In this document: positions 1 to 64,000 of the stretch, piece after piece
How positions within the stretch are numbered: position 1 is the stretch's first letter
Layout of the letters: each line of letters begins with the position of its first letter
Source: Haliclystus octoradiatus
Taxonomy: Eukaryota; Cnidaria; Staurozoa; Stauromedusae; Haliclystidae
Assembly (NCBI GenBank): GCA_916610825.1
Contig: OU744452.1
Location: 19,373,830-19,437,829, forward strand
Length of the DNA stretch: 64,000 nucleotides
Reading direction: 5' to 3'
The notes under the pieces: model-generated
What the model was told of the DNA's origin: nothing
Databases searched by the model: none
Seen by the model: only the letters and a program-made list of their open reading frames with translations
Program-made: the position numbers and the translations under genes

Positions 1-3000
1 TTTTATTTACAAAATAAATTTGAATATGTAAATGGGTTATGTACTATGTAGCCAAAATATAAAATTATCTTCTTCGATATGAAATTTGGTATCCCGAAAA
101 TGCCCTGCATAGAAAACCCGCAAGATAACATCGTTATATTAACAAATTATCCCAGTCAATTTCAGTTGAAAATCTTATCAAATGCACATTTAATCTCTAA
201 AACGTTGTTGTACGCAACGGGCAAATTTACGAAAATGGCACACGTCTTAATAGTATGCGATTTTGTCAAATGTGGTGATAAAGATAAAAAATACCCAAGG
301 TTACATATAAATCTTTAACAAACCATGCAAATCAATTTCAATTGAAGATTACACCGAAAACTACATTTAATCTTCAAAACGTTTTGTACACAAAAGGCAT
401 ATTTACAAAAATTGCACATATCTTAATTAATCAGTATGTGATTTTGTAAAATATCAATATTAGAATTTCAGATAAAAAAATACTCCAAGTCATATAAACA
501 TCTAAACCACTCAAATAAATTCAATTGTAAGATTGGATCAAAATCTTAATATTTAATCTACAGTTTACAAAAAGTTACAAAATTTACAAAATTGAACATA
601 TCTTAATTAATAAATATGTCATATTATCAAATGTTGATATTTCAGATAAAAATTACTCCATGTGATATATACATCTTTAATAAACTATGCAAATCAATTT
701 CAGTTAAATATTACACTGGAATCTTAATATAATCCGTAAAAAGTTTTTGTACACAAATGGCAAACTTCCAAAAATTGTCCAGTTGTTACATACCATGCGA
801 TTTTGTCAAATGTCGATATTTCAGATAAAAATTACTCCATGTGATATATACATCTTTAATAAACTAGGCAAATCAATTTCAGTGAAAGTTTTGATCAAAA
901 TCATCATTTAATTTTCAAAAAGTTTTTGTACACAAATGGCATATTTTCAAAAATTGTACATATGTTACGTACCATGCGATTTTGACAAATGTCGATATTT
1001 CAGATAAAAATTACTCCATGTGATATATACATCTTTAATAAACTAGGCAAATCAATTTCAGCGAAAGTTTTGATCAAAATCATCATTTAATTTTCAAAAA
1101 GTTTTTGTACACAAATGGCATATTTTCAAAAATTGTACATATGTTACGTACCATGCAATTTTGTCAAATGTCGATATTTCAGATAAAAATTACTCCATGT
1201 GATATATACATCTTTAATAAACTAGGCAAATCAATTTCAGTGAAAGTTTTGATCAAAATCATCATTTAATGTTCAAAAAGATTTTGTACACAAATGGCAT
1301 ATTTTCAAAAATTGTACATATGTTACGTACCATGCGATTTTGTCAAATGTCGATATTTCAGAAAAAAATTACTCCATGTGATATATACATCTTTAATAAA
1401 CTAGGCAAATCAATTTCAGTGAAAGTTTTGATCAAAATCACCATTTAATTTTCAAAAAGTTTTTGTACACAAATGGCATATTTTCAAAAATTGTACATAT
1501 GTTACGTACCATGTAATTTTTTCAAATGTCGATATTTCAGATAAAAATTACTCCATGTTATATATACATCTTTAATAAACTAGGCAAATCAATTTCAGCG
1601 AAAGTTTTGATCAAAATCATCATTTAATTTTCAAAAAGTTTTTGTACACAAATGGCATATTTTCAAAAATTGTACATATGTTACGTACCATGTAATTTTG
1701 TCAAATGTCGATATTTCAGATAAAAATTACTCCATGTTATATATACATCTTTAATAAACTAGGCAAATCAATTTCAGCGAAAGTTTTGATCAAAATCATC
1801 ATTTAATTTTCAAAAAGTTTTTGTACACAAATGGCATATTTTCAAAAATTGTACATATGTTACGTACCATGCAATTTTGTCAAATGTCGATATTTCAGAT
1901 AAAAATTACTCCATGTGATATATACATCTTTATTAAACTAGGCAAATCAATTTCAGTGAAAGTTTTGATCAAAATCCTCATTTAATTTTCAAAAAGTTTT
2001 TGTACACAAATGGCATATTTTCAAAAATTGTACATATGTTACGTACCATGCAATTTTGTCAAATGTCGATATTTCAGATAAAAATTACTCCATGTTATAT
2101 ATACATCTTTAATAAACTAGGCAAATCAATTTCAGTGAAAGTTTTGATCAAAACCATCATTTAATTTTCAAAAAGTTTTTGTACACAAATGGCATATTTT
2201 CAAAAATTGTACATATGTTACGTACCATGCAATTTTGTCAAATGTCGATATTTCAGATAAAAATTACTCCATGTTATATATACATCTTTAATAAACTAGG
2301 CAAATCAATTTCAGTGAAAGTTTTGATCAAAATCATCATTTAATTTTCAAAAAGTTTTTGTACACAAATGGCATATTTTCAAAAATTGTACATATGTTAC
2401 GTACCATGCAATTTTGTCAAATGTCGATATTTCAGATAAAAATTACTCCATGTGATATATACATCTTTAATAAACTAGGCAAATCAATTTCAGTGAAAGT
2501 TTTGATCAAAATCACCATTTAATTTTCAAAAAGTTTTTGTACACAAATGGCATATTTTCAAAAATTGTACATATGTTATGTACCATGCAATTTTGTCAAA
2601 TGTCGATATTTCAGATAAAAATTACTCCATGTGATATATACATCTTTAATAAACTAGGCAAATCAATTTCAGTGAAAGTTTTGATCAAAATCACCATTTA
2701 ATTTTCAAAAAGTTTTTGTACACAAATGGCATATTTTCAAAAATTGTACATATGTTACGTACCATGCAATTTTTTCAAATGTCGATATTTCAGATAAAAA
2801 TTACTCCATGTTATATATACATCTTTAATAAACTAGGCAAATCAATTTCAGCGAAAGTTTTGATCAAAATCATCATTTAATTTTCAAAAAGTTTTTGTAC
2901 ACAAATGGCATATTTTCAAAAATTGTACATATGTTATGTACCATGCAATTTTGTCAAATGTCGATATTTCAGATAAAAATTACTCCACGTGATATATACA

Positions 3001-3345
3001 TCTTTAATAAACTAGGCAAATCAATTTCAGTGAAAGTTTTGATCAAAATCATCATTTAATTTTCAAAAAGTTTTTGTACACAAATGGCATATTTTCAAAA
3101 ATTGTACATATGTTACGTACCATGCAATTTTGTCAAAATTCGATATTTCAGATAAAAATTACTCCATGTGATATATACATCTTTAATAAACTAGGCCAAT
3201 CAATTTCAGTGAAAGTTTTGATCAAAATCATCATTTAATTTTCAAAAAGCTTTTGTAAACAAATGGCATGTTTACAAAAACTGCATATGTCTGGATTGTT
3301 TGAGATTTTGTCAAATGATGGAGTTTCAGTCAAAAATAATCAGTG
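1..3345. repeat. 179-bp tandem satellite array
   Basis: A head-to-tail array with a period of 179 bp: the block around TGATATATACATCTTTAATA recurs at about 1021, 1200, 1379 and so on. About 15 well-conserved monomers cover about 640-3290. The first 600 bp hold more diverged monomers with periods near 175-185, and the array fades out by 3345. Each monomer carries the palindrome TTTTGATCAAAA and the near-palindrome GTACATATGTTACGTAC. It is very AT-rich and has no coding potential. The array runs off the left edge of the window, so its full length is unknown. Confidence 0.95.
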
Positions 3346-5894
3346 TCAGGACCATAATTAGTGTTTTATAGAAACTGCAGAAACAAAATGTCAGTTAAAA
3401 CTTTTGTCAAATGCAGGTATCTAGTATCTACTACATCATCTTTCTGCACAATTGCAGTAATTACGTATTACGTTAATGATAGCCTAGATATATATCATCC
3501 TAATATATTTTAAAAATTACTGAAATTGATTTTTGTTGAATACCATATTTGACGTCGATATCAATTTTAATAAATATCCAAATTCATGATCTCAACCATA
3601 TATAAGTGATAGATCTTTGTACTTCCACGATATTAGCTATTGGTTGACAGTTATATGTAAGTGAACTGTAGTAGCAACTATAGTATATTTGTAAATGAAC
3701 TGCAGTAGACTAGTAGCAACCATGGTATATTTTATAAAATCCCACTCTAGTATTGGTTTATTACTTCGATTTTCTGATCTTGTAAATGCCATTTGAAGTA
3801 ATAGACTACAGGTGATAGAATACATTTATAATAAATGTTAATATTGATAGCATTAATAGGTAAAAGCAATCCAATGTTGGTCAACCAAGGCTCTACAAAG
3901 ACAAATATTAGAACATTGATTATTAACTTGATAAACATTATTGCAACTAGCTGAGCTGATGATTTAAGAAAAATTGCTACTGAAAGTGAATAACATCAGT
4001 AGTGCTAGGCATCCTGCAGAGTACTATGTCTATATGAATATGTCCTACATTGTACATTGGTTAAAAACAAGGAAGAAGTGTTCATAGCACGTTCACAATC
4101 AATTTTCTTGTTTGAGTAACATAAATAACAAGTTATTCAAAATTTGAAGGTCCTCTGACATCGGGAAAGGGCGTCTAACGACTTTCTAAAGCAATCTGTT
4201 TGAAATGATTCAAATTAATTTATTCAATTCCAATAATTATTTTCGTAACAGCCACCCTAAAATTAGAAACTAATCAAAGTCAGCGAACAAATAACTGCCA
4301 AGTCAAAGTTCAGAATCTTCATTGATTGATAATTGATGTCCTGAAAACAATTAATTGTTTACGCATATGTTTTGAATGTGTAAACTCTTTTTTTAAAAAA
4401 ACATTCAACAAATAAGTGAAAACATATACTTGGCATACTTTCTAAAGGTTGATTAGAATATTTTTTATCAGATGTACGTAAATATTGTGGTGACCTCAGT
4501 ATTGTGACAAACTTTCTATTGTAATATTGCACTTGCACATGTCATGTAGCTGTTAACTTGAATGTAGTACTTTGTAATCACTCTCTTTTCTGATGGTTTG
4601 AGGCCATACTTTGAATCACGCTTAAAAGTAATGATTGAAAGGTTAGCCTATAGCTAATTGACATACACATACCTCATTTGCTTTTCTTGGTTTGATGACA
4701 ATTGATTTGCATAGTAAGTTAGTTGGCAGCCTGGATTTTCTTTATATATTCATATTATAAGATCAACTCTCAAAAACACTTACAACAACGTTAACTATCT
4801 GCTTATTCCATGAATAGATTGGTAGGCGGAGCCACGCACTCTGGCGCTAAGCTATTTCAAACTAAATTCATCGAAATAGGTGTATGCCAAGGCCATTGCC
4901 TTCGGATTGGTTTGTTAATTTACCAACGTTTGAAAGGACAGAAAGGTGACACTCATAAATCGAATAAAATAAAATAGTTCAAAACCAGTAAAAATATAGA
5001 ACAGCAAAAATAAAGGTTATCTTTGTAAACCACAACTATACCAATATAACCGTCCAAACTTGTCAAATTGTCTTGACAAATTATACAAATTATGCATCGA
5101 ACTTCGAAGGAATAAAACTAAAATGGACGCCAAGATCGAGAATCTGAGAATAGCCTCTATCGTGAATTCTATTTCGTGAAATTGAGATTTGCAAAACATA
5201 TTGTTGACGCCGCGTAAAAAAATTACAGAAAAATGACCTCTACTCTCGTTAAAATTATTACATTTTTGCAGCAGCGTTGCAACTACGGTCAAAGTAACGT
5301 CGGAAGATCTACCTATTTCCCAACTTCTGAGCAACGTTGAGAAAAGGTAGCATATGGTAGCTAAGACGTTGCACAACTTCAACGTTGCGTTGTTCAACCG
5401 TTGTTGCTAGCTAGTGTGTTTGCTGGGACTATAAGGACAAATCCTATTCACTATATCCACTATTCACGATATTCTTATATCACATTCATATGTATAAATA
5501 AACATGTTTTATCATTTTAATTTACAGTTTTGATAAAATCGTATCTTCTTGAAAAAATATTTTGGTAAATCCTGCCTTGCACAGTTGATTATACGTAGAC
5601 TAATATCCAGCGTTTTAACTCGAAACTTTTAACCAATGATAATATTTCTTTTCGCGTATGAAGAAGTGTAATACATAAAGTTTATTGACAAAAAATAAAA
5701 TTATTATAAATATATCGTATCAGGGTATTATATTATGTATGATGACCGCAATGATAACTTTGATAATGACGTCTTTGTCTGAGTCTACAAATAGACCACA
5801 AAATCCTCGGTTCCATGTTGATCCTTGAGCCAATCAACTGTTCGCTGATAATTTGACATGTGTGAGTGCATGTCAAATCTTTTTCGGCGGCAAA
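3346..5894. other. Intergenic, no gene recognised
   Basis: AT-rich sequence with stops in all frames. A patch at about 5260-5400 is rich in CAACGTTG-like words, which suggests transposon-derived sequence, but I could not find paired ends. Confidence 0.5.
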
Positions 5895-6125
5895 ATGTTT
5901 ACCTTACATAAACCAACCGTCAACGGCAAAGGAAAATTGTCTTTTTATTGGCTTACCATATTAATGTTTCTTGGGAGTATGGTTATTATGTTTTACTGTG
6001 ACTATACTGGCAGCAATGAAGAAGTCTTGATGTCCTCTTACAGCTCTCCATGCGATTCTAATTTGTGTCAATATGTTTGGTTAAAATCTCAAAGATGCAG
6101 AGATTGTTGGCTTCGGCCTATATAG
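5895..6125 (+). CDS. Hypothetical small type II membrane protein
   Basis: An ORF of 76 aa from the ATG at 5895. It has a short basic N-terminus (about residues 1-15, ending NGKGK), one hydrophobic segment (about residues 17-35, LSFYWLTILMFLGSMVIMFY) and a Cys-bearing tail with CDSNLC and CRDC. That layout fits a type II single-pass membrane protein or an uncleaved signal anchor. A consensus donor (GCAAG|GTAAGT) follows 47 bp after the stop at 6172/6173. The exon could therefore splice on to the exon-like units from 7041, although the stop would then leave those in the 3' UTR. No family recognised. It may be a chance ORF. Confidence 0.3.
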   Translation: MFTLHKPTVNGKGKLSFYWLTILMFLGSMVIMFYCDYTGSNEEVLMSSYSSPCDSNLCQYVWLKSQRCRDCWLRPI

Positions 6126-6172
6126 CCTAATTTGCAAGGATATAACCTTCTAGCCGGCATAACAGGAAGCAA

Positions 6173-7040
6173 GGTAAGTTGCTAATTTCAAAAAATGGAC
6201 CATTGACTCTGCTGTTTCCTTGTTTAAACATCTCAATAACATCGTTTAGCTATTGTCGTTAGAAATTGCGATTCGCATGGGCATGCATATAGGCATGCAA
6301 TGGTGATGGATGGTCATGTTCCTGGATCACGTTAGTAACAATTCTGTTTGTCAATTTAATAGTATTTAAAAGAATTTAAAATGAAAGTGCTAGAGGTTGA
6401 AAACACTTTATATGAGAGATTCATGACGTTAGATGCCACACCAAACCGTGCTCTAAAACTTCTAGAAAAATCGAACAAACTCTGCTTTGGCTTTGAGTTT
6501 TGACTTTCGGTATTCGACAAAAATCAGAATTGGTAGGCATAAAGCATCAGTTACAGGATAGGATAATTATCCCACACCATTACAAACCACGAAAGTAATG
6601 ATGTTTTGAAAATTTGTTAGGCCTACATAAATATTCTCTGAACTTCAAGAGCGCCAAATGGCCAAATGAATGTCACAACATTCAAGTATTAAAAACGTCA
6701 GTTTGCGTTTCTGTCTTATATTTATTCCAAACAGTTTATCAAATCTACAATGATATGTATTCTTTTACGAACTATTTAGTATTTACGATTTAAATCAAAT
6801 GGATCGACGTTTACTATCTACATACCCATGCGCAGAGGACGCACGCACAGAACATTATCTTTTGAAAACAGGCTTCCAGCAACCGGAACTATATCCACAG
6901 CGTTTATTATAACTTTGTTTCATGATAACATCAGTAAATGTGTTGCCTGTTTGCTCGTTTCTACTTCTTCATCTCAATATTTAAGTAATTGTTGCATTTA
7001 GTTGTTGGTAGACTGCAGCACAGATTACTGTCATTTTCAG
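6173..7040. other. No gene recognised; possible intron
   Basis: Begins with a consensus donor (GTAAGT at 6173) and ends with a pyrimidine-rich acceptor (TCATTTTCAG at 7031-7040), so it could be an intron. No coding or repeat structure seen inside. Confidence 0.35.
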
Positions 7041-8238
7041 TTCCATATAATAGGCTACCATCCTGTTATATGTTATATCAATATACAATCTATATGGAAA
7101 CGCCTTCCTATATATTACGCAAGAGGCTGACATTTACACATAATAAACTTGAGGTATGTATCTATGCTCTTGATGGGCTGCAGTACCCATTTACTATTAT
7201 TTTCAATGATTTTAATACTATCCTGTTCATATTTTTCTTTTTAGGTGTTTGATGTTTTCATATCTGCTACAATATGCTACCTTTATGGAAACACCTTGGC
7301 ATATATTACGCAGGAGAGTGACATTTACACATGAATGAACTTGAAGTATTTATCTATGCTCTTGATGACGGCAGGACGTCTGAAGATTTTAACAATTATT
7401 TTTAGTCGAGATAATATAATACCATCCTGTTCATATTTTTCTTCTTAGTCATTTGACTTTCAATCTTGGCTACATTAAAGAAGTTGACATTCACACATAA
7501 TGAACTTGAGGTATGTATCTATGCTCTTGATGGGCTGCAGTACCCTTTTACTATTATTCTCAATGATTTTGATACTATCCTGTTCATATTTTTCTTTTTA
7601 GCTGTTTGATGTTTCCATATCTGCTACAATATGCAGTCTTTACGGAAACACCTTGACATATATTACACAGGAGAGTGACATTTACACATAATTAACTTGA
7701 GGTATTTATCTAGATGTTCTTGATGACGGCAGTGCGTCTAAAGATTTTAACAATTATTTTCAGTTGAGATAATATAATACCATCCTGTTCATATTTTTCT
7801 TCTTAGTCATTTGACTTTCAATCTTAGCTATATTAAAGAAGTTGACATTCACACATAATGAACTTGAGGTATGTATCTATGCTCTTGATGGGATGCAGTA
7901 CCCTTTTACTATTATTTTCAATGATTCTAATACTTTCCTGTTCATATTTTTCTTTTTAGCTGTTTGACGTTTTCATATCTGCTACATTAGGCAACAATGC
8001 AATATTCAAATAATTGCGTAAACACATTGATGTGTATATTAAATCAAGAGGCTGACATGTACACTGTATGATGAACAAAAGGTATGTCCTTAAATGCCCT
8101 TTGCGGACTGCAGGACACATACGTATTATTTTTTGTCAATATAACACTATCCTGTCTGTTCATCTTTTATTTTTAGCCATTCGAGGTTTGATATTTGAAA
8201 CATTATAGAGATTGGCATGTACACATCATGGACATAAG
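7041..8238 (+). repeat. Tandem array of seven exon-like units
   Basis: Seven related segments lie at 7041-7153, 7245-7345, 7449-7510, 7602-7701, 7807-7868, 7960-8081 and 8177-8238. Each is preceded by a pyrimidine tract plus AG (typically TTCTTTTTAG) and followed by a GTATGT/GTATTT donor. Longer units (about 100-120 bp) alternate with 62-bp units. The longer ones encode similar stretches such as ISATICxLYGNTLxYITQ and then hit a stop in TACACATAA or TACACATGA. The spacers are also repeated (TATCCTGTTCATATTTTTCT). The array therefore arose by tandem duplication of exon-intron pairs. Whether it is transcribed or spliced is unknown. The shared stops argue against a simple coding gene. Confidence 0.7.
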
Positions 8239-9930
8239 GTATTTAGTTTTGTTATTATATGATGTTGTTTCAAGTTTAACTCAAGTCTATCCGAACATGA
8301 TCATACCTCGATTTGAACCCTATCAATTTTTTCAAAAAGATAGTTCACTTCCTAAAAATAACAAAAAGATCTGCAGTACGAATACCTTGAGCATATGTGG
8401 AAGCCTACTTGATAGGCTATAGTTAGAAATGATTTAAATTTTCGCTTGAGCACGAAGTTCGAAAAAATAATCAACCTTCTTAAATCCTAGAACATGTGTT
8501 CTTCTGAGTTTTTCTAGCCTACCAGGATTCCTGCTGTTGTCAGACTTGCTCAAGCATGGCTTATATACAAATCCAATGTTACATCATCATCAACATCATC
8601 ATTTATTCAGAATCCTGATAATTTCTATAGTAACTTTTTTTCACAGGACTGATTTAAGTAACGATTAACTAAGGAATACACACATACAATAATTGATCAA
8701 TTACAATAATACATACATATATATACACAGATGTTATATTGATATATGTGCAAAGGTTGGCAGAAGATTTTCAAATTATTCTGATTCGTAAACCTGGAAT
8801 ACTATAAAGTAAAGTATTTATAACATGCTTGGTAAATATCAAGGATGATACTACAAAATATTGTGGATTTTTGTTTTAGTTCAAATGATTAAGAAAATGA
8901 AGATGCAAGATCATTACATCTTATCCTCTCACTAGAACAATGTCCTTTTCGTTTTCATCAAACATCAATCATTATTGTTATAGCCTTTAAGTATGTAAAT
9001 TCTGAATCTGGAGCTGGTATTCAGTGCTTTACTGTATGTTTAATTTCATAATGATATTTTAGTTGCCGTATATTTGATGTATTCTCGTTAAGGAAATTAA
9101 TAAATCTCATTATCATATCGCTTGCATATATTTTTGTTAATTTATCTTTCTTATTCATATTGTCTGTTTTCTCATTGCATGGAGCATTTGAACTTCAACT
9201 TCTGAAATGCATTGAAATATGCTTGACATATGCACGTCATTATCTAATCGTATTCCTGTCGCAGTCATTCCAAACTAGTCTTATTTCCGTCGTAAACTGA
9301 TCCAAGTCTCATCTAAAAATGTCGACTTTATGACGTTAATATGGTGTACACGGCATCACGTCTTTTCGGATCAGATAAATTCACGACAATAGGACGAGTT
9401 GACTGACGAGATAACGACGTCTTGAAGACGGGTTTTGGTTTACTGGGTAATAATTTAGCTAATGCATCATCGTGAGATAGTAGGAAAATTCCTTTGTCAT
9501 TGAAAATTAAGTAACGTGAAGCTGAAAAGTAGAATAATTTCGCTCATATGACCAAAATCATTGATACCGTTTTGTGTAGCATTTATAAATTCAAAGTTAC
9601 CATGTGTAGTATTAGCAAAATACAAAGTCTAGCATTTCACAATTCACTAGGCACAGAACCTAGGGAGAGAAATATGGTATTGGATAGTTGGGGCATGAGC
9701 AGATTTTTGTTGTTAAGTATCTAGGTTGTTTTGACTGTGTTCATATCAAACAAGTCAAACTAACAAAGCTCATTTTGAATACGATAATAGTTAGTTACTG
9801 ATATTGTCGATGATACAGCCACTTAAGCAAGAAAGCAAACAAACGAAATTTCTATTCAAGTGGAACTAGTGGGGGGAAATAATATAACGACATTTTACAC
9901 ATATCCAACATACAATTTTTGCTATTAAAC
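8239..9930. other. Intergenic, no gene recognised
   Basis: AT-rich with short ORFs only. A small (ATC)n run occurs near 8586-8602. Nothing else stands out. Confidence 0.5.
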
Positions 9931-10054
9931 AATTAGTAAAGACTTTTCGTGGACTATGCTCTCATAGCAGAGTAATTTTCTGATGCCTTTCTCATATTCT
10001 CTTGGAGTGAAGTGGTGCCAAGAGAGCATAGTCCACGGAAAGTCTTTACTAATT
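9931..10054. repeat. Inverted repeat / foldback, 33-bp arms
   Basis: The left arm 9931-9963 and right arm 10022-10054 are reverse complements with one mismatch and a 58-bp spacer. The arms start AATTAGTAAAGAC and end GACTATGCTCTC. The element is short and non-coding, consistent with a foldback/MITE-like element. No clear target-site duplication was found. Confidence 0.8.
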
Positions 10055-10396
10055 GATTTAGAACAGAACTAGTCATATTTGGGGCTATTTAGCACTTATT
10101 TGTAAACCTTTACTATTAATGACTATTACCGATCAAACCCTAAATTCTCCTTTTTCGTGACGTCACCGGAAATGAAATAAAGTGATAGCAGCCTTGGAAC
10201 TCAGCCTTGGCCGTTTTGAGAATATAGATAAAATTTGAACTGGCGGCGATAACGAAACGATCAAGCATGTAATTAGGAACAACAATTTGATTTAATATAA
10301 CATAATTTTATAAAGTCATGGGTTAAAAGTATTTGATCTGAACATTTATTAAACAATATATAACTGGTGATTGAAGAAATACGGAGACAATTTTAT
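10055..10396. other. Intergenic, nothing recognised
   Basis: AT-rich sequence without ORF or repeat structure that I could support. Confidence 0.4.
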
Positions 10397-11705
10397 TTAT
10401 GAGCTGTTTGAGATAGTAACAGAACTGGCTCTATTTAAATCAGTGTCATTTGATGAAGAAACAACAGGCGTGTTATTTGATGGTATTTCAATTTCTTGTA
10501 ACGTATTATGCTGTACATCGCTACAAGATTTCAATTGAGCGGCAGATGGTCTGTTGTTATAATTTGCGATGGATTGTTCGCTCCTGTGGCCTGATATTGC
10601 CATAATATGGCGATTTCTAAAGCCAGCATCAGACCACAATGTTATCGTTGTTGCTCTAACGCAATAATTAGTGTAAACCCTAGACAAGCATGCATCTTTA
10701 CTATGCTCCTTCATCATCTCTGCTAATTTGTGGACTCCGACTGGCCTATTTTCGTACCAGATTGGACTCTCTGGGATCCATGCACGTTTTGGGTACTGAA
10801 AAAGTCTATCAAATTGTGGATTAAATTTTTGTTAAATAAAGTTGCCATGCAGTGTACCCATCACAGTAACTGCTCCCTTTGTACATGCTGCCTAGTTTCT
10901 CAAGTGATTCAATATCATTGATGCATCCTTGCTGATTTTTCGTGCCTTCTGTGTGAGACATGGTGACATGCTGGCGTCCGTCGTCGTCAACAGCAAAAAC
11001 AAAACTGTTTTTGTCAATATAGTTTGTCCTTCTCGACCTCTGCGACACCAAAACAGTAATGAATTGAGCCACACATTTCTCACAGAGACACTGGATTGTG
11101 CAAGGATAATGCACCAGACGTTCGTAGTTTGGTAAGATCGGCTGCTGGATCTGTTCTTTGTGTTTCACATTTTCCTTCCCTTGTAATTTCAAAGACTTTA
11201 ATTTAGCCTGCAAAACTTTATTAGAGTTGGCAAATTTTGGATCGCTGGTGAGTTTTAAAAATCTCTTTATTGGTGGGTTATTCAAGTATCGTTCAATCCC
11301 ATATCGTAGACCCATTATCGTCGATCTGCTGTACTTTTATTCTTTGCCTGCGTACAAAATACGGCAAGGGGTTTATCCATAATTTCTATAGACATGTCTT
11401 CCAATGGAGTCACCACGTTTCTGACAGACGCCCAATCTGTGAAATAGAAATATGAATAATATAAATTAGTAATGATTATCAACAATTCATGTTCATGATG
11501 AATTTTATTTAAATTTATTGATCAATTGAAATAATATTATAGGAAAATGTAGTTTACCACGGTAAATTTGCATTGAATATTCCGTTGCTTTCTTTGTACT
11601 TTTATCCTAAACAGATTTTAATAATTCTTCAATATATTCATCTGTTGTCTTAGAAAATCGTTTATTCAGACTCAAACCAAAATTAAATGTTTGTTGATTA
11701 GCCAT
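10397..11705 (-). pseudogene. Crypton/DUF3504-type tyrosine recombinase pseudogene
   Basis: Exon 1 (11705-11558) starts ATGGCTAATCAA. It resembles the N-terminus of the metazoan Crypton-derived family (KIAA1958/QRICH1/ZMYM-like, DUF3504): RFSKTTDEYIEELL, a stop, then DKSTKKATEYSMQIYR. A 121-bp intron follows (GTAAAC..TTTCACAG), and exon 2 from 11436 reads DWASVRNVV. Downstream are GLRYGIERYLNNPP, KGKENVKHK-like sequence, RRGREGQ (catalytic Arg region), YTNYCVRATT and SGHRSEQSIANY (the HxxR and H..Y parts of a tyrosine-recombinase site; the first His is Tyr here). At least one stop and several frameshifts (near 11352, around the RRGREGQ segment, near 10826) break the frame, so it is not functional as it stands. 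It could be a dead Crypton transposon or a dead host gene of that family. Confidence 0.8.
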
Positions 11706-12741
11706 TTTGGAAAAATTTAAAGACTGTGCTTTTTTCTTATCGCATTGTTATGGTGATTTGGCGTCACTGCTCTTAACCAATCAAATTGCATGGATCACAA
11801 TTGTTCTGTTCTAAAGCAATTTAAAATTAAGCACGTACATAGTTTCACCATATTACTACCTCATCCATCAACTAGATCCGATTATTTCCAGGGTCCACTG
11901 ACGAAACAAATAATTAACGAATTCACTCGATTAATGTTTACACTCGATTCTCGTCTTTTTTCAAGCTACGCAATTAGCTCGCATCTATAGTGATACTTTA
12001 AATAAATCTTTCTGCAAAAGATAACCCAATTTAGCGTCAAACATTATTTCATATCTGAAAACACTTCTCTTGAGCAAGCAAATCACTACCTTCTACAACT
12101 AAAATATAAAATCATGAATAACTTATATAGCTTGGCATGTTTCATAGCCTATAGTAATTTACTTTGCCCATAGGTGTTTAGCTCTCCACAGATTTTCCCA
12201 TAAGAGATACCACACGTTGCTGATCAATATTTGAAGACCTATTGTTAAATATTGGTATCGTTATGGATCTAAGTCATTCACTTATTACTAACATTTCTTC
12301 TTTACCTAATTATAAATAGAGGAATAGATTTTACCACTTGTATTTAGCCATTGAATTATTCAGTGGCACACACAAGTTGATGTACATCCCTGTGTGCTTA
12401 TTTTATATTTGAAAAATAAATACATACCTACAAGTTCACTTTGTTGGAGTAATAGCACCGGGTATAGTACTGATTAAATTATTGCTTGAATAGATTATTT
12501 GAGCAGAAAGAAATATTTAATCGGTTCCCAGTGAGCTGTTTGATTTTACAGAAGCAGGACTTTTCTTTGTTACAGGTGAGACATTGTATTCAGTTCGATC
12601 TGTTGTTGTGAGATATCACGTATTCAGAAAAATGGAGTTGGTACAGAGAGAACGCTATCAGTTGCTAAGCATTCAATTTGTTTGACTTGTTAATGATTTT
12701 GTATCTCAAACACTTTCTGCATGATAATAAAAGGCTTAGCT
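11706..12741. other. Upstream region of gene D
   Basis: No coding exon recognised. AT-rich sequence between the Crypton pseudogene and gene D, presumably including the promoter; I could not identify core promoter elements with confidence. Confidence 0.4.
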
Positions 12742-12760
12742 TTCTGTCTACCCTTTGCAG
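12742..12760 (+). promoter_or_regulatory. Splice acceptor just upstream of gene D start
   Basis: A pyrimidine-rich tract ending CTACCCTTTGCAG lies 17 bp before the ATG at 12778. It would accept either a 5'-UTR intron or a trans-spliced leader. Splicing here would remove the earlier in-frame ATG at 12721, which is why I start gene D at 12778. Confidence 0.5.
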
Positions 12761-12777
12761 TTATACATACAGAGAAA

Positions 12778-13083
12778 ATGAAGCTCAGGACATTATTTAT
12801 GTCATTTGCTATTTTGCAAATCATCAAATTGGTTTATGGTGATACTAAGTACATACAAGTGATGGAAGAGCCACTACTACAAGGTCAGGAAATAAAATCG
12901 GCTAACGTAAAGAATCTTCTAGAGTGTACAATTCTCTGTGCCAATGAAACAAATTGCTTCGGCCTTTCAATAGACCTCGCTGAATTGGATCGGTTTCTAT
13001 GCCTTCTCTTCGATCTATGTACAATCAAGACAAAGAAATATGATGCAACCGCAACAAGTACTGGCTACCCTCGTTTTTATCAA
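12778..13083 (+). CDS. Gene D exon 1: signal peptide + PAN/apple-like domain
   Basis: 102 codons from the ATG at 12778 to the donor CAA|GTGAGT (phase 0). A hydrophobic signal peptide is followed by a five-Cys module with C..C....C spacing typical of PAN/apple domains. Identity to exon 1 of genes A-C is low, but it shares the same position, similar length, the same intron phase and the following 25-nt exon. Confidence 0.8.
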
Positions 13084-16000
13084 GTGAGTTATTTTCATTT
13101 TTTTAAATATTGACTTCATATAGGATGAAGATATATATCCAAACAAGTTGAGAATATAATTTGGCATGGTAATTGATTATGTGCCAATTGATAAGAGAGA
13201 AATAATTTCGTCTGTGGTCATTCAGTTCTTTTTTCTCATCTAATTGGATCGTCGTCATACTACATGCGTCATTTTTATAGATTTTAGACCATGTTCATAA
13301 CTTAGTTAATTATATTTTCTTAATCATTTAAGATTTATATTATTCTCAATCGTCTGCAATACAAATCATTTTAAATTCATAGTTTTCTTTACAATCTTCA
13401 CCTACAAAATATTTTACAAGTTCAAGAATGGACTCAACCTAGATAGTTATAGATTGAAGTTTGCATGAAAGCGAAAAGGTTGCATGAAATAATCGATCAT
13501 AGCAAACAATATTTATTAAAATACAACTTACCATTTTCCAAATGAGATCCAAATAAAAACTATACGAGCGGCATAATCTCCGAATAACATTTAAATACAT
13601 AATAGCGAGTTCTCTGAGTTAATACACCAATCAATAATAAGTTAACAACAATATTTTATCGAAGGAGAATGTAAGCACGATAAGAATAAAATATAAATTA
13701 TTTTTTATTCGAAATAATTCTGACAAAAATGATCATTTCATATCGCGATCAAATGCAAGGTAAAGTAGATTCATTTTCTATATAAGTAAATCCTTTCCAT
13801 CAGACATCATAACATGAGCATTTAAATACTACCATCGGCTGTGGTATTTTATATCTTTGAAGCTGCACTAAACATTTCCACTCTATAAAGCATCGCGTCC
13901 GTTTCAATAAATTCTCAATAAATATGCATATCACGAATCTGGCAAAATGAGTTGTTTTCGTTTTTCTATCAAAATAACTATTTTATTCATAATCGTCTTT
14001 TCTTTCATTCGACATCTGTAATGTATTATAAATAGCGCGTAGAAATATTGACAAAAAGATGTAACATAATATCAATATCGAATTAGTATAGCAATTTATT
14101 ATAGAATTTTATTTCCTTTTAAAGAATGTTGATGCTATTATTCTGGAAAATTTGATAACAAGAAGCACTATCAGGCCAATTTTTCAGATCTTTTTTTTAC
14201 TTATAAAATTTTATTTTCAACGAACTCTTAGTATTTTGATAGACTTCCATGAAAATCACAGGCATACTTGCTGAGATTGCAAAGATCAAAAATATATAGG
14301 CTCATATACTACCATATCATAATATTTTCAGATTATATATATAATTTGAAATTTAATACACGCGCTGTATAGAGCGTGGGTCAGCCTTGTTCAATAATAC
14401 CTTGTTCAATACGTACGAAGCAGTAGGTTTGTTGATTAGTACAGTCAAAGCGCCTAAAACGGTAAGTAAAGTGGTTGCTCATTGGTTAATGCTCTGATAT
14501 CGCAATATCAGGGTCGTCAGTTCAAATCTGCCATCGGTAATTTTTATCAACGATTTTTCTTATTTTTTTAAATATGAAGCAGAAAATCATTGTTAATTAA
14601 CAAAAGATTTCTATTGATCATGTTAATAACAGAAATCAGTGGACCATGTGTCTTGTTGAAGCTAAATAAATTTAATATTGAATATATTGCATGCAATGCC
14701 ACGAGTTTGACCGGCCACACTTTGACGGCGTTATTTTGTGAACACCACATTAGTGTTGTATATATTGCAATAAAGATTTATGAATCCGAACCGAACGCCA
14801 TCCAATCGTATCGGGTCAGATTCGGGTGAATATTTTAAGTCTTCGGATCGGATCGGATTTGAAGTGATTTTTTACGGATAGTTTCAGATTTCAAAATTTG
14901 ACTTGGTATTTGTAATTTAGATTAATTAATGTGTTCTGGCTTCCTTTCAGCACATAAAATAAAGTTTTTCTATGTAGATATAGCTACGTTAATTATACAT
15001 TTCAATCGACTCAATTGATGTGAAATAAATTAAATTTTTATTAAAGGAATGATTAAGATGTATTGATTAATGCTACATCGTTTCAATGCGTATTGTGTCT
15101 CATGTTCTCCTCCAGAGTTCATACTCTGTATTATGCAGCGATAGTCAGCTTAGTCAATTGTTTAATTATAAGTGATCTGAAAGTTTTATCATAGAAGGTC
15201 CATTATGGACCACACTCATTGCTAGTATATGCCATATTGTCGCACAGTAATTCCGAATCACAATACGTAACTGCGAAAATGAGCCTTGAGCTATTTTATC
15301 GAATACTTCCGTAACATAGAACAACTTTTGGATGCGTATACATATACACGGTTATGCAGACAACTTATTCGCACTTTAAATCAGTTTTGACAAGTTGTGC
15401 GCAGATTGGCAAATGGAGGTATCTACTTCCCAAATGCCAAGTATTCTCCTTTGGTAACAATAAAATTAACACAATTGAATACATCTTATCTGGAAATCCT
15501 TTCAATCAAATATCTGAAATATCATCTTTCTATTATGCTAGGATAGCAAAAAAGTCACATAGATAGCTTATTTAGCAGAGAAAGTATTTATTTCCAAAGA
15601 CCCTGACATTTTGCTGAAAGCTTATACAATTTATGTCTGTTCTATCATGGAATCAGCCACTCCGATAACGACACACGTATGTTGTTTTTAAATAAGAAAG
15701 CCATTTTTACGAAGCTCAGCATTATAAGCTTTAAAAATTTTCAAAGCTTCAAATCTTCTAGAGCCATTACTTCGTCAATCAATTGAAGCTGTCAAATAAT
15801 ATTCTGTAAATAGAGTATACTTCTTTGCGGATCAATTTATCTGGAAGCCGTGAAGAGTAAATCTGTCACTTTCTTTAAAAATCCATTGGATAAATCCAAA
15901 TTACGGAGATATTTTGAATATTCGTATTAATTAATGCCATTGAAGCTACATACATACATACATACATACATACATACATGCATACATACATACATACATA

Positions 16001-19000
16001 CATACATACATACATACATACATACATAAATACATACATGCATACATACATACTTTAGATCCAACATAACTAAATGCACTCCAGAGGATGTGTGCAGCTC
16101 TGATCATCTTGGTTTAGTAACCATAGTAACCCTGGACAAAAATAGATATACAAAATAATCATTGAAATGCACTCGATCATACAAAACATTTTGCTGAGAA
16201 GACTTTTGCAACGATTTGATAAACAGTGATATGTCAGTTTTTACGTCAGCTATACAAAAAATTGACGTACAATTGGATGCTGAAAATTTACAAACAATAT
16301 TAAAAGTAGCGCTAAACAAACACGTTCCTGAAAACGTCATTGCCCTGCATCCAAATTATGCACCATGGATGACAATAGAGCTAAGAAATGCACTCAAAAA
16401 ACGCAACAAAATGCGCTATAAGGCTATGAGAACAAAACAACGACACGATTGGGAATCATATCGCCAGGTACGAAATCAAGTGAATACTGACTTGCAAAGA
16501 GCAAAGATTGAATACATCAAAACTAAATTTATGGAATGTGGAAGTAACATGAAAGAGGTATGGGATTTAATTAAAAGATTAACAAAGAAGACAAAACAAA
16601 AATGTACAGCTACTACTAAAGCAGAGCTAGATGAAATCACTACTTTCTTCAGCGAAGTTGGACAAAATATCAAGGAGATCACACACACAGCTCCATCCTA
16701 CGACAATATTCAACAAAATGATCAACAATTCAACTTCACTGAAATATCGGTGATTGATACAATCAAAGCTGTTGGCATGCTTCCAAATCGGAAGGCACCG
16801 GGTGATGATGGACTGAATGGTTTTGTTATTAAAGCTGCATTACCAGCCATTGCCACACCACTCACTCAACTGATCAACCTTTCATTAAAAACATCTACCT
16901 TTCCAACAATATTCAAGAACACAATTGTAAATCCAATTCCTAAAACACCAGCATCCTAAACGCCAAACCAGCATCTCCCATTAACCCTATTATCACTGTT
17001 GTCAAAATTCTGGAAAGAGTGGCGTATGTTCAACTATATCCGTTCATCGCACCAATCTTAAATAAGTATCAGCATGGTTTCAGAATCGGAAGATCGACAA
17101 TAACAGCTCTCTTAAATTTCACCAAAGAAATTTTCAAAACAATGGAAGAACATCAGGTATCGCTACTTTTATTAATGGATTTATCAAAAGCTTTTGATAG
17201 TCTTCAACATGAAATTTTGCTCCATAAACTGAAATTATTTGGACTCTCAGACAAAGCCTTGGAATGGATGCGATCTTACCTTACTGCAAGGAAGCAAGTA
17301 ATGAAAGTAGACAATATTTCTTCTAGTGAAGTTATATTAACTTGTGGAGTTCCCCAAGGATCCATACTTGGGCCACTACTATTCCTTATTTACGTAAATG
17401 ACCTACCCAATGCCATATCATCTGGCACTGTTGGACAATTTGCAGACGACACGGAAATCCTGTATAAGTACAATCCAAAAAAACCAGCCTCACTACCTGA
17501 ACTAGAATCAAAAATAAATGCTGATTTACAAACACTTACGTCCTGGTTCAACTCAAATTCGCTTTTACTCAATGCCAAGAAAACACAAATTCTATCCATT
17601 GTTCATAAGAAAGTAGCAAATACGCAACTGCCACTGCTAAAAATAAACAATGAAACTCTTTCCTATACCCCTTCTGCTCGAAACCTTGGTATCACATTCG
17701 ACAAAGATATGAGCTTCAAGCAACACATCAACCAAATCTTAAAGACAGCATCACATCGAATATCAGCAATAGCAAAACAACGTCGGTACATTCCAAAACA
17801 TCTTTTTACCCGACTTGTTGAATCAAAAATTGTAGAACCAAGCTTATATGCTCTTGAAGTATTTTCATCATGTACAAAAACTCAATTGCGTAGGGTACAG
17901 ACTGGAATACAAAATTGGGCAGCCAAATTAATCATAGGAAAAAGAAAACATTCAAGAATGGAAGACGCATTGAAACAATTGAACTGGCTGACAATTGAAC
18001 AAATTGTTGAATTAAGAACAGCTACAACAGCTCACAAATCAGTTTTAGGCAGTAATGGTGCTAATTTACAATCTCTTTTTACCAAAGCTAATTCAAATTA
18101 TAGCACTAGAAGAAAATCATTCATACTTCCACGTGTACATACTGACCGCGGAAAACGTTCTTTCTCCTTCCGTGGAGCACAGTTGCTAAATAAATATAAT
18201 CACTTAGGAAATTATAATAAATACCAATATAAACAAGAAGTAATGAACTTATTGCGAACATAATTAATCAACAGTTTAAAATAACCTGATAGACATCAAG
18301 AAACAATTGCAATTATACCTACAAAAACCATATAGCCTTTTAACCTACATAAGTTATAATAGCCACTTGAAAATTGTATTAAGTTGTTTACATGTCTCAA
18401 AATAAACTACTATCTATCTATCTATCATACATACATACATACATACATACATACATACATACATACATACATACATACATACATACATACATACATACAT
18501 ACATACATACATACATACATACATACATACATACATACATACATACATACATACATACATACATACATACATACATACATACATACATACATACATACAT
18601 ACATACATACATACATACATACATACATACATACATACATACATACATACACGTACCATGACGTACAATTGGCTGCTGGAAATTTACAAACAATATTAAA
18701 AGTAGCGCTAAACAAAACACGCTCCTGAAAAGGTCATTGCCCTGCATCCCAATTATGCACCATGGATGACAATATAACTAAGAAATTCACTCAAAAAACG
18801 CAATATGAATACGCAAAAAACGCAACAAAATATGCTATAAGGCTATGAGAAAAAAAACGACACGATTGGGAATCGTATCACCAAGTACGAAATCAAATGA
18901 TTACGGACTTGCAAAGAACAAAGATTGAACACAACAAAACTAAATTTATTGAATGTGGAAGTAACATGAAAGAGGTATGAGATTTAATTAAAAGAGTAAA

Positions 19001-22000
19001 AACGAAGTTTAATAATAAGTGTTCTAATTATTCCACATCAACATTTAATGAAGTTTAATAAAATGATATATAATTCAACAAATTTTAAATTGTACTGAAA
19101 ATAAAGCTTATGATTTGTGATCAATATTAACTACAATATTTCTAGCGTTCAAAATTAATTTTCAACTTAAAGAAACACAAAAAAATAAGTAAAAAACATT
19201 TCAATAGTTAATACGGTTTGGATATGAGTGTAACAAACCTTGCGTTACAAAACTAAAAAGTGAAAAAGGTTGCATATGATAATCGATCATAGCAAACATT
19301 ATTTATTATAATATAACTTGCCATTTTCCTAATAAGATCCAAATAATAATTACGAGCTGCATAATCTCCAACAACATTTATATACATACAACTATATTGT
19401 AACCACACTTCATCGAAGAAAAATATAAACCCGATAAGAATAAAATATAAATTGTCTTTTATTCGATATAATTCAGACGAAGATGGATTTTATGTCGCGA
19501 AATAATTCTGACGAAGATAGATTTCATGTCGCGATCAAATGCATGGTAAAGTAGATTCATTTTCTATATAAGTAAATTTTTTCCATCATACATCATAACA
19601 TGAGCATTAAAATATTACCATCGGCTATGGTATTTATATATCATTGAAGCTGCGCTAGACATTTCCACTCTCTAAATCATCGCATCCGTTTTAATAAATT
19701 CTGAATAAATATGCATATTACGAATCTGGCAAAATGAGTGTTTTCGTTTTTCTATCAAAATAACTAATTTATTAGTCATCTTTTCTTTTATTCTTCATCT
19801 TTAAGGTTTTATAAATAGCGCCTAGAAATATTGACAATAAGATGTAATATAATATCAATATCGAATTATTATAGCGATTTATTATAGAATTTTATTTCAT
19901 TTTAAAAGAATGTTGATGCTATTTCAACGAACTCTTATAGTATTTTGATAGTGCTTTTTATGGGTAATTTCAGATTTCCAAATTTGAACGAGTAACTGTG
20001 ATTTATAATAATTAATGTGTTCTGGCTTCCTTTCAGCACATAAAATAAAGTTTTTCTATGTAGATATAGCTACAGTACGTTAAATGCATAAAATTCATAT
20101 ACTCTATACAATTCAGTCGAGTTAATTGATGTGAAATGAATTAAAGTTTTACGAAGGAAATGATCAAAATGTATTTAACTATATAATTGTAAATCGTTTC
20201 AATGCGTATTGTCTCATGTTCTCCCCCAAAGTCCACCCTTCGTATTATACAGTGATAGTCAGCTTAGTCAATTGTTTATTTATTTTTCTATTTAGTGATC
20301 TGAAAGCTTTATCACCCAAGGTCCAGCTAGTGGACCTACAATAATTGCTAGTCATCTACATAGATTGTAAATATTTCCCTCCTTTCTTTTTAACTGATGA
20401 TGGATATCATCAATATATACCAAAGGTTGCCCACATCTACTTGTAATTTTTTATCGACACTGATTTCGCTACCGCGGAAGTAGAGCATCCAATAGATTGC
20501 TCTGATTTCGCTCCCCTCAGATGACGTAGGCTTCAAAGAATTTAGCTATGAGCCAAAGATAATGCTCTATTTCACATTCCTGACATAGTTCACCTCATTG
20601 GCACCCGTGAATAACAAAGCTTGTCTTGCTTACTGTCCTGCTTGTACTTTCTTTGCTATTTTTGTTATTTTTAAACCCTGGAATCAGTCATCGTCATCTT
20701 GCCTCCTTTTGTTAACTTAATCACAATGGCGCTTAGCGAAGGATAAAATTGATAATCATTGTTGGAAGTTAAGAACATTGTAAATGGCGATCTTTCTCAA
20801 GATAAACATCAATAGAACTGAAGCAGTTTGAAAACATATACTCCAAGGAGATTATATCATATGAGTTCAATTTGTAATTTTATTTGAACGATGTAGAAGT
20901 TGTGAATTTTCAGAGTTGCAGTTTGCATCATCAGAGAGCAAACTCATAAACTCATAAAGTCATCTCAAAATTGATGGAAATTTATCTTGGTATCCTTTTC
21001 CATACTCCTGGATATACTAAACAAGACAAATGTTCTTCTCTCTCCAGGGTAAATTGTTTAAATTTATATTTACTATTTTTCTGCAAATGCTGATACATCT
21101 AACTTGAATCTATCCTTGTTTTTCTTGGTTACAGCATTTTTTGTCCCTGTAAATTTGGAATAACTAGGAGATAGACCGTACTTTTGTAGCTACTTGAAGT
21201 CCGCTTTTTGACAGATATCCTAAGAGGTTTTCAATTTCTAAAGTTTTGAGAGGGAATATGCCCCCGGACCCCTTAGATGGACGGTGTTTTGCCCATCTAC
21301 CGAAGAATTTTTGCACCCCTCAGATTTTTGGCTTGAACCGCCCCTGAAAATTGCCAAGATTGCATCTGATTTTTCTCAATACATTTAAAGTAGATAATAG
21401 GCATTTTAGCGATCATGACTTCTCAAAAAGAATAAGGCAGTAAATTGAGTTTCTGAGTTAAAATTAACAGTATCGACGCCGTAGCTTAAAAAAAAAATGA
21501 TTAAGGTTTTGATAAAAGTCACAAATTTCCGGCTTTGAATCCCTTACTTAACTCAAAAGTGACACCCCTCTGATTGATTGAGAGGTACATAATTTCAACC
21601 AAAAAAATCTCAAAACGCGCTTTCTATATGAGCTGTGATATGGTATGATATGATAGATGAAGTTTTAGTGGTAATTTGATTCTAGTAAGATTAATTGTTT
21701 GAGTAGATCAATTGTGTAAAATGCCGTCTACTTCTTTATCAAGTAAACTTTTATATAGTTTTTAATCTTAAATTTTAACTGAATCTTTATACATATTATG
21801 CCGCAAAGGTGATGCACTGTTATTCAAATGCAAACGATATTCTGGCCAGTGGCCAGTGTCTAAAGAAAACTGAAGTGGATTCTGGCGACGTTATTATCAT
21901 TTCGCATTTCATTGCTATTTCAAAATTGAATAACATATTGAATATTTGTATAACAAAAGTGTTATAAATCTACTGTTAGCTAAATAAAAATTTACAGGCG

Positions 22001-25000
22001 AATACATAATTAATAGGAGTCTTTTGTCATTTCAAGTGTAAGGAATGTCTGCTGGCGAATACAATGCAACAGATCTTGACCGGGAAAATTTATTTGATGC
22101 TTGTATCGGCAGCAGAAGATACATTTTAATAATTTTAATAGCCTAAAACCATCCACAAAATCTGGCCTTTCTAGTGATATTTCATTCATCATTTTCCGTG
22201 CATTAACGATTGCGTGATGATGCGTGATTGAACACACAGACAGATTTAAGGGAAATTTAAAAGTAGATGTTTGTTTGTTGTAAAAATGATAATAAAGTAC
22301 GTATTCTTAATCGATCATAATTATGGAATTTGATTGGATGGTTCATGTTTCTGAAAAATCTAGAATAGATAACGTTCAATGAGTAACTATAAGATTGAGC
22401 TACCATCTTTATATAGCTTTAATATCATCATCATCATCATCATCATCAAACTTTCTTTAGGATCCAAAAAGCACATAAAATACTGCTTATTTACATGGAG
22501 CTCTCTGTATATAATCCAAGAACATTATGTAACTAAAAATTGAATTGAAATTGAATTATATTGATTAATATATATTCGACCGGCCTTCAACAATTTGAAA
22601 CATGCTTTTTTCAGAAATCTGTGTTATCTCAAAATAAGTTCAAGATTTGATATTCAAATACATGTCAAATACAAGTGCCTTCCGTTGAAATTTGCGCGCT
22701 TCCGTACATCAAAAGTATAAAAGTTACCCCTCCCCAAGATTTGATATTCAAATACAGGTCAAATACAAGTGCCTTCCGTTGAAATTTGCGCGTTTCCGTA
22801 CATCAAAAGTATAAAAGTTACACCCCCCTCCCCAATTTCAAATCTGCAGAAAGATTTTCATGCTTGTTAGTAACAGTTGCTTATTGTTCTATTGAGTTTT
22901 CAATCACGGAGGCATATATTCGTATTGAAAAATTATCAATAAAAATATATTAACCATCAATAAAAAATAAATAAAAATCACCAATTCTATATTTGCTTCA
23001 ATTGTTTATGAGACTTTTGAAATGAAGCCACAATCTCTATATTAATCTCTATATTAATAGTAGTGTTTATTTGTAAATAAATTATTCCTACATTTGTGCT
23101 CTGTCCACGACTATATAAATTTCATTTCCTCAAGTTTGAAAGAGTAACAAAATTGAATTGCTTTCCATTCTCAGGAATTGATTGGTAATTGTAACAAAGG
23201 TAAGCAATACCAAAGAGTAATACATCAATTAGCTGTTATTATGCGGTTTTCAATTAACAAATATATACCTATTGAAGTTATCGAAAGAAGTTCATAGAGA
23301 AGGCATTATTTCACCCATACGAAATTAAATATTACATTTGTAAATTATTGTTGAGGAAATTTTGAATGGAATATCACTTTGAAACAAAAAATCAGTTTAT
23401 TGTTTTGACTTAAAACAGCGAACGTTTTGTTTAGTGTTTCTAACTGCCATGCAATTTACAAGTTGAATGATATAATAGAGCCATGTAATAGATATATACG
23501 AAAATTAACAATTAATTGATGTTCAAGCCACCTACACGAACGAATAGGCGACCATATAGATATTCAGCAATTGGTAAGCATTTAAAAACTATAATAATTT
23601 GAAAGTAGATGATGTAACAACCAACTTTTCAAACCTCAAGGAGATGCAGAGACAAAAGAGATTGTCTATAGTTTATGAAATTTGGCAAATTTGGGTTGTA
23701 CATTAGAGTAATTAAACCCATTTAAAATACAAACTCAGATTGGATTGAGTCTTTCGTTTTTTAAAATATGATCAAATGAAAGACTAATTGCGAATTTTTC
23801 CTATATGCTAGATAGTTTTTTACATCGTTTAACTTGAAAATGGTATAGTTCGAAACATAGAAAAATTGCTGTTCTAAAGAAAGCTATAAATATTAAAATG
23901 TTGCTTTGCAATTGACTTTTTGTTTGAAGATATTACACAGGAGATTTATATTTTGGGTATAACATCATTTCTCTGAAGTGCACACTAGGGAATCTTAATG
24001 TTGAGAATAAGGATATTATTCATGCTGGCAGAGTTCCTTTTAGAGTCAATAAATATAGCATATGTACATTTGTTCTGAAATATGACGTCATATTGGAATG
24101 TAATTCTGTAATCTAATTGGTTGGTTCGTGTGTTTGGAAATACGAGGTAAATATTTATTGGAAAATTACCATCGAAATTTGTTGATAAAACTTTGTCAGA
24201 TTCTCAAAGCTGAAGAAGAATAAAAAATTTCAATGTATGTTAATAAAGAATTGATATCAACAAAGCAATCTCTATTTAAGAAAGAATATTCTCAAAGGAC
24301 GTAGCGGGATTCCTAACAATTTGATTGGTTGTAGAGCGTGCACGCTTCTGCTGGTGTATTAGAAGGAAGTTTGAACCATTGTTTAACTAAGACACGATAA
24401 AAACAAACAAAATGTCGTCGAAGCAACCTAACTTTAGCTTTGAGTTTTGAATTAGAAACGACACATAATAAGAGACATATTATGTCAAGGTTACAAAGAC
24501 AGAAAAAGAACTTGACGAGCTCCTTCTGAGCTCAAGCGCCAGGTCGATTAATTACCAAAATGTTCATTTGCCCTTGCAAATAGTGGCTGGTCCTTCGTCT
24601 GTAAAATCGTTACTTAGTAAACTGCAAGATCGGCTCCACAACTGTAAACTATTTAAATTAATAATCCTCAGACTTGTAAATGTTGAAATTTTGAATATTT
24701 ACTGATGATTACAATAACGGCAAATTGTGGGGTAGCCCTTTACTATTGACGTTCTGATGTTTTTATTCAACTGGTGGTTGTTCTCTATCCAATGTAATGC
24801 TTTCAATTAGGATTATGAAATCGTTTTATTAATATTATTATTATTAGAATTTTTTAAAGTTCTTAAATAGTTAAATAATTTAGCTAAACATACTAATCTG
24901 ACTTTTTTCATTATATTAGAAATCAATTTAATGCATAAACCATGCAACCAAGTCACGACAAATGGTATTTTTGTGTGTTCAAAAGCGATCGATGGAAATA

Positions 25001-27127
25001 GAGGTGGAGATGTTATCGAAGATGGAGCAAGTGCAACGCACTGGGAAAGGGACACGAATCCGTGGTGGTACATTGACATGGGCGTAAAGCACACGATTGT
25101 TGAAGTAATGGTCTACAACAGAGATGATGTTCACGCTCCTATGTTGGATAAAATCACCATTCAATTACAAGATCAACCAATGCCAGTGCAAACGAATACA
25201 TCTGTGTAAGAGATATACAATAGTTAGATTCTGATAATGTCAATGAGTTTATTAGACTGAAAGAATTACAGTCGCTTTATCAAAGCGAAGAAATGATCGA
25301 CAGTAATGCAATTGATTCTGAGCAGTGATATAAATGTATCATTATTTTATTTAATGAAATGCTTTTCTAATTTCTTATTATTTAAGTTACACAAGTTATA
25401 TGATTTGCGTATCAAAGTCTACATGTGTGAATAGAGTATTTTCATGTCTGCTATGTAGTGTTTGCTTAATAATACATCCCGGGGTCACTAAAGGGTTACC
25501 ACATACTTGCCATGTTTGTATTAGCTCCGAGCGAGTGATTTTTGCTTCCCGAGTGTCTCCAAACTTTTTCGAGTTTAGTAAATATGACTACAAACATTTG
25601 CAAGCATGTGGTAACCCTTTTCTAAATTAAAACAAATGTCGGAATCTCATTCGACGGCGAATTTTCAATTCATGAATTCAATTTTAATTCATAAACCAAG
25701 CAAGGAGAATCCCACAACAAGATAGATATTGTCGAATAAGGAAAGACATATACAATAACGTCAGTAATATAAGTGGTACAATAGTTCTTTAGCAAATTAA
25801 TGCAGTAATTGTTATTTAAATTTTAGATTTACCTTGAAACAGCGTAGCCTATACTTGTCTTTCATTCTGTGTTTTTATTTTGCATGTTACACGACCAGTA
25901 ACTCATTTGCAGTACCACGCTTTTCAATAGATATAAATATATTGAGCTAAATATCGTTTTGTAAATCATAGCCATTATTGAGATATTTATTGGATTGTTA
26001 TCAAAAAGTCATAAATTCTGTATTTTATCACAGATCATACTTTTTGAAACTTGCGATTATTCCCGGTTTTTCGGAGCAATGTTTTACCCTAGGATTTCAT
26101 GCACGCTCTTTCGACCAATCAGATCACAGAAAACCATCGTGATATGTTAGAATGTCTTTTCATAATACACCACCCGGGTTATCAATCGCTTCATTAGATA
26201 ATTCTCGAGGGACTGTGGAGGATTAACCCAGATGGCAGAGCAACCGAACTTCAGATCGGATCATATCTGATCGACTGTGGTTCAAATCCCCCAATGGTCA
26301 ACTCAGCCATGACTGTATCTGAAACATCAAATGAGTACCATCTGAGGATGGCGGATGGAATGGTCCAGAGGGAATTGCATTGTGAGTAGCTGCGGCGCAT
26401 CGTTGCTCATTGACAATCAAGACTTAACTGCCATGAAATCTGTTGAAATTGATCTGCAGTGTCGCGGCTGAGATCAACAATGAGCGTTTAAAATCATTGC
26501 TCTCAGCGAAAAAAGCCACTAATCTAGAAATAGAGGAGCGGTACGGGTGCCTTCGGTAGGGCGACACCGTCTACATTACGTTTTTTTTGGAGGGACTCAT
26601 TTGAGTCATTAGGTACCAGTTAAAAAGCTCTTTTTAAGACTTCCTAATGAGTCCATCGAGAATTATTGAATAAAGGGATTGAGAACCCTGGTGGTATATT
26701 TTCGAAAGACTGTGGCCCGAGATGTAATATTATGCCACACCAACATGGCCGACGAGAGAAAGCTCTGGCTTCGTATTTGAATTGCTAGCCCAATTCAGGA
26801 ATCAATAAGACGTATGTAAAATCTTCTAGTGTTGAAGCTTGTTTCTATAATGACCAACTCTTTATAACGCTAAAGCATTCTTGTCATTACACAGACGTAT
26901 CCCCGGCGTGATATGTGATAGAAAACATTTTCTGCATAGTTATTTGATATGTCTTCTGTTGAATCATTTTTATTCACAGATGTGTTAGTGGGGTACCTTA
27001 TGCAGTGGAAAGAATTCGTACATTCCGATGCGTTAGTCCTGTGAAAGGTCGTTATCTTGTTATCTGGATTGATGGACACACTATACTATCATTGAACGAA
27101 GTCAGAGCCTTTGGAGTTAAATTGTAG
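12778..27127 (+). CDS. Gene D: secreted PAN-like + FTP lectin protein (spliced)
   Basis: The spliced model joins 12778-13083, 23175-23199, 24920-25205 and 26980-27127: 765 nt, 254 aa, in frame throughout with intron phases 0, 1 and 2. Residues 1-21 form a signal peptide (MKLRTLFMSFAILQIIKLVYG). Residues 22-102 form a Cys-rich PAN/apple-like module (LECTILCANETNCFGLS). After the micro-exon comes an FTP (fucolectin, tachylectin-4, pentraxin-1) domain: CSKAIDGNRGG, NPWWYIDMG, VEVMVYNRDD, then C..C and GRYLVIW in the last exon. FTP domains typically bind fucose in a calcium-dependent fold. Here the usual RxDCCxER is replaced by RDDVHAPM, so binding may be lost. The first intron is about 10 kb and full of retrotransposon material. 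Family assignment is strong; function and expression are inferred. Confidence 0.82.
13471..15226 (+). repeat. Dispersed repeat, copy 1 (direct repeat with 19261-20352)
   Basis: Alignable with 19261-20352 over most of its length: AATCGATCATAGCAAACA, TCGCGATCAAATGCA, and TCTGGCTTCCTTTCAGCACA followed by a shared block. Copy 1 has about 600 extra bases at roughly 14245-14865, including a tRNA-like segment. A third fragment of the 3' block lies inverted at about 36655-36735. Non-coding, lies in intron 1 of gene D, probably an old transposon. Confidence 0.75.
14462..14540 (+). repeat. tRNA-like segment (possible SINE head)
   Basis: GCTCATTGGTTAATGC resembles a tRNA D-arm/A box, CTGATATCGCAATATCAG can form an anticodon-like stem, and CAGTTCAAATC resembles a B box. 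The acceptor stem pairs poorly and a T-rich stretch follows. It is more likely a tRNA-derived SINE piece than a functional tRNA gene. Confidence 0.35.
15244..15730 (+). pseudogene. Decayed non-LTR reverse transcriptase fragment
   Basis: Translated pieces match the C-terminal part of LINE reverse transcriptases: KCQVFSFGNNKINTIEYILS (compare the KCxVL..G...Y.L.G block), then LLKAYTIYVCSIMESATPI (the Y..YV.P.LEY thumb region). Stops and frameshifts interrupt it. A close relative lies at 27322-27600. The fragment leads into the CATA array at 15948, which could be its 3' tail. Confidence 0.6.
15948..16053. repeat. (CATA)n microsatellite
   Basis: About 105 bp of CATA/TACA repeats with a few interruptions (CATG, AAATA). 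It directly abuts the 5' end of the truncated LINE that follows. Confidence 0.95.
16216..16959 (+). pseudogene. LINE ORF2, N-terminal part of RT (broken)
   Basis: About 247 codons open, covering the endonuclease-RT linker and early RT motifs: HPNYAPWMTIELRNALKKRN, an EVWDLIKRL-type helix, NRKAPGDDGLNGFVIKAA (compare the KAPGxDGI motif) and TFPTIFKNTIVNPIPK. The nominal start is not an ATG, because the frame is entered from the truncated endonuclease. It ends at a TAA at 16957. The next frame carries the rest of the RT, which shows a stop plus frameshift inside one protein. Confidence 0.85.
17019..18263 (+). pseudogene. LINE ORF2, RT catalytic part and C-terminus
   Basis: 414 codons containing classical RT blocks: YQHGFRIGRSTITALLNF, LLMDLSKAFDSLQHEILLHK (first catalytic Asp), [20 protein letters not shown] and QFADDTEI (the FADD active site), followed by thumb and C-terminal sequence. 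The polymerase would copy its own RNA at a nicked target. It belongs to the same element as 16216-16959 and is separated only by the disrupted joint. The RT core itself looks intact, so the element decayed recently. Confidence 0.88.
18410..18650. repeat. (CTAT)n/(CATA)n array, LINE 3' tail
   Basis: Begins as CTATCTATCTATC and then about 225 bp of nearly perfect CATA repeats. It directly follows the LINE 3' end and directly precedes a second LINE fragment. Open frames across it (YIHT or VCMY repeats) are artefacts of the repeat. Confidence 0.95.
18661..19010 (+). mobile_element. Second truncated LINE fragment
   Basis: Matches about 16264-16600 of the upstream element (GACGTACAATTGG, TTTACAAACAATATTAAAAG, GAATGTGGAAGTAACATGAA) with frameshifts and stops. 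The 5' end abuts the CATA array. Similarity stops near 19010, so it lacks the RT core and a 3' tail. Confidence 0.85.
19261..20352 (+). repeat. Dispersed repeat, copy 2 (direct repeat with 13471-15226)
   Basis: Second copy of the repeat at 13471, in the same orientation, shorter by the roughly 600 bp absent near 19920-19960. The two copies flank the LINE and microsatellite cluster. Confidence 0.75.
20430..21346 (-). mobile_element. Truncated copy of hAT-like element (inverted relative to 31093-32251)
   Basis: Nearly collinear with the reverse complement of 31093-32150, for example GATCTTTCTCAAGATAAACA and ACTCCAAGGAGATTATATCA. It ends at 21346 with ..GAACCGCCCCTG, which corresponds to the CAGGGGTGGATCC end of the other copy. 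The opposite terminus is missing. Non-coding. Confidence 0.8.
21347..22421. other. Intron 1 of gene D, nothing recognised
   Basis: AT-rich sequence without exon or repeat evidence that I could support. Confidence 0.4.
22641..22828. repeat. 94-bp tandem duplication
   Basis: 22641-22734 and 22735-22828 are nearly identical (CAAGATTTGATATTCAAATA ... ATAAAAGTTAC) and differ at a few bases. A short (ATC)n run lies nearby at about 22424-22447. Confidence 0.9.
23175..23199 (+). CDS. Gene D exon 2: 25-nt micro-exon
   Basis: CCATTCTCAG|GAATTG...AACAAAG|GTAAGC encodes ELIGNCNK plus one base. Its length (25 nt), phase change (0 to 1) and single Cys match the micro-exons of genes A, B and C. It joins exon 1 and the FTP exon exactly in frame, giving E-I-N-L at the junction (gene B has E-I-S-L). 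Found by that reasoning, not by similarity search. Confidence 0.75.
24920..25205 (+). CDS. Gene D exon 3: FTP lectin domain, first part
   Basis: Acceptor ATATTAG at 24913-24919, phase 1 in; donor CTGT|GTAAGA, phase 2 out. Encodes the jelly-roll core of an FTP domain: AIDGNRGG, HWERDTNPWWYIDMG, VMVYNRDD and KITIQLQDQPMP. A His about 26 residues before the Arg of NRDD is kept. The CC pair and second Arg of the canonical RxDCCxER motif are not. Confidence 0.88.
25491..25621. mobile_element. Short inverted-repeat element (MITE-like)
   Basis: AAAGGGTTACCACATACTTG at the left is matched by CAAGCATGTGGTAACCCTTT at the right, with about 85 bp between. Non-coding, in intron 3 of gene D. No clear target duplication seen. 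Confidence 0.6.
26222..26580 (+). mobile_element. tRNA-derived SINE-like sequence
   Basis: The head has an A-box-like GATGGCAGAGCAACC (26231-26245) and a B-box-like GGTTCAAATCC (26279-26289) at a tRNA-like spacing, followed by about 280 bp of non-coding body. This suggests a polymerase III SINE. The 3' boundary is approximate and no tail or target duplication was resolved. Confidence 0.45.
26980..27127 (+). CDS. Gene D exon 4: FTP lectin domain, C-terminal part
   Basis: Acceptor TATTCACAG at 26971-26979, phase 2 in. Encodes CVSGVPYAVERIRTFRC, VKGRYLVIWIDG and LSLNEVRAFGVKL and then TAG. The C..C spacing, GRYLVI and EVRAFG are the typical end of an FTP domain. It aligns closely with the last exon of gene B. 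Confidence 0.9.
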
Positions 27128-27251
27128 ATCCATTGACTTGCATCAAGACTCACGCTATTTTTAAGCTTTCGAGAAGCGTTTATATGTCTTTTGGCATTTC
27201 ATTTACATGTGCAAAAGTGCTTAGTTAAAAAGCCAAAACTCGAGGAGAGTA

Positions 27252-27257
27252 AATAAA
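27252..27257 (+). terminator. Poly(A) signal of gene D
   Basis: AATAAA lies about 125 bp downstream of the gene D stop, a usual distance for a 3' UTR. Inferred from position only. Confidence 0.5.
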
Positions 27258-27321
27258 CATTTTCTTATAGAATTTTCAGAATCACTTGTATAACATCTAT
27301 ATCTATATATCAATTTGCAGA

Positions 27322-27600
27322 ACAGTAATTCCGAATCACAATACGTAACTACAAAAATGGGTCTTGAGCTATTTTATCGGAGACTTCCATAACATAGGAC
27401 AGCTTGTAGATACATATATACATATACACGGTGATGCAGACCAACTTATTCGCACTTTAAGCAATTTTGATAAGTGATGCACAGATTGGCAAATGGAGGT
27501 ATCTACTCCCAAATGCCAGGTATTCTCTTTTGGTAACAATAAAATAAACACAATTGAATACAATTTATCAGGAAACCCTTTATTCAAATGTCTGAAATAC
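27322..27600 (+). pseudogene. Decayed LINE RT fragment, second copy
   Basis: Close relative of 15244-15560 (ACAGTAATTCCGAATCACAA, CTTGAGCTATTTTATCG, and a KCQVFSFGNNKINTIEYNLS coding block). Truncated and non-functional. Confidence 0.6.
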
Positions 27601-27610
27601 GATATCTTTA

Positions 27611-27810
27611 CACGAGACGAAGATGTAGCGGCTATTTTTTTTCGACGTTCGAAAAACGAGCGATTGCAAAAGTAAAAACCGATCCAACTTATTTTTCCGT
27701 CTCAGCGATTCACTTTATCGCCTGATTAAACTGATGTGAACATCAAATACGCATGCGTTTACGTTCGATTTTTCGTCGAAAAGATGTAGCCGCTACCCTG
27801 TCGTCTCGTG
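27611..27810. mobile_element. MITE-like inverted repeat, about 200 bp
   Basis: Left CACGAGACGAAGATGTAGCG, right ..GTAGCCGCTACCCTGTCGTC plus TCGTG; the outer about 25 bp are imperfect inverted repeats. The interior is GC-richer than the flanks and non-coding. Confidence 0.55.
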
Positions 27811-28095
27811 GAAATTCACCTTAAGAACGAGAATCGATGCAAATTACGCAAAACATAACATTTTTCAAACATTGCGGACAGTGACTCAGGCTCGGTACTA
27901 GCAAAAATGATGGCTATGTTTTCATACAACTTTCTATAAATAGCGCAATTTATTAACAAATCCTCTAGATAGCGATAAAACTATAAGTAGCTGTGGACTA
28001 AGTACACATACACAAATCCAGTCATCCATTTTGATATCTATTCTCAACACTTAGAACGATTCAATCCGTTTGAAGCTTCTCTTAAAAAACTTATA

Positions 28096-28324
28096 CAATG
28101 TAACCCGCTTAAGTGCAATTCGGATAAGTGAAATTCCCGCTTATCAACCAGCTTAAGGGCAATTCGGATAAGTGAAATTCCCGCTTATCTCCAATCTGAA
28201 TCTGAAAACCGATAAACTATTTTCTGGTCAATTGTTTGCTAAGCAATTTTGTATAAGTGCAAATTCGGATAAATGCAACTAAAATCGTTGGAAATTTTGA
28301 CTTGCACTTAAGTGGATTACACTG
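28096..28324. mobile_element. Pogo/Tigger-like MITE with TA duplication
   Basis: Left end TA|CAATGTAACCCGCTTAAG, right end CTTAAGTGGATTACACTG|TA. The inverted ends are imperfect over about 22 bp and TA flanks both sides. The CAGTGTAATCC-type end and TA target site are typical of pogo/Tigger (Tc1-mariner superfamily) non-autonomous elements. It is 229 bp with no ORF. Confidence 0.8.
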
Positions 28325-28326
28325 TA

Positions 28327-30472
28327 GAATGAATAGAAAGTAATTTATTTAGTACCATATATATGGTAGACTGGTCCAAAAAAATGAAAGTTTGAAAGCT
28401 GAATTGCATTCTTGATTTTATTGTTCTTATGGGTAAAAAAATCAATCTGAATATTTTGAGTTCAAAGAAATGTTGGGAAACAGGCTCTCAATGCCCTTCT
28501 AAATTGATACAAAAGGTCAAACGCTCAAAATTTCAAAAATATATAATTAAATATCAGGAAGGTATTTTTGAATAATTTGTTATGTCTATGAAGGTAACAA
28601 TCTCAAAATTATTACTGTGGCATTCAAAACTCTATTGGATTGCTACCTATACTTAACCTTTGTGTTTCAAAGTGATGCATTTGAACGTATGGCTTCCACT
28701 GTGATTTTGACAGATCATTCATGCGTGTGGTTTTCTGTTCTGTGGAGGTGTTGACAGATGTTAATTTAAACTTACTATGATTTTTCACATCATTGTTGGA
28801 GACTGTTTGTAATAAAAAATTAATATGGACAGTTGTTTGTTGTACCTTTTTGTTGAAAAATATGGGCATAGCAATGATCCAAAGTTCAAGAAAAATTAAA
28901 TCTGTCAACATCTTTCCATTTAACACCTAATTTTAGCTATATCCCATGAAACAAAATAAGTATCAAGGAAGGCTTTGATGAGAACTGTAGATTTATGTTA
29001 AAGAAACTATAATAACAACGTAGGTTGAATTGATTTATATATTTCTTCTTATAAATAATAATATTAATTCCAAGTTGACATGTTGATAGTAGACTGTACA
29101 TTAAGTTCTCATAATTTTCATAGTTTTATTTACTGTATTTATCCGTATTGATAGTGTTCAGATAAGTGCTAGAAGCTGCTAGATCATGCATGGTCATTGT
29201 GAGACATGCGGGGAGTCATGTAGGTTCTCCCATGTTTCTAGAATGTGCTAGATGGTTCAGGAAGGTTCCTACATGAAGGTTCCTACAGCTTACAAATGAT
29301 CTTGTTATTAGGAAATATATTAAATTTGAACAGTAAAAACAATTGGTGACAACATTTGTATTTCATTTCATTTCGGTTACAACTTGTAGTCATTTGTTAT
29401 TGCTTCATATAAATATGATCTTTTTAATGATATAAATTACTTTACTTAAAAATGGTTAGAAGTTGTAACAGAAACGTTGGGATAATATTAAATACAAATG
29501 TTATTATTAGATGTGTTGTTCAATGGCTACAACAGAAGCTTCTGATTAATAAGTGAAAGTTTGTAAATGGAAAGAAAAGAAATATGCAAGTAACACTGTC
29601 TGGTGGGTTCTGATATACGTTACATTCGTTTCCTGAATTGTCTTGCTGTTTGGTCAAATTAGCGAGGATGTAGTAGTCAGACCCCCGTATTTCCATTTCC
29701 TTTTCCATTTACATTTCAGGAGAAAACTGGAAGACGAAAATTACTCGCTGAGGCGGCTGGTAGTTTTCTGATGCCTTCTCGTTTTCTCTTTACGTGCCTC
29801 TCGTGCGCGAAATATCAATAGCTCATAGGAAGCTGTGCACCAATTGATTAGTATCACATTTCTGTTATTGTATATCATATAATTGCTTTATACATCCTGT
29901 GAAAAAGCTGTCGAAAAAGAACAACATTTCTTATCATTCCATTATGATATTTTGGATCTCTTTAAAGAATACATGAATGCATATAATGTACAAATGGGTC
30001 ATTCATAAAGTGTAGGACATGGGAGAGGGGGAAATCAAATCATCAAAGTACGTACGCATCTTGAATGTCTCTCTCTGTAGTATTTTTGAAATATTTTTAG
30101 GACCTATAATGCAATTGATTAGCAGTTTAGAATAGGTAATTAAGGTAATTAGAGAGATTTAAGTATATTCAAGTATAACAACACTTTCACAATCATAGCT
30201 ATATGATAACCCTGTCGTTAATATGATTAATGATTAAATTGAAAAGCTAAACAAGAAGCATTATTAACCGTAAAAATTTGTGTTTATCTAAATATCGTAA
30301 AAGTGCGGAGAAAAAATATGAGATTGGAGGGGTGCTAGATATTTGAACATTTACTGAGTATCTACTTTATAAATTGCTTTAAATTTGAAAAATGCAACTC
30401 TGTTAGAAATGTTATCCAGGTGCAATAATACAAATTTAGTAGGCGAGATTTGGAAATGTTCATTGTCTCAAT
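28327..30472. other. Intergenic between genes D and A
   Basis: No gene recognised. A 100-codon minus-strand frame (28926-28624) has no family features and is probably chance. The 3' UTR of gene A should lie at the right end; no clear poly(A) signal was identified there. Confidence 0.4.
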
Positions 30473-30654
30473 TCAGCAACATTGCCATTTTGCTGCACCA
30501 CTTCCAGCACATCCAGCTCCTCCATACTGTGGAGCTGGATTTGTACAGTATCTTTGCCTTTGAATACAATAAGCACAACTGCCACAGGGATTTCCATAGC
30601 CACCTGCCGAATTACATGGTCGAGTATCTATCCAACCTGTCCACCTTCCATTTA
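30473..30654 (-). CDS. Gene A exon 4: terminal TSP1 variant
   Basis: Acceptor TTACTTTTCAG, phase 1 in; reads NGRWTGWIDTRPC, a CGSCAYC insertion, RYCTNPAPQYGGAGC and KWQCC and then TGA. It is homologous to the last exon of gene C (61424-61623) and its duplicate (56452-56651). Confidence 0.87.
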
Positions 30655-33600
30655 CTGAAAAGTAAACAAAAAATAATAATCTTGATGTATAATGTAACAT
30701 TGCTTTAATTTTGACTGTTCAAGATAAAGCAGAGTGAAGAACTAGTATATATTTATGTGTGTTCCTATACGTTAGATTTAATTGATAAATGAAGGGAATT
30801 TCATTTACGCGATGATTACCTCTCCAATGTACTGGTTTTGAATAAATGATGATGATGATGATGATAATGTGTAGGACGCATCGTGTTATATATTCTGTGT
30901 CACACCATGTACAGATAGGTGTAATGTAAATAAAACACTAACGTAACACGAGTTTATAGCTACTGGTATTAAAAAATGGGAATACATCAACTTCATTTGA
31001 ATTTCTGATCTTCTGATTCCTCAATGTCATCATAATCTATTTATTACAGGTCAATCACTAGACTGTATGCATGCTAAACCTTATCTCAAGGACAGGGGTG
31101 GATCCAGCCAAAAATCGAGGGGTGCAAGAATTCTGGGGTAGAGGGGCGAACGCCCGTCCATCTAGGGGGTCCGGGGGCATGCCCTGCGGAAAATTTTTGA
31201 AATTTAAAACCTATTAAGATGTCTGTAGCATTGTTTTTGCATATCCAAATCGGACTTTCAAGTAGCTACAAAGTATGGTCCATCTCATAGTTATTCCAAA
31301 TTTACAGCGACAAAAAATGTTGTAACCAAGAAAAACAAGTACATATTCAAGATAAATATATGATATATCAGCATTTGTACGAAAATAGTAAATACAAATT
31401 TAAACAATGTACCCTGGAGAGAGAAGAACATTTGTCTTGTTTAGTATATCCAGGAGTATGGAAAAGGATACCAAGATAAATTTCCATCAATTTTGAGATG
31501 ACTTTATGAGTTTATGAGTTTGCTCTCTGATGATGCAAACTGCAACTCTGAAAATTCACAACTTCTACATCGTTCAAATAAAATTACAAATTGAACTCAT
31601 ATGATATAATCTCCTTGGAGTATATGTTTTCAAACTGCTTCAGTTCTATTGATGTTTATCTTGAGAAAGATCGCCATTTACAATGTTCTTAACTTCCAAC
31701 AATGATTATGAATTTAATCCTTCGCTAAAGCGCCATTTGTGATTAAGTTAACAAAAGGAGGCTAGATGACGATGATTGATTCAAGGGTTTAAAAATAACA
31801 AAAAGAGAAAAGAAAGTACAAGCAGGACAGTAAGCAAGACAAGCTTTGTTATTCACGGGTGCCGAGGGGGGCGAACTATGTCAGGAATGTGAAATAGAGC
31901 ATTATCATTGGTTCATAGCTAAATTCTTTGAAGGCTACGTCATCTGAGGGGAGCGAAATCAAAGCTATCTATTGGATGCTCTACTTCCGCGTTAGCGAAA
32001 TCAGTGTCGTTGATTGGTCAAATTAAGTTGACTTTCTTCTAGTCTAGTATCCAATCATACGATTATTATAACAATCGTACCGCTACTTCCAATCTGCTAC
32101 GAAAAAATATGACGTATTCAGGATGAAATTTCATTTACAAGTAGTTTTCTCAGTTATTGTTTTCGTAAAGAACGAAAGCAAAACGCCATCAAATAGTTTA
32201 AAAATCTGACTGGTGCGCTTGCCCCTGTCACGCCCCCTGGATCCGCCACTGCTCGAGGAAAGTGTAAAGTCTGTGCATTACTCAGTAAGAGCCATTTGTT
32301 GATACAGCACCCACCTCGAGAAACCTGTACCCAATCAAAATATGTCTACTGCATCACATATAAACAATATTTTCAAGGTTCTTTAAAGTTCCAAAATCTG
32401 AAAATTTCTACCTCCAAATTTTTTCCTCAGCTTGAAAATGGATGGACCAGAAAAAGGTGGCAGATGCCCGTATTGTGGTCAATGGGAGTTAACCCTTTGT
32501 ATTATTTAGCTTTAATTATATAGCAACTAGCTTTTAGCAATCAATAACATCTTCATATATGAAGTAATTTGTTGATGCTGTCTATAGTTAACCCCATGCA
32601 TTTGAGAATTAGATCTGTCAAGCAAAATTACTTGATTTGTATCGCTTGTCTTGGCATGATTTTGGTGATATATGCACTGGAAATTGAAACATGAAAGCAT
32701 GAGCTAATAATGATGATTCCGCATTTCTTGATTTCAATGTTAAATGTTTGAATATTAATTGAAGTTTTGCTCCTATTATTTGGACAGTATGCGTGACATC
32801 AACAGTGAAAAGCAAGCTACATTTATGATTTGTAAGGAAAGCTACATTTATCATATCTTATGATGTATGGTTTGTTTGTGTGCGCTTTGAGATTTCTTTC
32901 CATTTTAGGTTTTTAAGGGTATGTAACTCAAATCTCTACTTTTGATACAGTCTAATTCATGTCACATAGAAAATAAAAGTTTTTTTTAGGAGCAATACAC
33001 GAGTAAACTCCATTGAATATTACGCACAGTTTTTGTGATATTCCGGTATTTGAATGGACAATTCCAATGGGAGATGAACTCCATGCTGTATGCTTATTTC
33101 ACACTAGCATTTAGTTTCACAAAGGGTCAACTATTCCTATACTCAGCATTTTCGTCTAGTAAAATTACATAGCAAATTTCGAATTGACCTACTGGTTAAA
33201 CCTTCTCGTAAATACGCACCAATTCTAAAGACAGCACATAATAGACAACTTCGAACACTGCTTGTAAGTTACATGCGAAACGATATGCGAATCACTTTGA
33301 ACGTCGTTTAAATTCATCGCATGAGAAATAGCTTCCTCAATATGGCAAATAGACCGATCACTACCTAGATATAGCAAGCTTCATATATGCTAAGCTGTGA
33401 TTTGTTATCAATTTCTCCTAATTTAGCTATCCGTCGGTAGCATCCAGCATATGTTTATGGGCATATGCCGCTGGTGTACTCAAATCGGTTTAACCAACTG
33501 ATAATATTAATATTTGTTTTAACATACAAAATATATGCAATAGTGGTGCATTTTTTTGAAACTAATTAGCTCTCCGAGTCTATGTATACATTTGCATGCT

Positions 33601-36116
33601 TATCTGATATTCATCAAAATAGCAATTTAGATTCACCTAAATAAGTAAATAGAGTGGTATCAATCACCCCACCGAAGGCACCCGTAGATTTGCCTGACAG
33701 CATATACAACATGTTTTTTTCAATATATGGATAACTCACTTACTTGGACATGGCGGTAATGTGCATAAGATAGTCTTGGTTGGACTTCCAGCGCATTCGT
33801 TCCCTCCATTCTGTGGTGTAGGTTGATCACATTGTCTTTGATGAGAAGTAGCCCCACTTGCGCATGTCACACTGCACGACGAAGTTTGTTGCCAAGAACT
33901 CCATTCCCCGTGAACTAATGTCATAAATATCAAAACGGATAAATGTAACAATTGTAAAAATAACATCCATTTATAGCTACACTGAAAATAAATTATACAA
34001 TCAAATTTCTATTATTCCCAGCATGACCTTCAAGCAGAAAATGTAAAATGATGTGCTTGCTGTTTACATGATGGATTTTAAAAATAATATTATGAATAGA
34101 TGGATAATAGGTTTAAATTCGTTTGCGTAATTGTTTCTTTCGAATACAGCTACGGCATTAATGTAGTAGTTGGGAGTCTGATTCCATTGCCAAACGTCAT
34201 GGTAAACACATAGCGACCATGGGCATCCATAAGGTCTGACGCAAAGTTCCAAAACAGAGGCTTGAAAACCGGGAAGTTTCATGCCATGTTTCGAGCAATT
34301 TTTGTTTCTAGATGAAACGGAATTGTTTTTATAAAAAGAGTTATTTATGACTACCCGGCAATTTCAATTTGCATTATTCATGAGCTAAGATATCAAATCT
34401 TTAATCGTATTGGAATGATAATAGCTTTATTAAAATTTTTATATTTCCTTGTCTCTCGGTGTGATTTTAAATTATTCATAAATTTTTGAAAATAATTGTG
34501 ATCCTATGAACAAATCTCACTTCGCTGGAAGGAAAATCCTATTTAAACTATCCTTCTATGACAGCGAGAACATATTGTTTAGATTTTTGATTACAAAAGA
34601 GTTTATAGGAGAGATCAATTGATTTTGAAAATGTCGACGAGGAGAGCGCTAAAATAAGTCTTTTTGCGTCAGCCATCTTCATTCCCCATGTTGCATATCT
34701 TCGTCAGCAGTCTCGTCAGCAGTCTATGTAAGTCTATGGGTAGTACAAACTCTGGGTGAACAGAGGGCGGGGATGACACTTTAGAAAAAAGTGAAACACT
34801 CAAGAAGAAATCTGAAACTTCCTACCCCTAATTTTTTCTCAGCGTGAAAATGAACCCAAAAAGGATGGCAGATGCCCGTATTGCAGTCAATAGGAGTTAA
34901 CCCTCGTATTTGTAGCTTTAATATATACTAAAGTAGCTTTTGGAAATTAATAACATCTTGAGATATGAAGTACTTTGTTGATGCTAACTATAGTTAACCC
35001 CGTACCTAATCATCAAAAGTAGATGTTGCATATTTAATACAGATTGTAACGGCAGGCATCGTTGATGAAGTTTTACTTACCGACTGGTCCGTAATAGCAT
35101 TTTGCCTGAATATAGAAACAGAAAATAAATTTGAAAGTAATCATTTAAATATGCGAATGCATGTATAGCATTGGCACCTTCCATAACTATGTGAATTCCT
35201 ATTTATCTTTCGACTGCTAATCAGTGACAAATAATCAGTCAATATAATAACTATTCGTTGTTGAATATTGAAAATTCAAATCACTGTAGGGTCACTCGGT
35301 TCTTTCATGGATGACATCGCTACCGTTGGAAACGCATTATCTTTCGCAGCCTCGGCTGTATATAGCTACTGTGTCAGCCTCGGTGACGGATAAGTTTTCA
35401 AATTAGTCTATAAACACAACCGGGTTGTATCCCATGGTATTTACCCCCAATTACTTAATGGGTTAATAGTGGACATAAGAACGAGTGAAGCACCTGATAA
35501 AGTTGTAGCAACTTGGGCTTAACGTGGAAACGCTGAAAACTCTGATTCTCAGAGGGTTTGTTAACGAAAACGTTCTTTATTACGTGCATCAATGTCGGTG
35601 AAGTAATTTTGATGACTACTCATTTTCTACCTGCTTGCCGTTTCATGAAGCTATGCAATAGGTCCCATTAGCTCCTATGGCGCTGTGAGGGCAACTGCCT
35701 GTTATTTATAGCCATACAGCCGTTGGGACAAAAATAATGGATTGTATATTCGTATAGTTCACCTTTGCAAATACAAGGTAGTCTGTATTCTCCTTCATGA
35801 TTAATCTTGTCTTCATGTCAGCATCTTCATGTACACTAAGTAATATGCAGTTATTTTTTATCTTCTCTATTATGTAGTAGATAGCAGTACATTCTCCAAC
35901 TGCTTTACAAAAGTGAGAACAATAAACACTATTTAATGCAGATAGTGTTTGTAATACATTTGCAGTAGGATCTGTCTTGTTAGGAAAGTAAAACATCGGA
36001 ACTCTTTGGACTGATTGACAAAATGGAAGTAAAGGAATTGCGAATGATGGATTTTGAATGGATAAATGGAGCAACAGAAAGCACGTTGCTGTACTGGAAC
36101 GATTGATAAATGCCAT
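30473..36116 (-). CDS. Gene A: secreted PAN-like + two TSP1 repeats (spliced)
   Basis: Exons 36116-35763, 35105-35081, 33914-33744 and 30654-30473: 732 nt, 243 aa, intron phases 0, 1, 1. Residues about 1-26 are a signal peptide. The rest of exon 1 is a PAN/apple-like domain (VYCSHFCKAVGECTAIYY, NNCILLS). Two thrombospondin type-1 repeats follow. The first has WSSW and CSVTCASG, the usual C-mannosylation and O-fucosylation contexts. The second has WTGW, a Cys-rich insertion and NPAPQYGGAGC, and ends KWQCC-stop. TSP1 repeats generally bind matrix or cell-surface partners. The protein has no membrane anchor, so it is probably secreted. The third intron carries a 1.16-kb hAT-like insertion. Confidence 0.83.
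31093..32251. mobile_element. Non-autonomous hAT-like element, 1159 bp
   Basis: Left end CAGGGGTGGATCCAGCC, right end GGATCCGCCACTG (reverse complement CAGTGGCGGATCC). It is flanked by 8-bp direct repeats CTCAAGGA (31085-31092) and CTCGAGGA (32252-32259), 7 of 8 matching. CAG-type ends and an 8-bp duplication point to the hAT superfamily. There is no transposase ORF. It lies in intron 3 of gene A. A truncated inverted copy lies at 20430-21346. Confidence 0.85.
32380..32600 (+). repeat. Dispersed repeat, copy 1
   Basis: Shares TTTTTTCCTCAGCTTGAAAA, GGCAGATGCCCGTATTG and GATGCTNNCTATAGTTAACC blocks with 34790-35005. The inner part also resembles the MITE at 39306-39615. Non-coding, in intron 3 of gene A. 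Confidence 0.65.
33744..33914 (-). CDS. Gene A exon 3: TSP1 repeat
   Basis: 171 bp, phase 1 in and 1 out, acceptor ATGACATTAG, donor A|GTAAGT. Encodes HGEWSSWQQTSSCSVTCASG, RQC, PQNGGNEC, a LCTLPPC end and then P. This is a complete, canonical six-Cys TSP1 repeat. Confidence 0.92.
34170..34300 (-). pseudogene. Probable decayed FTP exon in an intron of gene A
   Basis: On the minus strand one frame gives VLELCVRPYG, the next gives HGRYVFTMTFGN, and the first frame resumes with YYINAVAVFE. Together these follow the order of an FTP C-terminal exon (Cys, GRY-V-, EV-VF end) and need two frameshifts. It lies between the micro-exon and the TSP1 exon of gene A. The match is short and was made by eye. 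Confidence 0.4.
34790..35005 (+). repeat. Dispersed repeat, copy 2
   Basis: Second copy of the 32380-32600 repeat in the same orientation, ending ..CTATAGTTAACCCCGTACC. In intron 2 of gene A. Confidence 0.65.
35081..35105 (-). CDS. Gene A exon 2: 25-nt micro-exon
   Basis: ATATTCAG|GCAAAATGC...CCAGTCG|GTAAGT encodes AKCYYGPV plus one base. Same length, phase and Cys position as the micro-exons of B and C (IECKPS). Confidence 0.85.
35763..36116 (-). CDS. Gene A exon 1: signal peptide + PAN-like domain
   Basis: 118 codons, donor GCAAAG|GTGAAC (phase 0). Hydrophobic start (TATCFLLLHLSIQNPSFA) followed by a Cys module with CSHFC..C and NNC. The ATG at 36116 lies only 3 bp after a strong acceptor (TTTCTTTCTATAG), which decides the start. 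Confidence 0.83.
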
Positions 36117-36119
36117 GAT

Positions 36120-36140
36120 CTATAGAAAGAAAATAAATTA
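36120..36140 (-). promoter_or_regulatory. Acceptor site immediately 5' of gene A ATG
   Basis: The minus strand reads TTATTTTCTTTCTATAG|ATC-ATG. An acceptor this close to the start fits a spliced-leader addition site or the end of a 5'-UTR intron. Confidence 0.5.
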
Positions 36141-36654
36141 CAAGGTATATAACATATCAAGATAACAAATATATATATAATACAGGATTGCCTTACCAAA
36201 GGCACCTATACCACTCTTTTACTTACAGACGAGTATAGTTCTTTTAACTAAGATAATAATTGTAAATGCTCTCTATTGATCTTGTGGCACAAGTGTGTAT
36301 ATAATTGTGTATGTAATTATCAAGCTGTTTTGTCTTGTATATATGTGAAGTTGTAATTCTATGTGTAATTTAAATAAGCACCCTATGTAATTACTGTAAT
36401 CTATATATGCTGTCTATCTGTAACGTAAATAAGAAATTAGATCCAGTTAATTCGTCGTTGTATTTGCTTGTTCTCAATGTTGTGATAGCAAAGCCAGTTA
36501 TAAATGACAGATCTCAGGCGCAAACAGGCCAAAGCGCCTTGCAGGCTTAAAGTTGAAAAGTGAATGCAATTTTTCAAGCTACAATTATTGATGTGAATCA
36601 GTGCATATTTGAAGACCACGCGCAAGGGTGCACCGGCCAATTTTATGCCGTTAA

Positions 36655-36735
36655 CGTAGCTATATCTACATAGAAAAACTTTATTTTCTGTACTGAAACG
36701 AAGCTAGAACACATTAATTATTACAAATTGTCACA
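36655..36735 (-). repeat. Fragment of the 13471/19261 dispersed repeat
   Basis: The reverse complement of TGTAGATATAGCTACGTTAA and the flanking ATAAAATAAAGTTTTTCTA block, as at about 14930-14995 and 20035-20090. Confidence 0.6.
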
Positions 36736-36929
36736 ATACAATCCCTCTCTACCATTCTCCATCCATCACACGAATATGTTAATTTTTCTTAATTCGGTTT
36801 TAATCAATAAAAAAATCAGTAAACAATGTAAATAGAGCTATGCAACCGTTTTTCGTACACAATTGCTATATATCGGGCCTCTGTATGTATTGATAGATGT
36901 AAATTGTATATTGTTGATTTTCTCAGTTA

Positions 36930-37807
36930 GGCTAGGGTTATATGGACGCACCGAACTCAATTGATTCATTCATTCGAATTAAATCTCATGATAGCGCGCT
37001 TCGTATAACACCATTCGGTTCATCAACATTCCTCAAAAAACATTAAATGCGTCAAGCTAGCTCCGCATGTCAAGGCTTGACGTGCGGAGCTCTTCTCCAT
37101 GAATTAAATTCATCGGCGGGTTATACGAGCGAGCTATCATCGCACCGAACTAAATACATTCGACTCACGGTGCCGTGACTGAGCCCCTATATCTACCTTA
37201 TATGGCAATAAACCGGGGGATGTGCAAATCATAAATTATTTTAAAGGATGTTTCCATGGCAATACGATAGAAAGAGCATCGCTTTTGGGATGTTGTTATG
37301 GTGACTTGTTTATATGATTGAAAGATGGCTGACAGGGAAGCTGATGTTTTCCAAAATCATGATTTAAAACATTTTAAAAACGTTTTATTTTAGTCAATCA
37401 CAATGCATCAGCACTAGAATTGGGGTCGCTTTTATCATAATATGTTATTATAATGGAAATTTGCATTTAATTTGCTCTGAGTACTATGCCTTGATAGAAC
37501 AAAAACTGTCTCCCATAAAAATGCTTGCAAACCTGTGAGATTACTACTTCATACAAGTTTCAAACTATAGATAGGCAAAATAGAACGGAAAAATCGCTGA
37601 AAATGAAAAATAATGCAAACAAAACACTCTGGTTTCAAATCATGCGGTGTAATTCCAAGAAAACTACTTCCTATCACGTGACATTTTGGCCAGTTTTTAA
37701 AGATCGTCGACATTCGGTTCGTCTGTATAACCCCAAATGCAAATTTAATGCAATTCGGTGTCACACCTAATTCGAATTCAGTTCGGTCCGTCCATATAAC
37801 CCTAGCC
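36930..37807. mobile_element. PIF/Harbinger-like non-autonomous element, 878 bp
   Basis: The ends are GGCTAGGGTTATATGGACGC and its inverse (..GTCCGTCCATATAACCCTAG plus CC), flanked by TTA on both sides (36927-36929, 37808-37810). Long inverted ends and a 3-bp TTA duplication fit PIF/Harbinger. Inside are a small hairpin (AGCTCCGCATGTCAAG..., about 37059-37092) and a segment (about 37308-37440) also present at 53410-53545. The short ORFs inside look like chance. Confidence 0.65.
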
Positions 37808-37810
37808 TTA

Positions 37811-39297
37811 GTACCGTCTGATGATCGCTTAAAGTGTGAAAAGGCTATGCATCATTCTTTTGTATCTATAAAATATGATTAAATTAATTTACCATTTTCT
37901 ATTTTTAATGACTTAAAAATGTTATTGCATTTTGAAACATAAAAAAGTAATTTCTGTAAAGAATATATATATAGAGTTCGATATTTTAGATAAAGTCGAG
38001 GCAGAGATGAACTTCTCTGGATATGAACCGAACAGATTAAATCGGATCCGATGTCGGGTTGCTCAGGCATCGGAGTTAATCCTCCCTAAAGTGTTGTAGT
38101 GATCATTACATTATTCAATTATTTTGAGTAATCCACAGTCTATGAGGATCGTGATCAATTATCGGCTTTGTCACTTTTTCATTTATATAACTATGCAAGG
38201 ATTTCATTTTAATCATCAATTTAGAGATAGTTATTTATGATCAGAAAACAGTTAAATGTTCAAAATATTTTATTTGGTTGTAAATTTCAAATTACAACAT
38301 GCCTTCAAATTGAAATTTCATTCTATAATCGTATTAGTTTGTAAAATTTATAATTGATGATTATTTTTCCTATGAATTCATTCTCTTGTTGCTTTGAATG
38401 AAAGTATATAAATTTTGAAGTAGTACAGCATTTCAATTAAAGGAGAAGGGAATGTGTTCGGAGTATATAAGCTCAACGATATAAATCAGTTTGATGTTTT
38501 GAAATAGAGCTATATAGCAATCAGGTTCTAAAATTCATTAGCTTGGAATAACCTAATAACCTACCTTGTAATTCTGACCAATATCATTATCCTTAAAAAT
38601 AAGAAGAAGTTTCATGTATAAGTTATTGATGAACTCAAGTATGTCTGATCTCCATTCTTACAAATGCATAACTAAAAGTTTGTACTTTATACCAATTATT
38701 AGCTAAACTCAATATTTTGAGTTATATGTCGAAATAGCCTCCAATAAAAAACTATTTGAAAATGTTTACTCACAACTGAGAAAATATTAGTACGGCCTAT
38801 TGTACGTGTAAAACATTATTTGAGGAAATGACATAACAAACACGTTTTTGATTTGGCCGCCATTTGTTTGTTGGGAAGATATGAATATAACTCATTACGC
38901 ATGCTTTCTATATCACGGAAAATAATGTACTCAATCAATAATATAGAAAGTTTAATAATATAAGTTTGAAAAACGTTTTACAAAGTTTAGAAAATAGGAG
39001 ATTGTTCAACTTGTATATTTTTTAAATATATAGATATGTATAATATTCCTCGTTATTCTACTACTCTAAAAACATTTATTGCATGGAGGCTTTGTTATAA
39101 TACATTCCATTATACATCCGATAAATGTATGATGTTTGAATTATTAAAATTTAATAAATATTTAATTTGCATTAGTCACACGATCAACAATATTTGCTAT
39201 ATATGAATATTGAATATTGAATATTTAGTAATTACACCAAGATGTTTATAATCAATCAGCTTTTGTAGTCATTCAAGTATATGCCTGAACTTTGAAA
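37811..39297. other. Intergenic, no gene recognised
   Basis: AT-rich sequence without supported exons or repeats. Confidence 0.4.
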
Positions 39298-39305
39298 TCA
39301 CAATC

Positions 39306-39615
39306 CCCGGGGGGGGGGGTAACTCTAGCTCTTCAGGGACGGAGGGGTGCCATTTTTGAAAAACATGAAGTACCCAAAAAGTTCCAAAAATTCTGTTGAT
39401 GTTACCAAAAAGCTCTAGCAGGTTGATTGATTTTAAGTAAATACACAAAAATGACTCAAAATTTTTTCAAAAATTCTTGAAAAAGTCAAAAATAGGATAC
39501 CCAAAAGCTATAAAATTTCAAATCTCATACCCAAAAAGTTTTTTCTCAGCTGGAAAATGGACCCCAAAAAGTGGCACGTCCCCATATAGCCGTAATAGTG
39601 AAGTTAGCCCCCGGG
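39306..39615. mobile_element. MITE with 8-bp target duplication, 310 bp
   Basis: Begins CCCGGGGG...TAACT and ends AAGTTAGCCCCCGGG, flanked by perfect 8-bp direct repeats TCACAATC (39298-39305 and 39616-39623). The interior resembles the repeats at 32380 and 34790. An 8-bp duplication suits hAT, P or Merlin-type elements; the CCCGGG ends are not the usual hAT CAG, so I leave the superfamily open. Confidence 0.8.
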
Positions 39616-39623
39616 TCACAATC

Positions 39624-40913
39624 ATAGCAATCTGTAAAAGATTACCTATTATACCATATAGCTAGATTCAATGTCATGCATTATATGCTGGGACATCCTT
39701 CTATACAAATTAGAAAATATATACTAACTAGTGAAATGAACCCGCTCCGCTGGGTGAAATTTGAAAATAACAAAAAGAAAACCTAATTGCTAGAAGTTAG
39801 CCCAAATGATAAATAAACAACAGAACTGAAGGTCAGTCGGGTGTGAAAGATATTGCGAGACGAACTTTCGTTCTTTCTATGGAGTAGCAATAGAAATCCT
39901 ACGAAAAAATACCCTTCAGGCCGTCAATTGAAGGAATAAAAAGATATTAACATTAAACATGGCCTATGTTGCCGCAAAACATTATAAGATACCCCACGAA
40001 ATGTATGGATTTGATACGTTTACCTTGAGAAGCGTGAAACTCGAATACAGTAGATACAAAGAGACATACATCGACGTTTATATAGTAGATAACAAATTAT
40101 ACAATGTACAATTACACGTAAAAATATTTTAAGAAATGATATAACAACGAGTTATATATGAGCGCCATTTATTTGTTAGACAATATTAATATAAATCATG
40201 GGCAAGGTTTTGATATCACGAAACATGCCCTACTCAGTCAATAATGTAGAGCATGGTAACATAAATTCGAAAAATATGTATTCCGAAAGTATGAGATTTA
40301 TTGATCACTATATATGATTAAAATATATTGATAAACATTCAATGCTTCATGCATGGTTTTATTAAAGCCCTGGGAGAACGACGGTAACATTTGCGCGACT
40401 TTTAAATCCTTCCAAAATCTTTTTCGTTTAGCCACTCTTTCGATTTTGTCTGACGTGTTGCATCGTCTATTTTACTTATCGCATCGTGTTTGATGCGATG
40501 TATCGAACTTTTTTTGAGGGATCACATCATAGTATATGTCAGCGCGTTATAGGAATATAGACCAACGAGTTTTCCAGATATCCATATGGTTGATGTAAAG
40601 ATGATATTCAGATTATTTGTTGTTCAAGAAAGCAAGAAATTTATTCACTAACATACTGTTACATCTCAGGAATATAAAAAATATTTCTGGATTAGTTACA
40701 GATACTTTTGGAGATCAAAATAAGTTTTTCTCATAGTTTCTCATTTGCCATCATGCAGAAATCCATTATATGATTAGTTGATCTGTTAGCTTTACTGAGT
40801 TGTTTCTTCCCACTAAAATCAATACCATAATAGAAAAAACGAAAAAGTAACAAATTTGTAAAGCCGAATCATATATTCTTGTCTAACAAGAGTATATAAA
40901 GCCCGGGTATAAA
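39624..40913. other. Intergenic, no gene recognised
   Basis: AT-rich, nothing supported. Confidence 0.4.
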
Positions 40914-41420
40914 TCAACGAATAAAACTCGACATTATCTCAATTTGATTTTTTGACAGAAGATGATGATATAGCATTAATTTCCAAATCAGAAATAATAC
41001 ATGTTCTCTGCACGCAGTTTCAACAAGGTTAGTGATGAAGTCTCTGGATACATTGCTTAGTGTTGTTTCCATGCTAATCAACCTACGCTTCAGTCTGTTC
41101 ATTTTCCTGATATTTGGAAATATTCCTCTGTTAGTAATTTGCGATATGTATCTGAACTAACGTAGAGTTCTGCTGCTGCACAATTAGCCAATCATGATCT
41201 ATCAAATAATATCATTCAATATAATGCATCAGCCTACAGAATATAGCACAGCACTGGAGTCACACTGTTAGTCATGCTTGGTCTAAGTTCAGCATTCAAA
41301 ACCGTTTCCAAAAATGCTCATCATTGTAAATTTAATTGTGGAATTAAGGGGCAATGTCCAACATGTATTAAGTCGTATCTCCGAGGACGTTATATTAGAC
41401 GAGCATGTTAGATTCCCATA
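40914..41420 (+). pseudogene. Decayed non-LTR reverse transcriptase relic
   Basis: Fragments in plus-strand frames follow the order of a CR1/Jockey-type RT: FDFLTEDDDIALISKSEII, LQSVHFPDIWK, SNLRYVSEL, AAAQLANHDLSNN, YNASAYRI-stop-HSTGVTLLVML (compare QSAYR..HSTETALL), GLSSAFKTVS (compare DLSAAFDTV), CGIKG and CIKSYLRGR. Several stops, and the catalytic Asp of DLSAAFD is changed. Sequence to about 41650 may also belong to it. Confidence 0.7.
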
Positions 41421-41781
41421 AATTGTTTACAGATATTCAACGGTTTTGGTAACATGCAGTTAATGACATTGTGGCTTATTTCGTGCTTCAGAGCATGGCA
41501 TAAAAACAATTGTAAAGCATGAAATGAGGCATTTATCGAAGGTTGACAAGGATGAAGTTTCTTACAAGAGACAGCAGTTTACAACTTTTGTCACAAAATC
41601 ACAGAGGAAATCATGCTGTGATATCTTGGGAACCCTCTAGGGCCTGTTTTTGTTCTTCGAAAAGCACCATACATTGTTTCTGTTCATAATATTTAATTTC
41701 GAAACCTTTACAATCTCCTAAGATATAGTTTTGAACCCTGGAAGAATAATTATTATACACAACAAGGCCTATGAATTATTT

Positions 41782-41787
41782 TTTATT
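41782..41787 (-). terminator. Poly(A) signal of gene B
   Basis: AATAAA on the minus strand about 150 bp after the gene B stop. Confidence 0.45.
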
Positions 41788-41934
41788 TTACTTCTCCCAA
41801 CGTTCACGATAATATTATGCATCAGTATATCCAGGGTAAACATTTGTAATCACTTCACATTTCTATAGTGAATTAACAACTCGGAAAAATGTAAATAAGC
41901 AACGCAGTTGCTTACAATAGCAAATATGAATCTA

Positions 41935-42088
41935 TCACATCAAATTAGTTCCAAAGATTCTGACTTCAGCTAAGCTGAGAGTGGCTGATGGTGATTTGAT
42001 GGTGATAACTAAATAGCGTCCATATACAGGTACTCCGCACTCCAAAGAACGGATTAACTCAATAGAATAAGGGACATCTTTCTCGCAG
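41935..42088 (-). CDS. Gene B exon 5: FTP domain, C-terminal part
   Basis: Acceptor TTTTACATAG, phase 2 in. Encodes CEKDVPYSIELIRSLEC, VYGRYLVITI and LSLAEVRIFGTNLM and then TGA. Collinear with exon 4 of gene D. Confidence 0.92.
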
Positions 42089-45000
42089 CTATGTAAAAAA
42101 ATAAAATACATACTGTAGTATGTAATTTGATATTGTTCATTGTAACTTATCTTCCTGTTCTCAGTTGTATATCTGTGAGAAGTGTTTTATTTAGAATGTT
42201 TTTAATGTATGATGTCATGTGGTATTTTTGCTATTGTGCATGTTGTTCACGTGATTTTATTGCTCTGTAATGCATGGGTATTCATTTGATAACTATTTGA
42301 GCTATTGTGATTTGTGCTTTGTATTGTCATGTGACTAGTAATTGTTTTATAGATTTTGTGGTCGTGTTGCTTCACCCTCTTGAGTCAGATCGTCGTAGAA
42401 AATGCATCGTTTATATTTGAAACTATTCACTATTCAATACTAAATACTTACATCTGCTCTTGATCAAGGGTTTCTTGAGGCATTGGAACATCTTGTGCCT
42501 TGATTGTGAACAAGTGAAGACGTTCAGAGCAACAATCAGCACGATTATAAATCATTACTTTTGTGACCTTGTGAGGTTCTTGAAGATCAACTTGCCACCA
42601 TGGGCTCTGCTGTTCTAGGGTGGAAGAAATTCCACGGTTGTCAATATTCTGATCTCTATTTCCATCAATTGCAAATGAGCACGTTAGAATCCAAGTATGG
42701 GGGAAATCACTACTTTGACTGCACTCTTTACCAACCAATGAAATCTCTAATAAAATTCAAATATATTAAGAGTATTATCAGACTTGAGGGGTTATTTTGA
42801 GGTAATTGAACTAAACCAGAGGCATCTATTTAAAAGAGTTGGGACGCTCATGCCATTTTTTATCTTATTGGCCTACACCGGAGAACGTTTTAAACAGTGC
42901 GTGCGGTAAAAATTTGCACTGTGTGATATGATCTGTGATCGTTTAACAAGAGTAGCGTGTATTACAACCATTTAATTGTTATCTTTTTCAATATATATTT
43001 GCTGGACTCAACAAATTAGCCTAAAAAGGTAATTCAATGTATACTATGTTATCGACCTCATGAGGATGTTGATCGACAGTAAATAAATACTGATCAATGT
43101 TATTGGAATTGCTACATGGAAAAGAAGTTCTTGAATTTTTCTATTGCAGCCAAACATTCCATTTTCTATTTCTTGTCCCCAGTTGAATTAGTAAACAATA
43201 CTTTTATTTCGATTAAAAGGGGGCAATTTATTTCGGGGCAATTGGTAACCGTTAGTAGTAATTTTGAATTTTGGACAGTATAAATAAAAAATATCTGCAC
43301 ACCCCAACGTCCCAATTTTTAAACAAAAGCTGCGTATACTATCAGAGTTCTCACTCATATGTTACAGTTCATCGATTGTTTGTAATTGATAGATTACCAC
43401 CCTGATTGGTAAACATAATTAAAAGCCGTCTAGTAATCAATGATTAATGACTAATAATCGTTAAATGTTTTTAATAAATAATTATGATTATGATGATGAT
43501 GGTGATGATAATGATGATAATTTGGCACTAAGAGTCAATCAGAAATCATAAAGTTGGTAAACTCTCATTTTATTAGACAATTAACACCTACCTGGGCATG
43601 GATGTGTATTGCATGGTACATCCCTCTCTGTTTTTTCACTGCATTGTTCTCCATTGCAAGAGGGTGGGACACATTCTCGTTTCTGAATCATCGATCCACT
43701 GTTATATTGTGCTGAACAAGCAGATGCATTCTGCCAAGGTTTGTAAGTTGCATTGACTGAATAAAATATTGCAGGGCTGTTTACAGAAGTAGCTCAATAC
43801 ACCAGCAGGAGCTCTTACAAGATGCAGCGGAAACACATTAATTGAATATATTACTTTGAAAGTGTTTTAATCTAATCTAGGTGGTATTAGAAAAGGTTTC
43901 AAAATTTAATAGCCCGGAGCTAACTATCTTCTTCAGCGTCATAGTGTTTGTAATGACAACGACATTGATTCAATTAATCTGATTGAGTTAAAGCTGTAAC
44001 GCCTGTAACGCTGTCAACTAAGAACAATTCCCGGTTTCAAAAACACAATTGATAATGTAGTTTTGAACATGATATATCACGATTGAGAATTAAAAGGAAA
44101 CTTTGCGACAATCGCTTAATATATAATTGATGAACATCAGTCTGGCAACATAACAATAGAACAAAAACACAGAATAGTTTACCTAATTTTGATGGCTTGC
44201 ATTCGATCTATGAAGATAATGGAAGTAATATTTAATACAAACTTCGAAGCACTCATCATTCATTAAAATACTAATTCCAAAATTATTACATATCTATATA
44301 GAGTCCATAGTGAACAATTGGAGATAAGAGTTACATATCTTATAATTTGTTGAGTATAATGTTTTGAAAAATATTAGCTTTGAGTTTGTAACAGTCTCAA
44401 AGCAATTTTTACAAACTGACAAAATAATGAAGTCACTCATTCCTGAATAGCTTACCCACGGTTATATCCCATGAATCTTAAATAAAAATAATAGTTTATA
44501 GTTAATGAATGGAACATCCTGTTTTGCGAAAAATATAGCAATTATTAATGGATTTTTCAACGAACAACTTCATGTAAAAATTCAATAAAATTGATCAATT
44601 GAAAATTAAGCTAAAGTTATTTATAGCCTGAAGATGCAGATTTCATGAGACAAAAACTTATGGGAAATCATGCAATGTCAGTATAACATTGATATAATAA
44701 TTAGGCCAATAGTTCTAAACTTAATCCTCATCTCTCTTATAAACATACAAAGAATTCAATTCATGACAACTAGTGAGAAATGATTAACCATTGGATGAAG
44801 AATTTCTACTATAATACAATACCATCCGCGTAAAAATATTGCAAAACACAAATTCCATTTTGGCATCCGTAAAGTCTACCATTATTTTTGTATTATTCAT
44901 GTCATTTATCTTTTGTGGAAAATGCATCAGCTGAACTGTTTGTTATATTTGAACTGATTAATAATAGTTTTCATGCTAATTATCATTTAAACAGCACTGA

Positions 45001-45604
45001 GATTTTACTAACGAGTGGCACTAAATCGATGTCTAAATGATGTTGAATAAAGTTAACTGTTTTGATCACCAACGTGTTTTACAAACTTGGATGATTATAA
45101 ATTCTAGCAACTTTTAATGATAAACTTAAGCTAGACTGATACATTTGATAAACTACAGATTATCAAGCTCAGTGATCAACAAGAAAACTTAACGTTTCAA
45201 GTAACAAGATTGCAAATTAGTTCTATTGGTAATAGTGTACATTATCTCACCGGTAAGTTAACAATAACTTGAGATTTGTGTTTCTGTTTTATGTAGGTAT
45301 TGATGTTTGTCAAATTGAAAAGTCTACAGTTGCTGAACATGCCTGTCCCAGAATAAAAGTCGATCGCAACACAACCGTTTATTTGCTTGCATATTGCTTT
45401 GCAAATAAAAATTGTTGCAACATTTTTATCATCCATTGCTTTAGAACTGTTTATAAAAGATCTTTCGAATAGTCTTCCTTTATAATTTGTCGGATTCACT
45501 TGAGATAATTCACAGAAGTTGCCAATAACGATAAGCAGTATTATCATCGAAACCCAGATCGTTATTTCATAACGTAATGCCATCTTATGCATGTTTCTGT
45601 TCAT
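41935..45604 (-). CDS. Gene B: secreted PAN-like + TSP1 + FTP lectin protein (spliced)
   Basis: Exons 45604-45251, 44207-44183, 43756-43592, 42746-42452 and 42088-41935: 993 nt, 330 aa, phases 0, 1, 1, 2. A signal peptide (WVSMIILLIVIGNF) is followed by a PAN/apple-like domain (FICKAICKQINGCVAIDF, NCRLFNL), micro-exon peptide IECKPSKL, one TSP1 repeat, then an FTP domain with AIDGNRDQN, SPWWQVDL, YNRADCCSERL and GRYLVI. The RADCCSER string matches the FTP fucose-site consensus RxDCCxER, but the upstream His of that site appears replaced. The protein may be a secreted lectin, with TSP1 providing a second adhesive surface. An alternative start at 45583 (MALRYE) aligns better with the MA starts of A and C. 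Confidence 0.87.
42452..42746 (-). CDS. Gene B exon 4: FTP domain, first part
   Basis: Acceptor TTTTATTAG, phase 1 in; donor GCAGAT|GTAAGT, phase 2 out. Encodes ISLVGKECSQSSDF, FAIDGNRDQN, SPWWQVDLQEPHKV, YNRADCCSERLHLFTI. Confidence 0.92.
43592..43756 (-). CDS. Gene B exon 3: TSP1 repeat
   Basis: 165 bp, phase 1 in and out, acceptor TTTTATTCAG, donor G|GTAGGT. Reads NATYKPWQNASACSAQ, KRECVPPSCNGEQC, then CNTHPCP. Same length as gene C exon 3. The first Trp of the usual WxxW is Tyr, and the CSxxC region is shortened (CSAQYNSG). Confidence 0.92.
44183..44207 (-). CDS. Gene B exon 2: 25-nt micro-exon
   Basis: TTCATAG|ATCGAATGC...AAATTAG|GTAAAC encodes IECKPSKL plus one base. Nearly identical to the gene C micro-exon. 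Flanking intron sequence is duplicated as B' (46312-46611 and 53168-53405). Confidence 0.9.
45251..45604 (-). CDS. Gene B exon 1: signal peptide + PAN-like domain
   Basis: 118 codons, donor ACCG|GTGAGA (phase 0). Strongly similar to gene C exon 1 (GCVAIDF, NCRLFNLT, YIK.KH.S.VIVNL). First in-frame ATG is 45604; 45583 is the alternative. Confidence 0.87.
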
Positions 45605-46311
45605 TTATCCTTTTCCGTACCATATAGAAATTAGTTAAATAATGTGTGTTATCCTTTTGCTGTTTTCACCTGTTAGTATTCCTGATGATCTGAAAGATAG
45701 GATGTAAGGAGAAAGCCTGTCATACCATATTGAGAAGTGGGAGGAGTAACAATAAGTTTCTATGTAGTACGGAGATGCATATCGACAACCGTAACACTGT
45801 ATAATGTGACAGTATAGTCAACTTCTGTTTTTTAAACGTTTTATCATTGTTTTACAAGTTTCTATCTTGGTAGTTGTTGATTGCGTCTCTTTCGCCAAAT
45901 GGCCATTCTTATACAACCCATCAAAAACAATTTTTTCCTATCTTTTATGCATATCTCTTGCGGCAAATTTCTCTGTATACATCACTAAATTTTGATCAGT
46001 AATAAATTTATTTGACCATAATTAAGGACATGTTAAACTGATTAGTCAAATTAATTGGTGTTTTTCACACTGCTTTATATAATGCATTTAATTTATAGCT
46101 ATCTCAAAATATGTCAGCATAGATTTAAAATGTCTACTCCGATATTAGAAGCTTATTCAAGATATTTCTTTTGAGAAAAACCTATACAGATTTAAACTGA
46201 TTAATTCTATACTGTACATAATTCAATTGGAATAATTAACTAATGATAGACTACAAATAGACTACAATTTTCCCCTGTTAAATGTCTCTGGACCTATTTT
46301 GCACACTGAAG
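45605..46311. other. Upstream region of gene B
   Basis: No gene seen; presumably contains the promoter of gene B. No core elements identified with confidence. Confidence 0.4.
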
Positions 46312-46611
46312 AAATAGAGCTTACCATCTTTATCAGCGTCAAATTGCTTGTAATAATAATGACATTGATTCAATTAATCTGATTGGGTTAGAGCTGTGAC
46401 GCCTTATCAATTGAAAACAATGCCCGGTTCAAAAACAAAACTGATATTGTAGTTTTGAACATGATATCACGATTGAGAATTAATAGGAAATTGTGCGACA
46501 ATCGCTTAATATATAATTGATGAACATCAGTCTGGCAACATAACAATAAAACAAAAACACAGAATAGTTTACTTAATTTTGATGGCTTACATTCGAATTA
46601 TAAAGACAATT
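46312..46611 (-). pseudogene. B': duplicated micro-exon region of gene B (left part)
   Basis: Closely matches 43915-44213 of gene B, including the micro-exon (minus strand TCGAATGTAAGCCATCAAAA). The acceptor ATAG is changed to ATAAT, so the exon could not be spliced in. No neighbouring TSP1 or PAN exon accompanies it. The copy is interrupted at 46611 by the large insertion and resumes at 53168. Confidence 0.8.
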
Positions 46612-46689
46612 GTGGTGGCCCATGGTTCTCATAGCATATTTCAACAAAAAACGATAGAAACAGAATTAAAATACAAAAAATTGTGGAAT

Positions 46690-47183
46690 AAAAATGAAAA
46701 TCCAATAAAATAATGAAAAAAAATAAATAAATAAGAAAAAAATAAGAAAAATAAATAAAAAATAAAAAATATAAAATAAAATAAAATAAAAAAATAAAAT
46801 AATATAAAATAAAATAAAATAAAATAAAATAAAATAAAATAAAATAAAATAAAATAAAATAAAATGAAATAAAATAAAAAAAAAAAATAAATAAATAAAA
46901 AAAAATAAAATATAATAAAAAAAAATAAAAAAAATAAAAAAAATAAAAATAAAAAAATAAAAAATAAAAAAAATAAAAAAAAAATAAAATAAATTAAATT
47001 AAATAAAAAAAAAATAAATAAATAAAAAAAAAATTAAAATTAAAATTAAAAAAAAAAAATAAAAAATAAATAAAGAAAAAAAAATAAAAAAAAAAATAAA
47101 AAATTAAAAAAATAATTAAAAAAAATAAAAAAAATTAAATTAAATAAAAAAAAAATAAATAAATAAAAAAAAAATAAAAATTA

Positions 47184-47222
<39 letters not shown>

Positions 47223-47290
47223 AAAAAAAAAATAAAAAATTAAAAAAATAATTAAAAAAAAATAATTAAAAAAAAAATAAAAAAAAAAAA

Positions 47291-47331
<41 letters not shown>

Positions 47332-47343
47332 AAAAAAAAAATA
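46690..47343. repeat. A-rich (AAAATA)n simple repeat, left arm
   Basis: About 650 bp of A-runs with single T, no C and almost no G on the plus strand. Mirrored as T-rich sequence at 51348-51790 in the other arm. Long Phe-rich minus-strand frames here are artefacts. Confidence 0.95.
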
Positions 47344-47570
47344 AACAGACATTGAAAACCGAAACACAACTTCTGTTTTCATTTCAAAATCAAAATCGGT
47401 TTTACCACTTCACAGCCCATCGTTCTCATAAGACTAAAATTTCTCATAAAATTAAATTCAAGCTAGCTCCTCCTTTGCTTTCCGACTTTTTCCAACTGCC
47501 GTATTCCACCAGAACAAGTTCTCAAATTGTACCGTGAGCAGCTATTTGCGCTGACCAAACGTACCGCGGG

Positions 47571-47648
47571 CTATGAGAACAATGGGCTGCTAAGTAACAT
47601 TTTATTTTCATTTTCGAATGTTGCTAGCAGCCCATCGTTCTCATAGCG
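47571..47648. mobile_element. Short foldback with 20-bp motif ends
   Basis: CTATGAGAACAATGGGCTGC at the left and GCAGCCCATCGTTCTCATAG at the right, about 38 bp between. The ends are the same motif that terminates the 6.56-kb element. Confidence 0.7.
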
Positions 47649-48215
47649 TGCGGCATAATATGCACGCCGCTCAAGAGCAGCGGTATACTTCATTAACCAC
47701 ATAGACGTAGTCACGCAAGACGGCCTTACGCGTGGATGTGTGGTCAATCGGTCATATAGCCGAGGCATAATAAATAGTTATTATAGTTTACCAGTATGTT
47801 TTTAAATAATATAAATTGTGACATAATGACTATACTACGTCTTCTATATGCACATTGCCTTGACACTATTTTACATCGGGAGCACTGCTGTAGATATTAA
47901 TTATTATTCTTTAAAGTATTGTGAACCATTCATTCAAAGCGATTGAGTATAAATTATTAAAATATTCTACTGACTACGACTGGGTTTGTCTTTGGCACAC
48001 CTGATACAACTGGCAATATATTCTGTCCTTGAAAGACGTATGTATTTGTCAAGTGATCGAAGCATATCCTTAATATTGTCACAAATTGTCACGGAGGGTA
48101 ATAGACGAAGCTCGGCGGTCGCAGCCACACAGTTCGCAGCTTTCGTGACCGCAGGCTATGAGAGCAATGGGCTGCAAGACACATGCCAGTTTCAGTTTCA
48201 AAATCAAACGGAAGT

Positions 48216-48375
48216 CTTATGAGAACGATGGGCTGTGAAGTGGTTAAACCGATTTTGATTTTGAAATGAAAACAGAAGTCTTATGAGAACGATGGGCTGT
48301 GAAATGGTAAAACCGATTTTGATTTTGAAATGAAAACAGAAGTCTTATGAGAACGATGGGCTGTGAAATGGTAAA
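48216..48375. repeat. 64-bp tandem repeat, about 2.5 copies
   Basis: CTTATGAGAACGATGGGCTG starts at 48216, 48280 and 48344, each followed by an AAACCGATTTTGATTTTGAA block. An inverted copy lies at about 47366-47433. Confidence 0.9.
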
Positions 48376-49539
48376 TAGTACAGTCATTTTAAGCCAATAT
48401 AAGCCTTAACCTCACACAACTTGCAACAGAAGCATTTTTTAACAATTCTAGGGTAAAATTTTATGCTTAACAACATATCCAAAATGTTCCGAAATCGGAG
48501 TGGGCAAAATGCCTTAATTTCGCAATTTGATTATGGCAATTCCAGTAGAAACATGAAAGCGAGGCTGTCCTTTTTTAGTGTAATCATGTGATTTAATTTG
48601 AGAGGAAATTATCAGGAATAGTAGCCTTGCATCATTTAGCACATATAATGTGCTTAAAATTTCTTTACGTCATCATGTATCAAATTACCAAAACGAGGCT
48701 ATATATGAAGATTAAACAAATCGACATAGAAAAACTAGAAAAGCATATACACTGTAAGTGAAAAATGTTATTCATTATATTTTAACATTCCACTAGCGGT
48801 ATAGATCATGTAAATACTTTATTTATCTTATTTAGAAAATTTAATTAGGTAATATACATTGTTCACAACGAACGATTTCAGGCAAATGCCTAGGAATGTT
48901 CATGGTCGCCATTATTTTTGACAGAAATTGACTATTACGATTTGATGATAGGCCTGCAGAAAAATAGCAGAATAAGATATGCAATAGAAACGTCAAATTA
49001 AATTAAACTAAGGAACTAATACCTTCATTAATCATCGACAGGAATCAATGCAACTTCGTATATAGACTACAGTTACCCACTCGTTTATGTTACTAATTTA
49101 ACCATGGAATGAAAATTGAACACAGGAACTTCATCTAAAGGTTATGCCCAAAATGTTAACTATATACTATACACATATACAATCGGACCTGTTATAACAG
49201 CCGTCCCAATACAGCGACCACCTGTCTGAAGTGGTCACTCTTGCAATGTTCTGAAATAGTATTTTCTATTGAATCGAAGATTGATGAGCTTGGCTGCAGT
49301 TTTAGTGAGTTACTCTTTTTCTAGTTCTTGGTTCGTCTGAGCAGATAAAGGAAACTTGTATAAAGCAAATAATTTGTGCCACTTTTGAAATTTGCAAATT
49401 TCCCCGACCATTAGCTCTCCATTCATTTTAATCAATAATGGTTAACATATTTTCGAAACTTCGAATACAAGTGAGTAAAACTGTAGGGTTCACAATATGT
49501 GTTTGGCAGCTATTCATAATATCCCTGCGAAAAACAGTT

Positions 49540-49900
49540 CAGGAGTTAATGAACAGTCCATGAACAGTTCATGAACGTTAAATGGTCCAAAGTTTTCATG
49601 GATTGTTTATGAACTGTCCGTGAAGGTTCATGAGCTGTTTTTGAATAGTTCATGAATTGTTCTAAGCCTTTGAACTCCTGAACATTTTGCAGGGGATGTA
49701 TCAAATCTGTTGTATAAAAATCTTCTGTGGAAAAATAGTTCATAAATGTTAAATGGCAAAGTTTCATGAACAATTTATAAGCAGTTCATGAACTGCTGAA
49801 TTAATTTATAAATTGTATAATTTATAATAAATGAAAACGCGGGAGCATTCAATAACAATGTTCATGAACTGTCCATGGACTATTCATACGAGTTCATTGA
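49540..49900. repeat. GTTCATGAAC-rich centre of the palindrome
   Basis: Many copies of the palindromic word GTTCATGAAC and variants (AACAGTTCATGAAC, TGAACTGTCC) on both strands. Lies near the symmetry centre of the large insertion and is non-coding. Confidence 0.7.
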
Positions 49901-49924
49901 CTATGGACCATTTTCTCCATACGA

Positions 49925-50715
49925 GCTTCCTTTGTCTGCTCAGAGAAGCCAAGGACTGAAACAGAGGAAATCACCAAAACTACAGCCAAGCTCATCAATC
50001 TTTGATTTAATAGAAAATACTATTTCAAGACATTGCAAGAGTGACCACTTTAGACAGGTGGTCGCTGTATAGAGATGGATGTTATATAGCAGGTTTGATT
50101 GTATATGTGTTTAGGATATAGTCAACATTTTGGGCATAACCTTTGGGTGAAGTTCCATGTTCAATTTTCATTCCATGGCTAAATTAGTAACATAAACGAC
50201 TGGATAACTGTAGTCTATATACCAAGTTAATTGATTTCCTGTCAAGAAGTAAAAGGTATTAGTTCGTTAGTTTAATTTAATTTAACATTTCTATTGGATT
50301 TCTATTGGATGGTTTATACAAGTTTCCTTTATCTGCTCAGACGAACCAAGAACTAGAAAAAGAGTAACTCACTAAAACTGCAGCCAAGCTCATCAATCTT
50401 CGATTCAATAGAAAATACTATTTCAGAACATTGCAAGAGTGACCACTTCAGACAGGTGGTCGCTGTATTGGGACGGCTGTTATAACAGGTCCGATTGTAT
50501 ATGTGTATAGTATATAGTTAACATTTTGGGCATAACCTTTAGATGAAGTTCCTGTGATCAATTTTCATTCCATGGTTAAATTAGTAACATAAACGAGTGG
50601 GTAACTGTAGTCTATATACGAAGTTGCATTGATTCCTGTCGATGATTAATGAAGGTATTAGTTCCTTAGTTTAATTTAATTTGACGTTTCTATTGCATAT
50701 CTTATTCTGCTATTT
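49925..50715. repeat. 397-bp tandem duplication in right arm
   Basis: CTTCCTTTGTCTGCTCAG at 49925 recurs as TTTCCTTTATCTGCTCAG at about 50323. The units share GCCAAGCTCATCAATCTT and GACAGGTGGTCGCTGTAT. The left arm has a single inverted copy at about 49000-49370. Confidence 0.8.
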
Positions 50716-51347
50716 TTCTGCAGGCCTATCATCAAATCGTAATAGTCAATTTCTGTCAAAAATAATGGCGACCATGAACATTCCTAGGCATTTGCCTGAA
50801 ATTGTTCATTGTGAACAATGTATATTACCTAATTAAATTTTCTAAATAAGATAAATAAAGTATTTACATGATCTATACTGCTAGTGGAATGTTAAAATAT
50901 AATGAATAACATTTTTCACTTACTGTGTATATGTTTTTCTAGTTTTTCCATGTCGATTTGTTTAATCTTCATATATAGCCTCGTTTTGGTAATTTGATAC
51001 ATGGTGACAGTAAAGAAATTTTAAGCACATTATATGTGCTAAATGATGCAAGGCTACTATTCCTGATATTTTCCTCTCAAATTAAACCACATGATTACAC
51101 TAAAAAAGGACAGCCTCGCTTTCATGTTTCTACTGGGAATGCCATAAATCAAATTGCAAAATTAAGGCATTTTGCCTACTCCGATTTCGGAACATTTTGG
51201 ATATGTTGTTAAGCATAAAATTTGACCCTAGAATTGATGAAAAATGCTTCTGTTGCAATTTGTGTGAGGTCATTTTTTATAATGACTGTACTAAAAACCG
51301 ATTTTGATTTTGAAATGAAAAAAGAAGTTGTGTTTCGGTTTTCAATG

Positions 51348-51790
51348 TCTGTTTTTTATTTATTTATTTATTTTTATTTATTTATTTTATTTTATTTTTG
51401 TTTATTTTTTTATTTTTTATTTTTTTTATTTTTTTTTTATTTAATTTAATCTATTTTACTTTTATTTTATTTTTATTTTATTTTTTTTTATTTATTTTTT
51501 TTTTTATTTAATTTTTTTTTATTTTTTTTATTTTTTATTTTTTCATTTTTTATTTTTTTTATTTTATTTTATTTTTTTATTTTTTTTTATTTATTTCTAT
51601 TTTATTTTTTTATTTCATTTTATTTTATTTAATTTTATTTTATTTTATATTTTTTTATTTTTTATTTATTTTTTTTATTTTTTTATTTCATTTTATTTTA
51701 TTTCATTTTATTTTATTTTATATTTTTTTATTTTTTATTTTTTATTTATTTTTTTTATTTTTTTTATTATTTATTTATTTTTTGTTCATT
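51348..51790. repeat. T-rich (TTTTATTT)n simple repeat, right arm
   Basis: Inverted counterpart of 46690-47343, with the same outer and inner flanks. Confidence 0.95.
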
Positions 51791-51861
51791 ATTTTATTGT
51801 ATTTTCATTTTTATTCCACAATTTGTTGTATTTTAATTCTGTTTCTATCGTTTTTTGTTGA

Positions 51862-53138
51862 CATATCAAACTCTTTTCTGTTGAGAGGTGACATTTTGAT
51901 AAATTTAGGTCTGGATTTACCACAATACGCATGCGCAATAAACTTGCCGCAGCCCTGTCTCCGTCATTTTCTTAACTTTCTCACAAAGGAAAACATTAAA
52001 CGTGGATGTCAACAACAACGTTCGGCGTTCAGCAAGAACAAGAAAGTCACATTAATAAGAAAATAAATTTACCTATAATTCAATGTCCATATCATTCATA
52101 ACAGCTGCTTTCAGAATAATTTTATAACATAAGTACTGAATAGTGTAAAGTTAAAGCTGTGAAATATTAGAAGGGTCAAAAGAATAAAACATTATCGAAG
52201 ATCGAAGCAAACCTGTATTGAAACTGTAATCAACATGTCCATTCATCAAGGAGTTTAAGAAATCCATAGTTGAAAATCGTTGGTATTTTACTAGATACTG
52301 ACACATGCAAATTATACAAATTCGTTATAAGAAACTTCACTTGCGCATTGATATAATTAGCTAAAATGTAAAAAACTGTAAACTTCAAATTTGGAAACAT
52401 TCTGTTATAAATACTTGATAGGCCTACTCATACAAATTATAGAAAATGTTTGTAAGCAGCTCGACTCTGCATGAATAGTAGCTAACTGTAAACTGACCAC
52501 ATTATATACTTCATTAAGTCCATTATTTTCTGATGATTATGATGATCCTTGCTCAGAACAGAATCAGAGTGACAGAATTGCTGTCATCGTTATCGTTCTC
52601 CGAAATACATAAGAGATACCGCCACATGGCTACGAAGTAGATGTAAACAAATGAACGCAATAAAATAGAAATTTGGCTAACATCTCGAAAAGCAGCGAAA
52701 TCCCGATATCAAACCTCAACGAAATACGACAAATTTGATATGAAAACAATCCTTGAAAAACGCTGATCCAAAATCTGTTTGTTTATCCGGGATATTGCGA
52801 ATCACAAATTAACCCTGGTCTCTAATACAGGCAGCTCCGATGCGCGGGAATTTCAAACCATAGTAAACACAACAAATTTCACGGAGAAAACTTCATGGAA
52901 GATAATCACGATTCCCCGAGCCCAAACTATCTAATAAAGAAAAATCGTTGACGTTATTATCAAACTTGAATATTTATCTAATGGATTCCATAGGTTCATT
53001 CATAGATTTGCGTTATAAAGCATTAAATTTTTAACGTTTTAAACTATTTTACGTAGTAAGCCTTCTATAGCGGCCATAATCATAAATATTGAATGCGGCA
53101 GAAGATCAAAGGGGATGTCACCCTTAAGTTTGATATGA
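51862..53138. mobile_element. Nested insertion with CATATCAAACT ends
   Basis: Absent from the matching left arm of the large element (46612-46640 runs straight through this point). The ends are CATATCAAACT and AGTTTGATATG, with further inverted similarity just inside (GGTGACATTTT / GGATGTCACCC). About 1.28 kb, no convincing ORF; target duplication unclear. The second tandem copy is at 56834-58110. Confidence 0.6.
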
Positions 53139-53167
53139 AATATGCTATGAGAACGATGGGCCACCAT

Positions 53168-53405
53168 AGACAATGGAAGTCATGTTTAATGCAAACTTTG
53201 AAGAACTCATCATTCATTAAAATACTAATTCCAAAATTATTACATATCTATACAGAGTCCATAGTGAACAATTGGAGATAAGAGTTACATATTTTATAAT
53301 TTGTTGTGTATAATGTTTGTAAGAATATTGGCTTTGAGTTTATATATAACAATCTCAATGCAATTTCTAAAAACATTGACAAAATAATGAAGTCACTCAT
53401 TCCTG
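53168..53405 (-). pseudogene. B': duplicated micro-exon region of gene B (right part)
   Basis: Resumes the match to gene B at 44214-44455 (TCATCATTCATTAAAATACT, GAGTCCATAGTGAACAATTG). Similarity stops at about 53405, so no exon 1 is present. Repeated at 58140-58377 through the tandem duplication. Confidence 0.8.
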
Positions 53406-53409
53406 AAAA

Positions 53410-53545
53410 ATTGTTTATATGATTGAAAGATGGCTGCCTTTCAAGCTGATGTTTTCAAAATCATGATTTAAACCATTCAAAAAGGTATATTTTAATCAAT
53501 CACAATGCATCAGCACTAGAATTGGGGTCGCTTTTATCATAATAC
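53410..53545 (+). repeat. Dispersed segment shared with 37308-37440
   Basis: TGTTTATATGATTGAAAGAT and AATCACAATGCATCAGCACT blocks match the interior of the PIF-like element at 36930-37807. Duplicated again at about 58382-58517. Confidence 0.75.
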
Positions 53546-53981
53546 GTCATGAGAGGTCATTAATTGTATATTTTGAAAATTTATATAACAGAATATGCAA
53601 GACATTAATAGTGTTCAACTGTTGAATTCTCATTTTCTCATTTCAGTTTCTTTATCTCTATAAGTTTACAAATTAAATACCAGTTTTGAATTATAATCGA
53701 TAAAGGAGAAAAACCGCAATCGAAAAAATGGGAATCGTTTCGAAATTTCACTATGAATATTGCCGTTTTTATTATTACTAAAACGTTAAAAAGAATCTGT
53801 ATTCATAATACACCGTAACTTGAACCACATTTTTGAAGTTGCTAGTCTACAGCTTTTGCTTTCTGTATCTAAAATCTATACGTATATACACTTGTTGTTG
53901 AGTATAAGAAATGTCAAACAAAATAATTGTTTCCGTCTTAGTTTACTTTATAATGAATTAATAATATATGGAGCCGGTATG

Positions 53982-54876
53982 CAGTGTTGTAAATACTCGT
54001 TACTAAAGTAACGTGTTACTCGTTACTCGTTACTTTTGGAGTAATTTTACGAGTAATTAGTTACTTTTTTGAGAAAATTAATAAGTAATCTAATTGATTA
54101 CTTTTTGAAGTAACGAGTATTATTTGAGAGAAAGTAATTGACGTTACTTTTCAAATTACTTTTATGATTATAAAATATTTGCTTTGTTGTCTTGTGATAA
54201 TTTTCAAAGGCGTTTCTGTCACGAAGTTCCGCTTTTTATTGTTCTGTCTGCGATGCAATCTCACATTATTTGCAGCTTTCACGAGAGCTATTTAAACCAG
54301 GTGAATTGTGTGATATTATATCACTGATATATGACCAATAAACCCTATCCCATAACCTATTCTTCTCTGTTCTGACATTGTTCTGTTGATCAATAGATTC
54401 AATAGTTTTCACTTTTTATTTGAGTGAGTTTCGAATTTGAAAAGATGATGTAAAATTTATGGCTATATGAATAGATTGATCCGACAAAAACAAACCAATT
54501 TGATAAATCAAATGAAACCATTTATTTGTCAACTTTATTAAAAAGTTTTCAACGTCAATTTATCTTCTGCTGCAGTCACCAGTATAAAATTAATATTATT
54601 GAATCGATCGTTCCCCTTCGTAAAAAAAAACAAGATGGCCGCCATGATTGTCAAAACGAGACATGTCATTATCGAAAGGGAGGCAATATCTTTTGTTTCA
54701 CAAGTTAAAGTAATCATGAAGTAATTAGTAATTAATTACTTTTTTTGGTAAAGTAATTAGTAATTGTAATCAATTACATTTAGGCTGAAGTAATTAGTAA
54801 TGTAATTAGTTACTTTTGAGGAAAAGTAATTTGTAATGTAATTTATTACTTTTCAAAAGTAATTCTCACATCACTG
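53982..54876. mobile_element. hAT-type MITE, 895 bp, copy 1
   Basis: Begins CAGTGTTGTAAATACTCGTT and ends ..TTCTCACATCACTG. The two ends are rich in GTTACT/AGTAAT repeats in inverse orientation. The flanking 8-bp direct repeats are perfect: CCGGTATG at 53974-53981 and 54877-54884. CAGTG ends and an 8-bp duplication fit hAT. No transposase. Confidence 0.9.
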
Positions 54877-54884
54877 CCGGTATG

Positions 54885-56451
54885 TGGTTTCTATCAGAAT
54901 ACAATGAATAATCAGTTTAAAAATTTATATATATATTTACATATGCGTTCAAGAAAAGTATAAAATCAGAAACGTTTGCTCACGAAACAAGCATAATATT
55001 TCATTGAAGCCAATTATAAATTACATTAGGGTCAACTATACGCTGGTATGCTATATGCCACAATCCACTACTTTTTTTCATCGTATTAAAATGTTTCTTT
55101 ACTTATCGAGAACCATGTATACCGATACCAAAAGAAAATATATCGAAAAGTTAGATGAGTTGCAAATGCTATTATGTGATTGGTGAAATGAAATGACAAG
55201 TTAAATGAAGTTTATTAAGATGATATTTAACTGTGACGATTCAACTGTAATCAATAGTTCCCTTTGCAAATATGTTTATTGTAGCCCGGCTTTGATGAGA
55301 TCAAGAATCGAGGTTGGGAGTTTATGAAATGGGCCTGTCCAGCTGTTTGAGGTTACAAATTTGAGTGAGATAAATCCGTTATCGTTGCCTATTTTGTTAA
55401 ATTCGTGCATTTATATGGTTGCCGAGCAATCCAACCCACAGGTAGGAACTCACCTAATGTGCAGTTGGATCCAATCTGGTTAAGAATGAAGTTCTCCATA
55501 TAAACATGTGGGCAAGTTTTGTGGGCAAGCCTTGGTAGTAGCTATATGTGTGCAAGTGCATAAAATAGATAGCATTGAAGGGTGCTTACGCTATCGTTTA
55601 GAAGAATTTCGATATTTTCTATCTTTTCTTTTGCTTTGGTCGTATTCAACAAAGACACAAAATTAGATGGCCTAATTAAAGATGTTACTCCAGTGACATA
55701 TGTTACTTATATTTGTATCATAATGGTACATTTTTCTTTTCTTATAATAATTTGATGACAACTCTGAATTAAATCAAATCGAATCGTTTGCATTAAAGAA
55801 AATATCATAATTATCAGACACTTTTATATCTTATGTTATAAATCATAATAAAAATAGAAAGATCTCAAATATCATGGACAGATTCATTTCCATGGCATTG
55901 AGCACTATATTATTTGCAAATATATATATACTCGGCGACCTCGTTCAAGTTATCGATTTCTACATTTGTTGTTTGTAAGCGAGAAGGTCATTTTATTAAT
56001 CATGAACGTAGCCTTTTGTCAGGAATACCATTAATTCTCACCAATATCATCACAACAATGTTTTGTTTTCAGATTTAGTTTGTCAAAGATTTTACATAAT
56101 TTCCGGAAAGACCACAAATATACAAATGTCGAAATAATTTAGTTACCAACAGACAATACTATTATTATAGAGATATTCCAAGAAAAGCTGTAACATTTCT
56201 GTTTAACACTTTCTGGCTTGTTTGTATTGTTTCTGTACTTAAATAAAGTAAATAAATAAAATCAAAATAAATACAAGTTAAAATCAAAATCTGTCAACCC
56301 TTTTACAGAACAGAAATTGCAATCGATCCCTTTATATATTCATATTAAAGTTTTGAAAACGTATAATCATAGATTTAATTGATATAAAGGATGTGTCGTT
56401 ACTTTGTAAGATATTTTATATTTGATAATACATGACAACATGTCCTAACAG
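54885..56451. other. No gene recognised (inside duplication copy 1)
   Basis: AT-rich; the small ORFs have no family features and recur only because of the duplication. Confidence 0.4.
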
Positions 56452-56651
56452 CTAGCCTTTTGCCTCAACAGCATGTCCATTCTGGGCCACTATAGCACCA
56501 TTGCAATATTCTCCCCCGTATTGTGGAATTGGGTTGTCACAAGTTCTTTTTCGCCTTTTGCACCCTATGCAGAAGACGTGACATTTAAATGGGTACATTG
56601 CTGCTAATTTGCATTGCTTTATATCCATCCAATTTCCCCACATCCCATCAA
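56452..56651 (-). pseudogene. Duplicate of gene C terminal TSP1 exon
   Basis: Same sequence as 61424-61623, with acceptor TCTATTTCAG intact. No upstream gene C exons accompany this copy, so it can be used only by splicing from gene C over an extra 5 kb. Otherwise it is a dead exon. Confidence 0.8.
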
Positions 56652-58953
56652 CTGAAATAGAAAACAGAAATAGAGCCAAAGCTGAACGTATCCGATTTTC
56701 TAATGCGTTCGGCAAATGATTCATTGAAACTATGTTTACTACAAGCATTTAATATAAAGAAACTATGGAATAAAATGAATTTTGAGGTTACATAAAAGCC
56801 TCTATGAGAAATTTATATGCTTGAATTTGTTGACATATCAAACTCTTTTCTGTTGAGAGGTGACATTTTGATAAATTTAGGTCTGGATTTACCACAATAC
56901 GCATGCGCAATAAACTTGCCGCAGCCCTGTCTCCGTCATTTTCTTAACTTTCTTACAAAGGAAAACATTAAACGTGGATGTCAACAACAACGTTCGGCGT
57001 TCAGCAAGAACAAGAAAGTCACATTAATAAGAAAATAAATTTACCTATAATTCAATGTCCATATCATTCATAACAGCTGCTTTCAGAATAATTTTATAAC
57101 ATAAGTACTGAATAGTGTAAAGTTAAAGCTGTGAAATATTAGAAGGGTCAAAAGAATAAAACATTATCGAAGATCGAAGCAAACCTGTATTGAAACTGTA
57201 ATCAACATGTCCATTCATCAAGGAGTTTAAGAAATCCATAGTTGAAAATCGTTGGTATTTTACTAGATACTGATACATGCAAATTATACAAATTCGTTAT
57301 AAGAAACTTCACTTGCGCATTGATATAATTAGCTAAAATGTAAAAAACTGTAAACTTCAAATTTGGAAACATTCTGTTATAAATACTTGATAGGCCTACT
57401 CATACAAATTATAGAAAATGTTTGTAAGCAGCTCGACTCTGCATGAATAGTAGCTAACTGTAAACTGACCACATTATATACTTCATTAAGTCCATTATTT
57501 TCTGATGATTATGATGATCGTTGCTCAGAACAGAATCAGAGTGACAGAATTGCTGTCATCGTTATCGTTCTCCGAAATACATAAGAGATACCGCCACATG
57601 GCTACGAAGTAGATGTAAACAAATGAACGCAATAAAATAGAAATTTGGCTAACATCTCGAAAAGCAGCGAAATCCCGATATCAAACCTCAACGAAATACG
57701 ACAAATTTGATATGAAAACAATCCTTGAAAAACGCTGATCCAAAATCTGTTTGTTTATCCGGGATATTGCGAATCACAAATTAACCCTGGTCTCTAATAC
57801 AGGCAGCTCCGATGCGCGGGAATTTCAAACCATAGTAAACACAACAAATTTCACGGAGAAAACTTCATGGAAGATAATCACGATTCCCCGAGCCCAAACT
57901 ATCTAATAAAGAAAAATCGTTGACGTTATTATCAAACTTGAATATTTATCTAATTGATTCCATAGGTTCATTCATAGATTTGCGTTATAAAGCATTAAAT
58001 TTTTAACGTTTTAAACTATTTTACGTAGTAAGCCTTCTATAGCGGCCATAATCATAAATATTGAATGCGGCAGAAGATCAAAGGGGATGTCACCCTTAAG
58101 TTTGATATGAAATATGCTATGAGAACGATGGGCCACCATAGACAATGGAAGTCATGTTTAATGCAAACTTTGAAGAACTCATCATTCATTAAAATACTAA
58201 TTCCAAAATTATTACATATCTATACAGAGTCCATAGTGAACAATTGGAGATAAGAGTTACATATTTTATAATTTGTTGTGTATAATGTTTGTAAGAATAT
58301 TGGCTTTGAGTTTATATATAACAATCTCAATGCAATTTCTAAAAACATTGACAAAATAATGAAGTCACTCATTCCTGAAAAATTGTTTATATGATTGAAA
58401 GATGGCTGCCTTTCAAGCTGATGTTTTCAAAATCATGATTTAAACCATTCAAAAAGGTATATTTTAATCAATCACAATGCATCAGCACTAGAATTGGGGT
58501 CGCTTTTATCATAATACGTCATGAGAGGTCATTAATTGTATATTTTGAAAATTTATATAACAGAATATGCAAGACATTAATAGTGTTCAACTGTTGAATT
58601 CTCATTTTCTCATTTCAGTTTCTTTATCTCTATAAGTTTACAAATTAAATACCAGTTTTGAATTATAATCGATAAAGGAGAAAAACCGCAATCGAAAAAA
58701 TGGGAATCGTTTCGAAATTTCACTATGAATATTGCCGTTTTTATTATTACTAAAACGTTAAAAAGAATCTGTATTCATAATACACCGTAACTTGAACCAC
58801 ATTTTTGAAGTTGCTAGTCTACAGCTTTTGCTTTCTGTATCTAAAATCTATACGTATATACACTTGTTGTTGAGTATAAGAAATGTCAAACAAAATAATT
58901 GTTTCCGTCTTAGTTTACTTTATAATGAATTAATAATATATGGAGCCGGTATG

Positions 58954-59848
58954 CAGTGTTGTAAATACTCGTTACTAAAGTAACGTGTTACTCGTTACTC
59001 GTTACTTTTGGAGTAATTTTACGAGTAATTAGTTACTTTTTTGAGAAAAGTAATAAGTAATCTAATTGATTACTTTTTGAAGTAACGAGTATTATTTGAG
59101 AGAAAGTAATTGACGTTACTTTTCAAATTACTTTTATGATTACAAAATATTTGCTTTGTTGTCTTGTGATAATTTTCAAAGGCGTTTCTGTCACGAAGTT
59201 CCGCTTTTTATTGTTCTGTCTGCGATGCAATCTCACATTATTTGCAGCTTTCACGAGAGCTATTTAAACCAGGTGAATTGTGTGATATTATATCACTGAT
59301 ATATGACCAATAAACCCTATCCCATAACCTATTCTTCTCTGTTCTGACATTGTTCTGTTGATCAATAGATTCAATAGTTTTCACTTTTTATTTGAGTGAG
59401 TTTCGAATTTGAAAAGATGATGTAAAATTTATGGCTATATGAATAGATTGATCCGACAAAAACAAACCAATTTGATAAATCAAATGAAACCATTTATTTG
59501 TCAACTTTATTAAAAAGTTTTCAACGTCAATTTATCTTCTGCTGCAGTCACCAGTATAAAATTAATATTATTGAATCGATCGTTCCCCTTCGTAAAAAAA
59601 AACAAGATGGCCGCCATGATTGTCAAAACGAGACATGTCATTATCGAAAGGGAGGCAATATCTTTTGTTTCACAAGTTAAAGTAATCATGAAGTAATTAG
59701 TAATTAATTACTTTTTTTGGTAAAGTAATTAGTAATTGTAATCAATTACATTTAGGCTGAAGTAATTAGTAATGTAATTAGTTACTTTTGAGGAAAAGTA
59801 ATTTGTAATGTAATTTATTACTTTTCAAAAGTAATTCTCACATCACTG
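58954..59848. mobile_element. hAT-type MITE, 895 bp, copy 2
   Basis: Same element as 53982-54876, carried by the tandem duplication. CCGGTATG duplications at 58946-58953 and 59849-59856. Confidence 0.9.
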
Positions 59849-61423
59849 CCGGTATGTGGTTTCTATCAGAATACAATGAATAATCAGTTTAAAAATTTAT
59901 ATATATATTTACATATGCGTTCAAGAAAAGTATAAAATCAGAAACGTTTGCTCACGAAACAAGCATAATATTTCATTGAAGCCAATTATAAATTACATTA
60001 GGGTCAACTATACGCTGGTATGCTATATGCCACACTCCACTACTTTTTTTCATCGTATTAAAATGTTTCTTTACTTATCGAGAACCATGTATACCGATAC
60101 CAAAAGAAAATATATCGAAAAGTTAGATGAGTTGCAAATGCTATTATGTGATTGGTGAAATGAAATGACAAGTTAAATGAAGTTTATTAAGATGATATTT
60201 AACTGTGACGATTCAACTGTAATCAATAGTTCCCTTTGCAAATATGTTTATTGTAGCCCGGCTTTGATGAGATCAAGAATCGAGGTTGGGAGTTTATGAA
60301 ATGGGCCTGTCCAGCTGTTTGAGGTTACAAATTTGAGTGAGATAAATCCGTTATCGTTGCCTATTTTGTTAAATTCGTGCATTTATATGGTTGCCGAGCA
60401 ATCCAACCCACAGGTAGGAACTCACCTAATGTGCAGTTGGATCCAATCTGGTTAAGAATGAAGTTCTCCATATAAACATGTGGGCAAGTTTTGTGGGCAA
60501 GCCTTGGTAGTAGCTATATGTGTGCAAGTGCATAAAATAGATAGCATTGAAGGGTGCTTACGCTATCGTTTAGAAGAATTTCGATATTTTCTATCTTTTC
60601 TTTTGCTTTGGTCGTATTCAACAAAGACACAAAATTAGATGGCCTAATTAAAGATGTTACTCCAGTGACATATGTTACTTATATTTGTATCATAATGGTA
60701 CATTTTTCTTTTCTTATAATAATTTGATGACAACTCTGAATTAAATCAAATCGAATCGTTTGCATTAAAGAAAATATCATAATTATCAGACACTTTTATA
60801 TCTTATGTTATAAATCATAATAAAAATAGAAAGATCTCAAATATCATGGACAGATTCATTTCCATGGCATTGAGCACTATATTATTTGCAAATATATATA
60901 TACTCGGCGACCTCGTTCAAGTTATCGATTTCTACATTTGTTGTTTGTAAGCGAGAAGGTCATTTTATTAATCATGAACGTAGCCTTTTGTCAGGAATAC
61001 CATTAATTCTCACCAATATCATCACAACAATGTTTTGTTTTCAGATTTAGTTTGTCAAAGATTTTACATAATTTCCGGAAAGACCACAAATATACAAATG
61101 TCGAAATAATTTAGTTACCAACAGACAATACTATTATTATAGAGATATTCCAAGAAAAGCTGTAACATTTCTGTTTAACACTTTCTGGCTTGTTTGTATT
61201 GTTTCTGTACTTAAATAAAGTAAATAAATAAAATCAAAATAAATACAAGTTAAAATCAAAATCTGTCAACCCTTTTACAGAACAGAAATTGCAATCGATC
61301 CCTTTATATATTCATATTAAAGTTTTGAAAACGTATAATCATAGATTTAATTGATATAAAGGATGTGTCGTTACTTTGTAAGATATTTTATATTTGATAA
61401 TACATGACAACATGTCCTAACAG

Positions 61424-61623
61424 CTAGCCTTTTGCCTCAACAGCATGTCCATTCTGGGCCACTATAGCACCATTGCAATATTCTCCCCCGTATTGTGGAA
61501 TTGGGTTGTCACAAGTTCTTTTTCGCCTTTTGCACCCTATGCAGAAGACGTGACATTTAAATGGGTACATTGCTGCTAATTTGCATTGCTTTATATCCAT
61601 CCAATTTCCCCACATCCCATCAA
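61424..61623 (-). CDS. Gene C exon 4: terminal TSP1 variant with altered end
   Basis: Phase 1 in. DGMWGNWMDIKQC, CHVFCIGC, TCDNPIPQYGGEYC, then GHAVEAKG and TAG. Relative to gene A exon 4 the reading frame shifts after YCN: the other frame would give a WTCC-stop end like KWQCC-stop. The change is shared with 56452-56651. Confidence 0.8.
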
Positions 61624-63746
61624 CTGAAATAGAAAACAGAAATAGAGCCAAAGCTGAACGTATCCGATTTTCTAATGCGTTCGGCAAATGATTCATTGAA
61701 ACTATGTTTACTACAAGCATTTAATATAAAGAAACTATGGAATAAAATGAATTTTGAGGTTACATAAAAGCCTCTATGAGAAATTTATATGCTTGAAAGG
61801 ACAAATCTGCGAAACTTAATGTTGCTCGATTCAGCATGATTACAAACCTAGATTCATCGATTTTGCATTTAATTGATGCTATATTTGCGATTCAATTGAA
61901 TCCTTGATTGTAATCAATAATATAATGCAGCATACATTCTAAGAATATATTATATATACCTGGGCAAGGTTGTGTATTGCATGATACAATTTTTTCGGTT
62001 TCTTCAACGCATATTTCACCATTACAAGATGGTGGATGACACTGTCTACTCTGATTCTTCTGTCCTCCGTCACATGACGCTGTACAGGAAGAAGAATTTT
62101 GCCAATCTGTATATGTAGCATCGACTTCAATAATAAAAAGACAAATTAATTGGTTTGAGAACATAAAATTCATGCATGTATATAAATATATCATTTGAAA
62201 TAATAAAAGTCAGAGAATCAGACAGTCATGTTTGCTACTTGAAGTTTCACGCCGAGGCGATCATTGAATAGATTGCCTGATGATCGCCTCGGCGTGAAAC
62301 TTCAAGTAGCAAACATGACTGTCTGATTCTCTGACTTTTATTATGTAAAGGTCTGCTATATTTTGCATTGAGCCCTATGTTCAATCAGTAAGACAACTTT
62401 TTACAAATATCATTTGAAATATGAATCTTACCTAGTGTAGATGGCTTGCATTCGATCTAAGTACAGAAAATAGAAAAACAACTAATATAGGATCGATCCC
62501 AATATTTAATAATTCGGTGATAGAATTCGGGTAAAATTCATAGCTATTTCAAAGCTCTAATTACAGCTCTGAATGCAGTATAAATGGTCATTTCCTTCAT
62601 ACATTTCTCCAGTTTCAAGCCAGTTATTACTTCTTTTGAGTGAAATTTGTGAATTTTAATCTCAATTGTCAACATGAAATGTACTCCATCGAAATTCAGA
62701 CTATTGGGAGTGAACAAAATATATTTTATAGATATCGTTACAGTCAGGAAAAATATCTGGTGAATTTTGAAATGTTTTACTATATAAATTGAAATATTAC
62801 CAAATATATATGTATAGACGGTCAAACTATAGGAATGTGCTATCCCTCTTTTGTACATACCATATTTCAAGAGTGATACGGGTCGCCACAGTATCCTCCT
62901 CAACGAAGCAAACTATAGATTTTAGAAAATGTTCGATTCTAGAACGATGTCTTGGTAAGAATTATTAACCCCATTGTGTGGAAATTTACTCCTTGTCGTT
63001 GAAAGCCTCACTCAGCTCTTGAGTAAGATTATGATACTGCCGAAATGAATTTGTGTAGCATAACATAACAAGTCGAGGTACATTTCTTCTGATTAATCAA
63101 TTTAATTCATCCTAAATTATCAATTGTTACGATTAGTGGTTTGTTTTCTTTGCAAGAGAATAAACCTCTCAAACACCTGGCATTGAGCACCATGACTAAT
63201 ACTGAAAGTTCTGTCGTGCTAAATAGTATACCATTTATTCTGTAATACTGCAAGTTCTGTGATTCATATACAGTTATACAGTTATGCAGCACAGTTTATC
63301 CTTCAAGAGTCTCTGCTCAGGATATAGATTTTCAGTCGTGTAAATTGCTATATCATTTGCAAACCCTCATATAATTTATTATTTTTGACACTGTATCAAC
63401 TCACCTTTAAATTGACAATTACGTGTGATTGATGTTTCGGCTTGATGTAGTGTTTGATGGTTGTCAAATTGAACAATCTGCAATTGTTAGAAACACCAGT
63501 TTCATTTTTGAAATCGATTGCAACACATCCGTCTGTATTTCTGCATATTGCATTACAAATATAACTTGCTTCCACGTAGATTTCCTTCATTGTCACAGCG
63601 CTGTCTATGAAAGAGTTGATAAAATATCTTCCTTTGTAGTTTATCGAATTTGCAGGAAACACTTCACAACAATTTCCAATAGTAATGTGAAATCCGATAC
63701 AAGCAGCCAAAGTCAACATTGAATCTATGATTCTTTTCCGTGCCAT
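61424..63746 (-). CDS. Gene C: secreted PAN-like + two TSP1 repeats (spliced)
   Basis: Exons 63746-63405, 62456-62432, 62124-61960 and 61623-61424: 732 nt, 243 aa, phases 0, 1, 1. Start MARKRIIDS (an upstream in-frame TTG is not a start). Signal peptide (LTLAACIGFHITIG), PAN/apple-like domain (YICNAICRNTDGCVAIDF, NCRLFNL), micro-exon peptide IECKPSTL, TSP1 (YTDWQNSSSCTASCDGG, CVEETEKIVSC), and a second TSP1 variant that is frameshifted at its end. Sister of gene B by sequence, but its module order follows gene A. Probably secreted; no membrane anchor. Confidence 0.84.
61960..62124 (-). CDS. Gene C exon 3: TSP1 repeat
   Basis: 165 bp, phase 1 in and out, acceptor ATTGAAG, donor G|GTATAT. DATYTDWQNSSSCTASC, CHPPSCNGEIC, SCNTQPCP. 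Closest to gene B exon 3. Confidence 0.92.
62200..62344. repeat. Perfect hairpin, 64-bp arms, 17-bp loop
   Basis: 62200-62263 and 62281-62344 are exact reverse complements (64 of 64); the loop is TTGAATAGATTGCCTGA. It lies in intron 2 of gene C. ATATCATTTGAAAT occurs on both sides (about 62188 and 62406). GC content is higher than in the neighbourhood. Confidence 0.97.
62432..62456 (-). CDS. Gene C exon 2: 25-nt micro-exon
   Basis: TACTTAG|ATCGAATGC...ACACTAG|GTAAGA encodes IECKPSTL plus one base. Same phase and length as in A, B and D. Confidence 0.9.
63405..63746 (-). CDS. Gene C exon 1: signal peptide + PAN-like domain
   Basis: 114 codons, donor AAAG|GTGAGT, phase 0. Very similar to gene B exon 1 through the Cys module. 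Confidence 0.87.
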
Positions 63747-64000
63747 TTTGTAAAATGATTTTGTCAAAATTAAAATTTTCTTTGTGATCTTTTTTTGAAT
63801 GTTAATTCGTCTCTAGTGGTACCTGTTACAGATGCAATAAGAATTTAAATATAAACTCTGGTGAATGCATGAATGCATTGTTTATTTTGAGGTTAATAAT
63901 TTCAATATAAATAATTATACAATATCAATTGTATTCTCCTTCAAACGAAAAATATTACCCGTCGTATTATTCGCTGCTAATTTAGTACTTACTCTACAGA
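63747..64000. other. Upstream region of gene C
   Basis: No coding sequence seen. No obvious acceptor right before the ATG, unlike genes A and D. Confidence 0.4.

Follow-up and report, generated by a model that had tools for sequence, protein, structure and literature searches.

Predicted secreted proteins of Haliclystus octoradiatus whose PAN/Apple domain is probably closed by a 25-nt micro-exon and whose leaders were probably copied through intron 1

The window, a stretch of 64,000 nucleotides from chromosome 7 of the stalked jellyfish Haliclystus octoradiatus, holds four gene models, D, A, B and C, with uninterrupted reading frames and predicted proteins of 254, 243, 330 and 243 residues, respectively. 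All splice junctions named in the original prediction have GT/AG borders. The features are given below by position in the window.

12109..13460, + strand: gene D leader block, made up of exon 1 with its 5' flank and the first 377 bp of intron 1
12778..13083, + strand: gene D exon 1 (signal-peptide-like N-terminus by eye, PAN-like without the N-terminal cysteine, phase 0 out)
23175..23199, + strand: gene D 25-nt micro-exon (ELIGNCNK plus 1 nt), with a paralogous exon in locus L041
24920..25205, + strand: gene D FTP domain, first exon (phase 1 to 2)
26980..27127, + strand: gene D FTP domain, last exon with stop codon
35763..36116, - strand: gene A exon 1 (signal-peptide-like N-terminus, five PAN/Apple-type cysteines, phase 0 out)
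35081..35105, - strand: gene A 25-nt micro-exon (AKCYYGPV plus 1 nt)
33744..33914, - strand: gene A TSP1 exon, 1-1 (TSP_1, 32.6 bits)
30473..30654, - strand: gene A terminal TSP1-like exon with stop, without a separate Pfam match
45251..45604, - strand: gene B exon 1 (signal-peptide-like N-terminus, five-cysteine PAN domain, phase 0 out)
44183..44207, - strand: gene B 25-nt micro-exon (IECKPSKL plus 1 nt)
43592..43756, - strand: gene B TSP1 exon, 1-1 (TSP_1, 10.6 bits)
42452..42746, - strand: gene B FTP domain, first exon
41935..42088, - strand: gene B FTP domain, last exon with stop
63405..63746, - strand: gene C exon 1 (signal-peptide-like N-terminus, five-cysteine PAN domain, phase 0 out), with an extra cysteine immediately before the first of the five
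62432..62456, - strand: gene C 25-nt micro-exon (IECKPSTL plus 1 nt)
61960..62124, - strand: gene C TSP1 exon, 1-1 (TSP_1, 21.4 bits)
61424..61623, - strand: gene C terminal TSP1-like exon with stop

As originally predicted, exon 1 ends in phase 0 and is followed by a 25-nt micro-exon with one cysteine in four of the four genes. The exon 1 described as common to them is common in architecture; in sequence, clear kinship was found between B and C only (48-57%), A and D showing little likeness. Similarly, true 1-1 modules, as proposed, are confined to the first TSP1 exons of A, B and C: the FTP domain takes up two exons, one running from phase 1 to phase 2 and the next from phase 2 to the stop codon. 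Genes A and C both end in degenerate TSP1-like exons.

The exon 1 of the A, B and C types has five invariant cysteines of the PAN/Apple type, and the micro-exon adds a sixth, giving the number of the Apple form C1-C6, C2-C5, C3-C4. A passage of PMC9249922 gives four to six cysteines for known PAN domains, and one of PMC10499198 gives six for the Apple domains of kallikrein. The PAN_1 profile matched all 27 B-type exon 1 members with E-values of 1 or lower (1.5e-7 at best), the score of gene B exon 1 (18.3 bits) lying under the Pfam cut-off of 21.4; scans of the full-length A and B proteins gave no PAN match at E up to 1. In the structure predicted from exon 1 alone, B-type exon 1 has the PAN/Apple fold and cysteine order. 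An extra cysteine at most six residues before the first invariant one occurs in 12 of the 27 B-type members, including gene C, and directly adjoins it in six; if it is retained in the mature protein, the cysteine count would be even without the micro-exon. Of the exon 1 alignments, A1 left out L023, L027 and L035, which have in-frame stops, and A2 left out L005 and L059. Exon 1 gave dN/dS values of 0.15-0.67 for 24 of 26 pairs, one gene pair having been counted twice among the 26. Positive selection on exon 1 as a general rule was rejected, as only one pair reached 2.1 (nine changes) and one had no synonymous change.

The splice-score scan gave one dominant 25-nt candidate each in A, B and D, the score in D being 9.0 vs. 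0.0 for the runner-up, and in gene C a cysteine-less, unrelated 25-mer slightly outscored the micro-exon (6.1 vs. 5.6). The observed score was attained by 0/200 dinucleotide shuffles for D, 0/200 for A, 5/200 for B and 2/200 for C, supporting the gene D micro-exon that had been predicted at 23175. A 25-nt exon with cysteine at codon 3 was found in 20 genes, three of them within the window, namely in seven of the eight A-type genes examined (12 matched) and in 13 of the B type. The differences among A/B-type micro-exons are mostly synonymous solely in the predicted frame, and a motif search located micro-exons together with exon 1 across the genome. The paralogue conservation in the A, B and C types, the shuffle controls and all four gene models thus bear out a coding micro-exon that converts phase 0 to phase 1. 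Its supposedly invariant length holds in all 20 A/B/C-type micro-exons identified and does not extend to the D type, where candidates of 22, 28, 31, 34, 37 and 40 nt were found. No micro-exon was found in 7.6 kb of the A-type locus L051, in 5 kb of L047 or in 5 kb of L046, for which the motif search places one 16.6 kb away. Within 1.5-kb flanks of 30 loci, including B and C, five micro-exons were seen, and others may lie farther off.

The subfamily of gene D lacks the N-terminal Apple cysteine, and gene D exon 1 scored below the PAN_1 cut-off (13.7 bits). The subfamily does not have a clean four-cysteine form: a fifth cysteine occurs at varying places in 10 of 16 D-type exon 1 sequences, including that of D, and the cysteine of the linker exon does not track it. 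The length of the D-type linker exon seems to vary, with candidates from 22 to 40 nt which, other than those of D and L041, rest on splice scores and likeness between pairs. The best candidate was not 1 mod 3 in four of 18 introns (L058, L059, L065 and L044), and the scan gave no clear candidate in L060 and L062. The gene D micro-exon differs from that of L041, a gene with no exon 1 within 10 kb upstream, at 8 of 25 sites vs. 6 of 72 in the flanks, and the single-difference codons comprise zero synonymous and five non-synonymous changes; purifying selection on the gene D micro-exon was not seen.

Among the downstream domains, FTP (PF22633) scored 47.6 bits in D and 53.0 bits in B against a cut-off of 27.8, and TSP_1 exceeded its Pfam cut-off (21.6) in A alone, the scores of C and B lying below it. 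TSP1 follows the micro-exon in 8 of 11 A/B-type loci (L034, L048, L050 and L066-L070), the TSP1 of L068 carrying an in-frame stop, and was not seen after the micro-exon in the stretches examined of L031, L051/L071 and L052. A genome-wide linkage of TSP1 to exon 1 was not used, because the window's TSP1 exons were absent from the best 150 of 1433 candidates that were scored. Pfam and a PDB sequence search both relate the FTP domains of genes B and D to F-type lectins (1k12, eel fucolectin; 3cqo, FBP32). Unlike those lectins, as their motifs are defined in a passage of PMC5712786, none of six Haliclystus FTP domains keeps the complete fucose motif HX24RXDX4(R/K). The cation motif, in which DG follows two small hydrophobic residues and precedes N, D or S, is present in three of the six (B, D and L045) and in five if lysine is permitted last (L041 and L043), L044 having no match.

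Exon-1-like sequences occur at 229 places on nine contigs. The gene D leader block is 94-96% identical to L003 and L004 across its length, with a short gap near 13.2 kb, is common to L002 and L005 as far as 13241, and is 92% identical to L006 to 13149 and 80% thereafter. The FTP domain of gene D, however, is shared with a different relative, L041 (72%), whereas the block of approximately 1.35 kb is common with the leader donors. Three D-type genes carry one leader (5' flank, exon 1 and the start of intron 1; exon 1 approximately 94-98% identical) with FTP domains merely 42-50% identical, the breaks lying within intron 1, and L043 and L055/56 are identical at 303 of 309 sites of exon 1 vs. 50% in FTP-N. 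Leaders thus appear to have been copied before different FTP bodies, making gene D a chimera, and the exchanges seem recent enough (leader dS of approximately 0.1 vs. a near-saturated 2.3 for FTP) for breakpoint mapping. No target-site duplications were seen by eye at the ends of the gene D block. The locus had been predicted to be an exon-shuffling cassette; shuffling is indeed seen in the family, but the unit exchanged is the leader, via intron 1, and not the modules behind the micro-exon.

B-type exon 1 resembles PAN/Apple proteins (plasma kallikrein, factor XI, HGF and the plasminogen N-domain) in fold and cysteine order. Unlike in those proteins, the end of the Haliclystus domain, with the sixth cysteine, lies alone on a 25-nt exon, and the domain is joined to TSP1 or FTP rather than to kringles or a protease. 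The micro-exon genes (MEGs) of schistosomes also have tiny exons in predicted secreted proteins. Their micro-exons are symmetric and many per gene, whereas each Haliclystus gene model has one asymmetric micro-exon. The likeness to class 1-1 exon shuffling (Patthy), as outlined in a passage of PMC8001218, consists in phase-1 TSP1 exons and predicted secreted multidomain proteins; the Haliclystus leader, in contrast, ends in phase 0 inside a domain, and as the exchanges break in this phase-0 intron, the exchanged unit is the leader.

We propose the following explanation, which we consider probable as a whole. A phase-0 intron would cut the PAN/Apple domain shortly before its end, with the A/B/C-type exon 1 encoding the signal peptide and five of the six Apple cysteines of proteins that are presumably expressed and predicted to be secreted. 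The 25-nt exon would supply the last eight residues, including the sixth cysteine, and complete the domain in phase 1, ready for the attachment of TSP1 or FTP exons. The sixth cysteine is expected to pair with the first, as in the Apple domains of kallikrein. Since the micro-exon supplies the last cysteine of the domain, its length may be held at 25 nt by protein structure, and the phase conversion would be a by-product of this constraint. In D-type genes, which lack the N-terminal cysteine, the closing bond would be unneeded, and the linker exon thus seems free to vary. Leader blocks (5' flank and exon 1) would have been copied before different FTP bodies via breaks in intron 1. A broader scenario, which we regard as rather unlikely, is that intron 1 has long served as an exchange site, where a preassembled leader (promoter-bearing 5' flank, signal peptide and PAN) was repeatedly placed before diverging FTP bodies, bringing many recognition domains under shared control genome-wide in an early-branching animal, with linker length freed exactly where the closing-partner cysteine was lost.

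The conversion of phase 0 to phase 1 in all four genes, together with the role of class 1-1 modules as the usual currency of shuffling (a passage of PMC8001218), would also fit a micro-exon that is chiefly a phase adapter, fixed at 25 nt to accept any phase-1 module downstream. Such an adapter, however, would require merely a length of 1 mod 3, neither 25 nt nor a fixed cysteine codon, and D-type genes of the same phases seem variable in linker length. The module is, moreover, predictable from the leader type, an FTP exon lying downstream in 54 of 69 D-type places vs. 4 of 160 A/B-type places; this pairing contradicts the earlier claim that any phase-1 module can be attached, and an adapter appears improbable. 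A suspicion that the micro-exons are chance hits, with exon 1 splicing in some other way, could draw on the choice of the D exon by rule out of a 10-kb intron and on the slightly better-scoring rival in C, but is made highly improbable by the shuffle controls, the A/B-type conservation and synonymous pattern, and the genome-wide co-location with exon 1.

The leader copies themselves might have arisen by ordinary segmental duplication and gene conversion inside clusters, with no shuffling into new contexts: 54 of the 229 exon-1-like places and 14 of the 15 places found using gene D exon-1 DNA sit on the contig from which the window is taken, homology between some donor pairs extends further, and the D leader could be a conversion tract. 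We doubt this reading, possible as it is, given the different relatives of the D leader block and FTP and the divergence of FTP-N behind the nearly identical exon 1 of L043 and L055/56; leader-replacing conversion would give the same chimera, differing from shuffling in process and not in outcome. As for the encoded proteins, they may bind glycans or proteins outside the cell, and recognition is the typical role of lectin-like domains that occur in large clustered families. They could nevertheless quite conceivably be structural, adhesive or venom secretions, although we lean against this; the lack of the complete fucose motif in the six FTP domains is in line with it, as is the role of Hydra thrombospondin, a TSP protein of another kind, as a component of the mesoglea (PMC6079037).

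The predictions from sequence point to a large family of putatively secreted proteins in H. octoradiatus, a member of an animal class of which few genomes have been studied so far, with a PAN/Apple domain that in the A, B and C types is probably closed by a micro-exon; searches of open PMC papers gave no description of this gene structure. The family offers a natural comparison between genes that keep the N-terminal Apple cysteine and genes that lack it, all with identical intron phases; micro-exon length is fixed in the first group and apparently variable in the second, which allows us to ask whether reading frame, splicing or protein structure holds that length. The dN/dS of FTP-N was 0.18-0.75 in the 7 of 10 pairs for which dS was computable. 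Gene C is one of the four A/B-type places with a downstream FTP exon, reaching merely the FTP of gene B, and its terminal exon has a second copy at 56651-56452, within a tandem duplication.

The exon borders originally predicted for the four genes, D on the plus strand and A, B and C on the minus strand of a contig (21.35 Mb) that PMC9975415 assigns to chromosome 7 of the Haliclystus octoradiatus assembly jrHalOcto1.1, were exact, and the joined exons encoded open proteins of 254 (D), 243 (A), 330 (B) and 243 (C) residues, with signal peptides called by eye. The mitochondrial COX1, whose TGA codons are read as Trp, agrees with a cnidarian source. All four first exons ended in phase 0, and the 25-nt micro-exon shifted the frame to phase 1, in which the next exon starts, as had been claimed. 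The domain assignments stood in part. FTP was recognised in D and B (PF22633, above the Pfam cut-off), spread over two exons in both; TSP1 was above the cut-off (TSP_1) in A, just under it in C and well under it in B; and the PAN-like first exon matched PAN_1 in C and D, both under the cut-off. The joined model of gene D includes the following exon.

26980-27127, plus strand, second FTP exon of gene D

Each intron was scanned for open 25-nt exons, which were splice-scored. The D micro-exon, picked beforehand by the phase rule, scored 9.0 versus 0.0 for the runner-up, the gene A intron held a single candidate, and the gene B micro-exon was the clear top scorer. In gene C, an unrelated 25-nt candidate outscored the micro-exon (6.1 versus 5.6). 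The observed score was attained in 0 of 200 dinucleotide shuffles for D, 0 of 200 for A, 5 of 200 for B and 2 of 200 for C.

Searches of the same genome (261,861,806 bases in 33 contigs) with the first exons yielded 229 distinct places on nine contigs: 12 matches for A, 69 for D and at least 150 for B, for which the best 150 of 248 candidates were scored, so that further members may exist, and whose weak tail may contain other PAN families. In 24 of 26 exon-1 pairs, dN/dS was 0.15-0.67, matching the expectation for working genes. Of the 12 matched A-type genes, eight were examined (A, L050-L052, L067-L070), and seven of these had a 25-nt exon with the peptide AKCYYGPV, or a variant of it; the exception was L051, in which none was found within 7.6 kb. 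Thirteen B-type micro-exons were identified in B, C, L031, L033, L034, L048 and L066 and, for six, by motif search; L066 repeats the gene B order of exon 1, micro-exon, TSP1 and FTP. Codon 3 was Cys in all 20 of these A/B/C-type micro-exons. Single-difference codon comparisons in frame 0 gave 51 synonymous versus 17 non-synonymous changes for the A type and 130 versus 72 for the B type, whereas non-synonymous differences heavily predominated in the other two frames; the counts are pairwise and hence non-independent, though the contrast between frames is nonetheless large. When the gap was left free in a motif search, eight of the nine matches were 25 nt long and the ninth had no exon 1 nearby; the reversed pattern had no match in the genome. 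A looser motif returned 44 rows versus 14 for its reversed pattern; all 12 rows (11 sites) that followed an exon 1 were readable as 25 nt (two were printed as 21 nt and one as 29 nt owing to an alternative GT), compared with 1 of 32 rows elsewhere.

The invariance of the 25-nt length thus held for all 20 A/B/C-type micro-exons but seems to fail among D-type relatives, whose candidate linker exons were 22-40 nt. Across sixteen aligned D-type first exons, three cysteines were invariant and a fourth nearly so, and there was no N-terminal cysteine; ten of these exons, including that of D, had a fifth cysteine at a varying position, so the D-type form is not cleanly four-cysteine.

Linker exons of gene D and its relatives by length (those of L044, L059 and L065 were chosen by resemblance to a relative, not by score)
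22 nt, candidate: L043, L044, L055/56, L058 (L055/56 and L058 mutually alike)
25 nt: D, L041
28 nt, candidate without Cys: L045
31 nt, candidate without Cys: L063
34 nt, candidate without Cys: L059
37 nt, candidate without Cys: L057, L064, L065
40 nt, candidate without Cys: L061

The scan yielded no clear candidate in L060 and L062. When lengths of 16-48 nt were scanned, the best candidate had a length of 1 mod 3 in 10 of the 14 D-type introns (P 0.004) and in 14 of 18 introns overall (P 0.0001; chance 1 in 3 for both), the winner in C being the unrelated 25-mer. Given 25 nt in the A and B types versus varied D-type candidates, micro-exon length looks fixed where the PAN domain has an N-terminal Cys to close and free where this is absent.

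The proposal that any module can be attached was not borne out. A same-strand FTP exon lay no more than 25 kb downstream in 54 of 69 D-type places versus 4 of 148 B-type and 0 of 12 A-type places (P 1e-33; best 150 of 184 FTP candidates scored), and one of the four B-type places was gene C, merely reaching the FTP of gene B. The D-type controls were 4 on the opposite strand and 24 upstream, the latter because of clustering. Of the 11 A/B-type loci inspected, 8 had TSP1 after the micro-exon. The module present largely goes with the leader type.

Within the D type, the leader (5′ flank, exon 1 and the start of intron 1) has been joined to different FTP bodies. Gene D shared 12109-13460 at 94-96%, with a gap near 13.2 kb, with L003 and L004 (exon 1 of the L043 and L055/56 genes, respectively), 12109-13241 at 96% with L002 and L005, and 92% identity up to 13149 and 80% past that with L006; the homology started at 12109 in every case. 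Much longer homology linked L002 with L005 (98% over 3.3 kb), L003 with L004 (95% over 2.8 kb) and L003 with L006 (starting at the first base), and other pairs had about 1.4-1.6 kb in common. L003 and L004 were identical at 303 of 309 exon-1 sites, and their introns were alike for 3.4 kb with one interruption, but their FTP-N domains were just 50% identical. Between D and the L043 gene, dS was 0.07 in exon 1 and 2.3 in FTP-N, and the FTP-N domains were 42-50% identical among D, L043 and L055/56. Near-identical leaders with divergent FTP-N domains thus indicate one leader on three bodies. The breakpoints lie in intron 1. Duplication, conversion or transposition may have effected the exchange; the ends of the D leader block showed no target-site duplication by eye. 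Intron 1 of gene D also holds non-LTR-retrotransposon-like ORFs at 16198-18263, encoding a reverse transcriptase domain (RVT_1, 105 bits).

The micro-exon and FTP of D matched a separate locus, L041 (contig C8, about 19.344-19.350 Mb, minus strand; FTP exon 86-87% identical in DNA and 72% in protein), with no recognised exon 1 within 10 kb upstream; L041 may be an orphan body, a pseudogene or a gene with a very divergent leader. The D micro-exon showed no sign of purifying selection and differed from that of L041 at 8 of 25 sites versus 6 of 72 in the flanking intron (P 0.007). Judged from this comparison, either fast evolution or a decaying gene is possible.

According to the motif definitions in PMC5712786, the complete fucose motif was found in none of six FTP domains, and the cation motif was retained in three, or five if Lys is permitted. 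Loss or alteration of sugar binding is possible. Family size, clustering and divergence make a recognition role plausible. PAN, TSP1, FTP and the shuffling of class 1-1 modules are already known (PMC8001218). In open PMC papers, no account was found of a micro-exon closing an Apple domain, nor of such leader exchange.

Other features were observed near the locus and elsewhere in the genome. Two abutting tandem copies (51854-56825 and 56826-61797; 4972 bp, 99.86% identical) include a second copy of the last exon of gene C and represent either a true recent duplication or unresolved haplotypes. Two minus-strand ORFs at 10397-11336, one matching DUF3504 weakly and under the cut-off, are perhaps a remnant of a Crypton-like tyrosine recombinase, and a 179-bp unit is repeated 14.8 times in tandem at 627-3280 (96%). 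Contig C2 of the same genome carries seven tandem FTP exons, 11-23 kb apart (3.54-3.63 Mb), six of which score equally and are, judged from the scores, probably near-identical. Contig C7 carries a dense TSP1 array (8.90-8.98 Mb), apparently in two copies 65-66 kb apart with pairwise equal or similar scores.
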